Positions 1 to 64,000 of a stretch of 64,000 nt of DNA are shown here, piece after piece. Origin of the DNA: Arcticibacter tournemirensis (GTDB lineage: Bacteria > Bacteroidota > Bacteroidia > Sphingobacteriales > Sphingobacteriaceae). Both the position numbers and the translations under genes were made by a program. The notes below the pieces were generated by a model. That model saw only the letters and a list, made by a program, of their open reading frames with translations. It did no database searches and was not told the origin of the DNA. The stretch's first letter is position 1, and each line of letters opens with the position of its first letter. The stretch lies in assembly GCF_006716645.1 (NCBI RefSeq), contig NZ_VFPL01000001.1, forward strand, positions 1,860,001 through 1,924,000, given 5' to 3'.

Positions 1-409
1 GATCAGCCATCAAACGGACCAGTTCTGCAAACAGATGCTGGATCTTATCCTTTAACCGCTTACCACGAAAATCGTTAATAGTGCGGAAATCAGGGGTACT
101 GTTGCCTGATAGCCACATGAAGTGGATATTTTCCTGCAGGGCCTGAGCCATCTTTCGACAAGAATAAATATTACAGAAGTAACTGTAGAAAAGTACTTTA
201 ATTAGCATTCTGGGATGAAAGCTGCTGGTACCGCCGCCTTTATATCCTGAAAGAATATCATCGATATTAAGTGATTCAACAACTTGGTTAACAATACGGA
301 CAGGATGATCTGATGGAATCCGATCCCCTATGTTCGAGGGAAAAAGCACAACCTGCTGCGAGGTTAACGCCTTAAAATGTACATTTGATCTTGTTTTCAT
401 TAGCACCAT
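1..409 (-). CDS. IS1182-type transposase, 5' part (runs off window)
   Basis: Reading the minus strand from the ATG at 409 (or the in-frame ATG at 400) gives an open frame of about 136 codons that continues past base 1. The protein begins MVLMKTRSNVHFKALTSQ and contains the N-terminal DUF772-type region of IS1182/IS5-like transposases: a proline-framed PSDHPVRIVNQVV segment, then SFHPRMLIKVLFYSYF, then a segment about not finding the target in the field of ST-PDFRTINDFR. The DDE catalytic part would lie outside the window, so intactness cannot be judged. Family assignment rests on remembered motif order. Confidence 0.8.
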   Translation of the reverse strand, partial: MVLMKTRSNVHFKALTSQQVVLFPSNIGDRIPSDHPVRIVNQVVESLNIDDILSGYKGGGTSSFHPRMLIKVLFYSYFCNIYSCRKMAQALQENIHFMWLSGNSTPDFRTINDFRGKRLKDKIQHLFAELVRLMAD

Positions 410-433
410 TAATTTACGAATTAATGGGAAAAC

Positions 434-470
434 AAAAAAGGGTGTCCTTACTTTTTGGACACCCTCTTTT
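434..470. terminator. bidirectional hairpin at the end of the IS1182-type element
   Basis: GGGTGTCC (440-447) and GGACACCC (457-464) form a perfect 8-bp stem with A-rich sequence on the left and a T-run on the right, so it could terminate transcription in both directions. Because such GGTGTCC motifs occur at ends of IS1182-type elements, it may instead be, or include, the terminal inverted repeat. The next gene starts only 28 bp beyond it. Confidence 0.6.
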
Positions 471-491
471 TCTAAATAAAGAGGAGAATAA

Positions 492-1394
492 ATGAAGCGT
501 AAATTGTTTTTATACATTGCCTTATTGACAGCTATCCTGTACACAGGGTGCGGTAAGGACAATAATGGGCAGGGACCCGAGAAGCCTCAGGTAGAGAACC
601 CGGGGTCGTCGAAGACAGATAAAGAAAAGATCACCGGCGCTGCCTGGGAGACGCAGAAACTTTCCGAAGCGATATCCTGGAGATATTGTCCTTTTACCGA
701 TCTTTTTTCTTCCAGACAAAGTGTTACGGTGTTTGACGTCGATTTGAGCCATTCAAAACTGATGGTAGACATCCCTTTTGTGAGAACCGGTGCATTTATT
801 AAGACGAGTGAAGCAGCTGTGAATGTTAAAGCAACGGCTGCGATCAACGGAAGTTATTTTAATACGACAGCAGGTGGCTCTACGGTTTTTTTTAAGAAGA
901 ACGGACAGATCATTACACGTACTGTGAGTGGATTTACTCCTTACCGTGAAAATGCCGGCTTTGCAATTGACAATACCGGAAAGGTGTCGATCGTAAAGCG
1001 ACCTACATCTGGGTGGGAAGCGATCGATCCTTACACATTGCTGGTATCAGGCCCTCTTCTGATGTTCGACGGTAAAGCGATTGAACAAGTGAACGAAACA
1101 TTTACAAAGGAAAGGAACCCCCGGACGGCGGTTGGAATAACGAAAGATAATCATCTGATCGCGGTGGTGGTTGATGGCAGAGCTACTGAGGCCGCCGGGA
1201 TGACAACGCCCGAGTTAGCACTATTGATGGAGGCCTTAGGCTGCCAGTCGGCCATGAACCTTGATGGCGGCGGGTCTTCCACCGCCTGGGTGAAAGGTCG
1301 TGGTGTGGTGAGTTATCCTTCGGACAATAATAAATTTGACCACGATGGTGAACGGGCTGTAGCGACGGTTATTTCCTTTATCATGAAGGACTGA
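492..1394 (+). CDS. phosphodiester glycosidase family (NAGPA-like) lipoprotein
   Basis: A 300-residue protein with a lipoprotein signal ending in LYTGC (Cys20), so probably membrane-anchored outside the cytoplasm. The body matches the NAGPA/DUF2233 phosphodiester glycosidase fold: AAINGSYFNTTAG near residue 117, the NPRTAVGI segment near 210, and the hallmark MNLDGGGSSTAW near 257 close to the C-terminus. Family members uncover GlcNAc-phosphodiester or act on exopolysaccharide; the substrate here is unknown. It is the first gene after the IS end and has an unusually clear Shine-Dalgarno, GAGGAG at 480-485. It may share a transcript with the next two exported proteins. Confidence 0.85.
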   Translation: MKRKLFLYIALLTAILYTGCGKDNNGQGPEKPQVENPGSSKTDKEKITGAAWETQKLSEAISWRYCPFTDLFSSRQSVTVFDVDLSHSKLMVDIPFVRTGAFIKTSEAAVNVKATAAINGSYFNTTAGGSTVFFKKNGQIITRTVSGFTPYRENAGFAIDNTGKVSIVKRPTSGWEAIDPYTLLVSGPLLMFDGKAIEQVNETFTKERNPRTAVGITKDNHLIAVVVDGRATEAAGMTTPELALLMEALGCQSAMNLDGGGSSTAWVKGRGVVSYPSDNNKFDHDGERAVATVISFIMKD

Positions 1395-1438
1395 CAAAGT
1401 TGTTTTTGTATTTTAATTTATACTTTATTTTATAAACC

Positions 1439-2383
1439 ATGAGATCGACTTTTTTTGCTTTTCTATTTTTGGCAATAAGCAGCGTTATGACGGCTTTTTC
1501 TGCAGTGCCGGCAGATAAAGGCACTCCAAAACCTTTAAGGGTTGGATATTCAGTTACTCTTACCGGTGTCACTCCCGAGAAAATGAAATATGCCAAATCA
1601 GTGGGGGTGGATTGTATTGAAACCAGTTTCGCTGCTTTTATTGATAAACAGACACTCAGCTTTAAATTCAGTGCCGCAGAGATGACGGAAAAGGTGAAAC
1701 AGGCAAAAAAAGCGGCAGATGATGCCGGGATAGAAATCTGGTCGGTACATATGCCGTTCGGTGAGGAAATTGATATATCCCTGGCGGATGAGAGCCAACG
1801 CCGCAAGGTCGTTGAGCTGCACTCACGGATACTTGAGTTTTGCCGTATCCTGCAACCTAAAGTCATCCTGTTTCACCCAAGCTGGTACCTGCGTTTGAAT
1901 GAACGCGAACTACGTAAGTCGCGCATGATTGAATCAGCCCTTGAACTAAATAAAAAAGTAAAGGATATTCACGCGATCATGGTTATCGAGAACATGCTTG
2001 GGCCGAAGCTGCAGAAGGATTCGGTATATGAACGTCCTCTATGCCGTTCGGTAGAAGAAACAAAAGAAATTATGGGCCGCCTTCCGGATGACATCTATTC
2101 TGCAATAGATATGAATCATATCAAGAATCCGCAGGACCTTATCCGTGCCATGGGACGACGCTTGAAATCGGTACATATCGCTGATGGAAACGGAGAAAAG
2201 GAATCTCATTTTTTTCCATGTTCCGGCCAGGGGGAGAATAACTGGACCGATATCCTGTCGGCCCTGGAAGAAGCACATTATACCGGTCCTTTTATGTACG
2301 AAAGTCACTTTAAGGATGTAAAGGATATGAAGGAGTGTTACGATTCTTTGTATCAAAAATTTATTACTGCAAAGAATCGTTGA
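1439..2383 (+). CDS. exported sugar phosphate isomerase/epimerase-like TIM barrel
   Basis: This 314-residue protein has an N-terminal hydrophobic signal (residues 1-22, ending SAVPA). The rest reads as an AP-endonuclease-2/xylose isomerase-like TIM barrel: GVDCIETSF, IEIWSVHMPFG, VILFHPSW, IMVIENM, IDMNHIKNP and SVHIADGNGE carry the usual metal-binding Glu, His and Asp positions at strand ends. Such periplasmic members often sit in carbohydrate-use loci of Bacteroidota and may epimerise or isomerise free sugars. It follows the NAGPA-like gene by 44 bp and precedes the DUF218 gene by 23 bp, suggesting an operon. The exact reaction is not deducible. Confidence 0.82.
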   Translation: MRSTFFAFLFLAISSVMTAFSAVPADKGTPKPLRVGYSVTLTGVTPEKMKYAKSVGVDCIETSFAAFIDKQTLSFKFSAAEMTEKVKQAKKAADDAGIEIWSVHMPFGEEIDISLADESQRRKVVELHSRILEFCRILQPKVILFHPSWYLRLNERELRKSRMIESALELNKKVKDIHAIMVIENMLGPKLQKDSVYERPLCRSVEETKEIMGRLPDDIYSAIDMNHIKNPQDLIRAMGRRLKSVHIADGNGEKESHFFPCSGQGENNWTDILSALEEAHYTGPFMYESHFKDVKDMKECYDSLYQKFITAKNR

Positions 2384-2406
2384 AAGACAGGTAAAAATTA
2401 TTTGAA

Positions 2407-3669
2407 ATGTATAGGTTTATAAGAAAAAGCTTCCTTGCTTCAGTTGCAGTAGGAGTAGTGCTGCTGGTGCCGAATCAGCCGGCCCGCGCTCAGAACGAAG
2501 GTGTAAAGACCGCATCGGCTGAATCGCGTATTGCGGCAAAGACTTTTCCCTTGCTCGATGCCATCCGTGAAGACGGCAAAGTGAAGCATATAGTGAGTAA
2601 GGATATTGGTTTTCAGGGCGCTATAGCAAAACGCGGCGGACGGCTGGACAGTGCACTAAATAGCTGCAAAGATGTAGCATGCTATGCCGAAGCTGTACAA
2701 TGGACCCCATCTGAAATGCATGATGCTGCGTCGGCACTTATTAAGCTTTACCAGGAAGAGAAGGCGTTGAGGGAGCTTATAGCGGAGTTAAAGAGAAAAC
2801 ATGCCTATCCACTGTATAAAGAACTGGCTGACACAGCTTTCCTCCGGAGCGCCTGGAACAACTCAGCAAGAGGGATAAATTATATTCTTGATACATACAT
2901 TAAGGGTAAAGCGCCCCGGTATGCGAAAATTGATGCGATAGATTTTGCCCAGGGTGACCCGGAGTTTAAGAAGCAAGTATTCGATTCGTTTACCAGGCTT
3001 AAGGATGCCAGTAAAGGTGGATTGTTCTTTGACCTGCCGCTGAAAGCTGCCTTGTTTGCTTTAATGACTAACGGAAGGGATGAGGCTGCGCGGTATGAAC
3101 CACTCCGTGCAGGAATGAATAAGGCTCCGTTTGAAAAGATAAAGCGTGTTAAATGGGGGGCATATAAATATAGCATGATCCTCGTTCCTGGATTAGGCCC
3201 GGAAACGCCTGGGGTAGTGCTGGATCCGGGCGGGATTAAACGCTGCCAGGAAGCGGTAAAGCGGTTTCGCCAAGGTCTTGCACCTTTTATTGTGGTTTCA
3301 GGTGGTCATGTTCATCCCAACAAAACGCCTTATTGCGAGGCTGTTGAGATGAAAAAGTATCTGACCAAAGAACTGGGGATACCAGATAATGTAGTATTTA
3401 TTGAGCCCCATGCAAGACATACCACTACTAACCTCCGCAACCTGAACAGGATGGTCTACCGCTTTGGCGTACCTGCTACAAAACCGGTGTTAATAGTGAC
3501 GGATACCAGTCAAAGCAGCTATATCGTGAATCGCATGGCGAAAACCGCATTGCGGGATCTGGGATATCTTCCATATCGTGATCTGAAGAAACTTAGTCCG
3601 GAAGATACCCAATATTACCCCGTCCTGAACTCGCTTCAGCCGGATCCTATGGATCCTATGGATCCGTAA
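2407..3669 (+). CDS. exported DUF218 (SanA/ElyC/YdcF-like) protein
   Basis: A 420-residue protein with a signal peptide (cleavage near ARA-Q at residue 29). Residues from about 255 to 395 resemble the DUF218 fold: MILVPGLGPE, then AVKRFRQGLAPFIVVSGGH, a conserved CEAVEMKKYL helix, the ARHTTTNLRN segment and a final VTDTSQSSY. DUF218 proteins are linked to envelope polysaccharide or vancomycin-barrier functions in other bacteria. The N-terminal 220 residues are helical and not recognised. The C-terminus ends DPMDPMDP, encoded by a 9-bp tandem repeat at 3642-3665. Probably co-transcribed with the two genes before it. Confidence 0.8.
   Translation: MYRFIRKSFLASVAVGVVLLVPNQPARAQNEGVKTASAESRIAAKTFPLLDAIREDGKVKHIVSKDIGFQGAIAKRGGRLDSALNSCKDVACYAEAVQWTPSEMHDAASALIKLYQEEKALRELIAELKRKHAYPLYKELADTAFLRSAWNNSARGINYILDTYIKGKAPRYAKIDAIDFAQGDPEFKKQVFDSFTRLKDASKGGLFFDLPLKAALFALMTNGRDEAARYEPLRAGMNKAPFEKIKRVKWGAYKYSMILVPGLGPETPGVVLDPGGIKRCQEAVKRFRQGLAPFIVVSGGHVHPNKTPYCEAVEMKKYLTKELGIPDNVVFIEPHARHTTTNLRNLNRMVYRFGVPATKPVLIVTDTSQSSYIVNRMAKTALRDLGYLPYRDLKKLSPEDTQYYPVLNSLQPDPMDPMDP
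3642..3665 (+). repeat. 9-bp tandem repeat at the 3' end of the DUF218 gene
   Basis: GGATCCTAT occurs twice in tandem (3642-3650, 3651-3659), followed by a partial GGATCC (3660-3665) and then the TAA stop. The unit length is a multiple of three, so copy-number change would keep the frame and only lengthen the Asp-Pro-Met tail. Confidence 0.9.
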
Positions 3670-3815
3670 AGGGGAATTTATTGGTACGATGTTTTGGAGG
3701 GCTAAAGGGTGGTTGTATTTGTAATCTTTTGATTTTTGCTGAAACAACGATTTAACTTGTAATTTTTTCTATAAGTTTGAGTCTATGTAATAATTTACAT
3801 ACAGCACCGAGACTT

Positions 3816-5171
3816 ATGCAATTAAAACACGCTTCAGTTCTGGTTATCGATGATGATCCGGATGTTCTTACGGCCGTTCGGCTGTTGCTTAAACCCAAGG
3901 TAAGGGAGATTGTAACGGACAAAAATCCGGAGAATATACCTTCGCTGTTAGGGGCGAAGAAGTATGATCTTATTCTGCTGGACATGAACTTTAAGAGCTC
4001 GATCAATACCGGCAATGAGGGGCTGTTCTGGTTAGGTAAGGTAAAGCAATTGCATCCTCAGGCTTCTGTAATTATGATTACCGCTTACGGGGGGATTGAT
4101 CTTGCCGTGCGTTCATTGAAGGAAGGAGCGTCTGACTTTGTGGTGAAGCCCTGGCAGAATGAAAAGCTGCTTGTGACCATTGAAGAGTCTTTGGAACAAC
4201 ACGGAAAGGCTCCGGGCCGCCGGAAGGCATCTCAGCCGGAAGAAGATTCCATTCCTGTTATCGGCGAATCGGAGGTTATGGACGATATCTTTTATAAGAT
4301 AAAGAAGATTGCCCCAACTGATGCCAATATCCTGATCCTGGGTGAGAATGGTACCGGAAAGGACCTGATAGCGCAGGCTATTCATCGCCAGTCGCTTCGA
4401 AAGGACAAGCCATTTATAAAGGTGGATGTAGGTGCTTTGACAGAAAGCTTGTTTGAAAGCGAGCTGTTTGGCCATAAGAAAGGGGCATTTACCGACGCCC
4501 GTGAGGACCGAACTGGTCGGTTTGAAGCAGCGAACGGAGGGACCCTTTTTCTTGATGAAATTGGTAATATTAGTTTACAGCAACAGGCCAAGCTCTTAAG
4601 CGTTTTACAGAACAGGCAGATACAGAAGTTAGGCAGTAACGATCCTATCCCCGTTGATATCCGGCTTATTTGCGCTACGAATGTTCCGCTGCAGGAGCTT
4701 GCAAGTGACAGCCGTTTCCGCAAGGATTTGATCTACCGTATCAATACTGTAGAAATAATGGTCCCGCCTTTACGGAAAAGAGGGAATGATATTGTTCTGA
4801 TCGCGAAGCATTTTATCAAAGTATACAGCAGTAAGTATATGAAAGCGCTGCCCGAACTGGATAATAGGGCCATAGACAAGCTGATGCAATATCATTTCCC
4901 AGGCAATGTACGCGAACTGCAGTACACTATAGAGCGGGCGGTAATTATGGCAGAGGGTAGTTGTCTTACTGCTTCCGATCTTATTTTCTCGCCCATTGAG
5001 TCGGTTAGCAGTAAAGTGCAGCAGGAAGAGGATACCAATCTCGAGAATCTGGAGAAGAATACCATTATGCGCGTGATTGAGAAGCACCAGGGAAATATTA
5101 GCCGTGCCGCTAAGGAACTTGGCATCACCCGTACGGCCTTATACAGAAGATTAAGTAAGTATGATATTTAG
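3816..5171 (+). CDS. sigma-54-dependent response regulator (NtrC family)
   Basis: A 451-residue regulator using ATG 3816; a TTG at 3777 would extend the frame, but that extension overlaps a TAAGTTTG promoter-like box (3772-3779) and adds unconserved residues. Domains: receiver (residues about 5-125, phospho-acceptor Asp56 in LILLDM, Lys in VKPW), AAA+ module (Walker A GENGTGKD near 176, Walker B LFLDEIGN), and a Fis-type HTH at the C-terminus (ISRAAKELGITRTALYRRL). The sigma-54 contact loop reads GAFTDA rather than the usual GAFTGA (4482-4499). The next gene is a membrane histidine kinase, its likely partner. It would activate sigma-54 promoters on phosphorylation. Confidence 0.92.
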   Translation: MQLKHASVLVIDDDPDVLTAVRLLLKPKVREIVTDKNPENIPSLLGAKKYDLILLDMNFKSSINTGNEGLFWLGKVKQLHPQASVIMITAYGGIDLAVRSLKEGASDFVVKPWQNEKLLVTIEESLEQHGKAPGRRKASQPEEDSIPVIGESEVMDDIFYKIKKIAPTDANILILGENGTGKDLIAQAIHRQSLRKDKPFIKVDVGALTESLFESELFGHKKGAFTDAREDRTGRFEAANGGTLFLDEIGNISLQQQAKLLSVLQNRQIQKLGSNDPIPVDIRLICATNVPLQELASDSRFRKDLIYRINTVEIMVPPLRKRGNDIVLIAKHFIKVYSSKYMKALPELDNRAIDKLMQYHFPGNVRELQYTIERAVIMAEGSCLTASDLIFSPIESVSSKVQQEEDTNLENLEKNTIMRVIEKHQGNISRAAKELGITRTALYRRLSKYDI

Positions 5172-5180
5172 GGGGGCTAG

Positions 5181-5320
5181 GGTTGTGGGTTGCAGGTTGC
5201 AGGTTGCAGGAAAAAGGTGTTGCTCTCAACACACAACTCACAACCCGAAGTAATTCATAACCCATAACCCATAATTCATAACATATAACTCATAACACTC
5301 ACAACCCACAACCCACATCC
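5181..5320 (+). repeat. heptanucleotide-period array between regulator and kinase
   Basis: The left part is GGTTGTG followed by three GGTTGCA units (5181-5208). The right part runs CATAACC, CATAACC, CATAATT, CATAACA, TATAACT, CATAACA (5256-5297), then after a 2-nt slip CACAACC, CACAACC, CACATCC (5300-5320). The right units are near reverse complements of the left ones, and GGGTTGTGGGTTG (5180-5192) pairs perfectly with CAACCCACAACCC (5302-5314). Confidence 0.9.
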
Positions 5321-5322
5321 CC

Positions 5323-6660
5323 ATGCTCAGGATTCAATGGAGAATAATATTCAGGGTACTACTGCTCTTTGTTTTTATAAGTGCTGTGTCGTGGGTAATA
5401 GTTAAGGACTGGTACAGCTATTTGTTTTTACTGATCCCGGTTGTTATTTACCTCATATATGATTTATGCAGATCGCAGCTGCAGGTATATAATGAAATAA
5501 ACGACTTTGTAGAAGCTGTTCATTACAGGGATTTTTCCAGAAACTTCGATATCCGGCATGCCCCTTCAAATCTTAAGCCTTTACGTAAGGGGTTTAATTC
5601 TATTAATTCAATTTTAAAACAGATTTCGCGGGAGAAGGAGACACAGTATCAATATCTTCAGCAAATACTCGAGATGATTGAAACAGGTATCGTGTCGTAT
5701 GAAGAAGGGGAAGGAGAGGTACTGTGGATGAATGAATCGCTTAAGAAGATGTTAAAGTTGCCTTATCTTAAAACCATTCATTCCTTACTTAAAAGAGACG
5801 GTCATTTATACGACGAAATACTCACGTTAGGCCCAGGAGAAAGCAGGATCGTTTCGATCCATCCCGAAGCGGCGTCTTTTAAGATCCTGTTATCGGCCAC
5901 GGCATTTCAGACCGAGGGCAGGAAGTTTAAGCTTATCGCTTTTCAGAATATTAATGAGGCGCTTGATGAAACGGAAGCAAAAGCATGGCAAAAACTTTTG
6001 AGTGTGCTAACTCATGAGATCATGAATTCTGTGGCGCCTATATCATCGCTGGCTGATACACTAAAGACCCGGCTGGAAGGTTCCCTTTCTAATCCCGCCG
6101 AAGATCCATGTACCACGGAGGATATAAGGGTTGGGATTGAAGCGATTAAGCGAAGGAGCGAGGGGCTGCTGAAATTTGCAGAAACATACAGGACCCTCAA
6201 TAAGATAACAACGCTTAATCTTAAGACGATTTATGTCCGCGATTTATTTGAGAATTTGTATCAGTTGATGCAGCCAACTCTCGATAATAAGAATATCGAG
6301 ATGGATATTATATTAAAAGATCCGGGCTTACAGGTGGAGGCTGATACTAACCTGATTGAGCAGGTGCTTATAAATTTGGTTGTAAACGCAATTGACGCTG
6401 TTAAGGAGCGTCCGAATCCGCTGATCTCACTTTCCGGCAGTCTTTCAACCGGAAAGAAAACCACCATTCAGGTAGCCGACAATGGATGCGGTATTTCTCC
6501 GGAGATACAGGAACAGATTTTCGTGCCTTTTTTCAGTACAAAGAAAACCGGCAGCGGAATAGGTTTAAGTTTATGTAAACAAATCATGCTTTTACATAAA
6601 GGAAACATCCAGGTGCAATCGCGGGAAGGGGAGGGAAGCGTATTTCTACTTCAATTTTAA
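5323..6660 (+). CDS. membrane sensor histidine kinase (NtrB/NtrY-like)
   Basis: A 445-residue kinase, probable partner of the NtrC-type regulator just upstream. Two hydrophobic helices (about 8-27 and 30-46) with almost no loop anchor it. A PAS-like region follows (about 110-215), then the dimerisation domain with His231 in LLSVLTHEIMNSVAPI, and a HATPase domain with N box LINLVVNAIDAV, G1 box VADNGCGIS and G2 box GSGIGLSL. There is no periplasmic sensor, so the signal is membrane-borne or cytoplasmic. The start lies directly after a heptad repeat array, leaving little room for its own promoter, so co-transcription with the regulator is likely. Confidence 0.9.
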   Translation: MLRIQWRIIFRVLLLFVFISAVSWVIVKDWYSYLFLLIPVVIYLIYDLCRSQLQVYNEINDFVEAVHYRDFSRNFDIRHAPSNLKPLRKGFNSINSILKQISREKETQYQYLQQILEMIETGIVSYEEGEGEVLWMNESLKKMLKLPYLKTIHSLLKRDGHLYDEILTLGPGESRIVSIHPEAASFKILLSATAFQTEGRKFKLIAFQNINEALDETEAKAWQKLLSVLTHEIMNSVAPISSLADTLKTRLEGSLSNPAEDPCTTEDIRVGIEAIKRRSEGLLKFAETYRTLNKITTLNLKTIYVRDLFENLYQLMQPTLDNKNIEMDIILKDPGLQVEADTNLIEQVLINLVVNAIDAVKERPNPLISLSGSLSTGKKTTIQVADNGCGISPEIQEQIFVPFFSTKKTGSGIGLSLCKQIMLLHKGNIQVQSREGEGSVFLLQF

Positions 6661-6807
6661 AAAAAAAATTATTTTAAGATAATTCTTCTTATATTGGAGC
6701 AAAATTTATACGTCTGTCTGAAAGAAAAGTATATTAGTTCATATATTCTCCTCAAATAATAAATAAGATCATTACTCCATTCCCCCAACTCTCAAACAAT
6801 TACTAGA

Positions 6808-7158
6808 ATGAAAATTTTCGTGGCGAGTCTGCCTTTTAAATTAGAAGAAAACGATATTAGGGAGACTTTTGAAGAATACGGTGAAGTATCTTCAGTAAAA
6901 CTTGTACTTGATAAAGAAACCGGTCGCAAGAAAGGTTTCGGTTTCGTTGAAATGCCAGATGATGAACAGGCAAAGAAAGCAATTGAGGACCTGAACGGCC
7001 TTGAAATTTATGGCAGGGCTATCGCGGTAACTCAGGCTGAAGAAAAAGCAGGCGGCAGTCGCAGAAGCGGCGGCGGCTACGGTAGCAACCGTGGTGGTGG
7101 CTATAACCGTGGCGGCTATAACAAGGGCTACCAGGACAGAGGCTCTGACCAGCACTAA
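6808..7158 (+). CDS. glycine-rich RNA-binding protein (single RRM)
   Basis: A 116-residue protein with one RNA recognition motif (residues 1-78): RNP2 is IFVASL (3-8) and RNP1 is KGFGFVEM (42-49), with the aromatic residues needed for RNA stacking. Residues 82-112 are a Gly/Arg/Tyr-rich tail. This is the common Bacteroidota RRM protein, a likely global RNA binder in phyla that lack Hfq. It is monocistronic: about 150 bp of AT-rich leader precedes it and a hairpin terminator follows. The exact RNA targets are unknown. Confidence 0.93.
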   Translation: MKIFVASLPFKLEENDIRETFEEYGEVSSVKLVLDKETGRKKGFGFVEMPDDEQAKKAIEDLNGLEIYGRAIAVTQAEEKAGGSRRSGGGYGSNRGGGYNRGGYNKGYQDRGSDQH

Positions 7159-7209
7159 ACAGACAACTTAAAGAGGATTCGTTAAGAGCCCTCTGCCTTA
7201 TTATAATGT

Positions 7210-7245
7210 ATTCTTATCCGATTTTTCGGATAAGAATTTCTTTTG
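7210..7245 (+). terminator. rho-independent terminator after the RRM gene
   Basis: ATTCTTATCCG (7210-7220) and CGGATAAGAAT (7227-7237) form a perfect 11-bp stem with a 6-nt loop, followed by the T-rich TTCTTTT. Confidence 0.85.
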
Positions 7246-7417
7246 TTATCCTTATTCTTTTTTCACTTTTTTCGTTGCTTTCGGCCTGAATCTGCCTTTT
7301 TATCTTTTATTAAGGATGTGTAAACTGGAGGATAAATTTTCGTTAAAAATTTGCCTCAGGAGATGTTACAGTTTATTATTATTTCCTTAGCTTAGTAAAA
7401 AGGTTTAAACAGACGAT

Positions 7418-8041
7418 TTGAGAAAAAAAGTTTACAATATTCAGGAATTGTGGGTGCAAATTGTTGAAGAAAGTGATTCTAAAGCTTTTGAAAGCCTTTT
7501 TTATGCTTTAAATCCACGTCTGATTAAGTTTTGTCTTTTTTATGTGCATAAAAAGGAGGTAGCTGAAGAGATTGTATCCGACACCTTTGTGAAGAGCTGG
7601 ATGCAAAGAGGCGAATTATCCCACGTTAAAAACGCGGAAACCTATCTGTTTATCGCAGTCAAAAATCAGGCTTTAAACTATATAAAGCGTTTTTCGAGCA
7701 TTCATATGGTTGCGATCGATGAGAGTACGGTTCAACTGGTTGATGCCTATCGTCCCGACCGGGAAATGGAAAAGAGGGAGCTAATATTCAGGCTGGACCA
7801 GGCTATTGAATCGCTTCCACAGCAATGCCGCATAATTTTTCGCCTCGTTAAAGATGAGGGAATGAAATATAAGGAGGTGGCGGAGATATTGGGGATATCA
7901 CCCCGCACTGTTCACACGCAGTTGTTCAGGGCAATGAAAAAACTGAATGCGGAGATGACCCCCTATGTTAAGTCGGATAATAATCCTCTTTCTATCCATA
8001 TCACCCTGTCTGCTGTCCTTGTTTTTTTGATTTTGTTGTAA
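7418..8041 (+). CDS. ECF RNA polymerase sigma factor
   Basis: A 207-residue ECF sigma factor. Region 2 covers about 19-66 (FESLFYALNPRLIKFCLFYV, then VAEEIVSDTFVKSW) and region 4 about 134-177 (LPQQCRIIFRLVKDEGMKYKE, then ILGISPRTVHTQLFRAMKKL). The only plausible start is TTG 7418, since a stop lies four codons upstream and no in-frame ATG precedes region 2. The protein ends in a strongly hydrophobic tail, ITLSAVLVFLILL, which could be membrane-associated. Its partner is probably the FecR-type anti-sigma factor at 9172, and its target the susC operon, but a minus-strand gene separates sigma from FecR, which is unusual. Confidence 0.9.
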   Translation: MRKKVYNIQELWVQIVEESDSKAFESLFYALNPRLIKFCLFYVHKKEVAEEIVSDTFVKSWMQRGELSHVKNAETYLFIAVKNQALNYIKRFSSIHMVAIDESTVQLVDAYRPDREMEKRELIFRLDQAIESLPQQCRIIFRLVKDEGMKYKEVAEILGISPRTVHTQLFRAMKKLNAEMTPYVKSDNNPLSIHITLSAVLVFLILL

Positions 8042-8070
8042 GTTGTAATAAGGTTCTGCTACATTGCTTT

Positions 8071-8730
8071 TTAATCATTAAACCAAAAAGATCTTTGTAC
8101 ATCTTTAACGTATTTATTCATATGCTTATAACCTTTATTAGTCAATAGAAAAGACACATTTATATGATTGGCCCATTTTATTATACAGAAGCTTTGCCTA
8201 AGTATATATTTTTCCTTATATATTGCTTTCGGATCATTGGAAGGGTATATGATAACATGTTGTGCGTTAAATACCTTTTTAGCTTTCTCTTGAGGCCAGT
8301 ATTTTATTATCTTATCTAGTTCTTCCATTTGTTCGGGCGTGGTATTTTTAAATGGATTTCCTATTCTTAAGCTGAGCCTAAGTCTGTTAAAAGTACTTGA
8401 TGGTATTTCTTCTTCCAACTTGTTTATACCCGATCTTGGTAATACAGCCGGACATTCTATGAATAAAATACATTCTCCATCTTTATGAGTCCATACGGAC
8501 GTCAGAAGATTACCTACTCCTCTTATTAATTCAAGAGGGTCTTCGGGATGCTTAAGGATTATTCGGTCAGGAGACCTTGTGTAATTCTTTGGAACTTTGT
8601 AAGTTAATTCAATAGTTCTTGTCGCTATATCCAATCTTGAATCTTGCTTTTTAATCGTTGTTACTTGATCGGTCTGCCCATAAACTATGGTAGAGAATAA
8701 AATAAAGAATATTTTTAGCGTTCCCTTCAT
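8071..8730 (-). CDS. hypothetical exported protein (219 aa)
   Basis: I do not recognise this protein. It begins MKGTLKIFFILFSTIVYGQ, a clear signal peptide with a Bacteroidota-style cleavage before Gln, so it is probably periplasmic. The rest is a soluble mixed-charge sequence without lipobox, membrane segment or repeat. The gene is convergent with the ECF sigma gene (29 bp between stops) and looks more AT-rich than its neighbours. Its position between a sigma factor and its presumed anti-sigma gene suggests an inserted accessory gene rather than a member of the relay, but a regulatory role cannot be excluded. Confidence 0.7.
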   Translation of the reverse strand: MKGTLKIFFILFSTIVYGQTDQVTTIKKQDSRLDIATRTIELTYKVPKNYTRSPDRIILKHPEDPLELIRGVGNLLTSVWTHKDGECILFIECPAVLPRSGINKLEEEIPSSTFNRLRLSLRIGNPFKNTTPEQMEELDKIIKYWPQEKAKKVFNAQHVIIYPSNDPKAIYKEKYILRQSFCIIKWANHINVSFLLTNKGYKHMNKYVKDVQRSFWFND

Positions 8731-9171
8731 CTGTGATTTTTAAACGAGAACGATCGTCTGTAAATACATTTTATTTAAAATGAGAATTTGAAGCTCATTG
8801 AACGGTGATCTTGTATGGAATATTTGCATGAGTATTCGCTTTGAGTTTAGATTATTTTGGTAAGCAATTATGGTTTTTGTTAATATGGCCCGAAAAATTA
8901 CGTTGGTTAAACATGGTGATTAATTGAGGAATTAATTATTCAAATCGTCTCAGGTTTTGTTCAAATCGTCTTAATCTTTTAGAATAATTAAATTGAGATT
9001 TAGTCTTCTTTCGATAAGCTATGATAGGTCTTTTGACGTACCCAATTCAGTGTGTTTGTCTCCTTACTACCTACAACTTACCCCACCAGCGTAAATATTT
9101 TTTCAGTTCCTGTAAGCACTTTTCAGAAAAATATTGTCCTTATCCCAAAAGGGCACAGGCTCTGTTAATTA
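8731..9171. other. long AT-rich intergenic region upstream of fecR-like gene
   Basis: No gene is supported in these 441 bases. The region is AT-rich and must hold the promoters of the minus-strand orphan and of the FecR-type gene. The only clear structure is a pair of 12-bp direct repeats at 8939-8950 and 8960-8971. Confidence 0.6.
8939..8971 (+). promoter_or_regulatory. paired 12-bp direct repeats (candidate operator)
   Basis: TTCAAATCGTCT occurs at 8939-8950 and again at 8960-8971, a 21-bp step that puts both copies on the same helix face. A related GATCGTCTG lies at 8752-8760. The pair is about 200 bp before the FecR-type gene and could bind a dimeric activator or be part of sigma-dependent promoters (CGTC is a common ECF -10 core). 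Confidence 0.4.
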
Positions 9172-10245
9172 ATGGACGACGACAGATTTATAGAATTGCT
9201 TTTAAAGGATCTTTCAGGGGAAATACTTCGGGAGGAGAGAGAGGAGCTTCAGCATTTCCTGAAGGATGAAGAGTGTTTAAAGAGATATAAACTGTATAAG
9301 ATGTACTGGTCGGAGCATGATACGGCCCATACTGATAATGAAGCTTTGTTTCACAATGTCCAGTTGCGGATAGGCGAACAGGAGAACGCTTTTTCGGATG
9401 ATAAGGCCAACCGGCCGGGACGTTCAGCATTTATTTACAGATGGAAATATGCAGCAGCAATTGTTCTTATTGGTGTATGTTCTTTTCTGTTATATAGGAC
9501 TATTGGTTCTGATAATTTAACCAGTGCCGGGTCCTGGGGAGAAAAGATAACGGCCAGAGGAAGAAAGGTGTCGTTCATTCTTCCCGATGGGACACACGTT
9601 TCATTAAATTCCGATAGTAAAATCAGATTCCCTAAGTCTTTTTCCGGAAAAGCGAGAGAGGTCTATTTATCGGGAGAGGCTTTCTTTGACGTAAAGAAAG
9701 ACGCTTCTCATCCCTTTATTATTCATGCCGGGAAGATGAATGTAAGGGTTTTGGGTACCGCTTTTAATGTAAAGGCTTATCCTAATGAATCATCCAGTGA
9801 AACTACCCTGATCCGCGGAGCTGTTGAAGTTACCCTAAAGGACCGTCCGGAAGACAAGATCATTTTAAAACCGACGGAGAAGCTGATTGTGAATTATTCA
9901 ACATCAAAAGCTCCTGCAGACAAAGTAGAAGAAGAGCCGCAAAAGAGAATCGCTCAAAGCAATGCTCTTACACAGATCACTTATATGCAGAAACAGGATA
10001 CCACTATTGTTGAGACTTCCTGGGTTCAAAATAAGTTAATATTCAAGAATGAGGACTTTGCTGAAGTTGGCAGGAGTATGGAACGCTGGTACAATATGGA
10101 TATTCATTTCAGGAATGAAAGTCTTAAAGAATTAAGGTTCAGCGGGAACTTCGAGACCGAAACAATCGATCAGGCCTTAATGGCTCTGCAGGCCACAGAA
10201 CCTTTCCGGTATAAAATAGAAGGAAGATCAGTATACATTTATTAA
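9172..10245 (+). CDS. FecR-family anti-sigma factor
   Basis: A 357-residue single-pass inner membrane protein. The cytoplasmic N-terminus (about 1-85) should bind the ECF sigma factor, a transmembrane helix spans about 93-110, the periplasmic FecR domain covers about 122-218 (ITARGRKVSFILPDGTHVSLNS, LSGEAFFDVKKD, HPFIIHAGKMNVRVLGTAFNV) and a DUF4974 domain closes the protein (about 285-355). FecR proteins sense the STN domain of an occupied SusC/TonB receptor and release the sigma factor. The adjacent susC encodes exactly such an STN domain, so this trio is probably one cell-surface signalling relay. Confidence 0.93.
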   Translation: MDDDRFIELLLKDLSGEILREEREELQHFLKDEECLKRYKLYKMYWSEHDTAHTDNEALFHNVQLRIGEQENAFSDDKANRPGRSAFIYRWKYAAAIVLIGVCSFLLYRTIGSDNLTSAGSWGEKITARGRKVSFILPDGTHVSLNSDSKIRFPKSFSGKAREVYLSGEAFFDVKKDASHPFIIHAGKMNVRVLGTAFNVKAYPNESSSETTLIRGAVEVTLKDRPEDKIILKPTEKLIVNYSTSKAPADKVEEEPQKRIAQSNALTQITYMQKQDTTIVETSWVQNKLIFKNEDFAEVGRSMERWYNMDIHFRNESLKELRFSGNFETETIDQALMALQATEPFRYKIEGRSVYIY

Positions 10246-10319
10246 ATAAACAACAAGGGTTTCTATGATCATTACTAACTAAATTAATATGGAAGAAAAG
10301 AAAGATACTTAAATTAAGA

Positions 10320-10346
10320 AGGGGGATGGTTGGCACCTTTCCCCCT
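10320..10346 (+). other. hairpin in the fecR-susC spacer
   Basis: AGGGGG (10320-10325) pairs with CCCCCT (10341-10346), and the inner GGT/ACC can extend the stem. No T-run follows (TGTAAAAAA instead), so it looks more like a leader structure or transcript-processing hairpin than a simple terminator. Confidence 0.45.
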
Positions 10347-10372
10347 GTAAAAAATGACATGAGTTTAATCAC

Positions 10373-10395
10373 ACAACCTGTTGGCACCAGGTTGT
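10373..10395 (+). promoter_or_regulatory. perfect 8-bp hairpin just upstream of susC
   Basis: ACAACCTG (10373-10380) and CAGGTTGT (10388-10395) flank a 7-nt loop TTGGCAC. The motif GTTGGCACC also occurs at 10329-10337 in the preceding hairpin, so the two structures share a 9-nt word. Located 28 bp before the susC ATG, it could act as operator or RNA leader element. Confidence 0.4.
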
Positions 10396-10423
10396 ATCGT
10401 TCACCTTTTAACATAACAAAAGT

Positions 10424-13400
10424 ATGAAATTTTTTGTACACCCAAGGGGTGTGAGGAAATGTTACGGACTTTTAAAATGTCTGTTAATCATGAAATTAAC
10501 ACTTGCACTAATACTTATTTTGAATTTCCAGGCTCTGGCAAGTGTGTATTCACAAACCAAAGTTACCTTGAATTTAAAATCCGCAGATTTTAAACAGGTA
10601 CTTTCAGCTATTGAAAAGAAAAGCAGTTATCGGTTTGTTTTCAGCGAACGGAAGATTCCCTCAGGAAAAAAGATGGATATCAACGTAACGAACGAGGATG
10701 TGATGAGTGTTCTGGACCATATGCTGGAGAACTCGCTTTATACCTATAATGAGATGGCTAACGGACTTGTGGCAATTGTGCCCAAGGGGGAGCTGTTTAG
10801 CGAGGTAAGGATCAGTGGAAAAGTCGTTGATGAAACTGGTCAGCCCCTTCCGGGTGCGTCCGTTAAGGTAAAAGGTTCAACCAGCGGCGTTTCAACAGAT
10901 CTTAATGGTTCATTTTCGCTGAACGTTCCTGAAAATGCTGTTTTGGTGATTTCCTATATCGGGTATCAGGTGCAGGAAGTGACAGTAAGGGGGCAGGCAT
11001 CGAACTTCTCCTGGAACTATCGTTTTCAGGGACAGGAAGTAACTGTAAGGGGAACTGAACCTTTTGCCATCAAATTACTACCCTTGAATAACAGCTTGAA
11101 TGAGGTGGTTGTAGTAGGTTATGGTACCCAGAAAGCAGCAAACCTGACAGGTTCTGTTGCGACTGTGTCTGCTAAAACTTTAGATGACAGGCCTTTGACT
11201 AATATTGCTCAAGGGCTGCAGGGTACTATGCCCGGTCTGACTGTTTCGATGGTAAATGGTTCACCGGGTCAGGGTGCGATGTTTAAGTTACGGGGACAGG
11301 GAACTTTGTCGGGGAATGAAAGTCCGCTGGTATTGGTAGACGGAGTGGTGATGGACCCGAATCTGGTTAATCCGGAAGACGTTGAAAGTGTAACTGTATT
11401 AAAAGATGCCGCTTCGGCAGCTATTTACGGGGGAAGAGGCGCATTTGGTGTAATCCTGATAAAAACAAAGGGCGGAAAAGAAGGGAAAACAAGTGTTACC
11501 TATTCGGGCAATTATTCGCTTTCACGGCCTACCAGGATGCCAGAGTATCTCAATGGCCCCGAATATATTAATATGTTCAGAGATGCCGTCAGGAGGGCAG
11601 GCGGGAATAGTTACAATTATACGGATGAAGACTCCGTCCGGGCTACTGCATATCTTGCTGATCCTGGCAGTAATTTACCAGTGTATCCTGATCCTGTCAA
11701 TCCACGGAAGTACCGGTATGTTGGAAGTACAGACTGGATAGATGAGTTATATCCCGGGTATCAGCCTCAGCAGCAGCATAATCTCTCGTTAGCTGGAGGA
11801 GAAGGAAAGACAAGTTACATGGCGAGCCTGGGTTATTTCAATCAGGAAGGTTTATTAAAAGAAGCCGACCAGCAGTATGACAGGTACAATGCTACCTTGA
11901 AGCTGAGCAATAACACAACCAAGTGGATGGACCTTAATTTCAAAGCTACGCTGAACCATAGCTCTTACGATACTCCTAATGGTACCCAGTTTGTAAATGA
12001 GACATCACAGACATGGTCGTTTATTCCGACGGATTTAACTCCGTTAATGCCGGTTTACCATCCCGATGGTAATTTTTCAGGACAGGGCAACTACACTAAT
12101 ATGGTGGCCTTAATGAAACAAAATGGTCGTCAGAAGTACGATATAAACGATCTCTGGATGACCGGTGGGGTAGTGTTAAAGCCACTCAAAAATGTCAGGG
12201 TCGTAGCTGATTATACATGGAACGGGTATTTCTATAACAGGACCCAGCATTACAAGGCATTTAACGAATATGGGGTTGATGGAGTCCTTCTTGGAACCTA
12301 TCCCTGGACATCCCCTAGCCGCATATACCAGACGAACAGCAGCGATACTTACTATGCATTAAACGGCTATGCCGAGTATGAAAATACTTTTGCGAAAAAG
12401 CACTACTTCAAGGCTATGGTGGGTTATAACGAGGAGCAGAAGAAGAACAGGAGCTTTAACGCAACAGCAAAGAATCTGATAGATCCCACATTGGAAAGTC
12501 TTGTTCCAAATTATGATCCGAACCCTATTGTTGGGGGAGCTTTGTCTGAATGGGCTGTTAGTGGTTCCTTCTTCAGACTTAATTATATTTATGACGACAA
12601 GTATTTACTTGAAGTGAACGGACGTTACGACGGGACTTCAAGGTTCAGGAGAGGCGACCGATATCTTTTCGTTCCATCCGTTTCTGCTGGCTGGCGTGTT
12701 TCGGAGGAGAAGTTCTTTGAAAAGTGGAAAGGCTATGTGAACAACCTGAAACTACGCGGGTCTATGGGTACCTCAGGGAATCAAGCCATCTTAACAAGCA
12801 CTAGAACCAATGAAACGACTTATCCTTACATTGCCACGATGCCCACAGGGCAGACAGGGTACATATTCGACAACGGTCTGACGAGCCCGTATGTAGGAGC
12901 TCCGACATTAGTAAATCCTGGTTTTACATGGGAAAAAGTTGAGACGTTTAACGTTGGACTGGATGCTTCTTTTCTGAAGAACAGGCTGGGACTTAGCTTC
13001 GACAGATACAGACGTGCAACCAAGGACATGTTGTATGCCTCAGCACCTCTGCCCGCCGTACTGGGAGCAAATCCTCCTCAAACAAATTCAGTGGATTTAA
13101 AAACCACAGGATGGGAGTTAAACCTGACATGGAACGACAGGGTAGGAGATGATTTCAACTATAGCGTTGGCTTTAATCTGTCGGATTATACTTCCAAAAT
13201 AACGAAGTTCGATCTTAACCCGACGAACCTGGTCTCTACTTTCTATAATGGCTATAAGCTAGGGGACCAGTGGGGGTATACCACTGCCGGCTTTTTTCAG
13301 TCCGCCGAAGAAATCAGCAAGTCGGCGTCGCAAAAAGAGATCTGGAATGGAACATGGCTTCCGGGCGACATCCGTTATGCTGACCTTGACGGAAACGGAA

Positions 13401-13933
13401 CGATTAACGTAGGTGATAACACCCTTCAAAATCCGGGCGACCGCAGGGTCATAGGAAACACGACTCCCCGCTATCAGTTCGGATTGAACCTTTCTGCCGA
13501 TTACAAAGGTTTTGATGCTACACTGTTCTTTCAGGGAGTGATGAAGAGGGACGCCTGGTTATACGGAGCATATTTCTGGGGCTTCACCGATGAATGGTCA
13601 GTTCCGTTGAAATATAACCTCGATACCTGGACTCCTCAAAACCCGGATGCTTATTATCCTGTGAATAAGATCGGCTCGTGGTATAATCAAATGGAGCAAA
13701 CCAAGTACAAGCAGAATGCTGCATATGCCCGGTTAAAGCAAGTAACCGTGGGGTACACACTTCCAAAAGCACTGACAGGAAGAGCAAAGATCAGCAGGGC
13801 GAGAGTTTATGTTACGGGTCAGAATTTATTCGAAATAACAGAACTGCATGATGCATTTGATCCGGAAGTCCTGAACGGACAGACTTATCCACTGAGTCGT
13901 TCGATTGCATTTGGATTGCAGATAGGGTTATAA
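10424..13933 (+). CDS. SusC/RagA TonB-linked outer membrane receptor with STN domain
   Basis: An 1169-residue outer membrane transporter. After a signal region (hydrophobic core about 23-43) come an STN domain (about 46-98, LNLKSADFKQVLSAIEKKS), a carboxypeptidase-like beta domain (about 128-210), a TonB-box-like NEVVVVGYGTQK, the plug (LVLVDGVVMDPNLVNPEDVES) and the barrel ending in the family-typical SRSIAFGLQIGL. The STN domain marks it as a transducer that signals to the FecR protein upstream. A 20-residue segment containing a second copy of QEVTVRG (184-190 and 204-210) interrupts the link between the beta domain and TonB box. An alternative start is Met23, which would give a more ordinary signal peptide. 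Confidence 0.95.
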   Translation: MKFFVHPRGVRKCYGLLKCLLIMKLTLALILILNFQALASVYSQTKVTLNLKSADFKQVLSAIEKKSSYRFVFSERKIPSGKKMDINVTNEDVMSVLDHMLENSLYTYNEMANGLVAIVPKGELFSEVRISGKVVDETGQPLPGASVKVKGSTSGVSTDLNGSFSLNVPENAVLVISYIGYQVQEVTVRGQASNFSWNYRFQGQEVTVRGTEPFAIKLLPLNNSLNEVVVVGYGTQKAANLTGSVATVSAKTLDDRPLTNIAQGLQGTMPGLTVSMVNGSPGQGAMFKLRGQGTLSGNESPLVLVDGVVMDPNLVNPEDVESVTVLKDAASAAIYGGRGAFGVILIKTKGGKEGKTSVTYSGNYSLSRPTRMPEYLNGPEYINMFRDAVRRAGGNSYNYTDEDSVRATAYLADPGSNLPVYPDPVNPRKYRYVGSTDWIDELYPGYQPQQQHNLSLAGGEGKTSYMASLGYFNQEGLLKEADQQYDRYNATLKLSNNTTKWMDLNFKATLNHSSYDTPNGTQFVNETSQTWSFIPTDLTPLMPVYHPDGNFSGQGNYTNMVALMKQNGRQKYDINDLWMTGGVVLKPLKNVRVVADYTWNGYFYNRTQHYKAFNEYGVDGVLLGTYPWTSPSRIYQTNSSDTYYALNGYAEYENTFAKKHYFKAMVGYNEEQKKNRSFNATAKNLIDPTLESLVPNYDPNPIVGGALSEWAVSGSFFRLNYIYDDKYLLEVNGRYDGTSRFRRGDRYLFVPSVSAGWRVSEEKFFEKWKGYVNNLKLRGSMGTSGNQAILTSTRTNETTYPYIATMPTGQTGYIFDNGLTSPYVGAPTLVNPGFTWEKVETFNVGLDASFLKNRLGLSFDRYRRATKDMLYASAPLPAVLGANPPQTNSVDLKTTGWELNLTWNDRVGDDFNYSVGFNLSDYTSKITKFDLNPTNLVSTFYNGYKLGDQWGYTTAGFFQSAEEISKSASQKEIWNGTWLPGDIRYADLDGNGTINVGDNTLQNPGDRRVIGNTTPRYQFGLNLSADYKGFDATLFFQGVMKRDAWLYGAYFWGFTDEWSVPLKYNLDTWTPQNPDAYYPVNKIGSWYNQMEQTKYKQNAAYARLKQVTVGYTLPKALTGRAKISRARVYVTGQNLFEITELHDAFDPEVLNGQTYPLSRSIAFGLQIGL

Positions 13934-13955
13934 TTTTTTCATATTAACTTTTTAG

Positions 13956-15659
13956 ATGATGAAAACAAGACATATTGTATATATATCATTTGTGATACTG
14001 CTGGCATCCGCCTGTAAAAGGGAAGATTTTCTCGACAGGTTTCCTTTGGATGCAATCAGTGAACAAACCTACTTTAAGAATGAAAATGATCTGAAGCTGT
14101 ATGTAAACCGGTTATATGATTACTTGCCGGTTCAAAGAGCGAGGAACCCTACAGCTGAGGATAGTACCGATGCGCGGTCGGACAACTATGCAATGGGAAA
14201 TATTAACACCTTTTTGTCTAGCCAGTACGTGGTACCTCCAAGCGGGGGCGGTTGGGCGATATCTGACTGGGCAAATATCAGGAACGTTAACTTTTTCCTT
14301 AAACGATATAACAATGCGCAAATAGACCAGACGATAAAAAATTATTATGCAGGAGAGGCCCGTTTTTTCAGAGCGTTGTTTTATTGGGATAAGGTAAAAA
14401 GGTTCGGCGCTGTGCCATGGCTTTCTTCTGATCTGAGCGATACCTCTTCAATGGCTTTATACGGACCGAGACAACCGCATAAGGTGGTTATGGATTCTGT
14501 TCTTGCCGATTTAAATTATGCAGTTACCAATACTGCGGAGGCAACCAATACAAACTTTGCTGGCAGGATAACCAAAGATGTTGCCTTAGCGTTAAAGGCG
14601 AGGATCTGTTTATGGGAAGGTACTTTCAGAAAGTATCATGCCCTGGGAGATGAACAGAATTATTTGCGTGAGGCTGCTGCGGCAGCAGAAACTTTAATGA
14701 ACAGCGGCCGGTATCAGATTTATAAGACCGGTAACCCCTCTTCCGATTATTATAATCTGTTTATTCAGGAAGAGCTTAAAGGGAATAAGGAGGCTATTCT
14801 GGCCCGGCGGTATATCAGGAACGTAAGTATGCACAACCTGACGCGTGATATCTCGAACGTATGGCCGGCACTTACCAAGAATTTTGTTCGTTCGATCCTG
14901 ATGCGGGACGGACGGCCGACATCTCTTAGTCCTTTGTACCAGGGCGATGATACGCCGGACAACGAACAGATGAACCGGGATCCGAGGTATACACAAATCA
15001 TTGCTACCAGAGGGTTTTCTTTCACCAACAATGCTGATGGTACGAAAGATCTGATGACACTGCCTCGCATTCCTTCGGTGGTTACGGGATATGCTCTTGT
15101 CAAAAATTATAGTCCGGATCCACTTCAATGGGTGCAGAGCCAGTCGACGCTTGATCTGTTCATCTTCAGATATGCAGAGACACTGCTGATCTTCGCAGAG
15201 GCTAAGGCTGAACTCGGAGAAGCTACTCAAGCGGTCATTGACCGGACCATCAACGAAATCCGAAGCCGCGTGGGAATGGCAAACATGGTTATTGCGACCC
15301 TGGTTAAAGACCCCCAGTCGGATTTTCCGACTCTTCCTGTACTACTTGATGAGATAAGAAGGGAAAGGCGGATTGAACTTGTTGGAGAAGGACTAAGATT
15401 CGACGATTTGTTGAGATGGAAGGCTGGGGAACTAATTGAAAATCCGGAAACGATATTAGGTATGAAGTTAACCCCTGCGTTAAGGGCTCAATATCCTGCA
15501 AGCCAGATTAGCAATGTGCAGGTAAATGCAAATAATTATATCAGAGTGTACCCCAATATTACTGCGAGGGTTTGGACTGATAAGATGTATCTGTACCCAA
15601 TACCAACCGATCAGCTTACTCTTAATCCGGCTTTGCTGCCGCAAAACACAGGTTGGTAA
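13956..15659 (+). CDS. SusD/RagB-family surface glycan-binding lipoprotein
   Basis: A 567-residue lipoprotein with lipobox LASAC (Cys20) followed by KREDFLDRFPLDAISEQTYF, the classic SusD N-terminus. The helical TPR-like core includes YYAGEARFFRALFYWDKVKRFG and LFIFRYAETLLIFAEAKAELGE, and the C-terminus has LLDEIRRERRIELVGEGLRFDDLLRWKAG and a YPIPTDQLTLNPALLPQNTGW ending. It would sit as a lid on the SusC barrel encoded 22 bp upstream and help capture oligosaccharide. Confidence 0.95.
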   Translation: MMKTRHIVYISFVILLASACKREDFLDRFPLDAISEQTYFKNENDLKLYVNRLYDYLPVQRARNPTAEDSTDARSDNYAMGNINTFLSSQYVVPPSGGGWAISDWANIRNVNFFLKRYNNAQIDQTIKNYYAGEARFFRALFYWDKVKRFGAVPWLSSDLSDTSSMALYGPRQPHKVVMDSVLADLNYAVTNTAEATNTNFAGRITKDVALALKARICLWEGTFRKYHALGDEQNYLREAAAAAETLMNSGRYQIYKTGNPSSDYYNLFIQEELKGNKEAILARRYIRNVSMHNLTRDISNVWPALTKNFVRSILMRDGRPTSLSPLYQGDDTPDNEQMNRDPRYTQIIATRGFSFTNNADGTKDLMTLPRIPSVVTGYALVKNYSPDPLQWVQSQSTLDLFIFRYAETLLIFAEAKAELGEATQAVIDRTINEIRSRVGMANMVIATLVKDPQSDFPTLPVLLDEIRRERRIELVGEGLRFDDLLRWKAGELIENPETILGMKLTPALRAQYPASQISNVQVNANNYIRVYPNITARVWTDKMYLYPIPTDQLTLNPALLPQNTGW

Positions 15660-15684
15660 CAGTAATTCATTAAACAGAATAATA

Positions 15685-16671
15685 ATGAAGAAGATATTTA
15701 AATATACATTGCTTGCGGCTTTTATTGTAGTAGCTGCGGGCTGCAAGAAAGAGGATTCTTTTACTGACAAAAATGGAGATGTACGGATCTACATGTCGCA
15801 GGCGGTATCGGGACAGTTTCAGGAAATTACAGTGAGCAGAAGGGCGCCGCTTCAGTCGGATACCTCTTACGTTTTCGACGTTAATGCATTTTTTGCCGGT
15901 TCTGGGTATTTGAATGCACCTGAAGATGTGAAGGTGAGTTTTGCAGTGGATTACTCAAAATGGGATTCAATCAACACTGCCAGAGTAAATGCCGGAAAGC
16001 CTGCATACGAAAAGATACCTGATAACATATTTTCATTTTCGAATACCAGTTCTGTAATAAAGAAAGGGACTTCAATCAGTGAGAATACCGGGTTTGCTAT
16101 TAACGGAAAACAAATTACCGAAGGGCATAACTATATGATCCCTGTCAGTATTTCTGAGGTAGGCGGTAATTTTCCGGTTAACAGGACCCTTGCCACAACC
16201 TATTTTGTTGTGAAGGTAACTCCTCCCGTGTATCCCGAGATGGACAGGTCTGCGTGGACTATTTATGCGGTTGATTCAGAGGAAGCCAGTGGAGAAGGCC
16301 CAGACAATGGGAGGGCTATTTTTGCACTGGATGGAAAATTAAATACCTTCTGGCATACCCAATGGGATGGAGGTGAACCGCCGCTTCCCCACCATATTGC
16401 TATTGATATGAAAGCAACAAAAACGTTGTCGGGACTCTATTTAACGGCAAGGCAGAACGCACCTAACGGGGCACCGAAGACAGTGGTTGTTGATGTCAGC
16501 CCCAATGGCACTACCTGGCAAAATGCGGGCACCTATCAGCTACAGGTTACCAATGCTAAACAGTCGGTGTTTTTCTCACAAGCGTATTCTGTGAGATATT
16601 TCAGAGTTACTGTTACTGCCACTAACGGCAATACCAATATTACTTTTTTTGCAGAAATATCAGCATTCTAA
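15685..16671 (+). CDS. DUF1735 / discoidin-domain surface lipoprotein
   Basis: A 328-residue lipoprotein, start taken at ATG 15685 because the longer frame overlaps susD and would bury the signal. The lipobox is VAAGC (Cys20). Residues about 25-190 resemble the DUF1735 domain often encoded after susCD. The C-terminal 130 residues look like an F5/8 type C (discoidin) carbohydrate-binding module: IFALDGKLNTFWHTQWDGGEP, ATKTLSGLYLTARQ and SVRYFRVTVTA. It is probably a surface glycan-binding protein of the first SusCD set, and is the last gene before a strong terminator. Confidence 0.85.
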   Translation: MKKIFKYTLLAAFIVVAAGCKKEDSFTDKNGDVRIYMSQAVSGQFQEITVSRRAPLQSDTSYVFDVNAFFAGSGYLNAPEDVKVSFAVDYSKWDSINTARVNAGKPAYEKIPDNIFSFSNTSSVIKKGTSISENTGFAINGKQITEGHNYMIPVSISEVGGNFPVNRTLATTYFVVKVTPPVYPEMDRSAWTIYAVDSEEASGEGPDNGRAIFALDGKLNTFWHTQWDGGEPPLPHHIAIDMKATKTLSGLYLTARQNAPNGAPKTVVVDVSPNGTTWQNAGTYQLQVTNAKQSVFFSQAYSVRYFRVTVTATNGNTNITFFAEISAF

Positions 16672-16677
16672 TAACAA

Positions 16678-16714
16678 GGGTAGCCGGACGGGATTATTTT
16701 CTGTCCGGCTACCC
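16678..16714 (+). terminator. strong terminator closing the first sus operon
   Basis: GGGTAGCCGGAC (16678-16689) pairs perfectly with GTCCGGCTACCC (16703-16714) across a 13-nt loop, followed by TGTTTT. It lies 6 bp after the stop codon. Confidence 0.9.
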
Positions 16715-16832
16715 TGTTTTCCTGTATTATGTGTCTTTGTTTGTTAAGGGGATATATTGGAGGTATTGAAGAGGTTTCAAGAAAATGGTTGGTGAAATGC
16801 TGATATATTTGTTTAACGCTATTGAAAAGAAA

Positions 16833-18698
16833 ATGAAATTGATTTATAAAACTCTCCTGCTTTTTTTTATTCTGATATCTTTTAATGCGTCAGCACAAAA
16901 GAAACACACCTTCGAAATTAAGAATGGCAGCTTTCTTTATGATTCGAAGCCCATTCAGATCCACTCAGGAGAGATGCATTATGCACGTATTCCAAAAGAA
17001 TACTGGCGGCATCGTCTGAAGATGCTGAAGGCTATGGGGCTGAATGCAGTAGCCACTTATGTCTTCTGGAATTATCACAATACCGCTCCGGGAGTATGGG
17101 ATTTTAAAACGGGGAACCGTAACCTGGCAGAGTATATTAAAACTGCTGCTGAAGAGGGTCTTTTGGTAATACTCCGGCCAGGTCCTTACGCCTGCGCTGA
17201 ATGGGAGTTTGGAGGTTACCCCTGGTGGCTTCAGAAGAATCCGGGTCTGGTGATACGTTCGAACAATCAGCCTTTTCTGGATTCGTGCAAGGTTTATATA
17301 ACGAAGCTTGCTGAGCAGGTAAAGAACCTTCAGGTTAGCAATGGAGGTCCGGTGATTATGGTTCAGGCGGAGAATGAGTTCGGCTCCTATGTTTCTCAGC
17401 GTAAAGATATTCCACTTGAAGAGCATAGAAAGTATAACAAGGCGATCTTTGAGATGTTGAAGAATGCCGGGTTTAACGTTCCCTTCTTTACCTCTGACGG
17501 CACCTGGCTGTTTGAGGGTGGAGCGATTCCGGGAGTGTTGCCTACGGCGAATGGTGAGAATAATATTGACAACCTGAAAAAGGCGGTGGATAAGTATCAT
17601 GGAGGTATGGGGCCTTATATGGTGGCAGAGTTCTACCCCGGCTGGCTTGACCATTGGGCTGAGCCGTTTAACCGTGTACCCGCTGCCGATATCGCGAAGC
17701 AGACAGAGAAGTATCTTCAGAACGGGATCAGTTTTAACGTCTATATGGCTCATGGAGGCACTAATTTCGGGTTCACTTCGGGCGCTAATTACAACGAGGA
17801 ACACGACATTCAGCCCGATATTACCAGTTATGATTATGATGCCCCGGTATCTGAAGCAGGCTGGGCAACAGAAAAATATATGGCGATAAGGGACCTGATG
17901 AAGAAGTATGTGAAATACCCTATTCCAGCTGTCCCTGAGAAGATAAAGGTTATCGAAATTCCGGAAATAAAGCTAACAAGAGCTGTTGACGTACTTGATC
18001 TTAAGAAAACAATAACACCAGTAGGTGGTGATAAGCCTCTAACCTTTGAAGAACTCAATCAGGGTTCGGGATATGTATTGTACAGCAGGAGGTTTAATCA
18101 GCCGGTTAATGGTAAGCTGCAGATAAAGGGGCTCAGGGATTATGCCGGCGTTTATGTGAATGGAAAAAGAGTGGGTGAACTGAACCGTGTTCAGAATAAG
18201 TACGAACTCGATATTACTATCCCCTTTAACGGGACTCTCGACATTCTTGTAGAGAACATGGGGCGGATCAATTATGGAGAGCAGATCATTCACAATACCA
18301 AGGGCATTATTTCTGATGTGATGATCAACGATTTTGCGATTACAGGAAGCTGGCAGATGTATAAGATGCCATTCGATGTTCAACCTCAGACAGGTAAACT
18401 TCCGGAGAAAAATATAGAAGGCCGGCCGGTATTATATTCCGGTTCTTTTGAGTTAGCGGAAACAGGAGATACTTTCCTCGATATGAGTAGCTGGGGAAAG
18501 GGAATCGTGTTTGTTAACGGGCATAATCTGGGGCGATTCTGGAATGTTGGTCCTCAGCAAACGCTGTATGTTCCTGGTTGCTGGCTCGCAAAGGGAAAGA
18601 ATGAGATCGTGATTCTTGAACAGCTCAACCAAACAACTCATAGCACTGTCAGGACGGTAAAGCAGCCGGTACTCGACTCTCTAAGTGGCAGTAATTAA
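16833..18698 (+). CDS. GH35 beta-galactosidase, exported
   Basis: A 621-residue exported enzyme; ATG 16833 is preferred because it gives a clean signal peptide (ILISFNASAQ), whereas the ATG at 16785 adds 16 unrelated residues. The GH35 catalytic barrel shows the N-terminal hallmark HSGEMHYARIPKEYWRHRL, GPVIMVQAENEFGS with the acid/base Glu at about 182, and MVAEFYPGWLDHW with the nucleophile Glu at about 266. C-terminal jelly-roll domains include VYVNGKRVGELNR and VFVNGHNLGRFWNVGPQQTLY. It should release terminal beta-galactose, as on N-glycan antennae. It is followed by a fucosidase gene after 15 bp. Confidence 0.94.
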   Translation: MKLIYKTLLLFFILISFNASAQKKHTFEIKNGSFLYDSKPIQIHSGEMHYARIPKEYWRHRLKMLKAMGLNAVATYVFWNYHNTAPGVWDFKTGNRNLAEYIKTAAEEGLLVILRPGPYACAEWEFGGYPWWLQKNPGLVIRSNNQPFLDSCKVYITKLAEQVKNLQVSNGGPVIMVQAENEFGSYVSQRKDIPLEEHRKYNKAIFEMLKNAGFNVPFFTSDGTWLFEGGAIPGVLPTANGENNIDNLKKAVDKYHGGMGPYMVAEFYPGWLDHWAEPFNRVPAADIAKQTEKYLQNGISFNVYMAHGGTNFGFTSGANYNEEHDIQPDITSYDYDAPVSEAGWATEKYMAIRDLMKKYVKYPIPAVPEKIKVIEIPEIKLTRAVDVLDLKKTITPVGGDKPLTFEELNQGSGYVLYSRRFNQPVNGKLQIKGLRDYAGVYVNGKRVGELNRVQNKYELDITIPFNGTLDILVENMGRINYGEQIIHNTKGIISDVMINDFAITGSWQMYKMPFDVQPQTGKLPEKNIEGRPVLYSGSFELAETGDTFLDMSSWGKGIVFVNGHNLGRFWNVGPQQTLYVPGCWLAKGKNEIVILEQLNQTTHSTVRTVKQPVLDSLSGSN

Positions 18699-18713
18699 GA
18701 TGATTTTGTTGCT

Positions 18714-20825
18714 ATGGTAAAAAAGCTTTTAACGATACTATTGGGTTTTTCGTTCTCCTTTGCGGAAAACAGTTACGCTCAGGAGCCTAAACCCTGGGGG
18801 CCGGTCCCTTCGCCTGCGCAGTTGCAATGGCATGAAACCGGTATGTACTGCCTTATTCATTTCGGCCCGGACACTTATACAGACAAAGAATGGGGATATG
18901 GCGATGACGATCCCGCGATCTTTAACCCTCAAAGTTTTGATGCCCTTCAGATTGTTGGCGCTGCAAAGGCAGGTGGTTTTAAGGGCGTTGTAGTTGTGGC
19001 TAAACACCACGACGGGTTTTGCCTGTGGCCTACTAAAACCACCGGGCATAATATCAGCAAAAGTCCCTGGAAGAACGGGAAGGGTGATATGATCATGGAG
19101 TTCAAAAAGGCTTGTGATCAGCTCGGAATGAAGCTTGGCCTCTATTGTTCGCCATGGGACAGGAACAGCCCCCTATACGGGACTCAGGCCTATGTAGAGA
19201 TATATAGAGAACAGCTGAAGGAACTGTATTCCAATTACGGGCCTGTTTTCATGTCGTGGCACGATGGCGCCAATGGAGGCGACGGCTATTACGGCGGTGC
19301 TCGTGAGAAGCGTACAATAGACCGGACTACTTACTACGGGTGGGATACCACATGGAAGATTGTGAGGGACCTGCAGCCTATGGCGGCCATCTTCGGAGAT
19401 GTTGGGCCTGACGTACGCTGGGTAGGAAACGAGGAAGGACATGCGGGAGAAACATGCTGGCAGACATATACCCCTCATGCGCCGGAGGAAGGTGCAGTGC
19501 CTGCTAACGGGTTTGTTAAGTACTGGGAGGCAACGACGGGGCACCGGGATGGAAAATACTGGATGCCGGCGGAGTGTGATGTGCCGCTCAGGCCGGGATG
19601 GTTTTATCATTCGGCGGATGACGCTAAAGTAAAATCGCCGTATGTTTTACTGGACCTTTATTTTAAAAGTGTTGGCAGAGGGGCAGGACTTGACCTGGGG
19701 CTTTCGCCGGACAGGAGAGGGATACTGCATGAGAATGATGTACAGGTTTTGAAGGAGTTTGGTGACATACTGAAGGAAACGTTCAGTTCCAATCTTCTGA
19801 AAGGTGCGAAGTTTGAAGCTTCCAACGTAAGGGGCAACAATCATAAGTTATTCGGTACGTCTTTTTTGACCGATTCAGATCCTTATTCGTACTGGGCAAC
19901 TGATGACGGTATTAAAACTCCGGAGCTTACGGTGGATCTTGTAAAGGACAAGACTTTCAATATTATAAAGATCAGGGAGAATATTAAACTCGGACAGCGG
20001 ATCGATTCGTTTACGGTTTATGTTTTAAAGGATAAGCGCTGGGAGCCGATTGCCGGAGCAACCAGCATAGGTTCAATGCGCCTGATACGGCTTCCGCAAT
20101 ACCATACAGCCCGGAAGATACGTCTCCGGATAGACCGGTCTGCAGCTAGTGCTGCGATAAGCGAAATTGGTTTATATGCGGAACCTGTTCATTTGACAGC
20201 GCCCGAAATTACAAGAGACAAAAATGGGTTTGTTCAAATGAAAACCTCTGCCGCTGTTAGCGGCATTCATTACACGACTGACGGCACTGAACCCACTGTT
20301 CTTTCGCCTGTCTATAGCAAGCCGTTCCTGTTAAAGTCGCACGGTGTGGTTAAAGCCAGGGCGTTTAAGGACCGCCTGGCGGGTGAGCTGAGTGTGAAAG
20401 AGTTTGGAATAGCTAAAACATTATGGAAGGTAGTGTTTCCTGTAAATGGAAATCTATCAGCACTTATTGATGACAATGAGCGAAGTGTGGCAGAAGTGTC
20501 CGGAAAGGAAGGTGCCGTTACACCTTCGTCGCCGGCAGAAGTTGTAATTGATCTTGGTAAGGTGACGAGGATTCAATCGTTCACGTTTTTTCCTCCGCAG
20601 AATAATTTAAGAAGCGGACTTGTTGATCAGTATGCTTTTTACGTGAGTGATGATAACCGGAGCTGGCAGCTGGCTGCCAAAGGCGAGTTTTCTAATATAG
20701 CAGCAAACAGGATTGGACAAAAAATAAAATTGAATGAAGCCCTTAGCGGACGCTTCATAAAATTCGTAGCTTTAAACCTGATTGAGGGAAACAAGGCGAG
20801 TGTTGCCGAGCTTAGTATTAACTAA
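18714..20825 (+). CDS. GH29 alpha-L-fucosidase with discoidin and HEX_C modules
   Basis: A 703-residue exported enzyme. The GH29 barrel (about 25-345) has AKHHDGFCLWPT and VFMSWHDGANGGDGYYGG, with the nucleophile Asp at about 184. Accessory modules follow: an F5/8 type C domain around 360-485 (TDSDPYSYWATDDGIK), a CHB_HEX_C-like segment near 500-560 (IHYTTDGTEPTVLSPVYSKP), and a second discoidin-like domain at the C-terminus (ALIDDNERSVAEV ... VVIDLGKVTRIQSFTFFPP). This layout fits an alpha-1,3/1,4-type fucosidase working on complex glycans. It lies 15 bp after the GH35 gene and is probably in its operon. Confidence 0.93.
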   Translation: MVKKLLTILLGFSFSFAENSYAQEPKPWGPVPSPAQLQWHETGMYCLIHFGPDTYTDKEWGYGDDDPAIFNPQSFDALQIVGAAKAGGFKGVVVVAKHHDGFCLWPTKTTGHNISKSPWKNGKGDMIMEFKKACDQLGMKLGLYCSPWDRNSPLYGTQAYVEIYREQLKELYSNYGPVFMSWHDGANGGDGYYGGAREKRTIDRTTYYGWDTTWKIVRDLQPMAAIFGDVGPDVRWVGNEEGHAGETCWQTYTPHAPEEGAVPANGFVKYWEATTGHRDGKYWMPAECDVPLRPGWFYHSADDAKVKSPYVLLDLYFKSVGRGAGLDLGLSPDRRGILHENDVQVLKEFGDILKETFSSNLLKGAKFEASNVRGNNHKLFGTSFLTDSDPYSYWATDDGIKTPELTVDLVKDKTFNIIKIRENIKLGQRIDSFTVYVLKDKRWEPIAGATSIGSMRLIRLPQYHTARKIRLRIDRSAASAAISEIGLYAEPVHLTAPEITRDKNGFVQMKTSAAVSGIHYTTDGTEPTVLSPVYSKPFLLKSHGVVKARAFKDRLAGELSVKEFGIAKTLWKVVFPVNGNLSALIDDNERSVAEVSGKEGAVTPSSPAEVVIDLGKVTRIQSFTFFPPQNNLRSGLVDQYAFYVSDDNRSWQLAAKGEFSNIAANRIGQKIKLNEALSGRFIKFVALNLIEGNKASVAELSIN

Positions 20826-20941
20826 GCGGGGAAATGAATTTAAAATATCCGTAGTACCATGGCGGCAGTTAACCGACTACGTTTGGTGTACGGAAAATTG
20901 TCAGCAGAATTATATAATACCGTAAATAAGTAAATTAAGAG

Positions 20942-22588
20942 ATGTACAGAAAACTAACAATTTTAATCGTGCTGTGTATTTGTTGTTACAGCGCTACCGC
21001 ACAAATTAATCTTATTCCTAAACCATCGAAGGTAACTATTCCGGCTACCGGCGGGTCTTTGACATTGAATGAGGGTACTCAACTTGTTGTTAAGAGTCCT
21101 GTACTTCAGAATTCTGCTGATTTTTTAAATGACTACCTCATTCAGTTTTATGGTTTTCCTTTAAAGAGCCGTGGGGCTAAAGGAAATGGCAATACTGTTT
21201 ATTTAAGTTTGAACAAAAGCGGGAAGGAAGCTGGAGGTTACACACTTCGTGTGGAGAAAGCTGGAATTTATATTGAAGGAAATGATGCCGAGGGCGTGTT
21301 TTATGGTGTTCAATCCTTAATACAGCTTCTGCCATCTGAGAAAACTTCGGGCTTAAAAATTCCTTATGTTTCAATAAGTGATGCTCCCCGCTTTGCTTAT
21401 CGCGGTATGCATCTGGATGTGGCGCGTCATTTCTTCCCGGTGTCGTTTGTTAAAAAATATATTGATTACCTGGCTCTTCATAAGATGAACTATTTCCACT
21501 GGCATTTAACAGATGACCAGGGGTGGAGGATTGAAATAAAGAAATATCCGAAGCTTACGCAGGTGGGGGGATACAGGAACGGTACCGTTATAGGACATTT
21601 TCCCGGAACCGGTAACGATAACAAAAGATACGGGGGATATTATACTCAGGAGGAAGTTAAAGATGTGGTTCGTTATGCTTCGAAGAGATACATTACTGTG
21701 GTCCCCGAAATTGAAATGCCCGGGCATGCTTCAGCTGCTATAGCAGCGTACCCCGAACTGAGCTGTTTTCCTGAGGAGTCTACAAAGTTTCCTCCAAAGA
21801 CAGTATGGTCGGGCGATACTACAGGTAAGCAGGTTCAGCAGACCTGGGGGGTATTTGAGGATGTGTTCGCTCCGACAGAAAAAACGTTCTCTTTCCTTCA
21901 GGACGTGATTGATGAAGTGATTCCGCTCTTTCCTTCAAAATATATTCATATTGGGGGGGATGAGTGTCCGAAGGATAACTGGAAACGTTCTGCATTTTGC
22001 CAGCAGCTGATGAAAGAGAAAGGACTCAAGGATGAGCATGAGCTTCAGAGTTACTTTATCCAGCGCATGGAGAAGTATATTAACGGCAAGGGAAAGACGA
22101 TCATTGGCTGGGATGAGATACTGGAAGGCGGCTTAGCTCCGAATGCCATAGTGATGAGCTGGAGAGGTGAAGAAGGAGGTATAGCAGCGGCTAAGCAGAA
22201 TCATAAGGTGATCATGACGCCAGGCAGTCACGTGTACTTTGATCACTCGCAGGTAAAGCCCGATGATTCTTTAACGATAGGGGGCTATACCACTGTAAGA
22301 AAAGTATATTCGTATGAGCCGGTTCCGAAGGAACTTAATGAAGCACAAGGCAAGTATGTGATGGGCGCTCAGGCCAATGTGTGGACTGAGTATATTAAAT
22401 ATCCGTCAAAAGTACAATACCAGATATTCCCAAGAATCAGCGCATTGAGCGAGGTGCTGTGGAGCCCAAAGCAATCCAGGGACTGGACTGATTTTGAGCC
22501 AAGATTGCGTGAGCAGATTAAGAGATACGACTTGTGGAAGGTGCATTACGGGACAATTGACCATGGACAAGGGACAATTGACAATTGA
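20942..22588 (+). CDS. GH20 beta-N-acetylhexosaminidase, exported
   Basis: A 548-residue exported enzyme. A GH20b-type N-terminal domain (about 25-140) precedes the catalytic barrel (about 150-520) with YRGMHLDVARHF, NYFHWHLTDDQGWRIEIK, PEIEMPGHASAAIAAYP and the Asp340-Glu341 catalytic pair in YIHIGGDECPKDNW. It should remove terminal beta-GlcNAc or GalNAc. The last 12 residues (GTIDHGQGTIDN) are encoded by a heptad repeat array that carries the stop codon, so the native C-terminus has probably been replaced or extended. A TACGTTTG box at 20878 may belong to its promoter. Confidence 0.94.
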   Translation: MYRKLTILIVLCICCYSATAQINLIPKPSKVTIPATGGSLTLNEGTQLVVKSPVLQNSADFLNDYLIQFYGFPLKSRGAKGNGNTVYLSLNKSGKEAGGYTLRVEKAGIYIEGNDAEGVFYGVQSLIQLLPSEKTSGLKIPYVSISDAPRFAYRGMHLDVARHFFPVSFVKKYIDYLALHKMNYFHWHLTDDQGWRIEIKKYPKLTQVGGYRNGTVIGHFPGTGNDNKRYGGYYTQEEVKDVVRYASKRYITVVPEIEMPGHASAAIAAYPELSCFPEESTKFPPKTVWSGDTTGKQVQQTWGVFEDVFAPTEKTFSFLQDVIDEVIPLFPSKYIHIGGDECPKDNWKRSAFCQQLMKEKGLKDEHELQSYFIQRMEKYINGKGKTIIGWDEILEGGLAPNAIVMSWRGEEGGIAAAKQNHKVIMTPGSHVYFDHSQVKPDDSLTIGGYTTVRKVYSYEPVPKELNEAQGKYVMGAQANVWTEYIKYPSKVQYQIFPRISALSEVLWSPKQSRDWTDFEPRLREQIKRYDLWKVHYGTIDHGQGTIDN

Positions 22589-22620
22589 CAATGGACAGTT
22601 GACAATGGGCAATTGATGCG
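22551..22620 (+). repeat. heptanucleotide array overlapping the GH20 3' end
   Basis: Ten consecutive 7-nt units in one phase: GGACAAT, TGACCAT, GGACAAG, GGACAAT, TGACAAT, TGACAAT, GGACAGT, TGACAAT, GGGCAAT, then a degenerate TGATGCG. The GH20 stop codon is the TGA that opens the sixth unit. Confidence 0.9.
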
Positions 22621-22769
22621 TTATGACTTTGTAGGTTATGCTTGAGGTGTGGTTGTTGTGGCAACGGCGCGACACATAAAAAAATCTGATAGCTAATTTC
22701 TCCTATGTTTACAGCAGAAAAAAAAGGAGATAAAAAAGATAAGATACCAATAAATTTGAAGGAAAAAAA

Positions 22770-22900
22770 GTGAAAAAGGGTGAGAGCGCACCGATGGCTA
22801 AGCAGCCTTAAAGGTATGCAGGCAGTCAGATTACAGCCTCACCTTTTTTACTCTCTTAGAGTTTGAACAGAATGTAAGGAATACCCCTGGGGTATATCCA
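22770..22900 (+). ncRNA. candidate IS110 bridge RNA in the left end
   Basis: The non-coding left end holds strong RNA structure: AAAAAGGGTGAG (22773-22784) pairs with CTCACCTTTTTT (22838-22849) around a 53-nt loop that itself contains a GGCT/AGCC hairpin (22796-22807). A 15-nt palindrome ATACCCCTGGGGTAT follows at 22881-22895. IS110 elements are known to encode a structured bridge RNA from this position, with two internal loops that specify target and donor DNA. Ends are approximate. Confidence 0.6.
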
Positions 22901-22965
22901 GAATATCCAACAGGAGAAAAAACGGAGAGAGACCTTCACTTTCAAAACAAAAAGAAAAGATTGGT

Positions 22966-24021
22966 ATGAAAACCGTAGTAAAACAGGTAGCAGGCATTGA
23001 TGTAGCACAAAAAGAATTAGTTGTATCACTAGGAAAAATGGATCAGCAATGGACCCCTAAGATCGTAGGACATAAGACCTTCACTAATAACAGTAAGGGT
23101 TTTAATGAATTGCGTGCCTGGGTCAGTAAACAGTGTGAAGATCAGGTTGAAGTACGTTATGTTATGGAATCCACCGGAGTGTATCATGAAGCTTTGGCTT
23201 ATTATCTTTCAGGGGAAGGATGTGCAGTGAGTATTGTCCTGCCCAATAAAATCAGTAATTATTTCAGGACCCTGAAAGTAAGGACCATTACAGACAAAAG
23301 CGCCAGCGAAGCCATCTGTCTGTTTGGCCTTGAACGTAAGCTGGATGATTGGAAGCGGCCTGCACCGCTGTATAAAACACTCAGGCAACTTACCCGTGAA
23401 AGGGACCAGTTGCAGCAGGAGCTGAACCAGTTGCGAAACCAAAAACATGCAGAACTGGCTGAAGCAGAGCCCAATGAAGGCACGCTTATCCGGCTTGACA
23501 AACGGATTAAACTATTAAAGGACCAGGCCGCAGAGATCTGGGAGGAAATCAGAGAGATGCTTGCCAAAAATCAAAAAGTGAGTGCAACTGTAAAACAGCT
23601 CACCTCTATTCCAGGTGTAGGTGCCCTTACGGCAGTGACCGTACTGGCAGAAACCAATGGCTTTGATCTGATACGCAATCAGAAGCAACTTACCGCCTAC
23701 GCAGGACTGGACGTCAAAGAAAAGCAGTCGGGAACTTCCGTAAGGGGGAAAGCGCAGATATCTAAAAGAGGAAACCGGCACTTGAGAAAGGCGATGCACT
23801 TCCCTGCGCTTACAGCCATCAGGCACGATGTGCACTTTAAAGCAGTGTATCTCAGGATAGTGGAGAAACAAGGAATCAAGATGAAAGCTGCCGTGGCGGT
23901 ACAAAGAAAAATACTGGCTTTAATGTACACCTTATACCGTAGTGGCAAAGAATACGACAAAGATTATCTTCAAAAAATACAGATAGAAAAGAATGAGGCG
24001 GAACGACGACAAACAGCTTAA
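22966..24021 (+). CDS. IS110-family transposase (DEDD recombinase)
   Basis: A 351-residue transposase. The N-terminal RuvC-like DEDD domain includes AGIDVAQKELVVSL (first Asp) and YVMESTGVYHEAL (Glu), then TITDKSASEAI where the third and fourth acidic positions should lie. A coiled-coil segment follows (about 140-190, RERDQLQQELNQLRNQK). The C-terminal Transposase_20 domain has LTSIPGVGALTAVTVLAE and AYAGLDVKEKQSGTSVRGKAQISKRGNRHLRKAMH, which carries the serine proposed to form the covalent DNA link. Full length for the family with no frameshift, so it could be active. Confidence 0.95.
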   Translation: MKTVVKQVAGIDVAQKELVVSLGKMDQQWTPKIVGHKTFTNNSKGFNELRAWVSKQCEDQVEVRYVMESTGVYHEALAYYLSGEGCAVSIVLPNKISNYFRTLKVRTITDKSASEAICLFGLERKLDDWKRPAPLYKTLRQLTRERDQLQQELNQLRNQKHAELAEAEPNEGTLIRLDKRIKLLKDQAAEIWEEIREMLAKNQKVSATVKQLTSIPGVGALTAVTVLAETNGFDLIRNQKQLTAYAGLDVKEKQSGTSVRGKAQISKRGNRHLRKAMHFPALTAIRHDVHFKAVYLRIVEKQGIKMKAAVAVQRKILALMYTLYRSGKEYDKDYLQKIQIEKNEAERRQTA

Positions 24022-24027
24022 AATAGT

Positions 24028-24055
24028 TAGAGTAGCAGTCACAGACCGCTACTCT
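24028..24055 (+). other. hairpin in the IS110 right end
   Basis: AGAGTAGC and GCTACTCT flank a short loop a few bases after the transposase stop. It could terminate the transposase transcript or be a right-end structural element. Confidence 0.5.
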
Positions 24056-24184
24056 AAAGAGGCTGGCTCAAGGCCGCCTTGGTTATACAAAAATACAAAT
24101 AAATTAATTTTATTATTTGGTTCTTAACACAGAATCTGACAGCTGAAAGCTCTTAAGCTGATTATAGCTGTCAGCGTAAGAAAT

Positions 24185-26644
24185 ATGATTATAAAGTTAA
24201 GGGTATGCAGGCTTTTTAGTTGCCTGTTATTGTTTTTTGTTTCAGGGGCTGTTAGTGGACAGTCCGCTTACCAGTTTAAAGAAGGTTATATTTTAAAGAA
24301 GGTGCACCGTTATGGGCGGGAGGCTTTGTATTCTGATCCTCTTGCCTGGCAACTGTATAATGGGTCTTTAAAGACGCCTGTTGACGGTGCAGTTTTTGGT
24401 TCTGACAGTCAGGGCACTGAGCTGAAATGGGAGAAGGCTGTGCCGGATTCTTCAGGGAAATTTGGCGGACGGGGCTATTGGGGGAATGGGTATCTTTATC
24501 TTTCGTATTCTTCTGATGAGAGCAGGACTGCCCTTTTGAATATTCAGGGAAACAGCGCTGTTTATGTGAACGGCATACTTCATTTTGGTGATCCTTACCA
24601 ATCGGGATGGATGTATATTCCTGTTCAATTAAAAAAAGGGCTGAATGAGTTTTATGTGCGAGGACAGTATTCATCTGCCCGTCTTATTTTTCCGGCGAAG
24701 GCGGTAACGCTGAATACGGAAGATTCCACCCTGCCAAGTATCATCGCAGGTGCTGATAACAGTGGCCTGAAAGCCGCCGTGGTGGTGATCAATTCGGGAA
24801 ATATCGAGCAGAAAGGACTCTCTATAAGGAGTACAGTCGGCGGAAAAGAGATGATCACTAAAATCCCCTCCGTTCCTGCCTTAGCAACAAGGAAGGTGAT
24901 GTTTAATGTGAACGCAGGTAACGTAACTTCTGCCGGGAAGGTAAATTGCAGGATAGAACTTATAGAAAACGGCAAGACTGTAGACGAGAACAAAGTTGAA
25001 CTGGAATGTGTGAATGCGACTGATAAGTATATGAATACGTTTGTCAGCGCTATAGACGGCAGTCTTCAATATTTCGCTGTGTCGCCTCAGACAGGAGGAT
25101 CTGTAAAGGGCGCCTCCCTGTTTTTCTCGGTTCACGGAGCAGGAGTGGAGGCGATTGGACAGGCTAAAGCCTATCAGGCAAAAGATTGGGGAACACTTGT
25201 TGCTCCAACTAACCGCAGGCCCCGTGGGTTTAACTGGGAAGACTGGGGAAGATTGGATGCCTTAGAAGTATTGAACATTGCCAGGAATAAGTTTAATCCA
25301 GACCCGGACCGGATCTATCTTACCGGGCATTCGATGGGAGGTCATGGCACCTGGTTCTTAGGGGCCACGTATCCCGGGAACTGGGCTTCTATAGCACCTT
25401 GCGCCGGTTATCCTACACTTAAAGGATATGGATCAGCCGATGGCCTTATTCCTGATAAAGGAGCGTCGCCAGCAGAACAGATGCTGCTGAGATCGAGCAA
25501 TCAAAGCGATGTTCCGGCTCTTGCCACCAATTATAAGCCTTTCGGCGTGTATATCAATCATGGAGATGCCGATCCGGTAGTTTCTGTAGAATACGCACGT
25601 CAGATGAAGAAAGTACTTGCTGATTTTCATCCTGACTTTAGTTACTATGAATATCCTGGAGGAAGTCATTGGTACGGAAGTGAAAGTGTTGACTGGAAAC
25701 CCCTCTTCGACTTCTTTAAATGGCACAAACGGCTCGCCGACACAGCCGTTAATGTAGTTGATTTTAAAACCGCCAGTCCGGGTATTTCTTCGACCTATCG
25801 CTGGGTTTCGATCCTGCAGCAGACGCATCCATTGGAATACAGCCGCGTTATACTTCAAAGAGATAAAGCAGCCGGAACGATAAGCGGAACGACGCAAAAT
25901 GTGAAGACACTGAAGTTCTTACTCAGTGATTTCGGGGCAGGAAAGAATATTACTATTCTGCTCGACTCTCTGAATGCCCTGAGCTATACTACAAAAGGAA
26001 ACAGCGATAGCATATTCCTTTCAAAGAGAGATAAAGAGTGGGCGTTGACTTCTGCGCCTTCAGCCGATCAGAAAGGTCCGCACCGGTACGGCACATTCAA
26101 GGAGCCTTTTGGTAAACGGATGATTTTTGTTTACGGAACGAAGGGCAATAAGGAAGAGAATGAGTGGAGTTTAAATAAAGCACGGTATGACGCAGAAGCC
26201 TGGTATTACCGGGGGAACGGAGCAGTGGATATCATTCCCGATAAGGAGTACTCTGAAAATAGGTATACCGGACGAAACGTTATTATTTATGGTAACGCGT
26301 CGACGAACAGTGTTTATAACAAGCTGTTAAAGGGCTGCCCGATACAGGTATCCCGCAATCTGGTTAAAGTTGGCGGTAAAGAATGGAAAGGGGATGACCT
26401 TGGCGCTTATTATATTTGGCCCATAAAAAGTACAGGATCCAATTCGGTTGCAGTAGTCGCCGGCAGTGGTCTTAAAGGGATGAAAGCCGCAGAAGCTAAT
26501 CAGTATTTTGCAGGGGCAAGCGGTTTTCCGGATTTTATGATCTTTGGAATCGATATGCTGCAGTCGGGAAGCAGCGCCGTTAAATGTACTGGCTTTTATG
26601 ATAACGACTGGAAAATAGGAAAAGAAGTGGTGTTTGCACCGTAG
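24185..26644 (+). CDS. exported alpha/beta hydrolase (prolyl oligopeptidase/esterase type)
   Basis: An 819-residue exported protein (signal ending GAVSGQ). Residues about 95-280 are beta-rich accessory regions (GNSAVYVNGILHFGDPY). The hydrolase core has the nucleophile elbow LTGHSMGGHGTWF (Ser383), an acid segment INHGDADPVVSVEYARQM (about 458-475) and the catalytic His in YPGGSHWYGSES (about 500). The C-terminal 300 residues are unassigned. Family members are carbohydrate esterases or peptidases; in this glycan locus a deacetylating role is plausible but unproven. It begins 40 bp after the IS110 right end, and is followed 19 bp later by a second hydrolase. Confidence 0.8.
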   Translation: MIIKLRVCRLFSCLLLFFVSGAVSGQSAYQFKEGYILKKVHRYGREALYSDPLAWQLYNGSLKTPVDGAVFGSDSQGTELKWEKAVPDSSGKFGGRGYWGNGYLYLSYSSDESRTALLNIQGNSAVYVNGILHFGDPYQSGWMYIPVQLKKGLNEFYVRGQYSSARLIFPAKAVTLNTEDSTLPSIIAGADNSGLKAAVVVINSGNIEQKGLSIRSTVGGKEMITKIPSVPALATRKVMFNVNAGNVTSAGKVNCRIELIENGKTVDENKVELECVNATDKYMNTFVSAIDGSLQYFAVSPQTGGSVKGASLFFSVHGAGVEAIGQAKAYQAKDWGTLVAPTNRRPRGFNWEDWGRLDALEVLNIARNKFNPDPDRIYLTGHSMGGHGTWFLGATYPGNWASIAPCAGYPTLKGYGSADGLIPDKGASPAEQMLLRSSNQSDVPALATNYKPFGVYINHGDADPVVSVEYARQMKKVLADFHPDFSYYEYPGGSHWYGSESVDWKPLFDFFKWHKRLADTAVNVVDFKTASPGISSTYRWVSILQQTHPLEYSRVILQRDKAAGTISGTTQNVKTLKFLLSDFGAGKNITILLDSLNALSYTTKGNSDSIFLSKRDKEWALTSAPSADQKGPHRYGTFKEPFGKRMIFVYGTKGNKEENEWSLNKARYDAEAWYYRGNGAVDIIPDKEYSENRYTGRNVIIYGNASTNSVYNKLLKGCPIQVSRNLVKVGGKEWKGDDLGAYYIWPIKSTGSNSVAVVAGSGLKGMKAAEANQYFAGASGFPDFMIFGIDMLQSGSSAVKCTGFYDNDWKIGKEVVFAP

Positions 26645-26663
26645 TGTTTTGCTGATTATAAAA

Positions 26664-27836
26664 ATGAGAGTTCTTGTAGTTTTTTTATTAATTATTTCGT
26701 GTTCAGTTACAGCCCAGACCACTAAGCCAGTTTTAAGTGCTGCCGGGTACGGTTTAACAAAGAAGCAGGCAGATGAGCTCGGCTCGAGGCTCTGGCAGGC
26801 CTGTCTGAAGAGCTTGTCGACACAGCTGAAAAGTGAGTGGGATAGCAGGGAGCTGAGAGTAGGCGATCATTCACTGAAGTTTAAGTACAAGGTGTCGGGA
26901 CAGAAGCCGGCAGACGGGCGCAGCCTTTATATCTCTATGCACGGAGGAGGGAATGCGACCCAGGAACTGAATGATCAGCAATGGAATAACCAGATCAGGC
27001 TGTATTCGCCTTCTGAAGGAGTTTATGTAGCGCCGCGAGCGCCTACGAACACCTGGAATCTATGGCATGAAGCTCATATTGATACTTTGTTCTACCGGCT
27101 GATTGAAGCAGCAGTGGCCTTTGAAGGTGTAAATCCTAATAAGGTATATCTTATGGGGTATTCTGCCGGGGGAGACGGTACTTATCAGCTTGCTCCGCGG
27201 ATGGCCGATCGCTGGGCTGCTGCAGCTATGATGGCGGGACATCCCAATGAGACTTCTCCTCTGGGCTTAAGAAATATAGGATTTACTATTCACATGGGCG
27301 CTCTCGACAGTGCATATAAACGGAACGATATCGCCCGGAGGTGGTCGGTAATTCTGGATAGCTTAAGCAAGGATGATCCGGGCGGATATAAGCACTTTGT
27401 GCAGTTGCATGAAGGCAGGGGACACTGGATGAACCGGGAAGACTCTGTTGCCGTGCCCTGGATGGCTGCGTTCCGGAGGAATCCGCTACCCGCCAGGGTG
27501 GTATGGAAGCAGGACGACGTAAACCATCTGAGCTTCTACTGGCTGGCAGTGCCCCGGAAGAGTGTGAAAACAGGGGGAGAAATAGTGGCTTCCTATAAAG
27601 GCAATGAAATAGATGTTGCTAAAAATTACAGTGATACCCTGATCATCAGGCTTAACGATAAAATGGTCGATCTGGATAAGCCTGTGAAATTGAATTATCT
27701 GGGTAAACAGATCTTTAAAGGAAAACTTCAACGTAAGGTGTCTGTAATAAAGAAAACGATTGACGAAAGAAAAGACCCTGATCTGATCTTTTCTTCAGAA
27801 CTGGTAATTGTTAAGGGAAAGGTAATAAAGCAATGA
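26664..27836 (+). CDS. exported alpha/beta hydrolase, second of a pair
   Basis: A 390-residue exported protein; ATG 26664 is chosen since it begins directly with the signal MRVLVVFLLIISCSVTAQ. The core carries YLMGYSAGGDGTYQLAPRMADRW with the nucleophile Ser167, an acidic HMGALDSAYKRN segment and the His in LHEGRGHWMNRED. The C-terminal 100 residues form a beta-rich appendix. Its 3' end overlaps the next start by the tetranucleotide ATGA, so translation of hydrolase and glycosylasparaginase is probably coupled. The substrate is unknown; an esterase acting on glycan substituents is one possibility. Confidence 0.8.
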   Translation: MRVLVVFLLIISCSVTAQTTKPVLSAAGYGLTKKQADELGSRLWQACLKSLSTQLKSEWDSRELRVGDHSLKFKYKVSGQKPADGRSLYISMHGGGNATQELNDQQWNNQIRLYSPSEGVYVAPRAPTNTWNLWHEAHIDTLFYRLIEAAVAFEGVNPNKVYLMGYSAGGDGTYQLAPRMADRWAAAAMMAGHPNETSPLGLRNIGFTIHMGALDSAYKRNDIARRWSVILDSLSKDDPGGYKHFVQLHEGRGHWMNREDSVAVPWMAAFRRNPLPARVVWKQDDVNHLSFYWLAVPRKSVKTGGEIVASYKGNEIDVAKNYSDTLIIRLNDKMVDLDKPVKLNYLGKQIFKGKLQRKVSVIKKTIDERKDPDLIFSSELVIVKGKVIKQ

Positions 27837-28855
27837 AATATAATCGCCGGAAGTTTTTAGGGATGTCGGCTCTTGGCCTTCCCATTTTATCGTCAGCAAA
27901 TTTATTTGCTGGCTTAGGTAAGAGCGGAAGTCTGGGTGCTGAAGGACCGCTTGTTATCTCGACCTGGGATTTTGGAGTTGAGGCCAATGTGGCGGCCTGG
28001 AAGATTTTAAAGAACGGAGGCAGGGCGCTTGATGCTGTTGAGCAGGGGGTGTGGGTTCCGGAGGGTGACCCCAAGAACCAGACGGTGGGCATGGGGGGAT
28101 TCCCGGACCGGGATGGAAAGGTGACCCTGGATGCCTGTATTATGGATGAGAATGGTAATTGCGGCAGTGTGGCAGCTCTCGAACATATCGTTCATCCGAT
28201 ATCTGTTGCGAGGAAGGTGATGGAGAAAACTCCGCACGTGATGCTTGTGGGTGAAGGCGCCCTACAGTTCGCGCTCCAGCAGGGATTTAAGAAAGAGAAT
28301 CTGCTTACTCCTGAATCTGAAAAGGCCTGGAAAGAATGGTTAAAAACTTCGCAGTATAAGCCTGTTATAAATATCGAGAATAAATCGTTTGCTCCCAAGC
28401 GTTTGCCGGGAAACCAGTATAATCATGATACCATCGGGATGCTCGCTTTAGATGCCAAAGGCAATTTATCGGGTGCGTGTACGACCAGTGGTATGGCATT
28501 TAAACTCCACGGCCGTGTTGGTGATTCTCCGATTATCGGGGCCGGATTATATGTTGATAATGAAGTGGGCGGAGCTACCTCGACGGGAGTTGGGGAAGAA
28601 GTGATCCGAAATGTAGGAAGCTTTCTGGTGGTGGAACTGATGCGACAGGGATATAGTCCGGAGGAAGCCTGCAAGGAGGCGGTAATGAGGATTATCAAAA
28701 AGAAGCCCGAAACTGCGAAGGAAATTCAGGTTGGTTTTCTGGCATTGAATAAAAAGGGCGAATACGGGGCTTATGCCATCCAGAAGGGGTTTAGCTATGC
28801 TGTTTGTAATGATAAGGATCAGAAACTGGTGGTGAAGGGGAAGAGTTATTATTGA
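27833..28855 (+). CDS. N4-(beta-N-acetylglucosaminyl)-L-asparaginase (glycosylasparaginase)
   Basis: A 340-residue Ntn-hydrolase precursor. The N-terminus has a twin-arginine signal (YNRRKFLGMSALGLPIL), so it is folded before export. The chain is self-cleaved before Thr200 in NHDTIGMLALDAKG, which becomes the nucleophile of the beta subunit; GRVGDSPIIGAGLYVDNEVGGATSTG is the substrate-binding stretch of the family. The enzyme cleaves the GlcNAc-Asn bond, the last step in N-glycoprotein breakdown. Its translational coupling to the hydrolase upstream and the surrounding glycosidases strongly support an N-glycan role for the locus. The stop codon touches a heptad repeat array. Confidence 0.94.
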   Translation: MKYNRRKFLGMSALGLPILSSANLFAGLGKSGSLGAEGPLVISTWDFGVEANVAAWKILKNGGRALDAVEQGVWVPEGDPKNQTVGMGGFPDRDGKVTLDACIMDENGNCGSVAALEHIVHPISVARKVMEKTPHVMLVGEGALQFALQQGFKKENLLTPESEKAWKEWLKTSQYKPVINIENKSFAPKRLPGNQYNHDTIGMLALDAKGNLSGACTTSGMAFKLHGRVGDSPIIGAGLYVDNEVGGATSTGVGEEVIRNVGSFLVVELMRQGYSPEEACKEAVMRIIKKKPETAKEIQVGFLALNKKGEYGAYAIQKGFSYAVCNDKDQKLVVKGKSYY

Positions 28856-28964
28856 GTTGCATGTTGTGAGTTGCATGTTGTGGGTTGAAGGTTGCGAAGA
28901 TTGAGAGGTAAGAATCAAGAGGTAAGAATCAGGTACGTGTTGCGGGTTGTAGGTGGTGAGTTCC
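28854..28964 (+). repeat. heptanucleotide array between glycosylasparaginase and cutC
   Basis: Sixteen units of mostly 7 nt: GAGTTGC, ATGTTGT, GAGTTGC, ATGTTGT, GGGTTGA, AGGTTGC, GAAGATT, GAGAGGT, AAGAATC, AAGAGGT, AAGAATC, one 6-nt unit, then GTGTTGC, GGGTTGT, AGGTGGT, GAGTTCC. It combines the GTTGC unit type of the array at 5181 with the AATC type of the array at 52372. Confidence 0.9.
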
Positions 28965-28988
28965 ATGATTAAGAATTCAGAATTTAAT

Positions 28989-29708
28989 ATGGATTATAAA
29001 CTTGAAATATGTGCTAATTCTATAGAGTCGGCGCTGGCGGCGCAGAGTGGAGGGGCTGACAGGATAGAATTATGCGATAATATGTCGGAGGGTGGTACTA
29101 CACCGTCTTATGGGACAATAAAGAGGTGTAAGGATCTCCTGGGAATTCCTGTTTTTCCGATTATCAGGCCGAGGGGAGGCGATTTTGTGTACACGGAAGA
29201 GGAATTTGAGGTGATGAAGGCTGATGTTCAAATGAGTAAGGATCTGGGGTGTGAGGGGGTGGTGCTTGGCATCTTGACGAGGGACGGAAATATTGATGTG
29301 GATCGCTGCTCTGAACTTATCACTCTAGCCAGACCGATGCAGGTAACCTTTCATCGTGCTTTTGATTGTTGTATCGACATGAAGAAGGGACTGGAGGATA
29401 TCATTTCTTTAGGATGCGAGAGGGTGCTGACGTCAGGGGGAGCCGCGCATGTTTATGAGGGGATAGATGTGATTAAAGACCTTGTCGAACACGCTGACGG
29501 AAGGGTTATTGTGATGGCGGGATCGGGGATAAAGGAGGATAATTTACCGGATATGCTTGTGGGTAGTGGTGGTACTGAGTTTCACAGCACAGCTAAAATT
29601 GAAATGAATTCTCGATATACTTTTAATAATACAGCTAATGTAATAGGATCATTTTATCAAACTGATAAAAGCATTGTTAAGATAATGAAGGAGTTGCTGA
29701 CCCAATAA
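28989..29708 (+). CDS. cutC: CutC family protein
   Basis: A 239-residue TIM-barrel protein; ATG 28989 is chosen because upstream in-frame codons run into the repeat array. Hallmarks are LEICANSIESALAAQSGGADRIELCDNMSEGG, PIIRPRGGDFVYTEEE, VVLGILTRDG, VTFHRAFDCCIDM and VLTSGGA. CutC was named for copper homeostasis, but in Bacteroidota it often sits next to glycan-degradation genes (asparaginase, GH20), so a role in sugar or amino-sugar metabolism is also possible. It lacks a signal and is cytoplasmic. A terminator follows. Confidence 0.93.
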   Translation: MDYKLEICANSIESALAAQSGGADRIELCDNMSEGGTTPSYGTIKRCKDLLGIPVFPIIRPRGGDFVYTEEEFEVMKADVQMSKDLGCEGVVLGILTRDGNIDVDRCSELITLARPMQVTFHRAFDCCIDMKKGLEDIISLGCERVLTSGGAAHVYEGIDVIKDLVEHADGRVIVMAGSGIKEDNLPDMLVGSGGTEFHSTAKIEMNSRYTFNNTANVIGSFYQTDKSIVKIMKELLTQ

Positions 29709-29740
29709 TCAGCTTTTACTAGAAGAATTATAAGGCTTAA

Positions 29741-29768
29741 GGCTTGAGAAAGATCTCAGGCCTTTTTT
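29741..29768 (+). terminator. terminator after cutC
   Basis: GGCTTGAG (29741-29748) pairs with CTCAGGCC (29755-29762, one G-U) across a 6-nt loop and is followed by six Ts. Confidence 0.88.
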
Positions 29769-29840
29769 ATTGGCATTAATTACACATGTTTTCTTGTTCC
29801 TTTATAAGTTTTATGAACTTTTATAAAAAATTAAAAAGTT

Positions 29841-29872
29841 TTTGCTTGTTTGTAAAATATAAGTTAAGTTTA
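29841..29872 (+). promoter_or_regulatory. Bacteroidota-type promoter for the ROK gene
   Basis: TTTG at 29841-29844, a 20-bp spacer, and TAAGTTTA at 29865-29872 approximate the TTTG/TAnnTTTG consensus, ending 10 bp before the ATG. An imperfect dyad around TTTATAAGTT (29801-29827) just upstream could be an operator. Confidence 0.5.
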
Positions 29873-29882
29873 CTTTAACATT

Positions 29883-31067
29883 ATGAGTGGTCATTTAAAG
29901 AATCAACAGTTTAAAGAAGATATACTGAGAAATGTATATTATAAGGATTGCTTGTCTTTAACGGAACTAAGCAAGTTAACATCTAAAAGTCTTCCTGTGA
30001 TAACATCAGCTGTAAATGAGCTGGTAAATGATGGTTTTATAATTGAGTATGGTCTTGCCCCTTCAACAGGTGGACGTAGGCCGGCGGTATTTCTTTTTAA
30101 TAAGGACAAGCCGAAATATATAGTTGCTGTAGCAATGGACCAGCTTGTCACGAGGGTTGCAATATTCGACCTTCTCAAGACCTGTGTCTGTCCTGCGGAA
30201 CAATTGGATCTGAATCCTTTTGAGGATGCAGAAGGTCTGAGCAAACTGATCATTTTCATAAATAGCTTTGTTGAAAGATCTGGTTTGCCGAAGGAAAAGA
30301 TACTTGGCGTAGGAGTTGGGATGCCTGGATTTGTGAATTCGGAGAAAGGGATTAACGAATCCTTTTTTTACACGGAAAGAATCAGTCTGAAGGATTATTT
30401 GAGTAAAGAGATTGGCTTACCAGTATTCATAGACAACGACTCAAGTTTAATTGCGCTCACGGAGTTAAGATTTGGAGCTGGTACAGATTGCAAGGAATTA
30501 CTGGTAGTAAATATAGGATGGGGAACGGGGCTTGGTATGATCATTAATGGCCGTCTTTTCCGCGGGCATAACGGCTATGCAGGTGAATTCAGCCATATTC
30601 CCCTTTCGAATAGTAATAATTTATGCTCGTGTGGCAAAAGGGGCTGTCTGGAAGTAGAAACCTCTTTACTCGCAATGGTGGAGAAGGCAAAATCAGCCGT
30701 TGAATCGGGAGCCGAATCAGTCTTAAAATCGTTGTTTGAAGATCAGACCAAACTTGCGGGCGACCAATTCCTGGAAGCAGCGAGACGGGGCGATCCATTA
30801 GCACTATCGATTTTATCGGAGTCGGCGTTCCTTCTTGGAAAAGGGATCTCTACACTTATCCATATTATGAATCCTGAAAAGATAGTGTTAAGTGGCCGGG
30901 GTGCTGTTGCGGGAAGAATGTTTTTACCGGCTATTCAGCAGGCTGTTAATGAGTTTTGTATACACAAGATCGCTGAGCAGACTACTGTAGTTGTGTCAGA
31001 ACTGGGTAGTGAAGCAGAGCTGCTTGGAGCTGCAAATCTTGTTGTTGACAATTGTTCGTTTCGTTAA
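29883..31067 (+). CDS. ROK-family transcriptional regulator (NagC/XylR-like)
   Basis: A 394-residue regulator. The N-terminus (about 5-70) carries a winged helix (LTELSKLTSKSLPVITSAVNELVNDGFI), and the rest is a ROK domain: ILGVGVGMPGFVNSEKG, VFIDNDSSLIALTELRFGAG, VVNIGWGTGLGMIINGRLFRG, and the zinc-binding CSCGKRGCLEVE motif. Such proteins bind sugars or amino-sugar phosphates and repress or activate glycan genes. Before the IS982 insertion it would have stood only about 106 bp upstream of the second susC, so it is the natural candidate regulator, or operon partner, of that sus system. Confidence 0.92.
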   Translation: MSGHLKNQQFKEDILRNVYYKDCLSLTELSKLTSKSLPVITSAVNELVNDGFIIEYGLAPSTGGRRPAVFLFNKDKPKYIVAVAMDQLVTRVAIFDLLKTCVCPAEQLDLNPFEDAEGLSKLIIFINSFVERSGLPKEKILGVGVGMPGFVNSEKGINESFFYTERISLKDYLSKEIGLPVFIDNDSSLIALTELRFGAGTDCKELLVVNIGWGTGLGMIINGRLFRGHNGYAGEFSHIPLSNSNNLCSCGKRGCLEVETSLLAMVEKAKSAVESGAESVLKSLFEDQTKLAGDQFLEAARRGDPLALSILSESAFLLGKGISTLIHIMNPEKIVLSGRGAVAGRMFLPAIQQAVNEFCIHKIAEQTTVVVSELGSEAELLGAANLVVDNCSFR

Positions 31068-31112
31068 GTATGCAATAATACAGGAAGTTACAAAAAGAAA
31101 TATTGAGATAAG

Positions 31113-31124
31113 AAGAGTACTCTT
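31113..31124. promoter_or_regulatory. 12-bp palindrome downstream of the ROK gene
   Basis: AAGAGTACTCTT is a perfect palindrome lying 46 bp after the ROK stop and, in the pre-insertion sequence, about 50 bp before the susC start. It may be an operator. Confidence 0.35.
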
Positions 31125-31152
31125 ATTAAAAGCAAACAAATCACAAATTCTT

Positions 31153-31161
31153 TAACCATTA
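31153..31161 (+). repeat. IS982 target-site duplication, left copy
   Basis: TAACCATTA here is repeated exactly at 32198-32206, directly outside the two ends of the element. Confidence 0.9.
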
Positions 31162-32197
31162 ACCCGTTGTGCGGTTTGAGTAAAAGTAAATAAATGAAAA
31201 AAGAAGAAGGAATAAAGTTGTGCACGTTACTGATAAGCAGTAAATTAAGAAAGTATTCTATATTTTCTTACATGCACAACTTAAAGACCAATTTCGATAA
31301 GATTCTTGAGATTAGCAAACTTGCTTTGACAGAATATATGTTAGCGGATGGCAACTTCTTCAAGTACAGAAATTTGCCGAAACTGTCAGATATAGAGATA
31401 GTTGCTTTGTCTATTACTTCCGAAGCACTGGGTATTGACTCGGAAAACCTGCTGTTTTCTAAACTTAGAACAGAATATAGCGGGGAGTTTCCTAATTTAA
31501 TAGACCGGTCTAATTACAACAGAAGACGAAAGAGACTTCAGGATTATATTGCCCTGGTGGCTCAACCTATATCGGAAATAATCAATCCCGATAACCACCA
31601 GTTTATTATAGATTCGGTACCTGTTCCTATTTGTCAGAATGTAAGGATTTCCAGGACCAGCATATGCAGAGAAGATTTGCATGTACAACCTTCCAGAGGG
31701 TATCATGCATCTCACAGGCTGCATTATTACGGGTTCAAAATGCAACTGATTATTTCGAAAGCCGGTGTTCCGGTATCAATGGGAATAACGGCTGCTAATG
31801 TACATGATGTACACTATCTCAGCCAGCTTGAAAATCTGGAACTAAATGAATGTGAATTAATTGCAGATAAAGGATATTTATCCCTGCCCTATCAAACCAC
31901 TCTTTTTGAACAGGACAGGATTCGGTTAATCACCCCTTTAAGGAATAATATGAAGAAAAGAACAACGCTCTGGAATCCTTCTTACCGATACGTCCGCAAG
32001 AGAGTGGAAACTCTGTTTTCTCAGCTTTGCGACCACCTTTACATCAAAAGGAATTATGCAAAATCGCTCAGCGGGCTCTTCACAAGGATGTGTTCAAAGA
32101 TAAGTGGCGTAGCCGTTCTGCAGTTGATCAATTTCAAAAACAACAAACCCATTAATCACTTAAAACATGCCCTTGCCGCTTAAACCGCACAACGGGT
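31162..32197 (+). mobile_element. complete IS982-family insertion sequence (1036 bp)
   Basis: Perfect 16-bp terminal inverted repeats bound the element: ACCCGTTGTGCGGTTT at 31162-31177 and its reverse complement at 32182-32197. A 9-bp duplication flanks it. It carries one full transposase frame. Identical ends and exact target duplication indicate a recent insertion. It separates the ROK regulator from the second susC. Confidence 0.95.
31194..32183 (+). CDS. IS982-family transposase
   Basis: A 329-residue DDE transposase; the usual family start resembles MHNLKTNFDKILEISKLAL, so ATG 31272 (303 residues) may be the true start. IS982 features are LPKLSDIEIVALSITSEALGIDSENLLFSKL, FPNLIDRSNYNRRRKRL, the first catalytic Asp in FIIDSVPVPICQN, a second Asp in ANVHDVHYL/LIADKGYLS, and the C-terminal RKRVETLFSQL with the Glu. 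The stop codon overlaps the right inverted repeat. The frame is intact, so the element may be active. Confidence 0.94.
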   Translation: MKKEEGIKLCTLLISSKLRKYSIFSYMHNLKTNFDKILEISKLALTEYMLADGNFFKYRNLPKLSDIEIVALSITSEALGIDSENLLFSKLRTEYSGEFPNLIDRSNYNRRRKRLQDYIALVAQPISEIINPDNHQFIIDSVPVPICQNVRISRTSICREDLHVQPSRGYHASHRLHYYGFKMQLIISKAGVPVSMGITAANVHDVHYLSQLENLELNECELIADKGYLSLPYQTTLFEQDRIRLITPLRNNMKKRTTLWNPSYRYVRKRVETLFSQLCDHLYIKRNYAKSLSGLFTRMCSKISGVAVLQLINFKNNKPINHLKHALAA

Positions 32198-32206
32198 TAA
32201 CCATTA
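32198..32206 (+). repeat. IS982 target-site duplication, right copy
   Basis: Second copy of TAACCATTA. Only 12 bp remain between it and the susC ATG. Confidence 0.9.
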
Positions 32207-32218
32207 ACAAAATCACTT

Positions 32219-35200
32219 ATGCGTGTAATTATTACAAAACGATTTCTGTTGTGTATGTTGCTGAGTGCTTTCACAGCACTGGTCTCCGCCCAGCAAAGAA
32301 CTATCACAGGAACAGTAAAAGACGAAAAAGGAGAGCCAGTGCCCTTTGCCTCTTTCGTTGTGAGGGGAACGAAGACTGGCGGGCAGACCGCGCCAAACGG
32401 TTCTTTTAGGGTTGTAGTGCCGGGGAACACCGCTGTACTGGTGTTTTCATTTGTTGGTTATAAAACGAAGGAAGTGCCGGTAGGATCTGCTAATAGTCTT
32501 AATGTAACACTGGAGTCGGACAATAATGCTTTGTCGGAAGTGGTGGTGACGGCTCTTGGAATTAAAAGAGAAAGAAAATCGCTAGGGTACGCTATCCAGG
32601 AAGTTAAAGGCGAGTCGCTTGTGGAGGCAAGAGAGCCTAACCTTGCAAATGCACTTTCTGGAAAAGTATCTGGATTACAAGTTGTAAGGTCCTCGAATGG
32701 GCCGGCTGGATCATCGAAAATTGTGCTGAGGGGAAACAATTCTCTTACAGGGAGCAATCAGCCTTTGATTGTTGTTGACGGTGTTCCGGTAGATAATTTT
32801 ACCGGAGCTACCAATAACGACTTTTATAACCCTTCCAACGATATGGGTAACGGGCTATCCGATATCAATCCTGAAGATATAGAAAGCATGACCGTACTGA
32901 AAGGTGGGTCGGCAGCTGCTTTGTATGGTTCACGTGCGGGGAACGGTGTGATTTTAATCACAACCAAGAGCGGGAGAGCGCAGAAAGGTCTCGGCATTAA
33001 TGTGAATTCTTCATTTGGGGTGGAATCTATTTTTATGAAGCCTGAAATGCAGGATAGTTTTGGTCAGGGAGAGAATGGTACATTCAATCAAAGATCCCGT
33101 AGGAGCTGGGGGCCTAAAATCGAAGGCCAAAATGTTCAAAACTGGGACGGACGGCAAGTCCCCTTAACGTCATATGACAATCTTGGGAACTTTATGGAGA
33201 GGGGATCATGGTCCAATCAAAGTGTATCTCTGCAACAGCAGTATAAATCGACCTCTGTTTATACTTCATTCAATCATCTGGATAACAGTAGTATTATTCC
33301 AGGAGCTGAATTGAAGCGTACAAATTTAACTGCACGTGCAGTTAGCAAATTCGGAGAAAATGATCGCTGGACTGCTGATACAAAAGTTCAATACTCGAGA
33401 GCCGATGCAAAGAACAGACCAATTGGTGGCAATAGAAATGAAAACCCTTTTTACATAACTTATTTATTTCCCAGATCACTCAATATTACAGAGTTTGAAA
33501 ATGCAGTCGATGGTAATAACAATATGTATTGGTATGGCGATGCTTCAACGGAGATCAACCCATATTGGAATACCAGATACAATACAAATAATGATGTCAG
33601 AGACCGTTATATCATGAGCGGGTCGCTAAAATATCAGTTTAATTCATGGTTAAGCGGGGAAATCAGAGGTGGCTCTGATATGTATTCAACAAATAATCAA
33701 GATAAATTGTATGGAGGGAGCCCTATTGCTGCAAACGGCAGATACTCTATTGGAAAAAATAACTTTCAGGAGACCAATTACAGCGCTCTGTTTACTGCTA
33801 CAAAGGACAATGTGTTCGGTAAATTAGGAGGTACTGTAACATGGGGAGGTAATTTAATGAATCAGAAGTTCAGCCTTTTTGGTGCGTCTAGCGGGCTATT
33901 AAACGCTCGTGATTTCTTTTATATAAATAATGGCATCAATTCTCCTACAGTGACCGAGGATTTTTATGAAAAGAAGATCAATTCGCTTTACGGCTCGGTA
34001 GGGCTGAACTGGGACGGGTATGTCTTTCTTGATGGAACTTTAAGGAATGACTGGACTACTGCGCTAAGTCCCGACAATCAATCTTATTTTTATCCATCCG
34101 TTAACCTTTCAGTAGTCTTTACAGATATGCTTTCTAGAATGGGCAAGTCCTTACCTGCGTGGGTTAGTTTTGGAAAGATCAGGGCGTCGTACGCTGAAGT
34201 AGGGAATGACATGCTGCCGTATCAGTTATATAATACCTATACCATCGGCAAAGACCCTTTGGGCAATACTACAGCCACAAAAAATGGAACTTTGTTTGAT
34301 CCCAATGTTAAGAATGAGTTAATCAAATCATATGAATTTGGTGCTGAAATGCGTTTCTTGAATAATCGATTCACATTCGACATTGCCTGGTATAAAACAA
34401 ATTCACTTAACCAACTGATTGATTTACCGATGGATCCTCTCAGCGGATACAATCGAAGAAAGATTAATGCAGGGGATGTTGAGAACAAGGGATTTGAGGC
34501 ACAGGTAAATGCCAGTGTATTGAATAATCCAAGGTCTTTAACATGGAACGTCGGTTTGAACTATTCAACAAACAAGAGTAAAATCAATCGGATCACAGAC
34601 AATGTGACGCAATACCCTCTTGGTGGTTTTGATAATGTAAGCATTTTAGCTGTTACCGGCTCAGAGTATGGAGATATTTACGGTACAGCGTTTAGAAGAG
34701 TTACTGACGAGTCTAGCCCTTTCTATGGGGAGCTTCTGTTAACGGAAAACGGTTTGCCCGTGCATAATCCTGACCCCGTTAAATTAGGCAATCAACAGGC
34801 GTCCGGTTTACTAGGGGTAACAAACGCTGTTGCATACAGAGGCGTGTCACTTTCATTTTTAGTTGATGCGCGTTTTGGAGGTAAAATATTTTCTTCTACA
34901 AACGTGAACATGCAGAGGGCTGGTACTGCTGCTGTAACAGTCGTTAATGGCGCCCGTGAAGACATTATTGCAGATGGAGTAGTGTTAAACTCTTCTAATG
35001 AATACGTGAAAAATACGACTGGTGTTGATCCTCAGTTGTATTGGGAAGCAATAGGGATAAATAATTTAGGAATTACAGAAGCAAATCTTTATGATGCGAC
35101 TAATATCAGGTTGAGAAATATACAACTCAACTATGATTTGCCAGCTAAATGGATTTCCAAAACGCCTTTGCAGAGAGCTCGTCTTGGCTTATCCTGTAAC

Positions 35201-35341
35201 AATGTCTGGATGATCAAAAGCAATACGCATGGCATAGATCCCGAATCAGTGTTTGCTACAGGAACAAATGCCGTAGGCTTCGAAAATGGAAGTGCACCTA
35301 CTACCCGCAGCTTTTTATTTAACTTAACATTAGGGTTCTAA
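32219..35341 (+). CDS. SusC/RagA TonB-linked outer membrane receptor, second set
   Basis: A 1040-residue outer membrane transporter with signal MRVIITKRFLLCMLLSAFTALVSAQ split across the first 25 residues. It has the carboxypeptidase-like beta domain (TITGTVKDEKGEPVPFASFVV), the LSEVVVTALGIKRERKSLGYA TonB-box region, the plug (PLIVVDGVPVDNF, GLSDINPEDIESMTVLKGG) and a barrel ending SFLFNLTLGF. Unlike the first SusC it lacks the STN domain, so it should not signal through FecR. Its ATG lies 21 bp after the IS982 right end, meaning any original promoter further upstream is now displaced. Confidence 0.95.
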   Translation: MRVIITKRFLLCMLLSAFTALVSAQQRTITGTVKDEKGEPVPFASFVVRGTKTGGQTAPNGSFRVVVPGNTAVLVFSFVGYKTKEVPVGSANSLNVTLESDNNALSEVVVTALGIKRERKSLGYAIQEVKGESLVEAREPNLANALSGKVSGLQVVRSSNGPAGSSKIVLRGNNSLTGSNQPLIVVDGVPVDNFTGATNNDFYNPSNDMGNGLSDINPEDIESMTVLKGGSAAALYGSRAGNGVILITTKSGRAQKGLGINVNSSFGVESIFMKPEMQDSFGQGENGTFNQRSRRSWGPKIEGQNVQNWDGRQVPLTSYDNLGNFMERGSWSNQSVSLQQQYKSTSVYTSFNHLDNSSIIPGAELKRTNLTARAVSKFGENDRWTADTKVQYSRADAKNRPIGGNRNENPFYITYLFPRSLNITEFENAVDGNNNMYWYGDASTEINPYWNTRYNTNNDVRDRYIMSGSLKYQFNSWLSGEIRGGSDMYSTNNQDKLYGGSPIAANGRYSIGKNNFQETNYSALFTATKDNVFGKLGGTVTWGGNLMNQKFSLFGASSGLLNARDFFYINNGINSPTVTEDFYEKKINSLYGSVGLNWDGYVFLDGTLRNDWTTALSPDNQSYFYPSVNLSVVFTDMLSRMGKSLPAWVSFGKIRASYAEVGNDMLPYQLYNTYTIGKDPLGNTTATKNGTLFDPNVKNELIKSYEFGAEMRFLNNRFTFDIAWYKTNSLNQLIDLPMDPLSGYNRRKINAGDVENKGFEAQVNASVLNNPRSLTWNVGLNYSTNKSKINRITDNVTQYPLGGFDNVSILAVTGSEYGDIYGTAFRRVTDESSPFYGELLLTENGLPVHNPDPVKLGNQQASGLLGVTNAVAYRGVSLSFLVDARFGGKIFSSTNVNMQRAGTAAVTVVNGAREDIIADGVVLNSSNEYVKNTTGVDPQLYWEAIGINNLGITEANLYDATNIRLRNIQLNYDLPAKWISKTPLQRARLGLSCNNVWMIKSNTHGIDPESVFATGTNAVGFENGSAPTTRSFLFNLTLGF

Positions 35342-35357
35342 ATTAATCTGAGCGAAA

Positions 35358-37265
35358 ATGAAAACTTTAATCAAAAATTCATATATACTTCTTACAGCGG
35401 GGCTATTGATAACATCCTGTAAGAAATTTGACGATCTGAATAACGACCCCTTAGCGGCGAGTGAAGAACAGGTTCAAATAGAATATTTTATAAATAATTC
35501 CATTATTGGCACCCAAATGGATCCTGGTGTGGCAGAGCGTTCATTTATTCTTTATTGGAAAACGGCGGCTCATCAACACAGTGTTTCTGGTTTCGCTACT
35601 GGTGGCTACGACGACGGATGGACCACAGAATATTATAACCAGATCTCTGGATGGTTGAATTCAATTAACTCTGCTATTGAGATCGCTCCCAAAAAGGTTG
35701 AGGCTGGTGTATCGAAGCCGTACGATAATAATCTTGTTCAGGTTGCGCGTATTTGGAGGGCTTATTTAATGAGTGAGATGTCTGATAACTTTGGACCAAT
35801 AGCTGTTAATGCATTTCAGGGGGTCAATCCAGGTTTTGATAGTGAGAAAACTGTATATTATTATATTATGGACGAGCTGAAGGATGCGGTATCTAAAATC
35901 GATATTTCGGTAGTCAATCCATCGGGTCTCGACAAACTTGACGCTGCTTATGGCTATAATTACCAGAAATGGAAAAAGTATGGTAACTCGTTGCGTATGC
36001 GCCTTGCAATGCGCTTGTCTGAAGTAGATGCCGTTAAGGCGAAATCAGAGTTCGAAGCTGCTGCGGCTTCTGAAAATGACCTTATCATCACAATGGATGA
36101 TGCATTCCAGGTGCAGGAAAGAGATGGTTGGGATCCTTTGGCTGGGGTAATGAGCCGTACATGGAACACACAATTAATTTCTGCTTCATTAAACAATATT
36201 TACCTCGGATTAGGTGGAGTTAAAACCGAGAACCAGGTGGCTGATTCTTTGCACTCCTATATCAGGCCTGCAAATTGGATGGGACTAAAGTTTGCAAACC
36301 ACTTCACTACGCTGACCAATGATCCGTCCGCAGGATACTGGTTTGACGGCCTACCATATTCAATTGACCCACGAGCTTATAAAACCTTTATTATACCTGG
36401 GAATTTTTCTGATCCTAATTTTACCGATAATGGCACGGACTCAAAGACTACAAAAAGGAATTTGATGAGCGCCAATGGAGAAACTGTTGTAAAAGAAATA
36501 GAAGCAAAACATACCTGGAATGCAAGGGTTGCGGGTAATTGGGGTACTAAGGGTGTAATGAATCAGGTAGTAACATTCGAAGGTACAATGCCTCGTTTGA
36601 GCAGAAAGTTCAGAAATCATAGCATGAAGAGAATTTTCTTTGCTCCATGGGAGACTTACTTCTTGCTTGCAGAAGCTAACGTACGAGGATGGACAACGCC
36701 GGTTGGTGGTAGGGAAGCGTATGAAAAGGGCATCAGTTTGAATTTTTCTTATTGGGGTGTATCTGATTTTGTCGCTGATTATCTGCAATCGGCAAACTAC
36801 AACAGAGTGGGCACCTCTGTTAGATGGGATCATACAACCGAACCTCCCGCAAGCTATACAATGAACTTTAAAGATGGTTATACAGGTACTGACGGTGTTG
36901 CGACTGTAATGTATCCTAAAAACGATCTGTATCAAAATGGGAATATCAAAAATGATCATTTAACAAAGATTATTACTCAGAAGTATCTTGCCCATATGCC
37001 TTATCTTCCATTGGAAGCATGGAATGATAAGAGAAGATTGGGCTTGCCGTTTTTTGAAAATCCAGCAGTAGAAACCCAGTTGGTTAATATGCCTGCTTTA
37101 ACACAAGCAAATTATATGACGAGCAGAGTTCAGTTTTTTCCGCAACGCGTGAAATATCCATCTGGGCTGCCAAATACGAATCCGGCCGGATACAAACAAG
37201 CGGTTGACTACCTCGGAGGTTCTGACGCAGTTCTGACACCTCTTTGGTGGGCTAAGAAGCAGTAA
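35358..37265 (+). CDS. SusD-like (SusD-like_2 type) lipoprotein
   Basis: A 635-residue lipoprotein with lipobox ITSC (Cys20) and KKFDDLNNDPLAAS, typical of the second SusD subfamily. Recognisable elements are VARIWRAYLMSEMSDNFGPIAVNAF, KWKKYGNSLRMRLAMRLSEVD, the MKRIFFAPWETYFLLAEANVRGW helix and the C-terminal KYLAHMPYLPLEAWNDKRRLGLPFF. It pairs with the SusC encoded 16 bp upstream and would bind glycan at the cell surface. A terminator follows 26 bp after the stop. Confidence 0.93.
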   Translation: MKTLIKNSYILLTAGLLITSCKKFDDLNNDPLAASEEQVQIEYFINNSIIGTQMDPGVAERSFILYWKTAAHQHSVSGFATGGYDDGWTTEYYNQISGWLNSINSAIEIAPKKVEAGVSKPYDNNLVQVARIWRAYLMSEMSDNFGPIAVNAFQGVNPGFDSEKTVYYYIMDELKDAVSKIDISVVNPSGLDKLDAAYGYNYQKWKKYGNSLRMRLAMRLSEVDAVKAKSEFEAAAASENDLIITMDDAFQVQERDGWDPLAGVMSRTWNTQLISASLNNIYLGLGGVKTENQVADSLHSYIRPANWMGLKFANHFTTLTNDPSAGYWFDGLPYSIDPRAYKTFIIPGNFSDPNFTDNGTDSKTTKRNLMSANGETVVKEIEAKHTWNARVAGNWGTKGVMNQVVTFEGTMPRLSRKFRNHSMKRIFFAPWETYFLLAEANVRGWTTPVGGREAYEKGISLNFSYWGVSDFVADYLQSANYNRVGTSVRWDHTTEPPASYTMNFKDGYTGTDGVATVMYPKNDLYQNGNIKNDHLTKIITQKYLAHMPYLPLEAWNDKRRLGLPFFENPAVETQLVNMPALTQANYMTSRVQFFPQRVKYPSGLPNTNPAGYKQAVDYLGGSDAVLTPLWWAKKQ

Positions 37266-37290
37266 CGAGAAATCAGTAATGTGATATTAG

Positions 37291-37322
37291 AGGGAGGTAC
37301 TTCATCTTTGGAGTGCCTCCCT
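37291..37322 (+). terminator. terminator after the second susCD pair
   Basis: AGGGAGGTACT (37291-37301) pairs with AGTGCCTCCCT (37312-37322) with one G-U pair and a 10-nt loop, then TACTTGG. The T-run is short, so termination may be partial. Confidence 0.7.
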
Positions 37323-37438
37323 TACTTGGTAAAATCGAAGTTTGGATTTTTTCATTGTACATTATTGTCGATTTCAGCAATGGCTAAATCGATATAGTCT
37401 AGTATCAACATCGACAGGAATTTTTAACTCAATTGTGA

Positions 37439-38863
37439 ATGCATAGGTTATTATTATTGATATTTCTTTTTTCTTTTCAGGCTGGGCGGTTATTTTCCCA
37501 ACAGAACGTCCATCCTCAATCCGCAGACTATCAATGGCCTACCGATCCTAAAGTAAGGCAGAAGCTCGATAAATGGCAGGATCAGAAATTCGGTATGGTC
37601 ATTCACTGGGGGCTGTACGCAGTGCCGGGAATGATCGAGTCCTGGGCTCTATGCTCGGAGGATTGGATAGAAAGGGATAGCACGCAATCTTACGATGACT
37701 TTAAAAAGTGGTATTGGGGACTAAGTAAGGAGTTTAATCCAGTAAAATTTAATCCTAAACAATGGGCTAAAGCAGGGAAGGATGCCGGGATGAAGTATCT
37801 GGTGTTCACTACCAAGCACCATGACGGGTTCTGTATGTTTGATACAAAACAAACTGATTTTAGTATTGCGCAGGGGCCGTTTAAAAATAACCCACGTGCT
37901 GATGTGGCAAAATATGTTTTTGATGCATTCAGGAAGCGGGATTTTATGATTGGAGCTTACTTCTCCAAACCTGACTGGCATACTGAATACTATTGGTGGC
38001 CCAAGTATGCTACTCCGGATCGTAATAATAACTATGATATCAGAAAACACCCATGGAGATGGAATCAGTTCAAACAGTATACTTACAACCAGATAGGTGA
38101 ACTGATGCATAATTATGGGGCTGTTGATATTTTATGGCTTGACGGGGGATGGGTGAGGCCATTGGAAACGGTGAATGAGGAAGTTAGATCATGGGGAGCC
38201 GCAATACCGGCATGGAGCCAGGATATAGATATGCCGGGGATAGCTTCGATGGCAAGAGAGGCTCAGCCTGGTCTTTTAATTGTCGACAGAACTGTACACG
38301 GGCCATATGAAAACTATCAGACACCTGAGCAGAAAATACCTGAAAAGCAACTGGATCATCCCTGGGAAAGTTGTATGACGCTGGGAAACGCATGGGGATA
38401 TGTTCCAAATGATCAATATAAGTCTGCTTCTCAGGTTATTCATTCAATGATTGAGATCGTAGCTAAGGGTGGTAGCTTACTCCTTGGTGTGGGACCCGGG
38501 GCTGATGGTACTATTCCTACCGAAGCAATAAAGCGCCTTGAAGAAATTGGCAAGTGGACATCCGTCAATGGCAGAGCTATATATAATACCAGAATAACTA
38601 AGGCTTATAAAGATGAGGATACTTGGTTCACCCAAAGCAAAGATGGAAAAACCCGCTTTGCAATGGTGTGCCTGAAAGATGGATTTCGGTTGCCTAAGGT
38701 GATTTCCTGGAAAGGTAACATCCCGAGAAAGGGAAGTGAGATGATCTTCCTGGAAACAGGGAGCAAGGTAAAATGGACTACCGACGGCAATTCAGTGAAG
38801 GTAACTCTTCCCGGATCGGCAAAAGCAACACCTGCTTTAGCATTTTCATTCGAAGGAAGGTAA
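37439..38863 (+). CDS. GH29 alpha-L-fucosidase, single domain
   Basis: A 474-residue exported enzyme (signal to about FSQ21). GH29 motifs are FGMVIHWGLYAVPG, YLVFTTKHHDGFCMFDTKQT and the nucleophile Asp235 in VDILWLDGGWVRP; PWESCMTLGNAWGYVPND is the usual late barrel motif. It lacks the discoidin and HEX_C modules of the fucosidase at 18714, and its length and WLDGGW motif resemble the broad-specificity GH29 subfamily, so the two probably cut different fucose linkages. The CBM9-like gene follows after 14 bp. Confidence 0.93.
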   Translation: MHRLLLLIFLFSFQAGRLFSQQNVHPQSADYQWPTDPKVRQKLDKWQDQKFGMVIHWGLYAVPGMIESWALCSEDWIERDSTQSYDDFKKWYWGLSKEFNPVKFNPKQWAKAGKDAGMKYLVFTTKHHDGFCMFDTKQTDFSIAQGPFKNNPRADVAKYVFDAFRKRDFMIGAYFSKPDWHTEYYWWPKYATPDRNNNYDIRKHPWRWNQFKQYTYNQIGELMHNYGAVDILWLDGGWVRPLETVNEEVRSWGAAIPAWSQDIDMPGIASMAREAQPGLLIVDRTVHGPYENYQTPEQKIPEKQLDHPWESCMTLGNAWGYVPNDQYKSASQVIHSMIEIVAKGGSLLLGVGPGADGTIPTEAIKRLEEIGKWTSVNGRAIYNTRITKAYKDEDTWFTQSKDGKTRFAMVCLKDGFRLPKVISWKGNIPRKGSEMIFLETGSKVKWTTDGNSVKVTLPGSAKATPALAFSFEGR

Positions 38864-38877
38864 AGGGTATAAATATA

Positions 38878-39969
38878 ATGCGAAAGGGGTTTTTATACAT
38901 TTCGGTTTTATTGGTTTTTTTGTTTGATTCGGTGAGTGGACAAGTATCGTTTAAAGGACTTGATCACCTATTTACTGAACCGCGGCATTACGTTGCGCGT
39001 TATGTTCGTGAACCGCCCGTTATCGACGGAAATACTGAAGAGGATGTTTGGAAGAATGCACCGTGGACTGATTTTTTTAAGGATATTGAAGGGGACAAGA
39101 AACCCGATCCACCTTTGAAGACGAGGGTGAAAATACTTTGGAATGACACCTGTCTTTTTGTTGCTGCCGAACTTGAGGAACCTCATGTTTGGGCAAATAT
39201 TTCGAAACGTGATCAGGTTGTTTTTTACGATAATGATTTTGAGGTGTTTATTGATCCTGATAATAATACTCATCAGTATTTTGAGATTGAAGTAAATGCC
39301 CTGAACACTATTTTTGATTTGTTCCTTTCAAAACCATACAGGAACAATTCGGGCGCGCTCATCAGCTGGGATGCTCCCGGCTTAAGGTCGGCGGTGAAGG
39401 TGTTAGGTACTATTAATCGTCCCTATGATACAGACAAGGGATGGACGGTGGAAATGGCGATTCCTTTCAAGGCTGTGACTATTGGTAATGATACGAAAGT
39501 TCCTGCTGATGGAGATTTATGGCGCATCAATTTTTCCAGAGTGGAGTGGGATAGTGAAGTGAAAAATGGTAGCTACCGGAAAAGGAAGGGTCCTGATGGA
39601 AAGAGCTTGCCTGAGCACAATTGGGTATGGTCGCCCCAGGGTGTGATTAATATGCATTATCCGGAACGATGGGGGTATCTGCTCTTTAGCAAAAGTGGAT
39701 CAGCTTCATTTTCTATGCCTTATAGTGAACTGCAGAGACGGTATTTGTGGCTTGTATATTATCGCCAGAAGGAATACTTTGGAAGAACTAAGAGATACGC
39801 AAAGTCTTTGAAAGATTTGGGAATCAGCCCGGAAATTGAAATTGATAGCAAAATTAACAGGCTGACCATGTTTGCCTCGTCGAGTCAGTTTTGTGTGACA
39901 ATTGATTCGGATAGCGGGGGCGCTGAGATTAATGAAGAAGGACTGGTACAAATTACAAGAACGGAATAA
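38878..39969 (+). CDS. CBM9-like exported carbohydrate-binding protein
   Basis: A 363-residue exported protein; ATG 38878 is preferred because the longer frame overlaps the fucosidase and hides the signal MRKGFLYISVLLVFLFDSVSG. Residues about 35-245 match the family 9 carbohydrate-binding fold: PPVIDGNTEEDVWKNAPW, TRVKILWNDTCLFVAAELEEP, FYDNDFEVFIDPDNNTHQYFEIEVN and WTVEMAIPFKAV. The C-terminal 100 residues are unassigned. The stop overlaps the next ATG by one base (TAATG), so translation is coupled to the GHL10-like gene. No catalytic motif is visible. Confidence 0.85.
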   Translation: MRKGFLYISVLLVFLFDSVSGQVSFKGLDHLFTEPRHYVARYVREPPVIDGNTEEDVWKNAPWTDFFKDIEGDKKPDPPLKTRVKILWNDTCLFVAAELEEPHVWANISKRDQVVFYDNDFEVFIDPDNNTHQYFEIEVNALNTIFDLFLSKPYRNNSGALISWDAPGLRSAVKVLGTINRPYDTDKGWTVEMAIPFKAVTIGNDTKVPADGDLWRINFSRVEWDSEVKNGSYRKRKGPDGKSLPEHNWVWSPQGVINMHYPERWGYLLFSKSGSASFSMPYSELQRRYLWLVYYRQKEYFGRTKRYAKSLKDLGISPEIEIDSKINRLTMFASSSQFCVTIDSDSGGAEINEEGLVQITRTE

Positions 39970-41051
39970 TGACAAGCAGAAGGAATTTTCTTAAGTCGGG
40001 TTGCTTAGCCGGTATTGCTGCAGGAATATTACCTCTTTCTGAAGTAACAGGAGCAGTGAGTGAAAAGAAAAGCAGGAAGCACTGGGTATGGACGAACCCA
40101 AATAAGGAGGATACCTTAGCGCAACTAAAAACCCGGTACAATAGTTATTATAAGGCAGGCATTAGGGGGATTTTCTTTGAAAATGATAGCGAGTTGCACT
40201 TCGGAGCGGCTAAGTCAGAAGGGCTTGAAGCGCACCGATGGATGTGGACGATGAACCGGGGGGAGAAATCATTGCTCGCAGCTCATCCGGAATGGTATGC
40301 TGTAAACCGGAAGGGTGAGTCGTGTGCTGATAAACCTCCTTACGTTGATTACTATCGCTGGTTATGCCCTTCACGCGAGGAAGTAAAGCAATACCTTAAG
40401 GATGATGTTCAGAGTATTCTTAGTAAAGATTATGTTGATGGCATACATCTAGACTATGTGCGGTTTTGTGATGTTGTCCTTCCTGTAAACTTGTGGGACA
40501 ATTACCATATAGAACAGACGCGTGAGCTTCCTGAATATGATTATTGTTATTGTGACGTGTGCAGGGAAAAGTTTAAAAAGTGGCGGGGTAAGGATATCAA
40601 CGATATCAAGTATCCTGAAGCCAGTCTTTCCTGGCGCTTATTCAGGTATGAGGCCATAACCGATATTGTGAATGAAATTGCCGGTGTGGCATCCTCGCAT
40701 AAAAAGCAGATCACGGCAGCTGTATTTCCGACGCCGGAGGTAGCGAGGAGAAATGTTAGACAGGACTGGACAAAATGGAACCTTACGGGTGTTTGTCCTA
40801 TGATCTATCATGGTTTTTATAAAGAGGATGTGGCTTGGATCGGCGACGCCGTAGCCGAGGGTGTGAGGTTGCTTAACGGGAAGTTTCCACTTTATGCGGG
40901 ATTGTTTATCCCTGATTTTAAGAGTAAAGATGAAGTTCGGAAGGGAATGGAGTATGCGTTGAGAAGTGGAGCAGCAGGAATTTCGCTGTTTGGAGATGTA
41001 ACGGTTGAGGTACTCGAAGTGTTAGCAGAGACGACAAAGACCGTCTCATGA
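39969..41051 (+). CDS. Tat-exported putative glycoside hydrolase (GHL10-like TIM barrel)
   Basis: A 360-residue protein with a twin-arginine signal (TSRRNFLKSGCLAGIAAGIL). The body reads as a (beta/alpha)8 barrel: GIRGIFFENDSE, YYRWLCPSREEVKQYLKDDVQ, VDGIHLDYVRFCD, a cysteine-rich YDYCYCDVCREKFKKW, ITAAVFPTPEVARRN and LYAGLFIPDFKS. The DGIHLDYVR motif is characteristic of family-10-like hydrolases (GHL10/DUF187), where the Asp may be catalytic. The closest substrate is unknown. It is translationally coupled to the CBM9-like gene and followed by a 231-bp gap before GH92. Confidence 0.72.
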   Translation: MTSRRNFLKSGCLAGIAAGILPLSEVTGAVSEKKSRKHWVWTNPNKEDTLAQLKTRYNSYYKAGIRGIFFENDSELHFGAAKSEGLEAHRWMWTMNRGEKSLLAAHPEWYAVNRKGESCADKPPYVDYYRWLCPSREEVKQYLKDDVQSILSKDYVDGIHLDYVRFCDVVLPVNLWDNYHIEQTRELPEYDYCYCDVCREKFKKWRGKDINDIKYPEASLSWRLFRYEAITDIVNEIAGVASSHKKQITAAVFPTPEVARRNVRQDWTKWNLTGVCPMIYHGFYKEDVAWIGDAVAEGVRLLNGKFPLYAGLFIPDFKSKDEVRKGMEYALRSGAAGISLFGDVTVEVLEVLAETTKTVS

Positions 41052-41282
41052 GAGTTGCTAAGTGCCGTTTCCCTTGATATCGAAGGGCTAGTTTTTAGCG
41101 TGATAAATTCAAGTATATTGGTTTATGAATAGTTGTGGTTTTGATCATTTACCTATATTTTTACAAAGCTAAAACGATAAACACTCTTGCGAATTCGCTC
41201 GGAAACTAAGAATCGGACGGCAGACTTCTATTTATAAATTATAAAGCTCGCGGTAGGACGGAGATTTAATAATAAAACAAAC

Positions 41283-43580
41283 ATGCATATATCAGGACAA
41301 ATTTCAGGAACTTTGAGAAGCTACTTTCTTAGTTTGGCTTTTAGCCTTGTAATATTGAGTGCTTTTTCTCAGCAGAAGCAAAAAAAACATAAGTTGACGC
41401 TTAATAAACCAGAGAACCTCACAAGGTATGTTGACCCGTATATCGGTACCGGCTTTCACGGCCATGTATTCCTTGGCGCCAATGTGCCGTTCGGACTGGT
41501 TCAACTGGGTCCGGTCAACTTATCACAAGGCTGGGATTGGTGCTCTGGTTATCATTATTCTGATTCGACTATTGTTGGTTTCTCCCATACTCATTTGAGT
41601 GGAACAGGGATAGGCGACCTGGGTGATATAGCCCTGATGCCCGTGACAGGAGATGTACGCTTCTCCAAAGGAAATCTTAAAGATCCAAAAAGCGGATTTG
41701 TCTCTCTGTTTTCTCATAAGGAGGAGAAAGCAAGACCGGGATATTACTCTGTGAAATTAAAACGGTATGATATCAAAGCTGAACTTACTGCCACTGCGCG
41801 CGTTGGTTTTCATCGTTATACCTTTCCGAAATCGGAGAATTCGGGTATTGTTATTGACCTGAGACAGGGAATCGGTTGGGATCTGGCTAAAGAGACTTAT
41901 TTGGAGAAGGTGAATGATACCACACTTGCAGGCTATCGTTTTTCTTCGGGTTGGGCTAAAGATCAGCGGATATGGTTTAGAATGGTGTTTTCCAAGCCGA
42001 TGACCTCTTTCGTTGTTTCAGACAGCACCGCAGAAAAGAGTGGCAGCGCCTTGAAAGGACGATTTGTATTCGGAAAAGCTGGTTTTACAACGAAGGCAGG
42101 AGAAGTCATTCAGGTAAAGGTGGCACTGTCTCCTGTGAGCATTGAAAATGCGGGAGCTAATATGAAAGCGGAACTTCCGGGCTGGAACTTTGATAATACA
42201 GTTGTGGCTGCCGATGCTGCATGGAATAAAGAGCTGTCGAGAGCGCTGGTTCACTCTGCTGATCCTGCAAGGATGCGTACTTTCTATACGGCTCTCTACC
42301 ATACTATGATTGCTCCTTCTTATTTTAATGATCATAATAAAGATTATCTCGGAACGGATAAGAAGGTGTATAGAAATGCTTCTTTTACAAACCTTACTAC
42401 TTTTTCGTTGTGGGATACTTACCGCGCTGCTCACCCGCTATTTACTATTCTGCAGCCAGATAAGGTCAACGATATGATCAATACGATGCTGGCCATCTAT
42501 AAGCAGCAAGGTAAGCTGCCTGTATGGCATCTGATGGGGAATGAGACAGATTGTATGGTTGGTAATCCTGGGATTATAGTAGTGGCAGATGCTGTGATGA
42601 AAGACTTTAAAGGCTTCGACACAAGCCTGGCTTTTGAAGCAATGAAAAATTCGGCAATGCTCGATGAAAGAGGTCTGAAGTATGTAAAGAAATACGGGTA
42701 TATCCCGGCTGACAGTACTGTCGAGTCGGTGGCAATGGGACTTGAGTATGCCATTGCGGATTGGGGAATTGGTGCAGTAGCGAAGAAACTGGGTAAACAA
42801 GAGGACTTCCGATACTTTAACAAGAGAGGCCTTTATTACAAAAATTATTTCGATAAGGAGGTTGGTTTTATGCGTGGTAAGATTTCTGACAATGAATGGC
42901 GTACTCCTTTTAATCCTTTTGAATCTATCCATGGCAAGAATGATTATACCGAAGGTAACGCATGGCAGTACACCTGGCTTGCTCCTCAGGATCCGAAGGG
43001 ATTAATTGAACTTTTGGGAGGTGAGGATCGGTTTACAAAGAAACTGGATTCGCTTTTTGTTATTCAGGGAAATCTGGGAGAGCATGCTTCGCCCGATATT
43101 AGCGGCCTTATCGGCCAATATGCTCATGGAAATGAGCCAAGTCACCATATTTCATATCTATATAATTTTGTTGGTCAGCCCTGGAAAACAGCTGATAAAG
43201 TGAGGCATATTCTTGATCACTTGTATACTGATAAGTTTGATGGTTTGTGCGGAAATGAAGATGTCGGCCAGATGTCGGCCTGGTATGTACTTTCTGCGCT
43301 GGGCTTCTACCAGGTAAATCCGGCGAACGGGATATATGTGATAGGTAGTCCGGTTATTGACGACGCAACTCTTCAGGTGGGGTCAGGTAAGACCTTCAGG
43401 GTTATAACTAAAAACAACTCTGCAGCCAACAAGTATGTGCAGCGCATCGTGTTGAATGGTAAAGAATATACTAAGTCGTATATTCATTACAAAGATATTG
43501 TAGCCGGGGGAACCATGACTATCGAGATGGGAAGCAAACCTTCTGCCTGGGGTACGAAGCCAGCGGAAAGACCTTTTTGA
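41283..43580 (+). CDS. GH92 alpha-mannosidase, exported
   Basis: A 765-residue exported enzyme (signal to about FSQ30). GH92 hallmarks are RYVDPYIGTGFHGHVFLGANVPFGLVQLGP near the N-terminus, GFSHTHLSGTGIGDLGDI, FSLWDTYRAAHPLFTI, PVWHLMGNETDCMVG, EGNAWQYTWLAPQD and GNEDVGQMSAWYVLSALGFY. GH92 enzymes are calcium-dependent exo-alpha-mannosidases (often alpha-1,2 or 1,3) acting on high-mannose N-glycans. Its stop codon overlaps the first unit of a heptad array, and the GH2 gene follows. Confidence 0.95.
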   Translation: MHISGQISGTLRSYFLSLAFSLVILSAFSQQKQKKHKLTLNKPENLTRYVDPYIGTGFHGHVFLGANVPFGLVQLGPVNLSQGWDWCSGYHYSDSTIVGFSHTHLSGTGIGDLGDIALMPVTGDVRFSKGNLKDPKSGFVSLFSHKEEKARPGYYSVKLKRYDIKAELTATARVGFHRYTFPKSENSGIVIDLRQGIGWDLAKETYLEKVNDTTLAGYRFSSGWAKDQRIWFRMVFSKPMTSFVVSDSTAEKSGSALKGRFVFGKAGFTTKAGEVIQVKVALSPVSIENAGANMKAELPGWNFDNTVVAADAAWNKELSRALVHSADPARMRTFYTALYHTMIAPSYFNDHNKDYLGTDKKVYRNASFTNLTTFSLWDTYRAAHPLFTILQPDKVNDMINTMLAIYKQQGKLPVWHLMGNETDCMVGNPGIIVVADAVMKDFKGFDTSLAFEAMKNSAMLDERGLKYVKKYGYIPADSTVESVAMGLEYAIADWGIGAVAKKLGKQEDFRYFNKRGLYYKNYFDKEVGFMRGKISDNEWRTPFNPFESIHGKNDYTEGNAWQYTWLAPQDPKGLIELLGGEDRFTKKLDSLFVIQGNLGEHASPDISGLIGQYAHGNEPSHHISYLYNFVGQPWKTADKVRHILDHLYTDKFDGLCGNEDVGQMSAWYVLSALGFYQVNPANGIYVIGSPVIDDATLQVGSGKTFRVITKNNSAANKYVQRIVLNGKEYTKSYIHYKDIVAGGTMTIEMGSKPSAWGTKPAERPF

Positions 43581-43620
43581 GTTGAAGGTTAAAAGTTAAG
43601 AGTTGAAAGTTGCGGAGTGA
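43579..43620 (+). repeat. heptanucleotide array after GH92
   Basis: Six units in phase: GAGTTGA, AGGTTAA, AAGTTAA, GAGTTGA, AAGTTGC, GGAGTGA. The GH92 stop codon (43578-43580) is shared with the first unit. Confidence 0.85.
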
Positions 43621-43649
43621 TGCAATAGTAACAAGTTATTGATTTTTCT

Positions 43650-46313
43650 ATGTTTGGTAAACTGGGTGTTTTTAAATGTATTGTGCCCGTAATGTCGGGT
43701 TTAGTTATCGCTCTTACTGCTGCAAAAGCACAGGACCGTTACGAGTTAAATTCGGGCTGGAAGATGGCTGCTGTGAAAGAAGTCAAGGAGTCAGGTACTG
43801 CGGTTTCTTTGAAAACCTATTCTCTGGCGAACTGGAAGCCGGCAGTTGTTCCGGGAACGGTTCTTACTTCGATGCTGGCGAATAATGAGGTCCCGGATCC
43901 CTTCTGGGGAATGAACAATGAGAAAATACCTGACATTTATCACACCGGAAGGGATTATTATACCTATTGGTTTACAAAAGATTTTAAGGAGAATTACCCA
44001 TCTGGAGGGAAGCAGGTTTGGCTGACATTCAGAGGTATCAACTACAGCTGTGAGATATTCTTAAATGGTAAAAAAGTAAACGCCGAGCCGTATAAGGGAA
44101 TGTTCTTACGGAAGACCTTCAACATCTCGAAGTTGCTGTCCCGGGACGGGAATAATCGTCTGGCTGTAATTGTATACCCTCCTGATCCGGTGGGAAACCC
44201 CAATGGCGGACAGGGCGGCGATGGAGTAATTGCAAGGAACGTGTCGCATCAGTATGTAGCAGGATGGGATTGGATCAGGCCTATCCGGGATCGCAACACA
44301 GGCATCTGGGATAAAGTTTATATCGAGAAAACCGGTTCCATAAATCTTAAAAATCCCCATATAGTCACTCTCGTTCCGGGTAAAAGGAATACGGACGGAC
44401 TTCAGAAGTCTGCAACAGTGAAAGTGTCAGCAGAGCTCGAGAATGCAACGGACAGAAGAATAGAGGGCATTTTACAATATACTTTGGAAGGAACTAAGGT
44501 CTCGAAAAACGTAAGTGTGGCGCCGGGACGTAGTGTTACCGTTGAGTTACCCGATCATATCCTGAAGAATCCGCGTTTATGGTGGCCTGCGGGTTACGGA
44601 AAGCAGGATCTGTACGTTACAAACCTTCAGTTTATTGAAGGAGGAAAGATTGTTTCAGATAGTGAAAAGCTCAGTTTCGGAGTGAGGGAAATTCAGACAG
44701 AATGGAACGCGGATACAAAGAGCAAGCAAATACTGGTCAATGGTCAGAAGGTCTTTATTAAGGGTGGTAACTGGATTATTTCTGACGCGATGCTTCGTTT
44801 TACGAACGAACGTTACGATGCCGAGATCCGTTACCATCGGGATATGAACCTCAACCTCATCAGGATTTGGGGCGGAGCGCTGATAGAACGCCCTGAGTTT
44901 TATGAAGCCTGCGACAGGTATGGAATGCTGGTATTGCAGGATTTCTGGATGTCGGGCGACTGTAACGGACGCTGGGTAGACCCGATGAAGAAGGAAGATC
45001 AGTGGACAAGGAGACAGTACCCTGATGACCACCATCTTTTTCTTGAGTCGGCAGCAGACATGATTAAGATGGTGAGGAACCATCCTTCTCTGGCAATGTG
45101 GTGCGGAGGGAACGAAATCACTCCTCCGGAGGATATTCTGGTGCCTTTGAGAGATTCCATTCTTCCTAAACTGGACGGCACTCGCTGGTTTATTGACTAT
45201 TCCAATTCGGATGAGATGTCGTATAATATAATCGGCGGCAACGGCGACGGGCCTTACACCATTCAGCCGGTCAGTTCCTTCTGGGAGAAACGTACTTTCC
45301 CTTTTAACTCTGAAGTAGGGTCAGTTGGTGTTGGAGATTACGAATCGCTCGAGAGATTCATCCCTAAAGAGAATATGAAAGTTCCTGTTCCAAGACCTGG
45401 TCAGCAGCCTTCGGAGGAAGCAGATTCTGTATGGACCTACCACACTTATACAGGTGTTGGTTATGAGCAGTCTATAGAGCCATATGGTAAGCCTTCGGAT
45501 GTTCGCGATTTTGCGACCAAGGCGCAACTGGTTAATTACGACCAGTACCGGGGGCTTATGGAAGGATTTAGCTCTCATATGTGGGACTGGTATACCGGGG
45601 TTATTATCTGGAAAACGCAGAATCCATGGACTGCTATGCGCGGACAGATGTATGATTATTACCTTGATCCGAATGCTTGCTTATATGGGTTAAGGGCAGG
45701 TAGCCGTTCTCTGAATATTATGTGTAATCCTGTGGATGGAACGGTGATGCTTGTGAACAATGGTTTTAAACAGCAGCGGAACCTTATGCTGGCAATTAAA
45801 ACGTATGATATGTCGGGTAAAGAAAAAATGATAACACAAGTCTTCGCCTATATTGAGCCATCGTCGGTTAAAAAGATCCTTTCTGTAAAGAAGGAGCTCG
45901 ACGAACTTTCCAAGGAGGAAGGCGCATTTCTTTCTCTTCAGATACTTGATGAAAAACAGCAGGTGCTCTGCGATAATTTTTACTGGTATCCTAATCAAAA
46001 AGGGGAATACTCAGGCCTGAATAAAATGAAACAGGTCGCATTGGTTGCTGATGCAAAAGCTATTGGAAAAGGAAAGGTGGAGGTGAAACTAAAGAACCCT
46101 GCCGGAAACCCAGTGGCATTTTTTAATCGTATTTCTCTTCTTGATCCGGCCACGGGTAAAAGGATACTTCCCGCTTTCTATGACGATAATTACGTTTCGG
46201 TAATGCCGGGGGCCGAAAAGACGATAATCATAGAATATCCATCACCAGTGGCAAATCCGGTTCTCTCGGTAAAGGGATGGAATGTCAGCGAACAGAAGGC
46301 TACCATAAAATAA
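43650..46313 (+). CDS. GH2 beta-mannosidase-like exported enzyme
   Basis: An 887-residue exported enzyme with signal ending AAKAQ. Domains follow the GH2 order: sugar-binding jelly roll (about 35-220, with IFLNGKKVNAEPYKGMFLRKTF), immunoglobulin-like domain, catalytic barrel (KVFIKGGNWIISDAMLRF, LNLIRIWGGALIERPEFYEACDRYGMLVLQDFW), the acid/base Glu489 in MWCGGNE and the nucleophile Glu555 in NSEVGSVGV, then a C-terminal beta region. The WGGALIE and GGNE pattern fits beta-mannosidase or exo-beta-glucosaminidase. In an N-glycan locus, cleavage of the core Man-beta-1,4-GlcNAc bond is the best guess. GH3 starts 4 bp after its stop. Confidence 0.9.
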   Translation: MFGKLGVFKCIVPVMSGLVIALTAAKAQDRYELNSGWKMAAVKEVKESGTAVSLKTYSLANWKPAVVPGTVLTSMLANNEVPDPFWGMNNEKIPDIYHTGRDYYTYWFTKDFKENYPSGGKQVWLTFRGINYSCEIFLNGKKVNAEPYKGMFLRKTFNISKLLSRDGNNRLAVIVYPPDPVGNPNGGQGGDGVIARNVSHQYVAGWDWIRPIRDRNTGIWDKVYIEKTGSINLKNPHIVTLVPGKRNTDGLQKSATVKVSAELENATDRRIEGILQYTLEGTKVSKNVSVAPGRSVTVELPDHILKNPRLWWPAGYGKQDLYVTNLQFIEGGKIVSDSEKLSFGVREIQTEWNADTKSKQILVNGQKVFIKGGNWIISDAMLRFTNERYDAEIRYHRDMNLNLIRIWGGALIERPEFYEACDRYGMLVLQDFWMSGDCNGRWVDPMKKEDQWTRRQYPDDHHLFLESAADMIKMVRNHPSLAMWCGGNEITPPEDILVPLRDSILPKLDGTRWFIDYSNSDEMSYNIIGGNGDGPYTIQPVSSFWEKRTFPFNSEVGSVGVGDYESLERFIPKENMKVPVPRPGQQPSEEADSVWTYHTYTGVGYEQSIEPYGKPSDVRDFATKAQLVNYDQYRGLMEGFSSHMWDWYTGVIIWKTQNPWTAMRGQMYDYYLDPNACLYGLRAGSRSLNIMCNPVDGTVMLVNNGFKQQRNLMLAIKTYDMSGKEKMITQVFAYIEPSSVKKILSVKKELDELSKEEGAFLSLQILDEKQQVLCDNFYWYPNQKGEYSGLNKMKQVALVADAKAIGKGKVEVKLKNPAGNPVAFFNRISLLDPATGKRILPAFYDDNYVSVMPGAEKTIIIEYPSPVANPVLSVKGWNVSEQKATIK

Positions 46314-46317
46314 TAAA

Positions 46318-48681
46318 ATGAAGAAGGTTTTATTGTTTGCCCTGGTTGTATTAAGTACTGGCTTTTGTGTTAAAGGACAAAAGAAACCGCTGTACAAAGA
46401 TCCTGCAGCTCCCGTTGAAAGCAGAATAAACGATCTGATCAGCAGGATGACTCTGGAAGAGAAGGTGGGACAGATATCGGTGCTTTTAGGATGGGAAATG
46501 TATGATAAGCAGGGTGAAAAAGTAGGGGTAAGCGCACAGTTCAAACAGGCACTTAAGGAGCAACAAACAGGAATGCTCTGGGCTACGTTAAGAGCTGATC
46601 CCTGGACGAAAAAGACCTTAAAAACGGGGCTGAACCCTGTGCTGGCAGCCAAAGCAACAAACGCCTTACAGAAATATGCCGTTGAAAATACACGGCTTGG
46701 CATTCCTTTATTGCTGGCCGAAGAATGTCCGCATGGTCATATGGCGATCGGGACCACTGTTTTTCCAACCTCTATCGGGCAAAGCAGCACCTGGAATCCC
46801 GCGCTTATCGAGCGTATGGCGTCGGCTATTGCTTCAGAAGCACGCTCTCAAGGCGCACATATTGGTTACGGACCAGTACTTGATCTTGCAAGAGAACCCA
46901 GGTGGTCGAGAGTGGAAGAGACATACGGCGAAGATCCGGTTCTGAACGGTGCGATGGGAATTGCTATGGTTAAGGGTTTTCAGGGAGGAAGCCTGAAGTC
47001 GGGTAAGAATGTGGTATCGACGCTTAAACATTTTGCTGCTTATGGTGTACCCGAAGGAGGGCATAACGGCGGAAGTATAAGTGTCGGCCTGAGAGAGCTG
47101 CATCAATCGTACTTACCTCCCTTTAAAGATGCCGTCAAAGCAGGCGCCTTGTCTGTAATGACTGCATATAATTCGATAGACGGCATTCCTTGCTCTTCCA
47201 ACCCTGTTTTACTGAAAGATATATTGCGGAGGGATTGGGGCTTTAATGGATTTGTAGTTTCGGATCTCGGAAGCATAAGCGGCTTACTGACTAATCACCA
47301 GGTAGCTGCAAATGCTGAGGATGCTGCCACTCTTGCAATCAATGCCGGTGTCGATGCAGATCTAAGCGGGTATGGTTATGGGAAGGCGTTGATAGAGGCA
47401 GTGAAGGCAGGAAAAGTAAGCTCTGCTGTATTAGACACTGCTGTAGCACGCGTGCTGAGAATTAAGTTTTCCATGGGCTTGTTTGAGAATCCTTATGTTG
47501 ATCCTGTAAAAGCAGGTAAAGAAGTTCGCAATAAAGATAATATTCAGTTGGCCCGCCGTGTTGCACAGGAATCGCTGGTCCTTCTAAAGAACGTGAATAA
47601 TGTTCTTCCGTTGAAAAAAACGTTGAAGAGCATTGCTGTTATCGGTCCGAATGCCGACAATATATATAACCAGTTAGGTGATTATACAGCACCACAGGCC
47701 GAAGAGGCTGTCGTCACTGTGCTGGAAGGCATCAGAATGAAAGTGGAGAGTACCACAAGTGTTGACTATGTAAAGGGTTGCGCAATAAGAGACACTTCCG
47801 CTGATGAGATCGAACGAGCAGTAGATGCGGCAAAAAATGCTGATGTGGCTGTAGTAGTACTTGGCGGTTCGAGCGCCCGGGACTTTAAAACCGAATATCA
47901 AAGCACCGGCGCCGCTACTGCGAAAGCTTCAGATGTAGCAGTGAGCGATATGGAAAGCGGTGAAGGATTCGATCGTGCCAGCCTGGACCTAATGGGTAAA
48001 CAGCTGGAGCTTTTAAAGGAGGTGGTTAAGACTGGAACGCCCGTAGTGGTTGTCCTTATAAAAGGGCGTCCTCTGAACCTCAACTGGATATCGGAGCATG
48101 TTCCTGTTATTGTTGACGCATGGTACCCTGGTCAGGAAGGAGGAAATGCAATAGCCGATGTTCTTTTCGGCGATTATAATCCTGCCGGTCGCCTGCCGGT
48201 TTCGGTACCGCGGTCGGTTGGGCAGCTACCGGTTTATTATAACCAAAAGAAGCCGGTACCTCACGACTATGTTGAAGTTAAGTCATCTCCGTTGTATTGT
48301 TTTGGTTATGGACTGAGTTACTCGAAGTTTGAGTACAGTGATCTGAGTATCTCAAAAGCGGATGATAGTAATGCTCCTCTTATCACCGTTCAATTTAAAA
48401 TTAAGAATATTAGCTCCATACCAGGTGATGAGGTTGCTCAACTTTACGTCCGGGATAATGTTAGCTCTACCGTTTCTCCGGTGAAGCAGCTTAAGAAGTT
48501 TGAAAGGATCCATCTTCGTCCGGCAGAGCAGAAGACTGTTAAGTTTCAGCTAAAAGATTCAGAGCTGATGTTGCTAAATGCAGAAATGAAATGGTTGCTT
48601 GAGCCCGGGAGCTTTACCGTAATGGCGGGAGCCTCTTCAGAAGATATCAGGATCAATGGAAAATTGACAGTGGAAAATTGA
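46318..48681 (+). CDS. GH3 beta-glycosidase, exported
   Basis: A 787-residue exported enzyme. GH3 barrel motifs are INDLISRMTLEEKVGQISVL, GPVLDLAREPRWSRVEETYGEDP, STLKHFAAYG and NGFVVSDLGSISGL with the nucleophile Asp316. The alpha/beta sandwich (about 400-640) and C-terminal FnIII-like domain (about 690-785) follow. Specificity (beta-glucosidase, xylosidase or hexosaminidase) cannot be read from sequence alone. The last codons (VEN plus stop) lie inside a heptad array, as in GH20. Only 4 bp separate it from the GH2 gene. Confidence 0.92.
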   Translation: MKKVLLFALVVLSTGFCVKGQKKPLYKDPAAPVESRINDLISRMTLEEKVGQISVLLGWEMYDKQGEKVGVSAQFKQALKEQQTGMLWATLRADPWTKKTLKTGLNPVLAAKATNALQKYAVENTRLGIPLLLAEECPHGHMAIGTTVFPTSIGQSSTWNPALIERMASAIASEARSQGAHIGYGPVLDLAREPRWSRVEETYGEDPVLNGAMGIAMVKGFQGGSLKSGKNVVSTLKHFAAYGVPEGGHNGGSISVGLRELHQSYLPPFKDAVKAGALSVMTAYNSIDGIPCSSNPVLLKDILRRDWGFNGFVVSDLGSISGLLTNHQVAANAEDAATLAINAGVDADLSGYGYGKALIEAVKAGKVSSAVLDTAVARVLRIKFSMGLFENPYVDPVKAGKEVRNKDNIQLARRVAQESLVLLKNVNNVLPLKKTLKSIAVIGPNADNIYNQLGDYTAPQAEEAVVTVLEGIRMKVESTTSVDYVKGCAIRDTSADEIERAVDAAKNADVAVVVLGGSSARDFKTEYQSTGAATAKASDVAVSDMESGEGFDRASLDLMGKQLELLKEVVKTGTPVVVVLIKGRPLNLNWISEHVPVIVDAWYPGQEGGNAIADVLFGDYNPAGRLPVSVPRSVGQLPVYYNQKKPVPHDYVEVKSSPLYCFGYGLSYSKFEYSDLSISKADDSNAPLITVQFKIKNISSIPGDEVAQLYVRDNVSSTVSPVKQLKKFERIHLRPAEQKTVKFQLKDSELMLLNAEMKWLLEPGSFTVMAGASSEDIRINGKLTVEN

Positions 48682-48740
48682 CAATTGACGGAGGACTGTT
48701 AAAATTGACAATTGACAAGGGACAATTGACAAGCGACGGT
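48658..48740 (+). repeat. heptanucleotide array overlapping the GH3 3' end
   Basis: Units: GGAAAAT, TGACAGT, GGAAAAT, TGACAAT, TGACGGA, GGACTGT, a 6-nt TAAAAT, TGACAAT, TGACAAG, GGACAAT, TGACAAG, CGACGGT. The GH3 stop TGA opens the fourth unit. The unit type is the same as in the GH20 array 26 kb away. Confidence 0.9.
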
Positions 48741-48817
48741 TCACGTTTTTTATTACCTTTACGAAACGATCTGTCATGCAGTTATCCTATCAAAGTGGAT
48801 GCTGTAAAAGGTAATAT

Positions 48818-50890
48818 ATGAACAATAGCGCTCATCATCTTCTGTCAGAGTTTCAGTTACCTTTAAAAAGTCCGGTGCTGGTATTCTCCCTAATCCTGTT
48901 TATTATACTTCTTTCTCCGTTAATCTTAGGTAAAATAAAAGTTCCGGGGATCATTGGTTTTATAATTTCAGGCATAGTAGTGGGCCCAAATGGATTTAAT
49001 GTCCTGGAGAAAAATTCTGCGATTGACTTATTCTCCACCATCGGCTTATTGTATATTATGTTCATAGCAGGGCTGGAACTTGATATGAATGAGTTTAAGA
49101 AGAAGAAGTACAAAAGTTTTGCATTTGGCTTCTTTACTTTTTCTATCCCTCTTCTTTTAGGTTTGCCGGTTTGTTATTACCTGCTTCATTTTTCGTGGCA
49201 GGCGTCTATTCTTACCGCCAGTATGTTTGCTACGCATACCCTTGTTGCGTACCCGGTGGTAACTAAATTTGGAATAACCAGGAATGAAGCGGTCGCTATC
49301 GCAGTGGGAGGTACTATACTTACCGATACTGCTGTGCTAATCATTCTGGCGGTGATAATAGGATCAGGAGACGGCAGCCTGAATTTTCAGTTCTGGATAC
49401 AGCTGATCGTTTCGCTTATTATATTTTCGTTGGTCATGTTCATCGTGATCCCCCGCATCACCAAGTGGTTCTTTACAAGGCTGGAAAGTGAGAAAACGTC
49501 GCATTACATTTTCGTGTTGTCTGTTGTGTTCTTTGCAGCTTTCCTTGCTCAGGCAGCAGGAGTGGAGCCAATCATCGGGGCTTTCGTTGCCGGCTTAGCT
49601 CTAAACCGGCTTATTCCGGCTTCCTCGTCACTTATGAATAGAATAGAGTTTACCGGGAATGCGCTGTTTATTCCTTTTTTTCTGATCAGTGTAGGGATGA
49701 TAGTAGATCTGAGGGTACTGCTTGAGGGGCCGCAGGCATTGATAGTAGCAGGAGTACTGACAGTGATGGCGGTTGTAAGCAAATGGCTTGCTGCATTTCT
49801 TACGGGTACGATCTTTAAGTACACTAAGGCGCAATCGCTGCTTGTTTTCGGTTTAAGCAGCGCTCATGCCGCAGCGACTCTTGCTATCATATTGGTAGGG
49901 TATAAAGCCGGCATTATTGACAAAAACATCCTGAACGGCACGGTCATCCTTATTCTGGCGACATGTATAATTGCTTCCTTTGCGACGGAACACGCAGCAA
50001 AGCAAATAGTAGCTTCAGAAGAAGATTACCAGCCAGAGAAAACTAATGACGAGTCGCCGGAGAACATTTTGATGCCGATTGCCAATTTTGATAACCTGGA
50101 ATCCATGCTTGATCTTGCGGTGCTGCTGAAAGACAAAACATCACCACAGCCTATTCATCTTCTTTCGGTGGTTCATAACAATGAAGATGCTGAGAATAAT
50201 CTTCGGATAGCGAGGAAAAGACTGGAGGGCTTATTGCATTATGCTTCCGCATCGGAAGCAGGGGTGGAAGTGCTCACCACTATAGATTACAATGCTGCCA
50301 GTGGGGTTGTACGGACATCGAGAGAAAAGGACGCATCGCTGATTATATCAGGCTGGCCCCGTAAAACAACCTTCCTTAACAAGTTTATGGGAGATAAAAC
50401 AGAAACTATCATTGACAATACGGATAAAAATCTTTTCGTATGCCATTTAACCCGGCCAGTTGCTGTGCACGACAGGATTGTTCTGATATGTCCGCCATTT
50501 ACAGAATTCGAGGCCGGTTTTTCTCTTTGGCTTTCAAAGGTGTGTGCGTTAGCTAAAGAGCTTTCAGCTCCAGTTTATTGCCATTGTTCTCTGCGGACAG
50601 AAAATGCGATCGTTAGTTTTCTGGATATAAAGAAAATTACAGTACATTTCAATTTTGTTGATAACAGCGACTGGGAGCATGCCGCCTCACTTAAAGGTTG
50701 GCTTAAGGCCGATGATCTTCTGGTTTTTGTAGCAGCTCGTAAAGAATCGCAGTCCTATCAGAAAACGTTTGAAGGCCTGCAAACCAAACTTGAACGTTAT
50801 TTTAGTACTGTTAGTAAAATACTCGTATATCCCCAGGTAAATCCTTACACCTACAACAGTGCAGCGATTGGGATAACCGGCGAGCAGTAG
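48818..50890 (+). CDS. CPA2-family cation:proton antiporter with C-terminal USP-like region
   Basis: A 690-residue inner membrane protein. About twelve hydrophobic helices fill residues 18-390, with the CPA2 features GFIISGIVVGPNGF, LLYIMFIAGLELDMNEFKKKK, AYPVVTKFG and GGTILTDTAVLIILAVIIG. The C-terminal 290 residues are soluble and resemble two universal-stress-protein-like lobes (ENILMPIANFDNLESMLDLAVLL, then a second HDRIVLICPPFTEFEAG). It probably exchanges Na+ or K+ for protons; the soluble part may sense nucleotides. It looks unrelated to the glycan locus. Confidence 0.9.
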   Translation: MNNSAHHLLSEFQLPLKSPVLVFSLILFIILLSPLILGKIKVPGIIGFIISGIVVGPNGFNVLEKNSAIDLFSTIGLLYIMFIAGLELDMNEFKKKKYKSFAFGFFTFSIPLLLGLPVCYYLLHFSWQASILTASMFATHTLVAYPVVTKFGITRNEAVAIAVGGTILTDTAVLIILAVIIGSGDGSLNFQFWIQLIVSLIIFSLVMFIVIPRITKWFFTRLESEKTSHYIFVLSVVFFAAFLAQAAGVEPIIGAFVAGLALNRLIPASSSLMNRIEFTGNALFIPFFLISVGMIVDLRVLLEGPQALIVAGVLTVMAVVSKWLAAFLTGTIFKYTKAQSLLVFGLSSAHAAATLAIILVGYKAGIIDKNILNGTVILILATCIIASFATEHAAKQIVASEEDYQPEKTNDESPENILMPIANFDNLESMLDLAVLLKDKTSPQPIHLLSVVHNNEDAENNLRIARKRLEGLLHYASASEAGVEVLTTIDYNAASGVVRTSREKDASLIISGWPRKTTFLNKFMGDKTETIIDNTDKNLFVCHLTRPVAVHDRIVLICPPFTEFEAGFSLWLSKVCALAKELSAPVYCHCSLRTENAIVSFLDIKKITVHFNFVDNSDWEHAASLKGWLKADDLLVFVAARKESQSYQKTFEGLQTKLERYFSTVSKILVYPQVNPYTYNSAAIGITGEQ

Positions 50891-50994
50891 CTACACTGCT
50901 GGATCTGGATTCAAAAAGATGATATATTTTATTATAATTCATCTATAAAATAAGTTTATCTTATTTTAGCTAAATTCTTTGGCATTCGAGTCCT

Positions 50995-51002
50995 TATCTT
51001 TG
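50995..51002 (+). promoter_or_regulatory. TATCTTTG -7 box before the exonuclease gene
   Basis: The box matches TAnnTTTG but lies only 4 bp before the ATG, and the nearest TTTG (50978) is spaced too short for the consensus. If used, the mRNA would be nearly leaderless. Confidence 0.35.
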
Positions 51003-51006
51003 TATT

Positions 51007-52371
51007 ATGTACGCTATAGTTGATATCGAAACAACAGGAGGTCATGCCTCTGCAAATGGCATAACGGATATTGCTATTTTGCTGCATGACGGAAAAAGCG
51101 TAGTACATCAATATGAAACATTAATAAATCCAGGCATTTCAATACCAGCTTATATTAGTGCCCTTACCGGTATAAGCGATGAGATGGTTAAAAATGCTCC
51201 ATCATTTCGTGAAGTAGCGGCCGATATCTATCACCTGATCGGGGATAAGGTCTTTGTTGCACATAACGTTAATTTTGACTATTCCTTTCTAAAATATCAT
51301 CTTTCTTTAGCTGGGTTTAACCTTCAATGTAAAAAACTATGTACCGTTCGCCTGGGTCGTAAGATATTCCCTGGTTTTAGCTCTTATAGCTTAGGCAAGC
51401 TTTGCAGCCGGCTTAATATCGTTCTGGAAAACAGGCACAGGGCCGGAGGGGACGCTCTGGCTACAGCAAAGTTGTTTTCAATGCTATTAGAGAAAGACGA
51501 AGACGGACACATATTGCAATTGCTGGGTCGGAGCTCAGCTGAACAGCGGCTACCGCCGTATTTGCAGAAAGAGGACATCGACAAGCTTCCTTTGTCACCG
51601 GGTGTTTACTATTTCAAGAACCAAAAAGGGGATGTTATTTACGTCGGAAAGGCAATAAATCTCAGAAAAAGAGTACTTTCTCACTTTACCGGAAATAATC
51701 CCGGGCGGCAACGCCAGGAGTTTCTGAAGAATATTCATTCCGTTAGTTTCACTGAATGCGGGACAGAACTTATGGCTTTTATTCTCGAGGCGGTAGAAAT
51801 TAAGCGTATATGGCCGTCTAACAACCGGGCTATGAAACGTTTTGAACAATCCTTTGGACTTTATTTATATGAGGATCAACGAGGATATCTCAGGCTGATA
51901 ATCGATAAAAAGAAAAAAGGCTCTTGTCCCTTATTTTCATTTAACAGTTTACTGGAAGGAAGGAACATTCTTATTTCGCTAACGAAGAAGTTTGACCTTT
52001 GTCCTAAGCTTTGTTTCATACAACGGAATAATGAATGCTGCAATGGTATTTTGTCTAATTACTGTCGCGGTGCATGTAACGGAGACGAAGGTAGTGCAGA
52101 ATATAACGCCAGGGTACGACAGGCTTTGGAAGACCTTAAGACCGCTTTGCCTTCGTTTATGTTGTTAGATAAAGGCCGTACCGTAGAAGAGCAGAGCATA
52201 ATACTTATGGAACAGGGGAATGTTTACGGAATGGGGTATCTTCCCCGCAATTATACCATTAGCGACATAAATTCCGTTAAAACGTTATTACATCCGCATC
52301 CTTCGAATGATTATATACGAAATATGGTATTGAACCATGCATCCCGGTTCCCGGAAAAGGTGAGACTTTAG
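51007..52371 (+). CDS. DnaQ-type exonuclease / GIY-YIG nuclease fusion
   Basis: A 454-residue two-nuclease protein. The N-terminal DEDDh exonuclease (about 1-165) has YAIVDIETTGG (Asp6, Glu8), VAHNVNFDYSFLKYHL and HRAGGDALATAKLF. The middle GIY-YIG domain (about 195-275) has LPLSPGVYYFKNQKGDVIYVGKAINLRKRV and resembles UvrC/Cho N-termini. A C-terminal region of about 180 residues contains several cysteines (CPKLCFIQRNNECCNG, YCRGACNGDEG), possibly a metal site. This fusion is known in Bacteroidota and probably acts in DNA repair. A heptad array follows the stop by one base. Confidence 0.92.
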   Translation: MYAIVDIETTGGHASANGITDIAILLHDGKSVVHQYETLINPGISIPAYISALTGISDEMVKNAPSFREVAADIYHLIGDKVFVAHNVNFDYSFLKYHLSLAGFNLQCKKLCTVRLGRKIFPGFSSYSLGKLCSRLNIVLENRHRAGGDALATAKLFSMLLEKDEDGHILQLLGRSSAEQRLPPYLQKEDIDKLPLSPGVYYFKNQKGDVIYVGKAINLRKRVLSHFTGNNPGRQRQEFLKNIHSVSFTECGTELMAFILEAVEIKRIWPSNNRAMKRFEQSFGLYLYEDQRGYLRLIIDKKKKGSCPLFSFNSLLEGRNILISLTKKFDLCPKLCFIQRNNECCNGILSNYCRGACNGDEGSAEYNARVRQALEDLKTALPSFMLLDKGRTVEEQSIILMEQGNVYGMGYLPRNYTISDINSVKTLLHPHPSNDYIRNMVLNHASRFPEKVRL

Positions 52372-52511
52372 AATCAAGTATCTAGTATCAGGAATCAAGA
52401 TTCGAGTATCAGGATTCAAGAATCAGGAATCAGGATTTGAGTATGAAGAATCAAGAATCAAGAACGAGGGAGCTGGTATCAGGAATCAAGATTTAAGAAG
52501 CGGGAATGGGG
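52372..52511 (+). repeat. twenty-unit heptanucleotide array (best preserved)
   Basis: 140 bp divide exactly into twenty 7-nt units without any slip. Consensus is AATCAAG/TATCAGG; units in order include AATCAAG, TATCTAG, TATCAGG, AATCAAG, ATTCGAG, TATCAGG, ATTCAAG, AATCAGG, AATCAGG, ATTTGAG, TATGAAG, AATCAAG, AATCAAG, with degenerate units towards the end. It begins right after the stop codon at 52371. Confidence 0.93.
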
Positions 52512-52576
52512 TAATTGTAGTAGAAAACAAACGTGTTGGTTTGTAAGTTATTTGTTGCGGTGTTAACAACGTTTAA

Positions 52577-55045
52577 ATGAGTTACTCTTTTCGGAATACA
52601 ATGAAAAGGAAAGTGATTATCGCTTTTGGAGTGGGGCTTCTGGCTCTTATTCTGGCCTGGGCGGTAAGCAAAATTGCTTTTAAAGAAATGCTGGCGACCG
52701 TTCAGAGCATTTCCACGCCCGACGAAAGGCTGAAGATTGTTAATGACCTTTTTAGAGATATCACTAAACTTGATCAGCTCCAGCGTTCTCAGGCTTTTCA
52801 ACGAAAACCGGGCTCTTATAAAGTCTTCCTTAAGGAATCAGATTCTCTGCGGGCAACAATGGATTCCCTTCGCCGCCTTTATGCTTATGATACCATTCAG
52901 GTAAAACGGATCGACAAAATGAAGAGTTTGCTCAGGGAGAGGGACAGGCTGTTTATGAGTTATATAAAGGTTCGGGAGGGATTGGTAAATGGCAGAGACT
53001 TCGCCAGGCAGTTAAGCTCCCTTAGCGGCCTTATTGATAAGAGTTCTTCTGAAATTGATAGTACTATCGTTACCACAGAGCAGAAGTTCTCGACGACGAG
53101 AGTGGCAGAGCAGGACGACAGCAGAAAGAACAGAGACCGCGGGATCTTTAACCGGATATTTGGCAGGAAAAAAAACGATAAGAATCCTGAGATGGTGAAG
53201 GAGGAAGTGAGTATCACCGTGGACACCCTTGCGAGAGCTAATTCAGATAGCGTGATACATGCTATGGAGAAAGCTGTCGAGAGGATTGCCAAACGTCAGA
53301 AACAGCGTCGGGTAAGCTTTATCAATCGCGAAATTGAGCTTTCTAACGCTGGAAATATTCTTATTAATCAAATGCTGGTCATTCTCCAGCAAGTAGAAAA
53401 GGAAGTGATCAGGCAGGTTGATCTGAATAATAGTAAAGCTACTGCAGTTGTCAACAGAAGTGCCAGAAGCATTGAACTGATTATGCTCGCTTTTATACTG
53501 ATAACGGCGTTACTTGCTTATCTTATACTGACCGATATAAGCCGAAGTAATACCTACCGTGAGGAACTGGAAATGGCTAAGGATGAGGCCGAATACCACG
53601 GTATGGCGAAACAACGGTTCCTTTCGAGTATGAGCCATGAAATTCGTACTCCCCTGCAATCGATTATTGGTTACGCCGAACAGATCAAGGATAATGATAA
53701 GCCTGCTAAAGAGGACATCAATGCGATATATCATTCATCGATACACCTGCTTCATATCGTGAACGAGGTGCTTGATTACAGTCGTATCGTATCAGGAAGA
53801 TTTAAGTTTACCAGAAGCACGTTCAGTATCTGGCGCCTTTTAGATGAAGTAATGACAATTATGAGACCCCAGGCGGAAAGGAAGTCGCTAAAACTGGCCC
53901 TCTATACCAACATCACCGAGACCGATTTAATAACGGGGGATCCTTTCAGGTTAAAGCAAATACTAATAAACCTGCTGGGTAATGCTATCAAATTTACGGA
54001 GAAGGGTGAAGTTTCCTTAACTGTAAGTAATAAGGATATTAAACGAAGAAGCTATTTTACGTTTGCTGTAAAAGATACAGGTGTTGGCATTGCTCAAGAG
54101 GACCTGAATAACATCTTTGAGGAATTTGAGCAGGCAGACGCGACGGCTGCGAATAATGCGAATGGTACCGGATTAGGCTTGAGTATCGTAAAGGCCCTGA
54201 CAGAGGGACAAGGTGGGAGAGTTGAAGCAGAAAGTGAACCTGGCAAAGGATCCTGTTTTACCGTAAAGCTTCGATTCGCCATTCCAAAAGCGACGGTTGT
54301 TAAGTCGCTTGAACCGAAAGATCCATTTGTGAGGAGTTTTAGCGGGCAGGTCTGGATCGTTGATGACGATCAGTTTATCCTTCAGCTTTGCTCGTCTGTT
54401 TTCAATAAGAATGGCATTACACATTCCTGCTTTACGTTGCCCCGGGATGTACTTGCACAGCAGCCACCCGATGATCTCAAGGTTGTATTTATGGATATGC
54501 GTATGCCCCAGATGAATGGAGCAGAACTTTGTAAATTGCTTCGCGAAAAGATTCCCTCCTATGTGAAAATCTATGCTTTAACTGCGCAGGCACTACCTGA
54601 TGAGCGATCGTCGATTCTTTCGCAGGGCTTTGACGGCTTGCTGATGAAGCCCTTTAGAGAGTCGGAATTACTTAGCTTGTTATTTAACCAGCAGGGAGTT
54701 GAGGGCAAGAAGGAAGAGCCAATAAGCGCGAATGTTGACCTTTCGGCCGTTGAAAAGATGGCCTATGGTGATAAAGACCTTATTAAAAAGATTATCCAGC
54801 GCTTTGAAGATGATACTTTAGTCGACTTGGGTCAGCTTAAAATAGCAATGGAAAGGGATCAAATCTCGGAAGTGTCGTTATTATTGCATCGTATAGCAGG
54901 GAGGACCGCCCAGATTGGTGCAAAAGATCTGGCTGCTAAGTTCAGGGCCGAAGAGATAATGATTCACAATAGTAATACCCTGCATAACGAGCAGAAAAAG
55001 AGGATCTATTTGTATGCAGGAGAGCTAAATGAGCTGAAGTTCTAG
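52577..55045 (+). CDS. hybrid sensor histidine kinase (HK-REC-Hpt)
   Basis: An 822-residue membrane kinase. One helix lies near 13-31 and a second near 300-320, enclosing a charged helical extracytoplasmic domain with many Asp/Ser/Arg residues. His354 sits in RFLSSMSHEIRTPLQSI; the HATPase domain has LINLLGNAIKFTEKG, VKDTGVGI and GTGLGLSIVKAL. A receiver follows (VWIVDDDQFI, Asp640 in VVFMDMRMP) and an Hpt domain closes the protein (His771 in LLLHRIAGRTAQIG). Start could also be Met9. The convergent NtrC-type gene 18 bp beyond its stop is the likely final phospho-acceptor. Confidence 0.92.
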   Translation: MSYSFRNTMKRKVIIAFGVGLLALILAWAVSKIAFKEMLATVQSISTPDERLKIVNDLFRDITKLDQLQRSQAFQRKPGSYKVFLKESDSLRATMDSLRRLYAYDTIQVKRIDKMKSLLRERDRLFMSYIKVREGLVNGRDFARQLSSLSGLIDKSSSEIDSTIVTTEQKFSTTRVAEQDDSRKNRDRGIFNRIFGRKKNDKNPEMVKEEVSITVDTLARANSDSVIHAMEKAVERIAKRQKQRRVSFINREIELSNAGNILINQMLVILQQVEKEVIRQVDLNNSKATAVVNRSARSIELIMLAFILITALLAYLILTDISRSNTYREELEMAKDEAEYHGMAKQRFLSSMSHEIRTPLQSIIGYAEQIKDNDKPAKEDINAIYHSSIHLLHIVNEVLDYSRIVSGRFKFTRSTFSIWRLLDEVMTIMRPQAERKSLKLALYTNITETDLITGDPFRLKQILINLLGNAIKFTEKGEVSLTVSNKDIKRRSYFTFAVKDTGVGIAQEDLNNIFEEFEQADATAANNANGTGLGLSIVKALTEGQGGRVEAESEPGKGSCFTVKLRFAIPKATVVKSLEPKDPFVRSFSGQVWIVDDDQFILQLCSSVFNKNGITHSCFTLPRDVLAQQPPDDLKVVFMDMRMPQMNGAELCKLLREKIPSYVKIYALTAQALPDERSSILSQGFDGLLMKPFRESELLSLLFNQQGVEGKKEEPISANVDLSAVEKMAYGDKDLIKKIIQRFEDDTLVDLGQLKIAMERDQISEVSLLLHRIAGRTAQIGAKDLAAKFRAEEIMIHNSNTLHNEQKKRIYLYAGELNELKF

Positions 55046-55063
55046 TTTGGGCATATATACCAG

Positions 55064-56395
55064 CTATTCAATCTGATACTTTTCCATCTTATTATATAAG
55101 GTCGTGCGGTCAATATTAAGGAGCTTTGCCGCCTGCGATTTGTTATATTTCACCTTTCTAAGGGTTTCTGTAATCAATTCTTTTTCTGTTGCTTCATTAA
55201 TGGCTTTAAGATCGGTCCCTGAAGGTTGTTTAACAGGCTGATTAACGGAAGCTATCATTTCTTCAGGCAGAGATTCTATCCCCGCTTCTTCACCCCCCGA
55301 AAGCAGCACCATTCTCTTAATGACATTTTTTAATTCGCGCAGATTGCCCGGCCAATCGTATTGTTTGAAAATGTCATTTACCTGCGGGGAAAGTTTTTTG
55401 ACATTTCGATCGAGTTCGATGTTGGCCAGAGTAATAAAATGCTTGATGAAAACCTGAAGATCGTTATCCCTGCTCCGCAAAGAAGGTACCTGTATTTTGA
55501 ACTCATTGAGGCGGTGATAAAGGTCCTCGCGGAACTCACCCCTGGAAACACTGCTTAATAAGTCGTCATTTGTAGCTGTAATAATTCTCACGTCGACCTT
55601 AATCTGCCTGGTGCTTCCCAGTGGTTGTATAACCCGTTCCTGCAAGGCCCGCAATAATTTTACCTGAACTTCATAGCTCAGATTGCCAACTTCGTCAAGA
55701 AAAAGAGTACCGCCGTTTGCAGTCTCAAATTGTCCTTTTTTGTCTTGTAAAGCTCCGGTGAAAGCGCCTTTGACATGTCCGAACAGTTCGCTTGCAGCGA
55801 GATCTTTAGATAAAGACCCGCAGTCGATGGCTACAAAGGGCATCGAAGCTCTTTTGCTAAGCCGATGTATAGAACCGGCAACATACTCTTTACCTGTCCC
55901 GCTTTCTCCCTGAATAATTACTGACATAGCAGTAGGCGCAACCAGTTGAATATATTCATGGAGTTTTTTTGAAGCATCGCTTTCGCCCTCAATAAAAGCC
56001 GGTAAAACATCCTGGCGTTTAACAGGGGCAGACTCTTTCCTTTCAAGAGCCTCATTCAGGATCATCGCCAACTCGTCAGGGTTAACGGGTTTCGTTATGT
56101 AATCGAGAGCTCCGGACCTGATCGCCCGGACAGCGGTGCGGACATCATTAAAGCTTGTCATGATTATTACAGGGACGTTCTGATCTTTTTCCCTTGCAGC
56201 GACCATTACGTCAAGCCCGTTTCCGTCAGGAAGCCGGTAGTCAAGCAGTAAGACATCATACTTTTTGGAATCTAAGGCTTTAATACTGCTCTTAACATCG
56301 TGGGTGGTAACAATCTGATGTCCCTTTTTTTGAAGGAAGTTCTCCAGGATCATCGAGAAAGTGGTGTCGTCTTCTACTAACAGGATATTCGCCAT
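55064..56395 (-). CDS. sigma-54-dependent response regulator (NtrC family), second
   Basis: A 443-residue regulator on the minus strand. Receiver: ILLVEDDTTF, phospho-acceptor Asp52 in VLLLDYRLP, Lys in YITKPV. AAA+ module: Walker A GESGTGKE, the canonical sigma-54 loop KGAFTGALQD, Walker B LFLDEVGN. C-terminal Fis HTH: KSQAAKLLNIDRTTLYNKMEKY. Convergent with the hybrid kinase (stops 18 bp apart), so the two are a probable phosphorelay pair without sharing a transcript. The canonical GAFTGA contrasts with the GAFTDA of the regulator at 3816. Confidence 0.93.
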   Translation of the reverse strand: MANILLVEDDTTFSMILENFLQKKGHQIVTTHDVKSSIKALDSKKYDVLLLDYRLPDGNGLDVMVAAREKDQNVPVIIMTSFNDVRTAVRAIRSGALDYITKPVNPDELAMILNEALERKESAPVKRQDVLPAFIEGESDASKKLHEYIQLVAPTAMSVIIQGESGTGKEYVAGSIHRLSKRASMPFVAIDCGSLSKDLAASELFGHVKGAFTGALQDKKGQFETANGGTLFLDEVGNLSYEVQVKLLRALQERVIQPLGSTRQIKVDVRIITATNDDLLSSVSRGEFREDLYHRLNEFKIQVPSLRSRDNDLQVFIKHFITLANIELDRNVKKLSPQVNDIFKQYDWPGNLRELKNVIKRMVLLSGGEEAGIESLPEEMIASVNQPVKQPSGTDLKAINEATEKELITETLRKVKYNKSQAAKLLNIDRTTLYNKMEKYQIE

Positions 56396-56516
56396 ACTCT
56401 AAAAACGGCTTTTAGGCCATGAACAAAAATAACAAAAGCATAGTACCCTGGCATTCTTAACAGAACAAATTTGTTTAAAATGGCAAAGATGTAACTATGC
56501 TCCGTGGTAATGTCAT

Positions 56517-56549
56517 AAAAAAAGGGTGCCCAAATAGAATGGCACCCTT
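56517..56549 (-). terminator. terminator of the stress-protein operon (minus strand)
   Basis: On the minus strand AAGGGTGCC (56549-56541) pairs with GGCACCCTT (56530-56522) over a 10-nt loop and runs into a stretch of Ts, a textbook rho-independent terminator 18 bp after the four-helix gene. Confidence 0.9.
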
Positions 56550-56566
56550 CTTCAATGTTATCGAAG

Positions 56567-57025
56567 TTAGGCAGTGTATTGAATCTCGAGAGTCTGAATG
56601 TTTCTCAGACAATCATTTATACCATCACGCTGGCTGACCAGAATCTGCCTTACTTCAGGGCTTAGGTCATTGTCTTCAAGTGCGTTATCATAAGCTTCTA
56701 CTGCTGCTTTCTCTCCGGTTATACAAGCCTCTAATATCGCCTTATTATCATTAGATGATAAAGCTGCTTTTATATCCATCCATGTTCGGTGAAGGACACC
56801 AATAGGGCCGCCACTTTCATTGTCAGGATCGGCATTGCATTGTTGGATGCATGTTTTGAGCTGCATTTCAAACTCTGCCCTCTGAATAGAATATGTGGTA
56901 AAAATGCCCTTCAATTCAGCTGAGTCTGCATTATCGGACGCAGTTCTGTATCCCTCTTTTCCGTCATTACAGATCGAAAGAAGATGTTTAAGATTTGCGA
57001 CCGATTTTTCATTTGAAATTTCCAT
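56567..57025 (-). CDS. PA2169-family (DUF2383) four-helix-bundle stress protein
   Basis: A 152-residue helical protein of the DUF2383/PA2169 ferritin-like family: LKHLLSICNDGKEGYRTASDNADSAELKGIF, RAEFEMQLKTCIQ, GGPIGVLHRTWMDIKAALSSND and AILEACITGEKAAVEAYDNALEDNDL. Members accumulate under oxidative or envelope stress in other bacteria; the biochemical role is unknown. The start has a strong Shine-Dalgarno, GGAGGT (57036-57031), which is uncommon here. The preceding DUF892 reading frame ends 14 bp before its ATG, so the two were probably translated together. Confidence 0.9.
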   Translation of the reverse strand: MEISNEKSVANLKHLLSICNDGKEGYRTASDNADSAELKGIFTTYSIQRAEFEMQLKTCIQQCNADPDNESGGPIGVLHRTWMDIKAALSSNDNKAILEACITGEKAAVEAYDNALEDNDLSPEVRQILVSQRDGINDCLRNIQTLEIQYTA

Positions 57026-57039
57026 AATATACCTCCAGG

Positions 57040-57579
57040 CTATTCTTTTTCGGCGCCTGCTGACTCATTTACAAATCCTTCTGCAATTTGGGTCAGCTTT
57101 ACGTCGGTATTTTTCTCTTCGTTAAGAGTTTGTTCAAGCAGGCTGGCTGCTTCTGACATTCCTAACGTATTCGCAAGAGTTTTAAGGGTACCTTAAGAAG
57201 CAATTTCATAGTGCTCAATTTTCTGTGCCGATGAGATTATTGCTGCGTCACGGGTCATACTGCCATCTTCAGTCTCTTCCAGCATTGTTTTTCCTTCTTC
57301 AACGAGACCCTCCATAGCTTCGCATTTTTTTCCTGCGGCTTTTACTCCCAATAGTTCAAACACCTGCTCTAATCTTGAGATTTGATTTTCTGTTTCGGTC
57401 AAATGTTGTTCTATGGAAGATCTGAGCTCTTCGGATGTCGCTCCTTTTGCCATTTTAGGAAGAGCTTTAGCAAGGTGCTTTTCAGCCCAGTAGATATCTT
57501 TTAATTCGTCTTTGAATAAATTCATAAGTCCCGATTCTTCAATGGGAGCGCTGGTTGATTTTGAATCCTGTTTTTTCAT
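57040..57579 (-). pseudogene. DUF892 (YciF-like) ferritin-like gene with an in-frame TAA
   Basis: The frame starts at ATG 57579 and encodes 128 residues of a YciE/YciF-type helical protein (LMNLFKDELKDIYWAEKHLAKALPKMAKGA, then SSAQKIEHYEIAS), then a TAA at 57195-57193. Reading on in the same frame gives GTLKTLANTLGMSEAASLLEQT, then LNEEKNTDVKLTQIAEGFVNES and a natural TAG at 57042-57040. In the family EIA-x-YG is conserved, so the TAA replaces a Tyr codon by one base. This is either a real nonsense mutation, which would remove the last helix, or a sequencing error. Total length with the stop read through is 179 codons, normal for the family. Confidence 0.85.
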
Positions 57580-57653
57580 AGTATTTAAGTTCTAAGTTTT
57601 ATATCGAATTAAACATGGTACCAGTTAAAGAGTTTTATAAAGTTGAATTTTAT

Positions 57654-57666
57654 AGAGTTAAACTCT
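57654..57666. promoter_or_regulatory. dyad in the divergent stress-protein / kinase promoter region
   Basis: AGAGTT-A-AACTCT is a perfect 13-nt dyad, with a second AGAGTTTTATAA 25 bp to its left. It lies between the divergently transcribed DUF892 gene and the CHASE3 kinase and may control either. Confidence 0.35.
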
Positions 57667-57764
57667 TGCGCTATAAGTAGCCTTATTGCTGAAACTTTAA
57701 AGAAGACAGCCCGTATAATTTAATCTTAAGGAATCAAAAATATACACAGGTCCAATTATTAAAG

Positions 57765-60700
57765 ATGCGAAAATTATCTTTTCAGCAGCAGGTCCTTACA
57801 GGATTTGGCCTTGCTCTCTTTATCGTTTTTTTGCTGGCAATAGTATCTTTTGTAAGTATTCAGGATCAGCGCGACGATATCGAATGGGTAGAGGAAGCAG
57901 AACGTATGATTAGCTTAAATGCAAACATTCAACAGAAGCTTACCAATGCGGAAACTAATCAAAGGGGATATGTAATAACGCCTCTTAATAGCTTTTTGAG
58001 ATCATACAGGCAGGAAGTCAATCAAGTGATGCCTATGATTAGTGAACTGCGTCGTATGGCCGATGACAATCCCCGGCAGTTAAAAAACATTGATTCTTTA
58101 AATTACTACGCTGGGAGGAAGATTGATGAGATGGAAGGGATAATTGATTCAATCTCTTCTGGTGCTAGCTTTAATACTACCAGATTAAAGGTGCATGTTG
58201 TGTATGCCCAGTTTTTAATGAATAAGGTTCACGAATTCATAGTACGCATTGAAAACGAGGAAAATAAGTTGCTCGAAGACCGACAGAAAGAAAGCGCTGA
58301 GGCAGGCAGCAGGACACTGGCGATTATTCTGACTGGATCTTTTTTGATCTTTTGTTTGTTATTACTGGTATTTAGTTTCATTAGGAAAACCTTTAAACAT
58401 CAGAAACTGATTGAAGAGCGGATAAGGGATGCGAATATCGAATTAAGGCATATAACAGGCGAAAATGAAAAAAAGAATTGGATACTTACAGGCTCTTCTG
58501 AAGTAGATGCGGCAATACGAGGTGAACTTGACATAACGAAGTTATCCGGAAATGTAATAACAGTATTGGCAAAGTATGTTGACGCGAGGGTGGGTGCACT
58601 TTATCTTTCAGGAGAAACTGGCACCCTTACACTTAGCGGTAGTTATGCATTGAGGGGAATGGAAGGTAAAGCGAGGCAGTTCGAGCCGGGAGAAGGATTG
58701 ATTGGACAGGTGGCTCTTGAGAAAACCGCTGTTGTCTTTAGTGATGTTCCTGAAGACTACATTCGCATTGAATCGGGGACAGGCGATACAGCTCCCCGCT
58801 CTTTGCTTATACAACCTATTCTCTTTGAAGATGAGGTTAAGGGCGTGCTTGAGTTAGGTTTTACATTTGATATTTCGGAAATAAAAATAGCTTTCATCAG
58901 GGAAGTGGTAGACGCTATCGGAATTGCGATTAATACAGCCCAGGCAAGGGTTCGGTTAAGAAATCTGGTTAATCAGACGCGACAGCAGGCGGAGGAGCTG
59001 GAAAGCCAGCATGAAGAGCTGCGGGCCGCGAACGAGGAGCTTTTGCAGAAAACTCATCAGCTTCAGGCTTCTGAAGAAGAACTCACGGTACAGCAGGAGG
59101 AACTCAGACAAATGAATGCGGAACTGGAAGAAAAAGCTGAGATGCTGGAAGAGAGAAACAGGATCATTGAAAAAACGAAAGAAGCTATTGATTTAAAGGC
59201 TCAGGAACTGGAGCAGACAGGCAGGTATAAATCGGAATTCCTTGCCAATATGAGCCACGAACTGCGAACTCCACTTAACAGTATCCTGATTCTGGCCAAA
59301 ATCCTAAAAGAGAATAAGCAGGAAAATCTGACTGCGGATCAAATAAAATATGCAGGTGTGATTCATAATGCAGGGAGTGATCTTCTGACATTAATAAATG
59401 ACATACTCGACCTATCGAAAATAGAATCAGGAAAGCTTGATCTTACAATAGAAGAAGTAAGTCTTGATGAATTAAGAGATGATATGATATCGCTGTTTGC
59501 CGAAGTTGCGAATAGCAAGGGAATAACCTTCTCATATCAGATTAGCCCTGGGGTATCCGATTCGATCATATCAGATAAACTTCGTATAGAACAGGTTTTA
59601 AAGAATTTGCTTTCGAATGCCTTTAAGTTTACGCCTGAAAAAGGGAGTGTAACGGTATCTGTATCCAAAGCGGGACCTGAAACGGTGTATACTAATAAGG
59701 CATTATATGCTGCTTCGGAGGTAATATCGTTCCAGGTTAAAGATACGGGTATAGGAATTTCCGGAGATCAGCAAAAAGTTATTTTTGAGGCATTTAAACA
59801 AGCAGATGGTTCTACAAGCCGTAAATATGGCGGAACTGGATTGGGCTTGTCAATTTGCAGGGAACTGGTTCATTTACTTCAGGGAGAAATAAAGGTTGAA
59901 AGCCAGTTTAAACAGGGAAGTACATTTACATTACTTTTACCAATAGAGGGAGAGTCTGCTGAAGCGGCTCCCGTAGAGCAGGACGAACATAAGCATCCTG
60001 ATTTAAATGTGAATCCGGAGACACTAACGAAATCAGATTCTGAAGCTTCAAAACTTTCCAGTTCAGAAAATATTCACACCTTGCTGATAATCGAAGATGA
60101 CGAGATCTTTGCCAATCAACTGAGAGAATATGCTCTAGAAAGGAACTTTAGGCCGTTAATTGCAAGTCAGGGCGATGTTGGACTTAAAATGGCGCAGGAA
60201 CAACAACCCGACGCTATTGTTCTGGATATTAAGCTGCCTGTTATGGATGGATGGACGGTGTTGAAAAGGCTTAAGGAAGATATCCGAACTAAAGATATTC
60301 CAGTTCATCTGATGTCTTCAGGAGATGCTGCGAAGTCGAAAGTCCGCAAAGAAGGGGCTGTTGGATTTTTGCAAAAGCCGGTTGATAAAGAACAGCTCGA
60401 CGAAATATTTGACAGCCTCATAGTTGACCGGGAAGAATCAGCACTCTGTAAGGTTTTGGTAGTTGAGGACCAGAAGGTAGTAAGCGAGGTTCTTGCTGGA
60501 GAATTGTCTGCCCGTAATATTGCAGTAGTGCAGGCTTTTGATGGTAAGGAGGCACTCAATATACTAGAGAAGGATATGCAATTTGATTGTATCATTCTTG
60601 ACCTGAGGCTTCCTGACATCTCGGGGGTAGAGCTTTTGAAGAAAATAAAGGAAGATGCCCGGCTTAACAGAATCCCAGTTGTGATAAATACAGCTATGGA

Positions 60701-61265
60701 GCTGGATAAGGAGACCATGCATACTGTAATGAAGTATACCAATGCAATGGTTCTTAAGGGTGGTAAATCTAATCATAGACTGCTTGACGAGGTGAGTTTA
60801 TTTATGAATAAGATTAAAACGGTTGTTCCCCGCTCTGGCTCGTCCTTAGCAGACAAGCCATTGAAAAAAAATAACTCTACGATGGAAAAGGCTTTGAAAG
60901 GTAAATATGTATTGGTTGTGGATGATGATATGCGTAATATATTCGCTTTATCAAGCGCTCTTCAAGACTTTGAATTGAAAATTGAAATTGCCAACAACGG
61001 TAAAGAGGCGTTACAGCAGCTTGAGGAGCATCCTGATATTGATATTGTTTTAATGGATCTTATGATGCCGGAAATGGACGGTTATGAAGCTATTAGGGAA
61101 ATCAGGAAACAATATCAATACCGCGATCTTCCTGTAATAGCACTCACGGCTAAAGCGATGAAGAATGATCGTGAAAAATGCGTGGAGGCAGGTGCAAATG
61201 ATTATATTTCAAAGCCGCTGGATATCAACAAACTGCTGTCCATGATGCGGGTTTGGTTGAGTTAA
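57765..61265 (+). CDS. CHASE3-GAF hybrid histidine kinase with three receivers
   Basis: An 1166-residue membrane kinase. TM1 (about 11-31) and TM2 (about 184-206) enclose a CHASE3 domain (NAETNQRGYVITPLNSFLRSYRQEV). A GAF domain follows (about 255-395), then a long coiled coil (about 400-480), the kinase core with His498 in FLANMSHELRTPLNSI and HATPase boxes, and three receivers (about 770-890, 895-1015, 1045-1165). Receivers one and three have full Asp/Asp/Lys sets; the second ends ending in LKGGKS, lacking the KP motif, and may be degenerate. A CheR-type gene follows after 7 bp, forming a probable operon. Confidence 0.92.
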   Translation: MRKLSFQQQVLTGFGLALFIVFLLAIVSFVSIQDQRDDIEWVEEAERMISLNANIQQKLTNAETNQRGYVITPLNSFLRSYRQEVNQVMPMISELRRMADDNPRQLKNIDSLNYYAGRKIDEMEGIIDSISSGASFNTTRLKVHVVYAQFLMNKVHEFIVRIENEENKLLEDRQKESAEAGSRTLAIILTGSFLIFCLLLLVFSFIRKTFKHQKLIEERIRDANIELRHITGENEKKNWILTGSSEVDAAIRGELDITKLSGNVITVLAKYVDARVGALYLSGETGTLTLSGSYALRGMEGKARQFEPGEGLIGQVALEKTAVVFSDVPEDYIRIESGTGDTAPRSLLIQPILFEDEVKGVLELGFTFDISEIKIAFIREVVDAIGIAINTAQARVRLRNLVNQTRQQAEELESQHEELRAANEELLQKTHQLQASEEELTVQQEELRQMNAELEEKAEMLEERNRIIEKTKEAIDLKAQELEQTGRYKSEFLANMSHELRTPLNSILILAKILKENKQENLTADQIKYAGVIHNAGSDLLTLINDILDLSKIESGKLDLTIEEVSLDELRDDMISLFAEVANSKGITFSYQISPGVSDSIISDKLRIEQVLKNLLSNAFKFTPEKGSVTVSVSKAGPETVYTNKALYAASEVISFQVKDTGIGISGDQQKVIFEAFKQADGSTSRKYGGTGLGLSICRELVHLLQGEIKVESQFKQGSTFTLLLPIEGESAEAAPVEQDEHKHPDLNVNPETLTKSDSEASKLSSSENIHTLLIIEDDEIFANQLREYALERNFRPLIASQGDVGLKMAQEQQPDAIVLDIKLPVMDGWTVLKRLKEDIRTKDIPVHLMSSGDAAKSKVRKEGAVGFLQKPVDKEQLDEIFDSLIVDREESALCKVLVVEDQKVVSEVLAGELSARNIAVVQAFDGKEALNILEKDMQFDCIILDLRLPDISGVELLKKIKEDARLNRIPVVINTAMELDKETMHTVMKYTNAMVLKGGKSNHRLLDEVSLFMNKIKTVVPRSGSSLADKPLKKNNSTMEKALKGKYVLVVDDDMRNIFALSSALQDFELKIEIANNGKEALQQLEEHPDIDIVLMDLMMPEMDGYEAIREIRKQYQYRDLPVIALTAKAMKNDREKCVEAGANDYISKPLDINKLLSMMRVWLS

Positions 61266-61272
61266 ATTTATA

Positions 61273-62103
61273 TTGAAGCCTGTGCATAACGAAAAACTTA
61301 CATCGGAAGAACTTGAGGAATTGATTAACTGGATCAATAATATTCACGGCTTCAGTTTTGATGGTTATTCAAGAGCCTCTCTGAAGAGGCGGGTGGCACG
61401 TCTTCTCGAACTGCGGAATTTTTCTTTTTATGATTTGAAGGGACTTTTGATCAACGATCTTGATTTTTTTGAAGAATTCATCATTGACGTTACTGTAAAT
61501 GTCACGGAGATGTTTAGAGACCCTTTGTTTTTCGGAGCGTTAAAACAAAATGTATTTCCCTATCTCGCTTCTTTTCAGGAGATTAAGATATGGAGCGCAG
61601 GGTGTTCGACAGGGGAAGAAGTATATTCGCTGGGCGTCTTATTAGAGCGCGATGGTTTATATAAAAGAACGTTCCTATATGGGACGGACATCAATCCAAA
61701 GGCGATAGAAACGGCCCGGAGAGGAATTTATAGTTTGTCGAACATGAAACAGTATTCAGAAAATTACAACAGGATAGGTATTGCCGGATCTTTATCCGAC
61801 TTTTATCTAGCTCAGTATGATGCCGCTCTGATCGCCGGTCAGCTGAAAAAGAACACGTTGTTTTCTGTTCATAATTTAGTATCAGACGGAGTATTCAATG
61901 AGTTTCAGATGATTTGTTGCCGGAATGTCCTCATTTATTTTAACGCAGAGCTACAGCAAAGAGTCCTGCAGCTTTTCTATGATAGTTTATGTCCCTTAGG
62001 CTTTTTATGCCTCGGTGCAAAGGAGATACTTCGGGGTACAGAGCTTTCAAAGAGGTTTAGAATTATAGACAAATTTCAGAATATTTATCAGAAAATTTCG
62101 TGA
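61273..62103 (+). CDS. CheR-type protein glutamate methyltransferase
   Basis: A 276-residue SAM-dependent methyltransferase. A CheR N-terminal helical domain (GFSFDGYSRASLKRRVARLLE) precedes the SAM fold with IKIWSAGCSTGEEVYSLGVLL, LYGTDINPKAIETARRGIYS, MICCRNVLIYFNAELQQRVL and GFLCLGAKEI. Start TTG 61273 is the only credible option, because a stop lies four codons upstream and no ATG occurs until the core. No chemotaxis receptor is in the window. Stand-alone CheR proteins beside hybrid kinases modify kinase input domains, probably the CHASE3 kinase. The usual cheB partner is missing. Confidence 0.92.
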   Translation: MKPVHNEKLTSEELEELINWINNIHGFSFDGYSRASLKRRVARLLELRNFSFYDLKGLLINDLDFFEEFIIDVTVNVTEMFRDPLFFGALKQNVFPYLASFQEIKIWSAGCSTGEEVYSLGVLLERDGLYKRTFLYGTDINPKAIETARRGIYSLSNMKQYSENYNRIGIAGSLSDFYLAQYDAALIAGQLKKNTLFSVHNLVSDGVFNEFQMICCRNVLIYFNAELQQRVLQLFYDSLCPLGFLCLGAKEILRGTELSKRFRIIDKFQNIYQKIS

Positions 62104-62144
62104 AGCTAGAATTAGTCACGCCTTCATAATATTTTAACGTTCAG

Positions 62145-62261
62145 ATGCAACCTTTAGGAGTATTGCAGACGTATACAACGGTAAAGGCTCATGCACTAAA
62201 CAGCAGTAGCCTGCCTATACAGTTGAATATTTTAAAGGGCGAAGGCTTTATCTTCACATAA
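62145..62261 (+). CDS. possible 38-residue small ORF between cheR and the REC-HK-REC gene
   Basis: The frame starts ATG 62145 and stops TAA 62261, coding a peptide beginning MQPLGVLQTYTTVKAHALN. It fills most of the 175-bp gap where a cheB gene is often found in comparable clusters. It could be a chance frame. No hydrophobic segment or recognisable motif is present. Confidence 0.25.
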   Translation: MQPLGVLQTYTTVKAHALNSSSLPIQLNILKGEGFIFT

Positions 62262-62278
62262 AGAATATACTTAAAATA

Positions 62279-63874
62279 ATGGATTTAATTAAGCTGTTGA
62301 TAGTTGATGACAGACCCGAGAATATCGTTGCTCTTGAAGCTTTGCTAAAGCGCGATGAGATCGAGCTTATAACCACAACTTCTCCCAATGAGGCTCTAAG
62401 AATCTGTTGGGAGCAGGATATTGCTATTGCACTTATCGATGTTCAAATGCCTGAAATGGATGGATTTGAGCTTGTGGAGATCCTGAAAAGCAATCCGCGA
62501 ACACGCGAAATGCTGGTAATATTTGTGACGGCAATTTCAACTGAAACAAAATACGCCGTACGGGGCCTGTCGGTTGGAGCTGTTGATTATTTGTATAAAC
62601 CTCTTGACCCATATATAACTTCTGCTAAGGTTGATTCCTTTATACAGTTGGTGCGGTATCAGCGGGAGATTAAACGTAAGAATGAAGAGCTTGAGAGTTA
62701 TCAGAAGGAGCTTATCAAGGCGAAAGACCTGGCTATCCAGGGAAGGAAAACCAAGGAAAGCTTCCTGGCGAATATGAGCCATGAAATTCGTACTCCTATA
62801 AATGGTATTCTTGGACTGATCTACTTGCTTCAGAATTCGAATCTCGATGATGAACAGAAAAGAATCATCGAATTGCTAAAAGACTCATCAGAGTCGCTTC
62901 TGGGAGTAATCAATGATATTCTTGATTTTTCGAAAATAGAAGCAGGAAAGTTTAAGATTGTTCGATCTGAAACCCGGATTACTCATGTTGTTGGGTCCGT
63001 AACAGGACTTTTAAAAGCCAAAGCCGATGAAAAAGGGCTTTTGATGAATGTTTTAGTAGACGAAAATGTTCCTCCACTTGTAATAGCAGATGCTCTTCGC
63101 TTAAATCAGATCCTGCTTAACCTTTTAAGTAATGCTATTAAGTTTACAGAGAGAGGAACAGTGTCGTTGTTTGTTAAGGCTCCTGAGAGTAAAGGTAGCC
63201 TCACCCGTTTGCAGTTTATAGTGAAGGATACCGGTATTGGTATTCCTGCCGACAAACATGACCGGATATTTGAAATTTTCGAGCAGGCAAACGAGAATAC
63301 CGGACATGTGTACGGAGGTACCGGACTGGGTCTTTCGATAGTTAAAAGATTAGCAGCCTTGATGGGCGGAGAGATTTCTGTTGAAAGCCAGGAGGGTGTT
63401 GGCAGTAGTTTTACTTTTGCTAACTGGTTCAAAGTAGTAATTGAGGACGCTGATAAAGTTTCGGTTAAGAGTATTTCGGCACTGGAGAAGTTTGACAATC
63501 TTAATATCCTTGTTGCCGAGGATAATACGATAAGTCAATTCATGATCAGAAAGATCCTTGCTGGCTGGAATATAAAGGCGGATATCGTAGAAAACGGGGC
63601 TCAGGTTTTGGAAAAAATAAATCAAAATAGATACGATCTGATCCTGATGGATACCTATATGCCTGTAATGGGAGGATATGAAGCAACCCGTAAAATACGT
63701 ACGGAAATGCCCGAGAACGTAAGGAATATACCGATTATATCCCTGTCGGCGGCCGTAATGGACGACGAAAAACAGGAAGCTTTAGATGCTGGTGTGAATG
63801 ATATTTTAAGTAAGCCTTTTGATCTCAATGCATTACACCAAATGATCGACCGGTATATCCGGAAGGCTGACTGA
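62279..63874 (+). CDS. REC-HK-REC hybrid kinase
   Basis: A 531-residue soluble kinase with no membrane helix. An N-terminal receiver (LLIVDDRPENIVALEALL, Asp54 in ALIDVQMPEMDGF, Lys in YLYKPLD) leads into a short coiled coil, the kinase core with His168 in SFLANMSHEIRTPINGI, HATPase boxes (LLNLLSNAIKFTERG, VKDTGIGIP, GTGLGLSIVKRL) and a C-terminal receiver (NILVAEDNTISQ, Asp458 in LILMDTYMPVMGGY). The first receiver probably takes signal from the CHASE3 kinase system upstream, and the last passes it on. Confidence 0.92.
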   Translation: MDLIKLLIVDDRPENIVALEALLKRDEIELITTTSPNEALRICWEQDIAIALIDVQMPEMDGFELVEILKSNPRTREMLVIFVTAISTETKYAVRGLSVGAVDYLYKPLDPYITSAKVDSFIQLVRYQREIKRKNEELESYQKELIKAKDLAIQGRKTKESFLANMSHEIRTPINGILGLIYLLQNSNLDDEQKRIIELLKDSSESLLGVINDILDFSKIEAGKFKIVRSETRITHVVGSVTGLLKAKADEKGLLMNVLVDENVPPLVIADALRLNQILLNLLSNAIKFTERGTVSLFVKAPESKGSLTRLQFIVKDTGIGIPADKHDRIFEIFEQANENTGHVYGGTGLGLSIVKRLAALMGGEISVESQEGVGSSFTFANWFKVVIEDADKVSVKSISALEKFDNLNILVAEDNTISQFMIRKILAGWNIKADIVENGAQVLEKINQNRYDLILMDTYMPVMGGYEATRKIRTEMPENVRNIPIISLSAAVMDDEKQEALDAGVNDILSKPFDLNALHQMIDRYIRKAD

Positions 63875-63968
63875 ATTAAATCTCGTAAGTCGGAATTAGA
63901 TATATCGGAGGGCCAACAACTGCCATTGCTTCTTATGAGTTTGCACGCCTCATTTTTTTAATAATAAA

Positions 63969-63999
63969 TTTGATAATCTTATAAAAAGGCGTACTTTTG
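63969..63999 (+). promoter_or_regulatory. Bacteroidota-type promoter at the window edge
   Basis: TTTG (63969-63972), a 19-bp spacer, and TACTTTTG (63992-63999) fit the TTTG/TAnnTTTG consensus with ideal spacing. It points to a gene beyond the right edge. Confidence 0.7.
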
Positions 64000-64000
64000 C

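Follow-up and report, generated by a model that had tools for sequence, protein, structure and literature searches.

The window, that is the whole 64,000-nt stretch of the Arcticibacter tournemirensis genome analysed here, carries the following arrays of 7-nt units.

5180-5210, plus strand: G-rich heptamer array of GGTTGCA units, 8 nt past the stop of a sigma-54 response-regulator gene (3816-5171)
5223-5321, plus strand: opposed C-rich heptamer array, CTCACAACC, of CATAACC units, reaching the start of a histidine-kinase gene at 5323
22548-22616, plus strand: heptamer array of GGACAAT / TTGACAA units, spanning the stop of a GH20 gene (20942-22588)
28853-28964, plus strand: heptamer array of GAGTTGC units mixed with AGAATCA/GAGGTAA units, the stop of an asparaginase gene (27863-28855) lying inside the first unit
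43579-43620, plus strand: weak, short heptamer array of AGTTGAA units, at the stop of a GH92 gene (41283-43580)
48654-48748, plus strand: heptamer array of TTGACAA / GGACAAT units, spanning the stop of a GH3 gene (46318-48681)
52371-52511, plus strand: heptamer array of AGAATCA / AGTATCA units showing higher-order repeats of 21 and 35 nt, running from the stop of a DEDD-exonuclease gene (51007-52371)

The 7-nt periodicity originally predicted for six intervals of the window was borne out for each of them. Their best period-7 segment scores were, in order, 33.0, 29.6, 15.3, 14.0, 22.6 and 42.5, the shuffle maxima lying at 8.6-12.2; the observed score was reached by 0 of 500 dinucleotide shuffles in every case, and periods of 5, 6, 8, 9, 10 and 11 scored 9.7 or less. 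The weakest intervals were 43579-43620, which fell under the threshold of the genome-wide array set described below, and 28854-28964. Higher-order periods of 14, 21 and 35 nt were also present in the window arrays. The interval 5181-5320, taken at the outset for one array, is indeed 7-nt periodic but consists of two opposed arrays, the G-rich one at 5180-5210 and the C-rich one at 5223-5321. Arrays were further claimed to start at, or within about 10 nt of, the upstream stop codon. This fits the asparaginase gene, the stop of which is at a conserved position, with the array starting exactly there and the stop forming part of its first unit, but the array at 22551 begins 38 nt within the GH20 reading frame and provides the stop codon of the gene. 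The last residues of the GH20 protein are array-encoded, and its C-terminal end differs in three congeners.

The scan for a genome-wide excess at period 7 that the original prediction had called for was run on the window together with 80 stretches of 20 kb each (1,664,000 of 5,655,817 bases), using a simple gene caller of our own by which 85.5% of the sample was coding and gene starts in particular are approximate. At a threshold of 16, period 7 gave 76 segments, 74 of them intergenic, and its multiples 14 and 21 gave 61 (57 intergenic) and 51 (43 intergenic), respectively. Period 11 gave 14 segments and period 22 gave 7, all of them intergenic, and each remaining period from 4 to 25 gave 0-9 segments. 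Besides period 7 and its multiples, only period 11 stands out, as a separate class. In total, 94 heptamer arrays of up to about 360 nt were detected in the sample, and 89 were located in 73 of the 1070 gaps between genes. The features of the STRR class (short tandemly repeated heptanucleotides) were all present: a unit of exactly 7 nt, many intergenic loci and words common to several loci.

All arrays of the window lie between two plus-strand genes as had been noted, but this did not extend to the sample, where the array-bearing gaps comprised 25 with both genes forward, 30 with both reversed, 13 convergent and 5 divergent, with 0.374, 0.581, 0.55 and 0.138 arrays per kb of gap, respectively. 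Among the co-directional arrays, 40 of 66 started within 10 nt of the upstream stop codon or across it, for which random placement in the same gaps expects 22.5, so that the excess of array starts at stop codons is moderate. This placement exemplifies a more general rule, missed by the original prediction: arrays lie at the gap edges, the start side included, with their G-rich strand running away from the gene next to them. When arrays were divided by a cut able to split in either direction, the G-rich strand pointed outward in 98 of 134 pieces and inward in 22, the other 14 being neutral. On the stop side of the gap, sense-G pieces outnumbered sense-C pieces by 42 to 4, and on the start side sense-C outnumbered sense-G by 29 to 4. 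The polarity held whether or not the two sides were complementary, unlike words on both sides included, and neighbours detected separately in the same gap were ordered GC in 9 cases, 0C in 4, G0 in 2, GG in 1 and CG in 0. It was cleanest in convergent gaps (19 to 1) and weak in divergent gaps (6 to 3) and at 19 loci around one junction (12 outward and 7 inward among 20 pieces). Neither 278 non-array gaps nor 51 gaps from array-poor congeners showed such a skew, and a by-eye look for replication-strand bias yielded little. In relatives, outward and inward pieces numbered 5 to 0 in the congener G002, 12 to 1 in G061, 6 to 0 in G124 and 15 to 4 at named loci; the stretches from G061 and two of the seven from G002 had been picked near word matches, those from G124 had not. 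The arm order of 31/31 is biased, its cut rule splitting G-to-C only, and the polarity rests on the other counts.

Unit identity within arrays decreased from 0.614 at a lag of 7 nt through 0.593, 0.546, 0.492, 0.477, 0.442 and 0.433 to 0.411 at 56 nt (other lags, 0.25-0.30), a drop with distance that matches the prediction of local duplication. The words are at the same time common to different loci and to related genera: for 57 of the 89 arrays, the match to arrays from elsewhere than their own gap was better than that of any of 20 column-permuted versions, and four or more unlike families of words (GTTG, GACA, ATCA and GCTGA) occur side by side under one period and polarity. Both signs were present in 31 of the 73 array gaps. 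In these two-sided gaps, the opposite arm ranked first among 57 candidates 4 times, against an expectation of 0.54, was among the top three in 10 and came 10th or worse in 14. Little was gained by a midpoint split of gaps, in which pairing within the gap came out ahead in 38 of 73 (Wilcoxon p 0.02), and single-linkage clustering of words likewise yielded little.

The distribution of the arrays among relatives is patchy and their turnover between species is fast. The pattern GTTGN3GTTGN3GTTG, for which a reversed-pattern control is uninformative because the pattern is identical when read backwards, matched 295 times in this genome, 1088 times in the congener G002 and 0-2 times in each of four other congeners (G001, G003, G004 and G005), in 280 kb of which no period-7 segment was detected where about 15 would be expected at the density of this genome. 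In three species with flanks of 93.9-94.6% identity (G154, G119 and G167), the same anchors lay 165, 447 and 288 nt apart with different units between them; these lengths differ by 282 and 123 nt, which are not multiples of 7, with other changes intervening. At another junction in such approximately 94%-identical species, a 15-nt palindrome had been inserted. Loci of the Mucilaginibacter type have a period of 8. Coding arrays of Pedobacter diverge internally, which may reflect an older array in decay or change that left the length unaltered. The grouping of genomes into 8 array-rich and 12 array-poor ones used below relies on the one word pattern and is imperfect, given that 80 kb of the array-rich G020 (151 matches) contained no period-7 segment at a threshold of 15, and 80 kb of the array-poor G011 contained one.

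A counterpart in Bacteroidota, of which the original prediction knew none, has in fact been described: the available text of PMC4679880 reports TAACTGA arrays in Beggiatoaceae, Cyanobacteria and five Bacteroidetes, some of them interspersed with different heptamers, with indels mainly in 7-nt steps between close Cyanothece strains. As described there, those arrays resemble ours in being heptameric, mostly intergenic, patchy and mixed, but in Beggiatoaceae they directly precede start codons whereas ours lie mostly at stops. The TAACTGA pair TAACTGATAACTGA was found on neither strand of the 1.66-Mb sample. Our arrays most closely resemble the GGGNATC arrays of Xanthomonas and Nostoc, a class that also takes in the TAACTGA arrays and the STRRs, heptanucleotide repeats of Calothrix and other cyanobacteria (via PMC4692102), which by description likewise consist of tandem heptanucleotides at many loci. 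According to the portion of PMC4692102 available, the GGGAATC / GGGGA(C/T)T arrays have 7-nt units and variable length, are intergenic and scarce between divergent genes, lie on the coding strand within 50 bp past stops and on the non-coding strand near the start of the next gene, and occur as convergent, inverted pairs 70 times in one Xanthomonas genome and 75 times in a second. Unit length, intergenic location, a G-rich strand that is coding after stops and non-coding before starts, convergent pairs and length variation are thus shared. In that account, however, a single G-quadruplex-forming word prevails with four units preferred, and 83% of repeats keep the same context in two species, in contrast to the several families without a G-quadruplex motif, the near-absence in four congeners and the lengths of up to about 360 nt seen here.

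We consider it somewhat probable (roughly 55%) that the arrays are heptanucleotide tandem arrays of this STRR / GGGNATC class that serve as largely non-functional, fast-evolving filler of unconstrained intergenic DNA. They would grow by slippage-like tandem duplication in steps of 7 nt (also 14, 21 and 35), and growth would be confined to unconstrained DNA and stop at selected sites, the stop codon on one side and the promoter on the other. As a limited word set is common to loci and related genera, the words must also spread among loci, either through copying or because the generator prefers certain sequences. This generator would be strand-asymmetric: at both edges of a gap, new G-rich sequence would be added to the strand whose 5' to 3' direction leads away from the adjoining gene, and opposed arrays would thus often face each other; the G-rich strand would be the extended one. 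Against such filler, plain local slippage predicts locus-specific words, but the words are common to several loci, and the simplest form of the filler reading does not predict the ties between certain pairs of arms, which go further than membership of one family. The reading explains neither the number 7 (8 in the Mucilaginibacter-type loci) nor the polarity, and the 83% context conservation given in the accessible part of PMC4692102 implies slower turnover in Xanthomonas than here. A bolder and rather improbable proposal is that one widespread process in Bacteroidota, Xanthomonas and Nostoc writes words of 7 nt (8 nt in some lineages) on 3' ends outward from genes, G-rich strand first and telomere-like, and can be turned on or off from one congener to another, with the words drifting while period and polarity stay.

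Function at the RNA level was also weighed. Opposed arrays could pair into a long imperfect hairpin, with slipped pairing permitted by the 7-nt register, by which mRNA 3' ends would be protected or defined. Array gaps do fold well: the mean RNA folding z was -3.06 for 60 array gaps of 60-320 nt (-3.97 for 26 two-sided and -2.37 for 34 one-sided gaps) and -1.26 for 100 non-array gaps, z was below -2 in 18/26, 16/34 and 28/100 of them, respectively, and the region 5172-5322 with both opposed arrays folded at -4.18. The especially clean polarity of convergent gaps also agrees with this reading. However, fewer than half of the array gaps (31 of 73) have both signs, the polarity is kept even where the opposite arm ranks 10th or worse, and it is equally strong on the start side, which need not be co-transcribed with the other arm. 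Moreover, an intrinsic terminator was read by eye between the two arrays at Mucilaginibacter loci (L084-L087), and a strict scanner, which detected terminators in 6 of 68 array gaps but overlooked two or more that could be recognised by eye, placed one ahead of the G-rich array in three gaps of this genome. Congeners manage without arrays, and the window has no Rfam match. We regard the hairpin reading as unlikely, and mRNA 3'-end structure, a role suggested in the original prediction, as doubtful in general because divergent gaps and the start side of gaps bear arrays too, some arrays lie past a terminator, and unlike words keep the polarity. Recombination scars, likewise suggested there, are a further candidate. 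Phased sites under selection for a predicted binding protein (nucleoid, gyrase-like or RNA-binding), as suggested for TAACTGA arrays, would account for the fixed period, the gene-edge placement and words common within the genome and between related genera, but at least four unlike families share one period and polarity, and the near-absence in four congeners and the complete turnover between 94%-identical species make this reading rather unlikely as well.

REP/BIME elements with RAYT are dispersed, intergenic and arranged in inverted pairs, and the many loci, common words and inverted arms seen here would suit such a palindromic or otherwise mobile element, as would an IS110-family element of which both sampled copies adjoin arrays. 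Our arrays nevertheless have no palindromic unit, the gaps read had no loop between arms in common, no constant ends were seen, and the Y1 transposase PF01797 had no match in this genome, which has no RAYT, and was found in 2/8 array-rich and 4/12 array-poor genomes; a mobile origin is very unlikely. The polarity itself recalls fused telomeres, in which the G-rich strand is 3' outward on both sides. If a templated or slippage-prone polymerase added G-rich heptamers to the two 3' ends of a break in a gap and these were rejoined, head-to-head arrays would result, and Ku was found in 19 of 20 genomes. Yet Ku does not separate the groups (7/8 array-rich, 12/12 array-poor) and is missing from the array-carrying G124, reverse transcriptase does not separate them either (4/8 and 8/12), and non-array DNA, sometimes with a terminator, remains between the arms, so that end healing seems highly improbable. 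As candidate causes, Y1/RAYT, reverse transcriptase and Ku were rejected, their presence or absence separating no groups, as was the SbcD hairpin nuclease, which was above the cut-off in 6/8 array-rich and 8/12 array-poor genomes. G-quadruplex elements, as suggested for the GGGNATC arrays, are extremely unlikely: the polarity of the G-rich strand agrees with that given in the available text of PMC4692102, but a G3+N1-7 x4 motif was present on either strand in 0 of 89 arrays.

That the same polarity arises here without a G-quadruplex motif argues against the G-quadruplex explanation and makes the problem one of a strand-asymmetric generator. Why heptamers and not other lengths accumulate in some bacterial genomes is the question at stake, for which a polymerase-footprint idea is cited in the part of PMC4692102 available. 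Congeners whose matches number about 0 or about 1000, together with 94%-identical species with rewritten arrays, provide a natural comparison for mapping the cause. Some contig ends coincide with arrays, for example at C12 of G002, which suggests that the arrays break short-read assemblies. They also add array-coded residues to gene ends. Overall, the arrays look like fast-growing, little-studied DNA filler rather than a conserved switch.

Strict 7-nt periodicity was upheld in all six intervals of the window (5181-5320, 22551-22620, 28854-28964, 43579-43620, 48658-48740 and 52372-52511), where 0 of 500 dinucleotide shuffles matched the observed value in each and neighboring periods did not rival it. 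Tandem Repeats Finder reported units of 7, 14, 21 or 35 nt at the same six places. The genome holding the window comprises 5.66 Mb in two contigs, and the nearest named relatives of one window protein were Pedobacter, Daejeonella and Mucilaginibacter species (58-63% identity), on which basis the host was placed in or close to Sphingobacteriaceae. We sampled this genome as 80 evenly spaced 20-kb stretches plus the window (1,664,000 bases), and genes were called with a simple codon-model caller (85.5% coding). At a threshold of 16, the period-7 excess between genes that the original prediction implied was found, with 74 of 76 segments being intergenic. Multiples of 7 were also raised, as were periods 11 (14/14 segments intergenic) and 22 (7/7), while each remaining period from 4 to 25 gave at most 9 segments. 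Merging yielded 94 arrays, 89 of which lay in 73 of the 1070 gaps, and the extrapolated whole-genome number was ~320 arrays.

The arrays had also been proposed to start at the upstream stop codon. Among the 66 co-directional arrays, 40 began within 10 nt of or across that stop, against 22.5 expected when arrays were placed at random in these gaps and allowed to overlap genes by 45 nt; the stop-codon rule is therefore real, but short gaps account for part of it. The downstream start was within 10 nt of the array end for 17 of the 66, against 23.4 expected. Per kb of gap, convergent gaps carried arrays as commonly (0.55) as co-directional gaps on the two strands (0.374 and 0.581), and divergent gaps did so more rarely (0.138). 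At the asparaginase gene (27863-28855), the array begins exactly at the stop, whose position is kept in two congeners (83-86% identical). At the GH20 gene (20942-22588), the array encodes the final residues and the stop, and two congeners have a short unit-like stretch (GGAGCAATTGAT) and no array. The gap 3' of the DEDD-exonuclease gene (51007-52371) is 205 nt long with its array, compared with 8-24 nt before a same-strand gene in four congeners.

The arrays have a strand sign, with GGTTGAA, GGTTATG, TTGACAA with GGACAAT, AGTATCA, TTGGCTA and GAAAGCT as words of the G-rich strand. When arrays were cut at skew changes in either direction and each piece was assigned to the nearer gap edge, 98 of 134 pieces had their G-rich strand running outward, away from the flanking gene, 22 had it running inward and 14 were neutral. 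Split by gap type, outward:inward counts were 19:1 (convergent), 73:18 (co-directional) and 6:3 (divergent). With pieces cut solely at the G-to-C change, the stop side of co-directional gaps held 42 sense-G and 4 sense-C pieces, and the start side 29 sense-C and 4 sense-G. Separately detected neighbor arrays within one gap were scored GC (9), 0C (4), G0 (2), GG (1) and CG (0). In the 20 nt directly following the stop, the skew was +0.56 in 49 array gaps and was absent from 278 array-free gaps (+0.02) and from 51 gaps of array-poor congeners (+0.06). Elsewhere, outward:inward counts were 5:0 in the array-rich congener G002, 12:1 and 6:0 in the relatives G061 and G124, and 15:4 in 80 named loci; polarity was weak (12:7) across 19 loci around one junction.

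Hairpin formation between opposed arms was considered as the cause of this polarity. Splitting at G-to-C changes alone, 31 of the 73 array gaps held both signs, 26 held G-rich pieces alone and 12 C-rich pieces alone. RNA folding against shuffles gave a mean z of -3.06 in array gaps (n = 60), -3.97 in two-sided gaps and -1.26 in non-array gaps. In the 31 two-sided gaps, the partner arm was within the top three of 57 candidates in 10 and at rank one in 4 (0.54 expected), but it ranked tenth or lower in 14, with polarity still holding. At one junction in three ~94%-identical species, the left GTATTGA-type and right CCTCAGA/CAACAGA-type units were non-complementary. Intrinsic terminators lay between two arrays at Mucilaginibacter loci (by eye) and before the G-rich array in three gaps of the A. 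tournemirensis genome (strict scanner). From partner ranks, non-complementary arms and terminator positions, we concluded that pairing does not set polarity.

One report (PMC4692102) describes GGGNATC heptamers that are placed as our arrays are, both in Xanthomonas and in Nostoc, and that in Xanthomonas also form convergent pairs like our opposed arrays. Its authors prefer G-quadruplexes, whereas a canonical G-quadruplex motif occurred in 0 of our 89 arrays, so the polarity common to both needs another cause. The original prediction knew of no described Bacteroidota counterpart, but carriers of TAACTGA arrays include five Bacteroidetes (PMC4679880); that word is a different one, and tandem TAACTGA was not found in our 1,664,000-base sample. 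Heptamer-derived satellites, such as those in Chloroflexus, are noted as belonging to the bacterial satellite families of highest abundance (PMC6749651). Given these three reports, intergenic heptamer arrays are already known as a class. Three features did not turn up in the open-licence literature searched and set the present arrays apart within that class: their word families, a polarity that comes with no G-quadruplex motif, and an on/off pattern from one congener to another.

The pattern GTTGN3GTTGN3GTTG matched 295 times in this genome and 1088 times in G002, compared with 0, 1, 2 and 2 times in the congeners G005, G001, G003 and G004, in which no period-7 segment was found in 280 kb scanned; of the 151 family genomes, 102 had at least one match. 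In a second genus, one gap of G061 held opposed AGTATCA-type arrays, a kind absent from that gap in 18 other species. Between shared anchors with flanks 93.9-94.6% identical, the relatives G154, G119 and G167 had 165, 447 and 288 nt, with differing units. At another locus, G154 and G119 share an array that is absent from G107, with a 15-nt palindromic insertion in one. The small palindrome CCCGATAnnTATCGGG is inserted among the heptamer units of just one member of a close species pair (L364 of G119 versus L363 of G154, ~2350-2400); it also occurs in related genomes at L265 7632, L268 3921 and L153 1048 and 3079, and none was found within the A. tournemirensis sample. Two IS110-family copies in that sample (window 22966-24021 and L162 16911-18362), 99.9% identical, both adjoin heptamer arrays. 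Heptamer-periodic stretches were also seen within the reading frame of a Pedobacter gene, by eye a putative bioA (L101 6644-7945, L106 6794-8095, L111 7500-8801, L115 7179-8480), in some species, and each of the four proteins is 433 residues long.

Arrays with an 11-nt period are a separate intergenic class, some with opposed arms and mostly 80-250 nt upstream of a gene. Neighbors include mraZ (L188), an RF-1-type release factor gene (L160) and two DUF6266 genes (L006, L167).

Arrays of 11-nt period in sampled stretches (list not full)
L160, 7502-7688: 11-nt array
L167, 101-287: 11-nt array
L038, 11853-12050: 11-nt array
L188, 3840-3953: 11-nt array
L171, 6818-6920: 11-nt array
L176, 1634-1836: 11-nt array
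L006, 1183-1231: 11-nt array

At Mucilaginibacter-type loci, 8-nt arrays fill the place of heptamer arrays; they flank an intrinsic terminator on both sides upstream of 4000 in L084, L085, L086, L087 and L090, and their words vary among species at one junction. At the same junction, L078 and L079 (3670-4000) carry larger hairpin insertions (GTCATTGCGAGCG..., GTCATGCTGAGC...), which by eye are probably MITE-like.

Words are shared between heptamer arrays. For 57 of the 89, the match to an array in a different gap was better than that of every one of 20 controls made by permuting the seven unit columns of the array itself. By the same test, words of this genome were matched by 4 of 5 arrays in G002, 4 of 12 in G061 and 3 of 5 in G124, and by just 1 of 14 at named, more distant loci. 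Inside arrays, identity between units declines steadily with distance. The favored reading is that tandem arrays extend by 7-nt steps within constraint-free DNA and that growth halts at stop codons and promoters; such stepwise growth would account for placement, unit-similarity decay, higher-order periods and turnover. As candidate generators, SbcD, reverse transcriptase, Y1/RAYT and Ku were each rejected, since their presence failed to separate array-rich from array-poor genomes (8 versus 12, grouped by one word pattern). Stepwise growth alone does not account for three things: words that recur between loci, a unit length of 7 and the outward-G polarity. These call for a strand-asymmetric generator or for a copying process.
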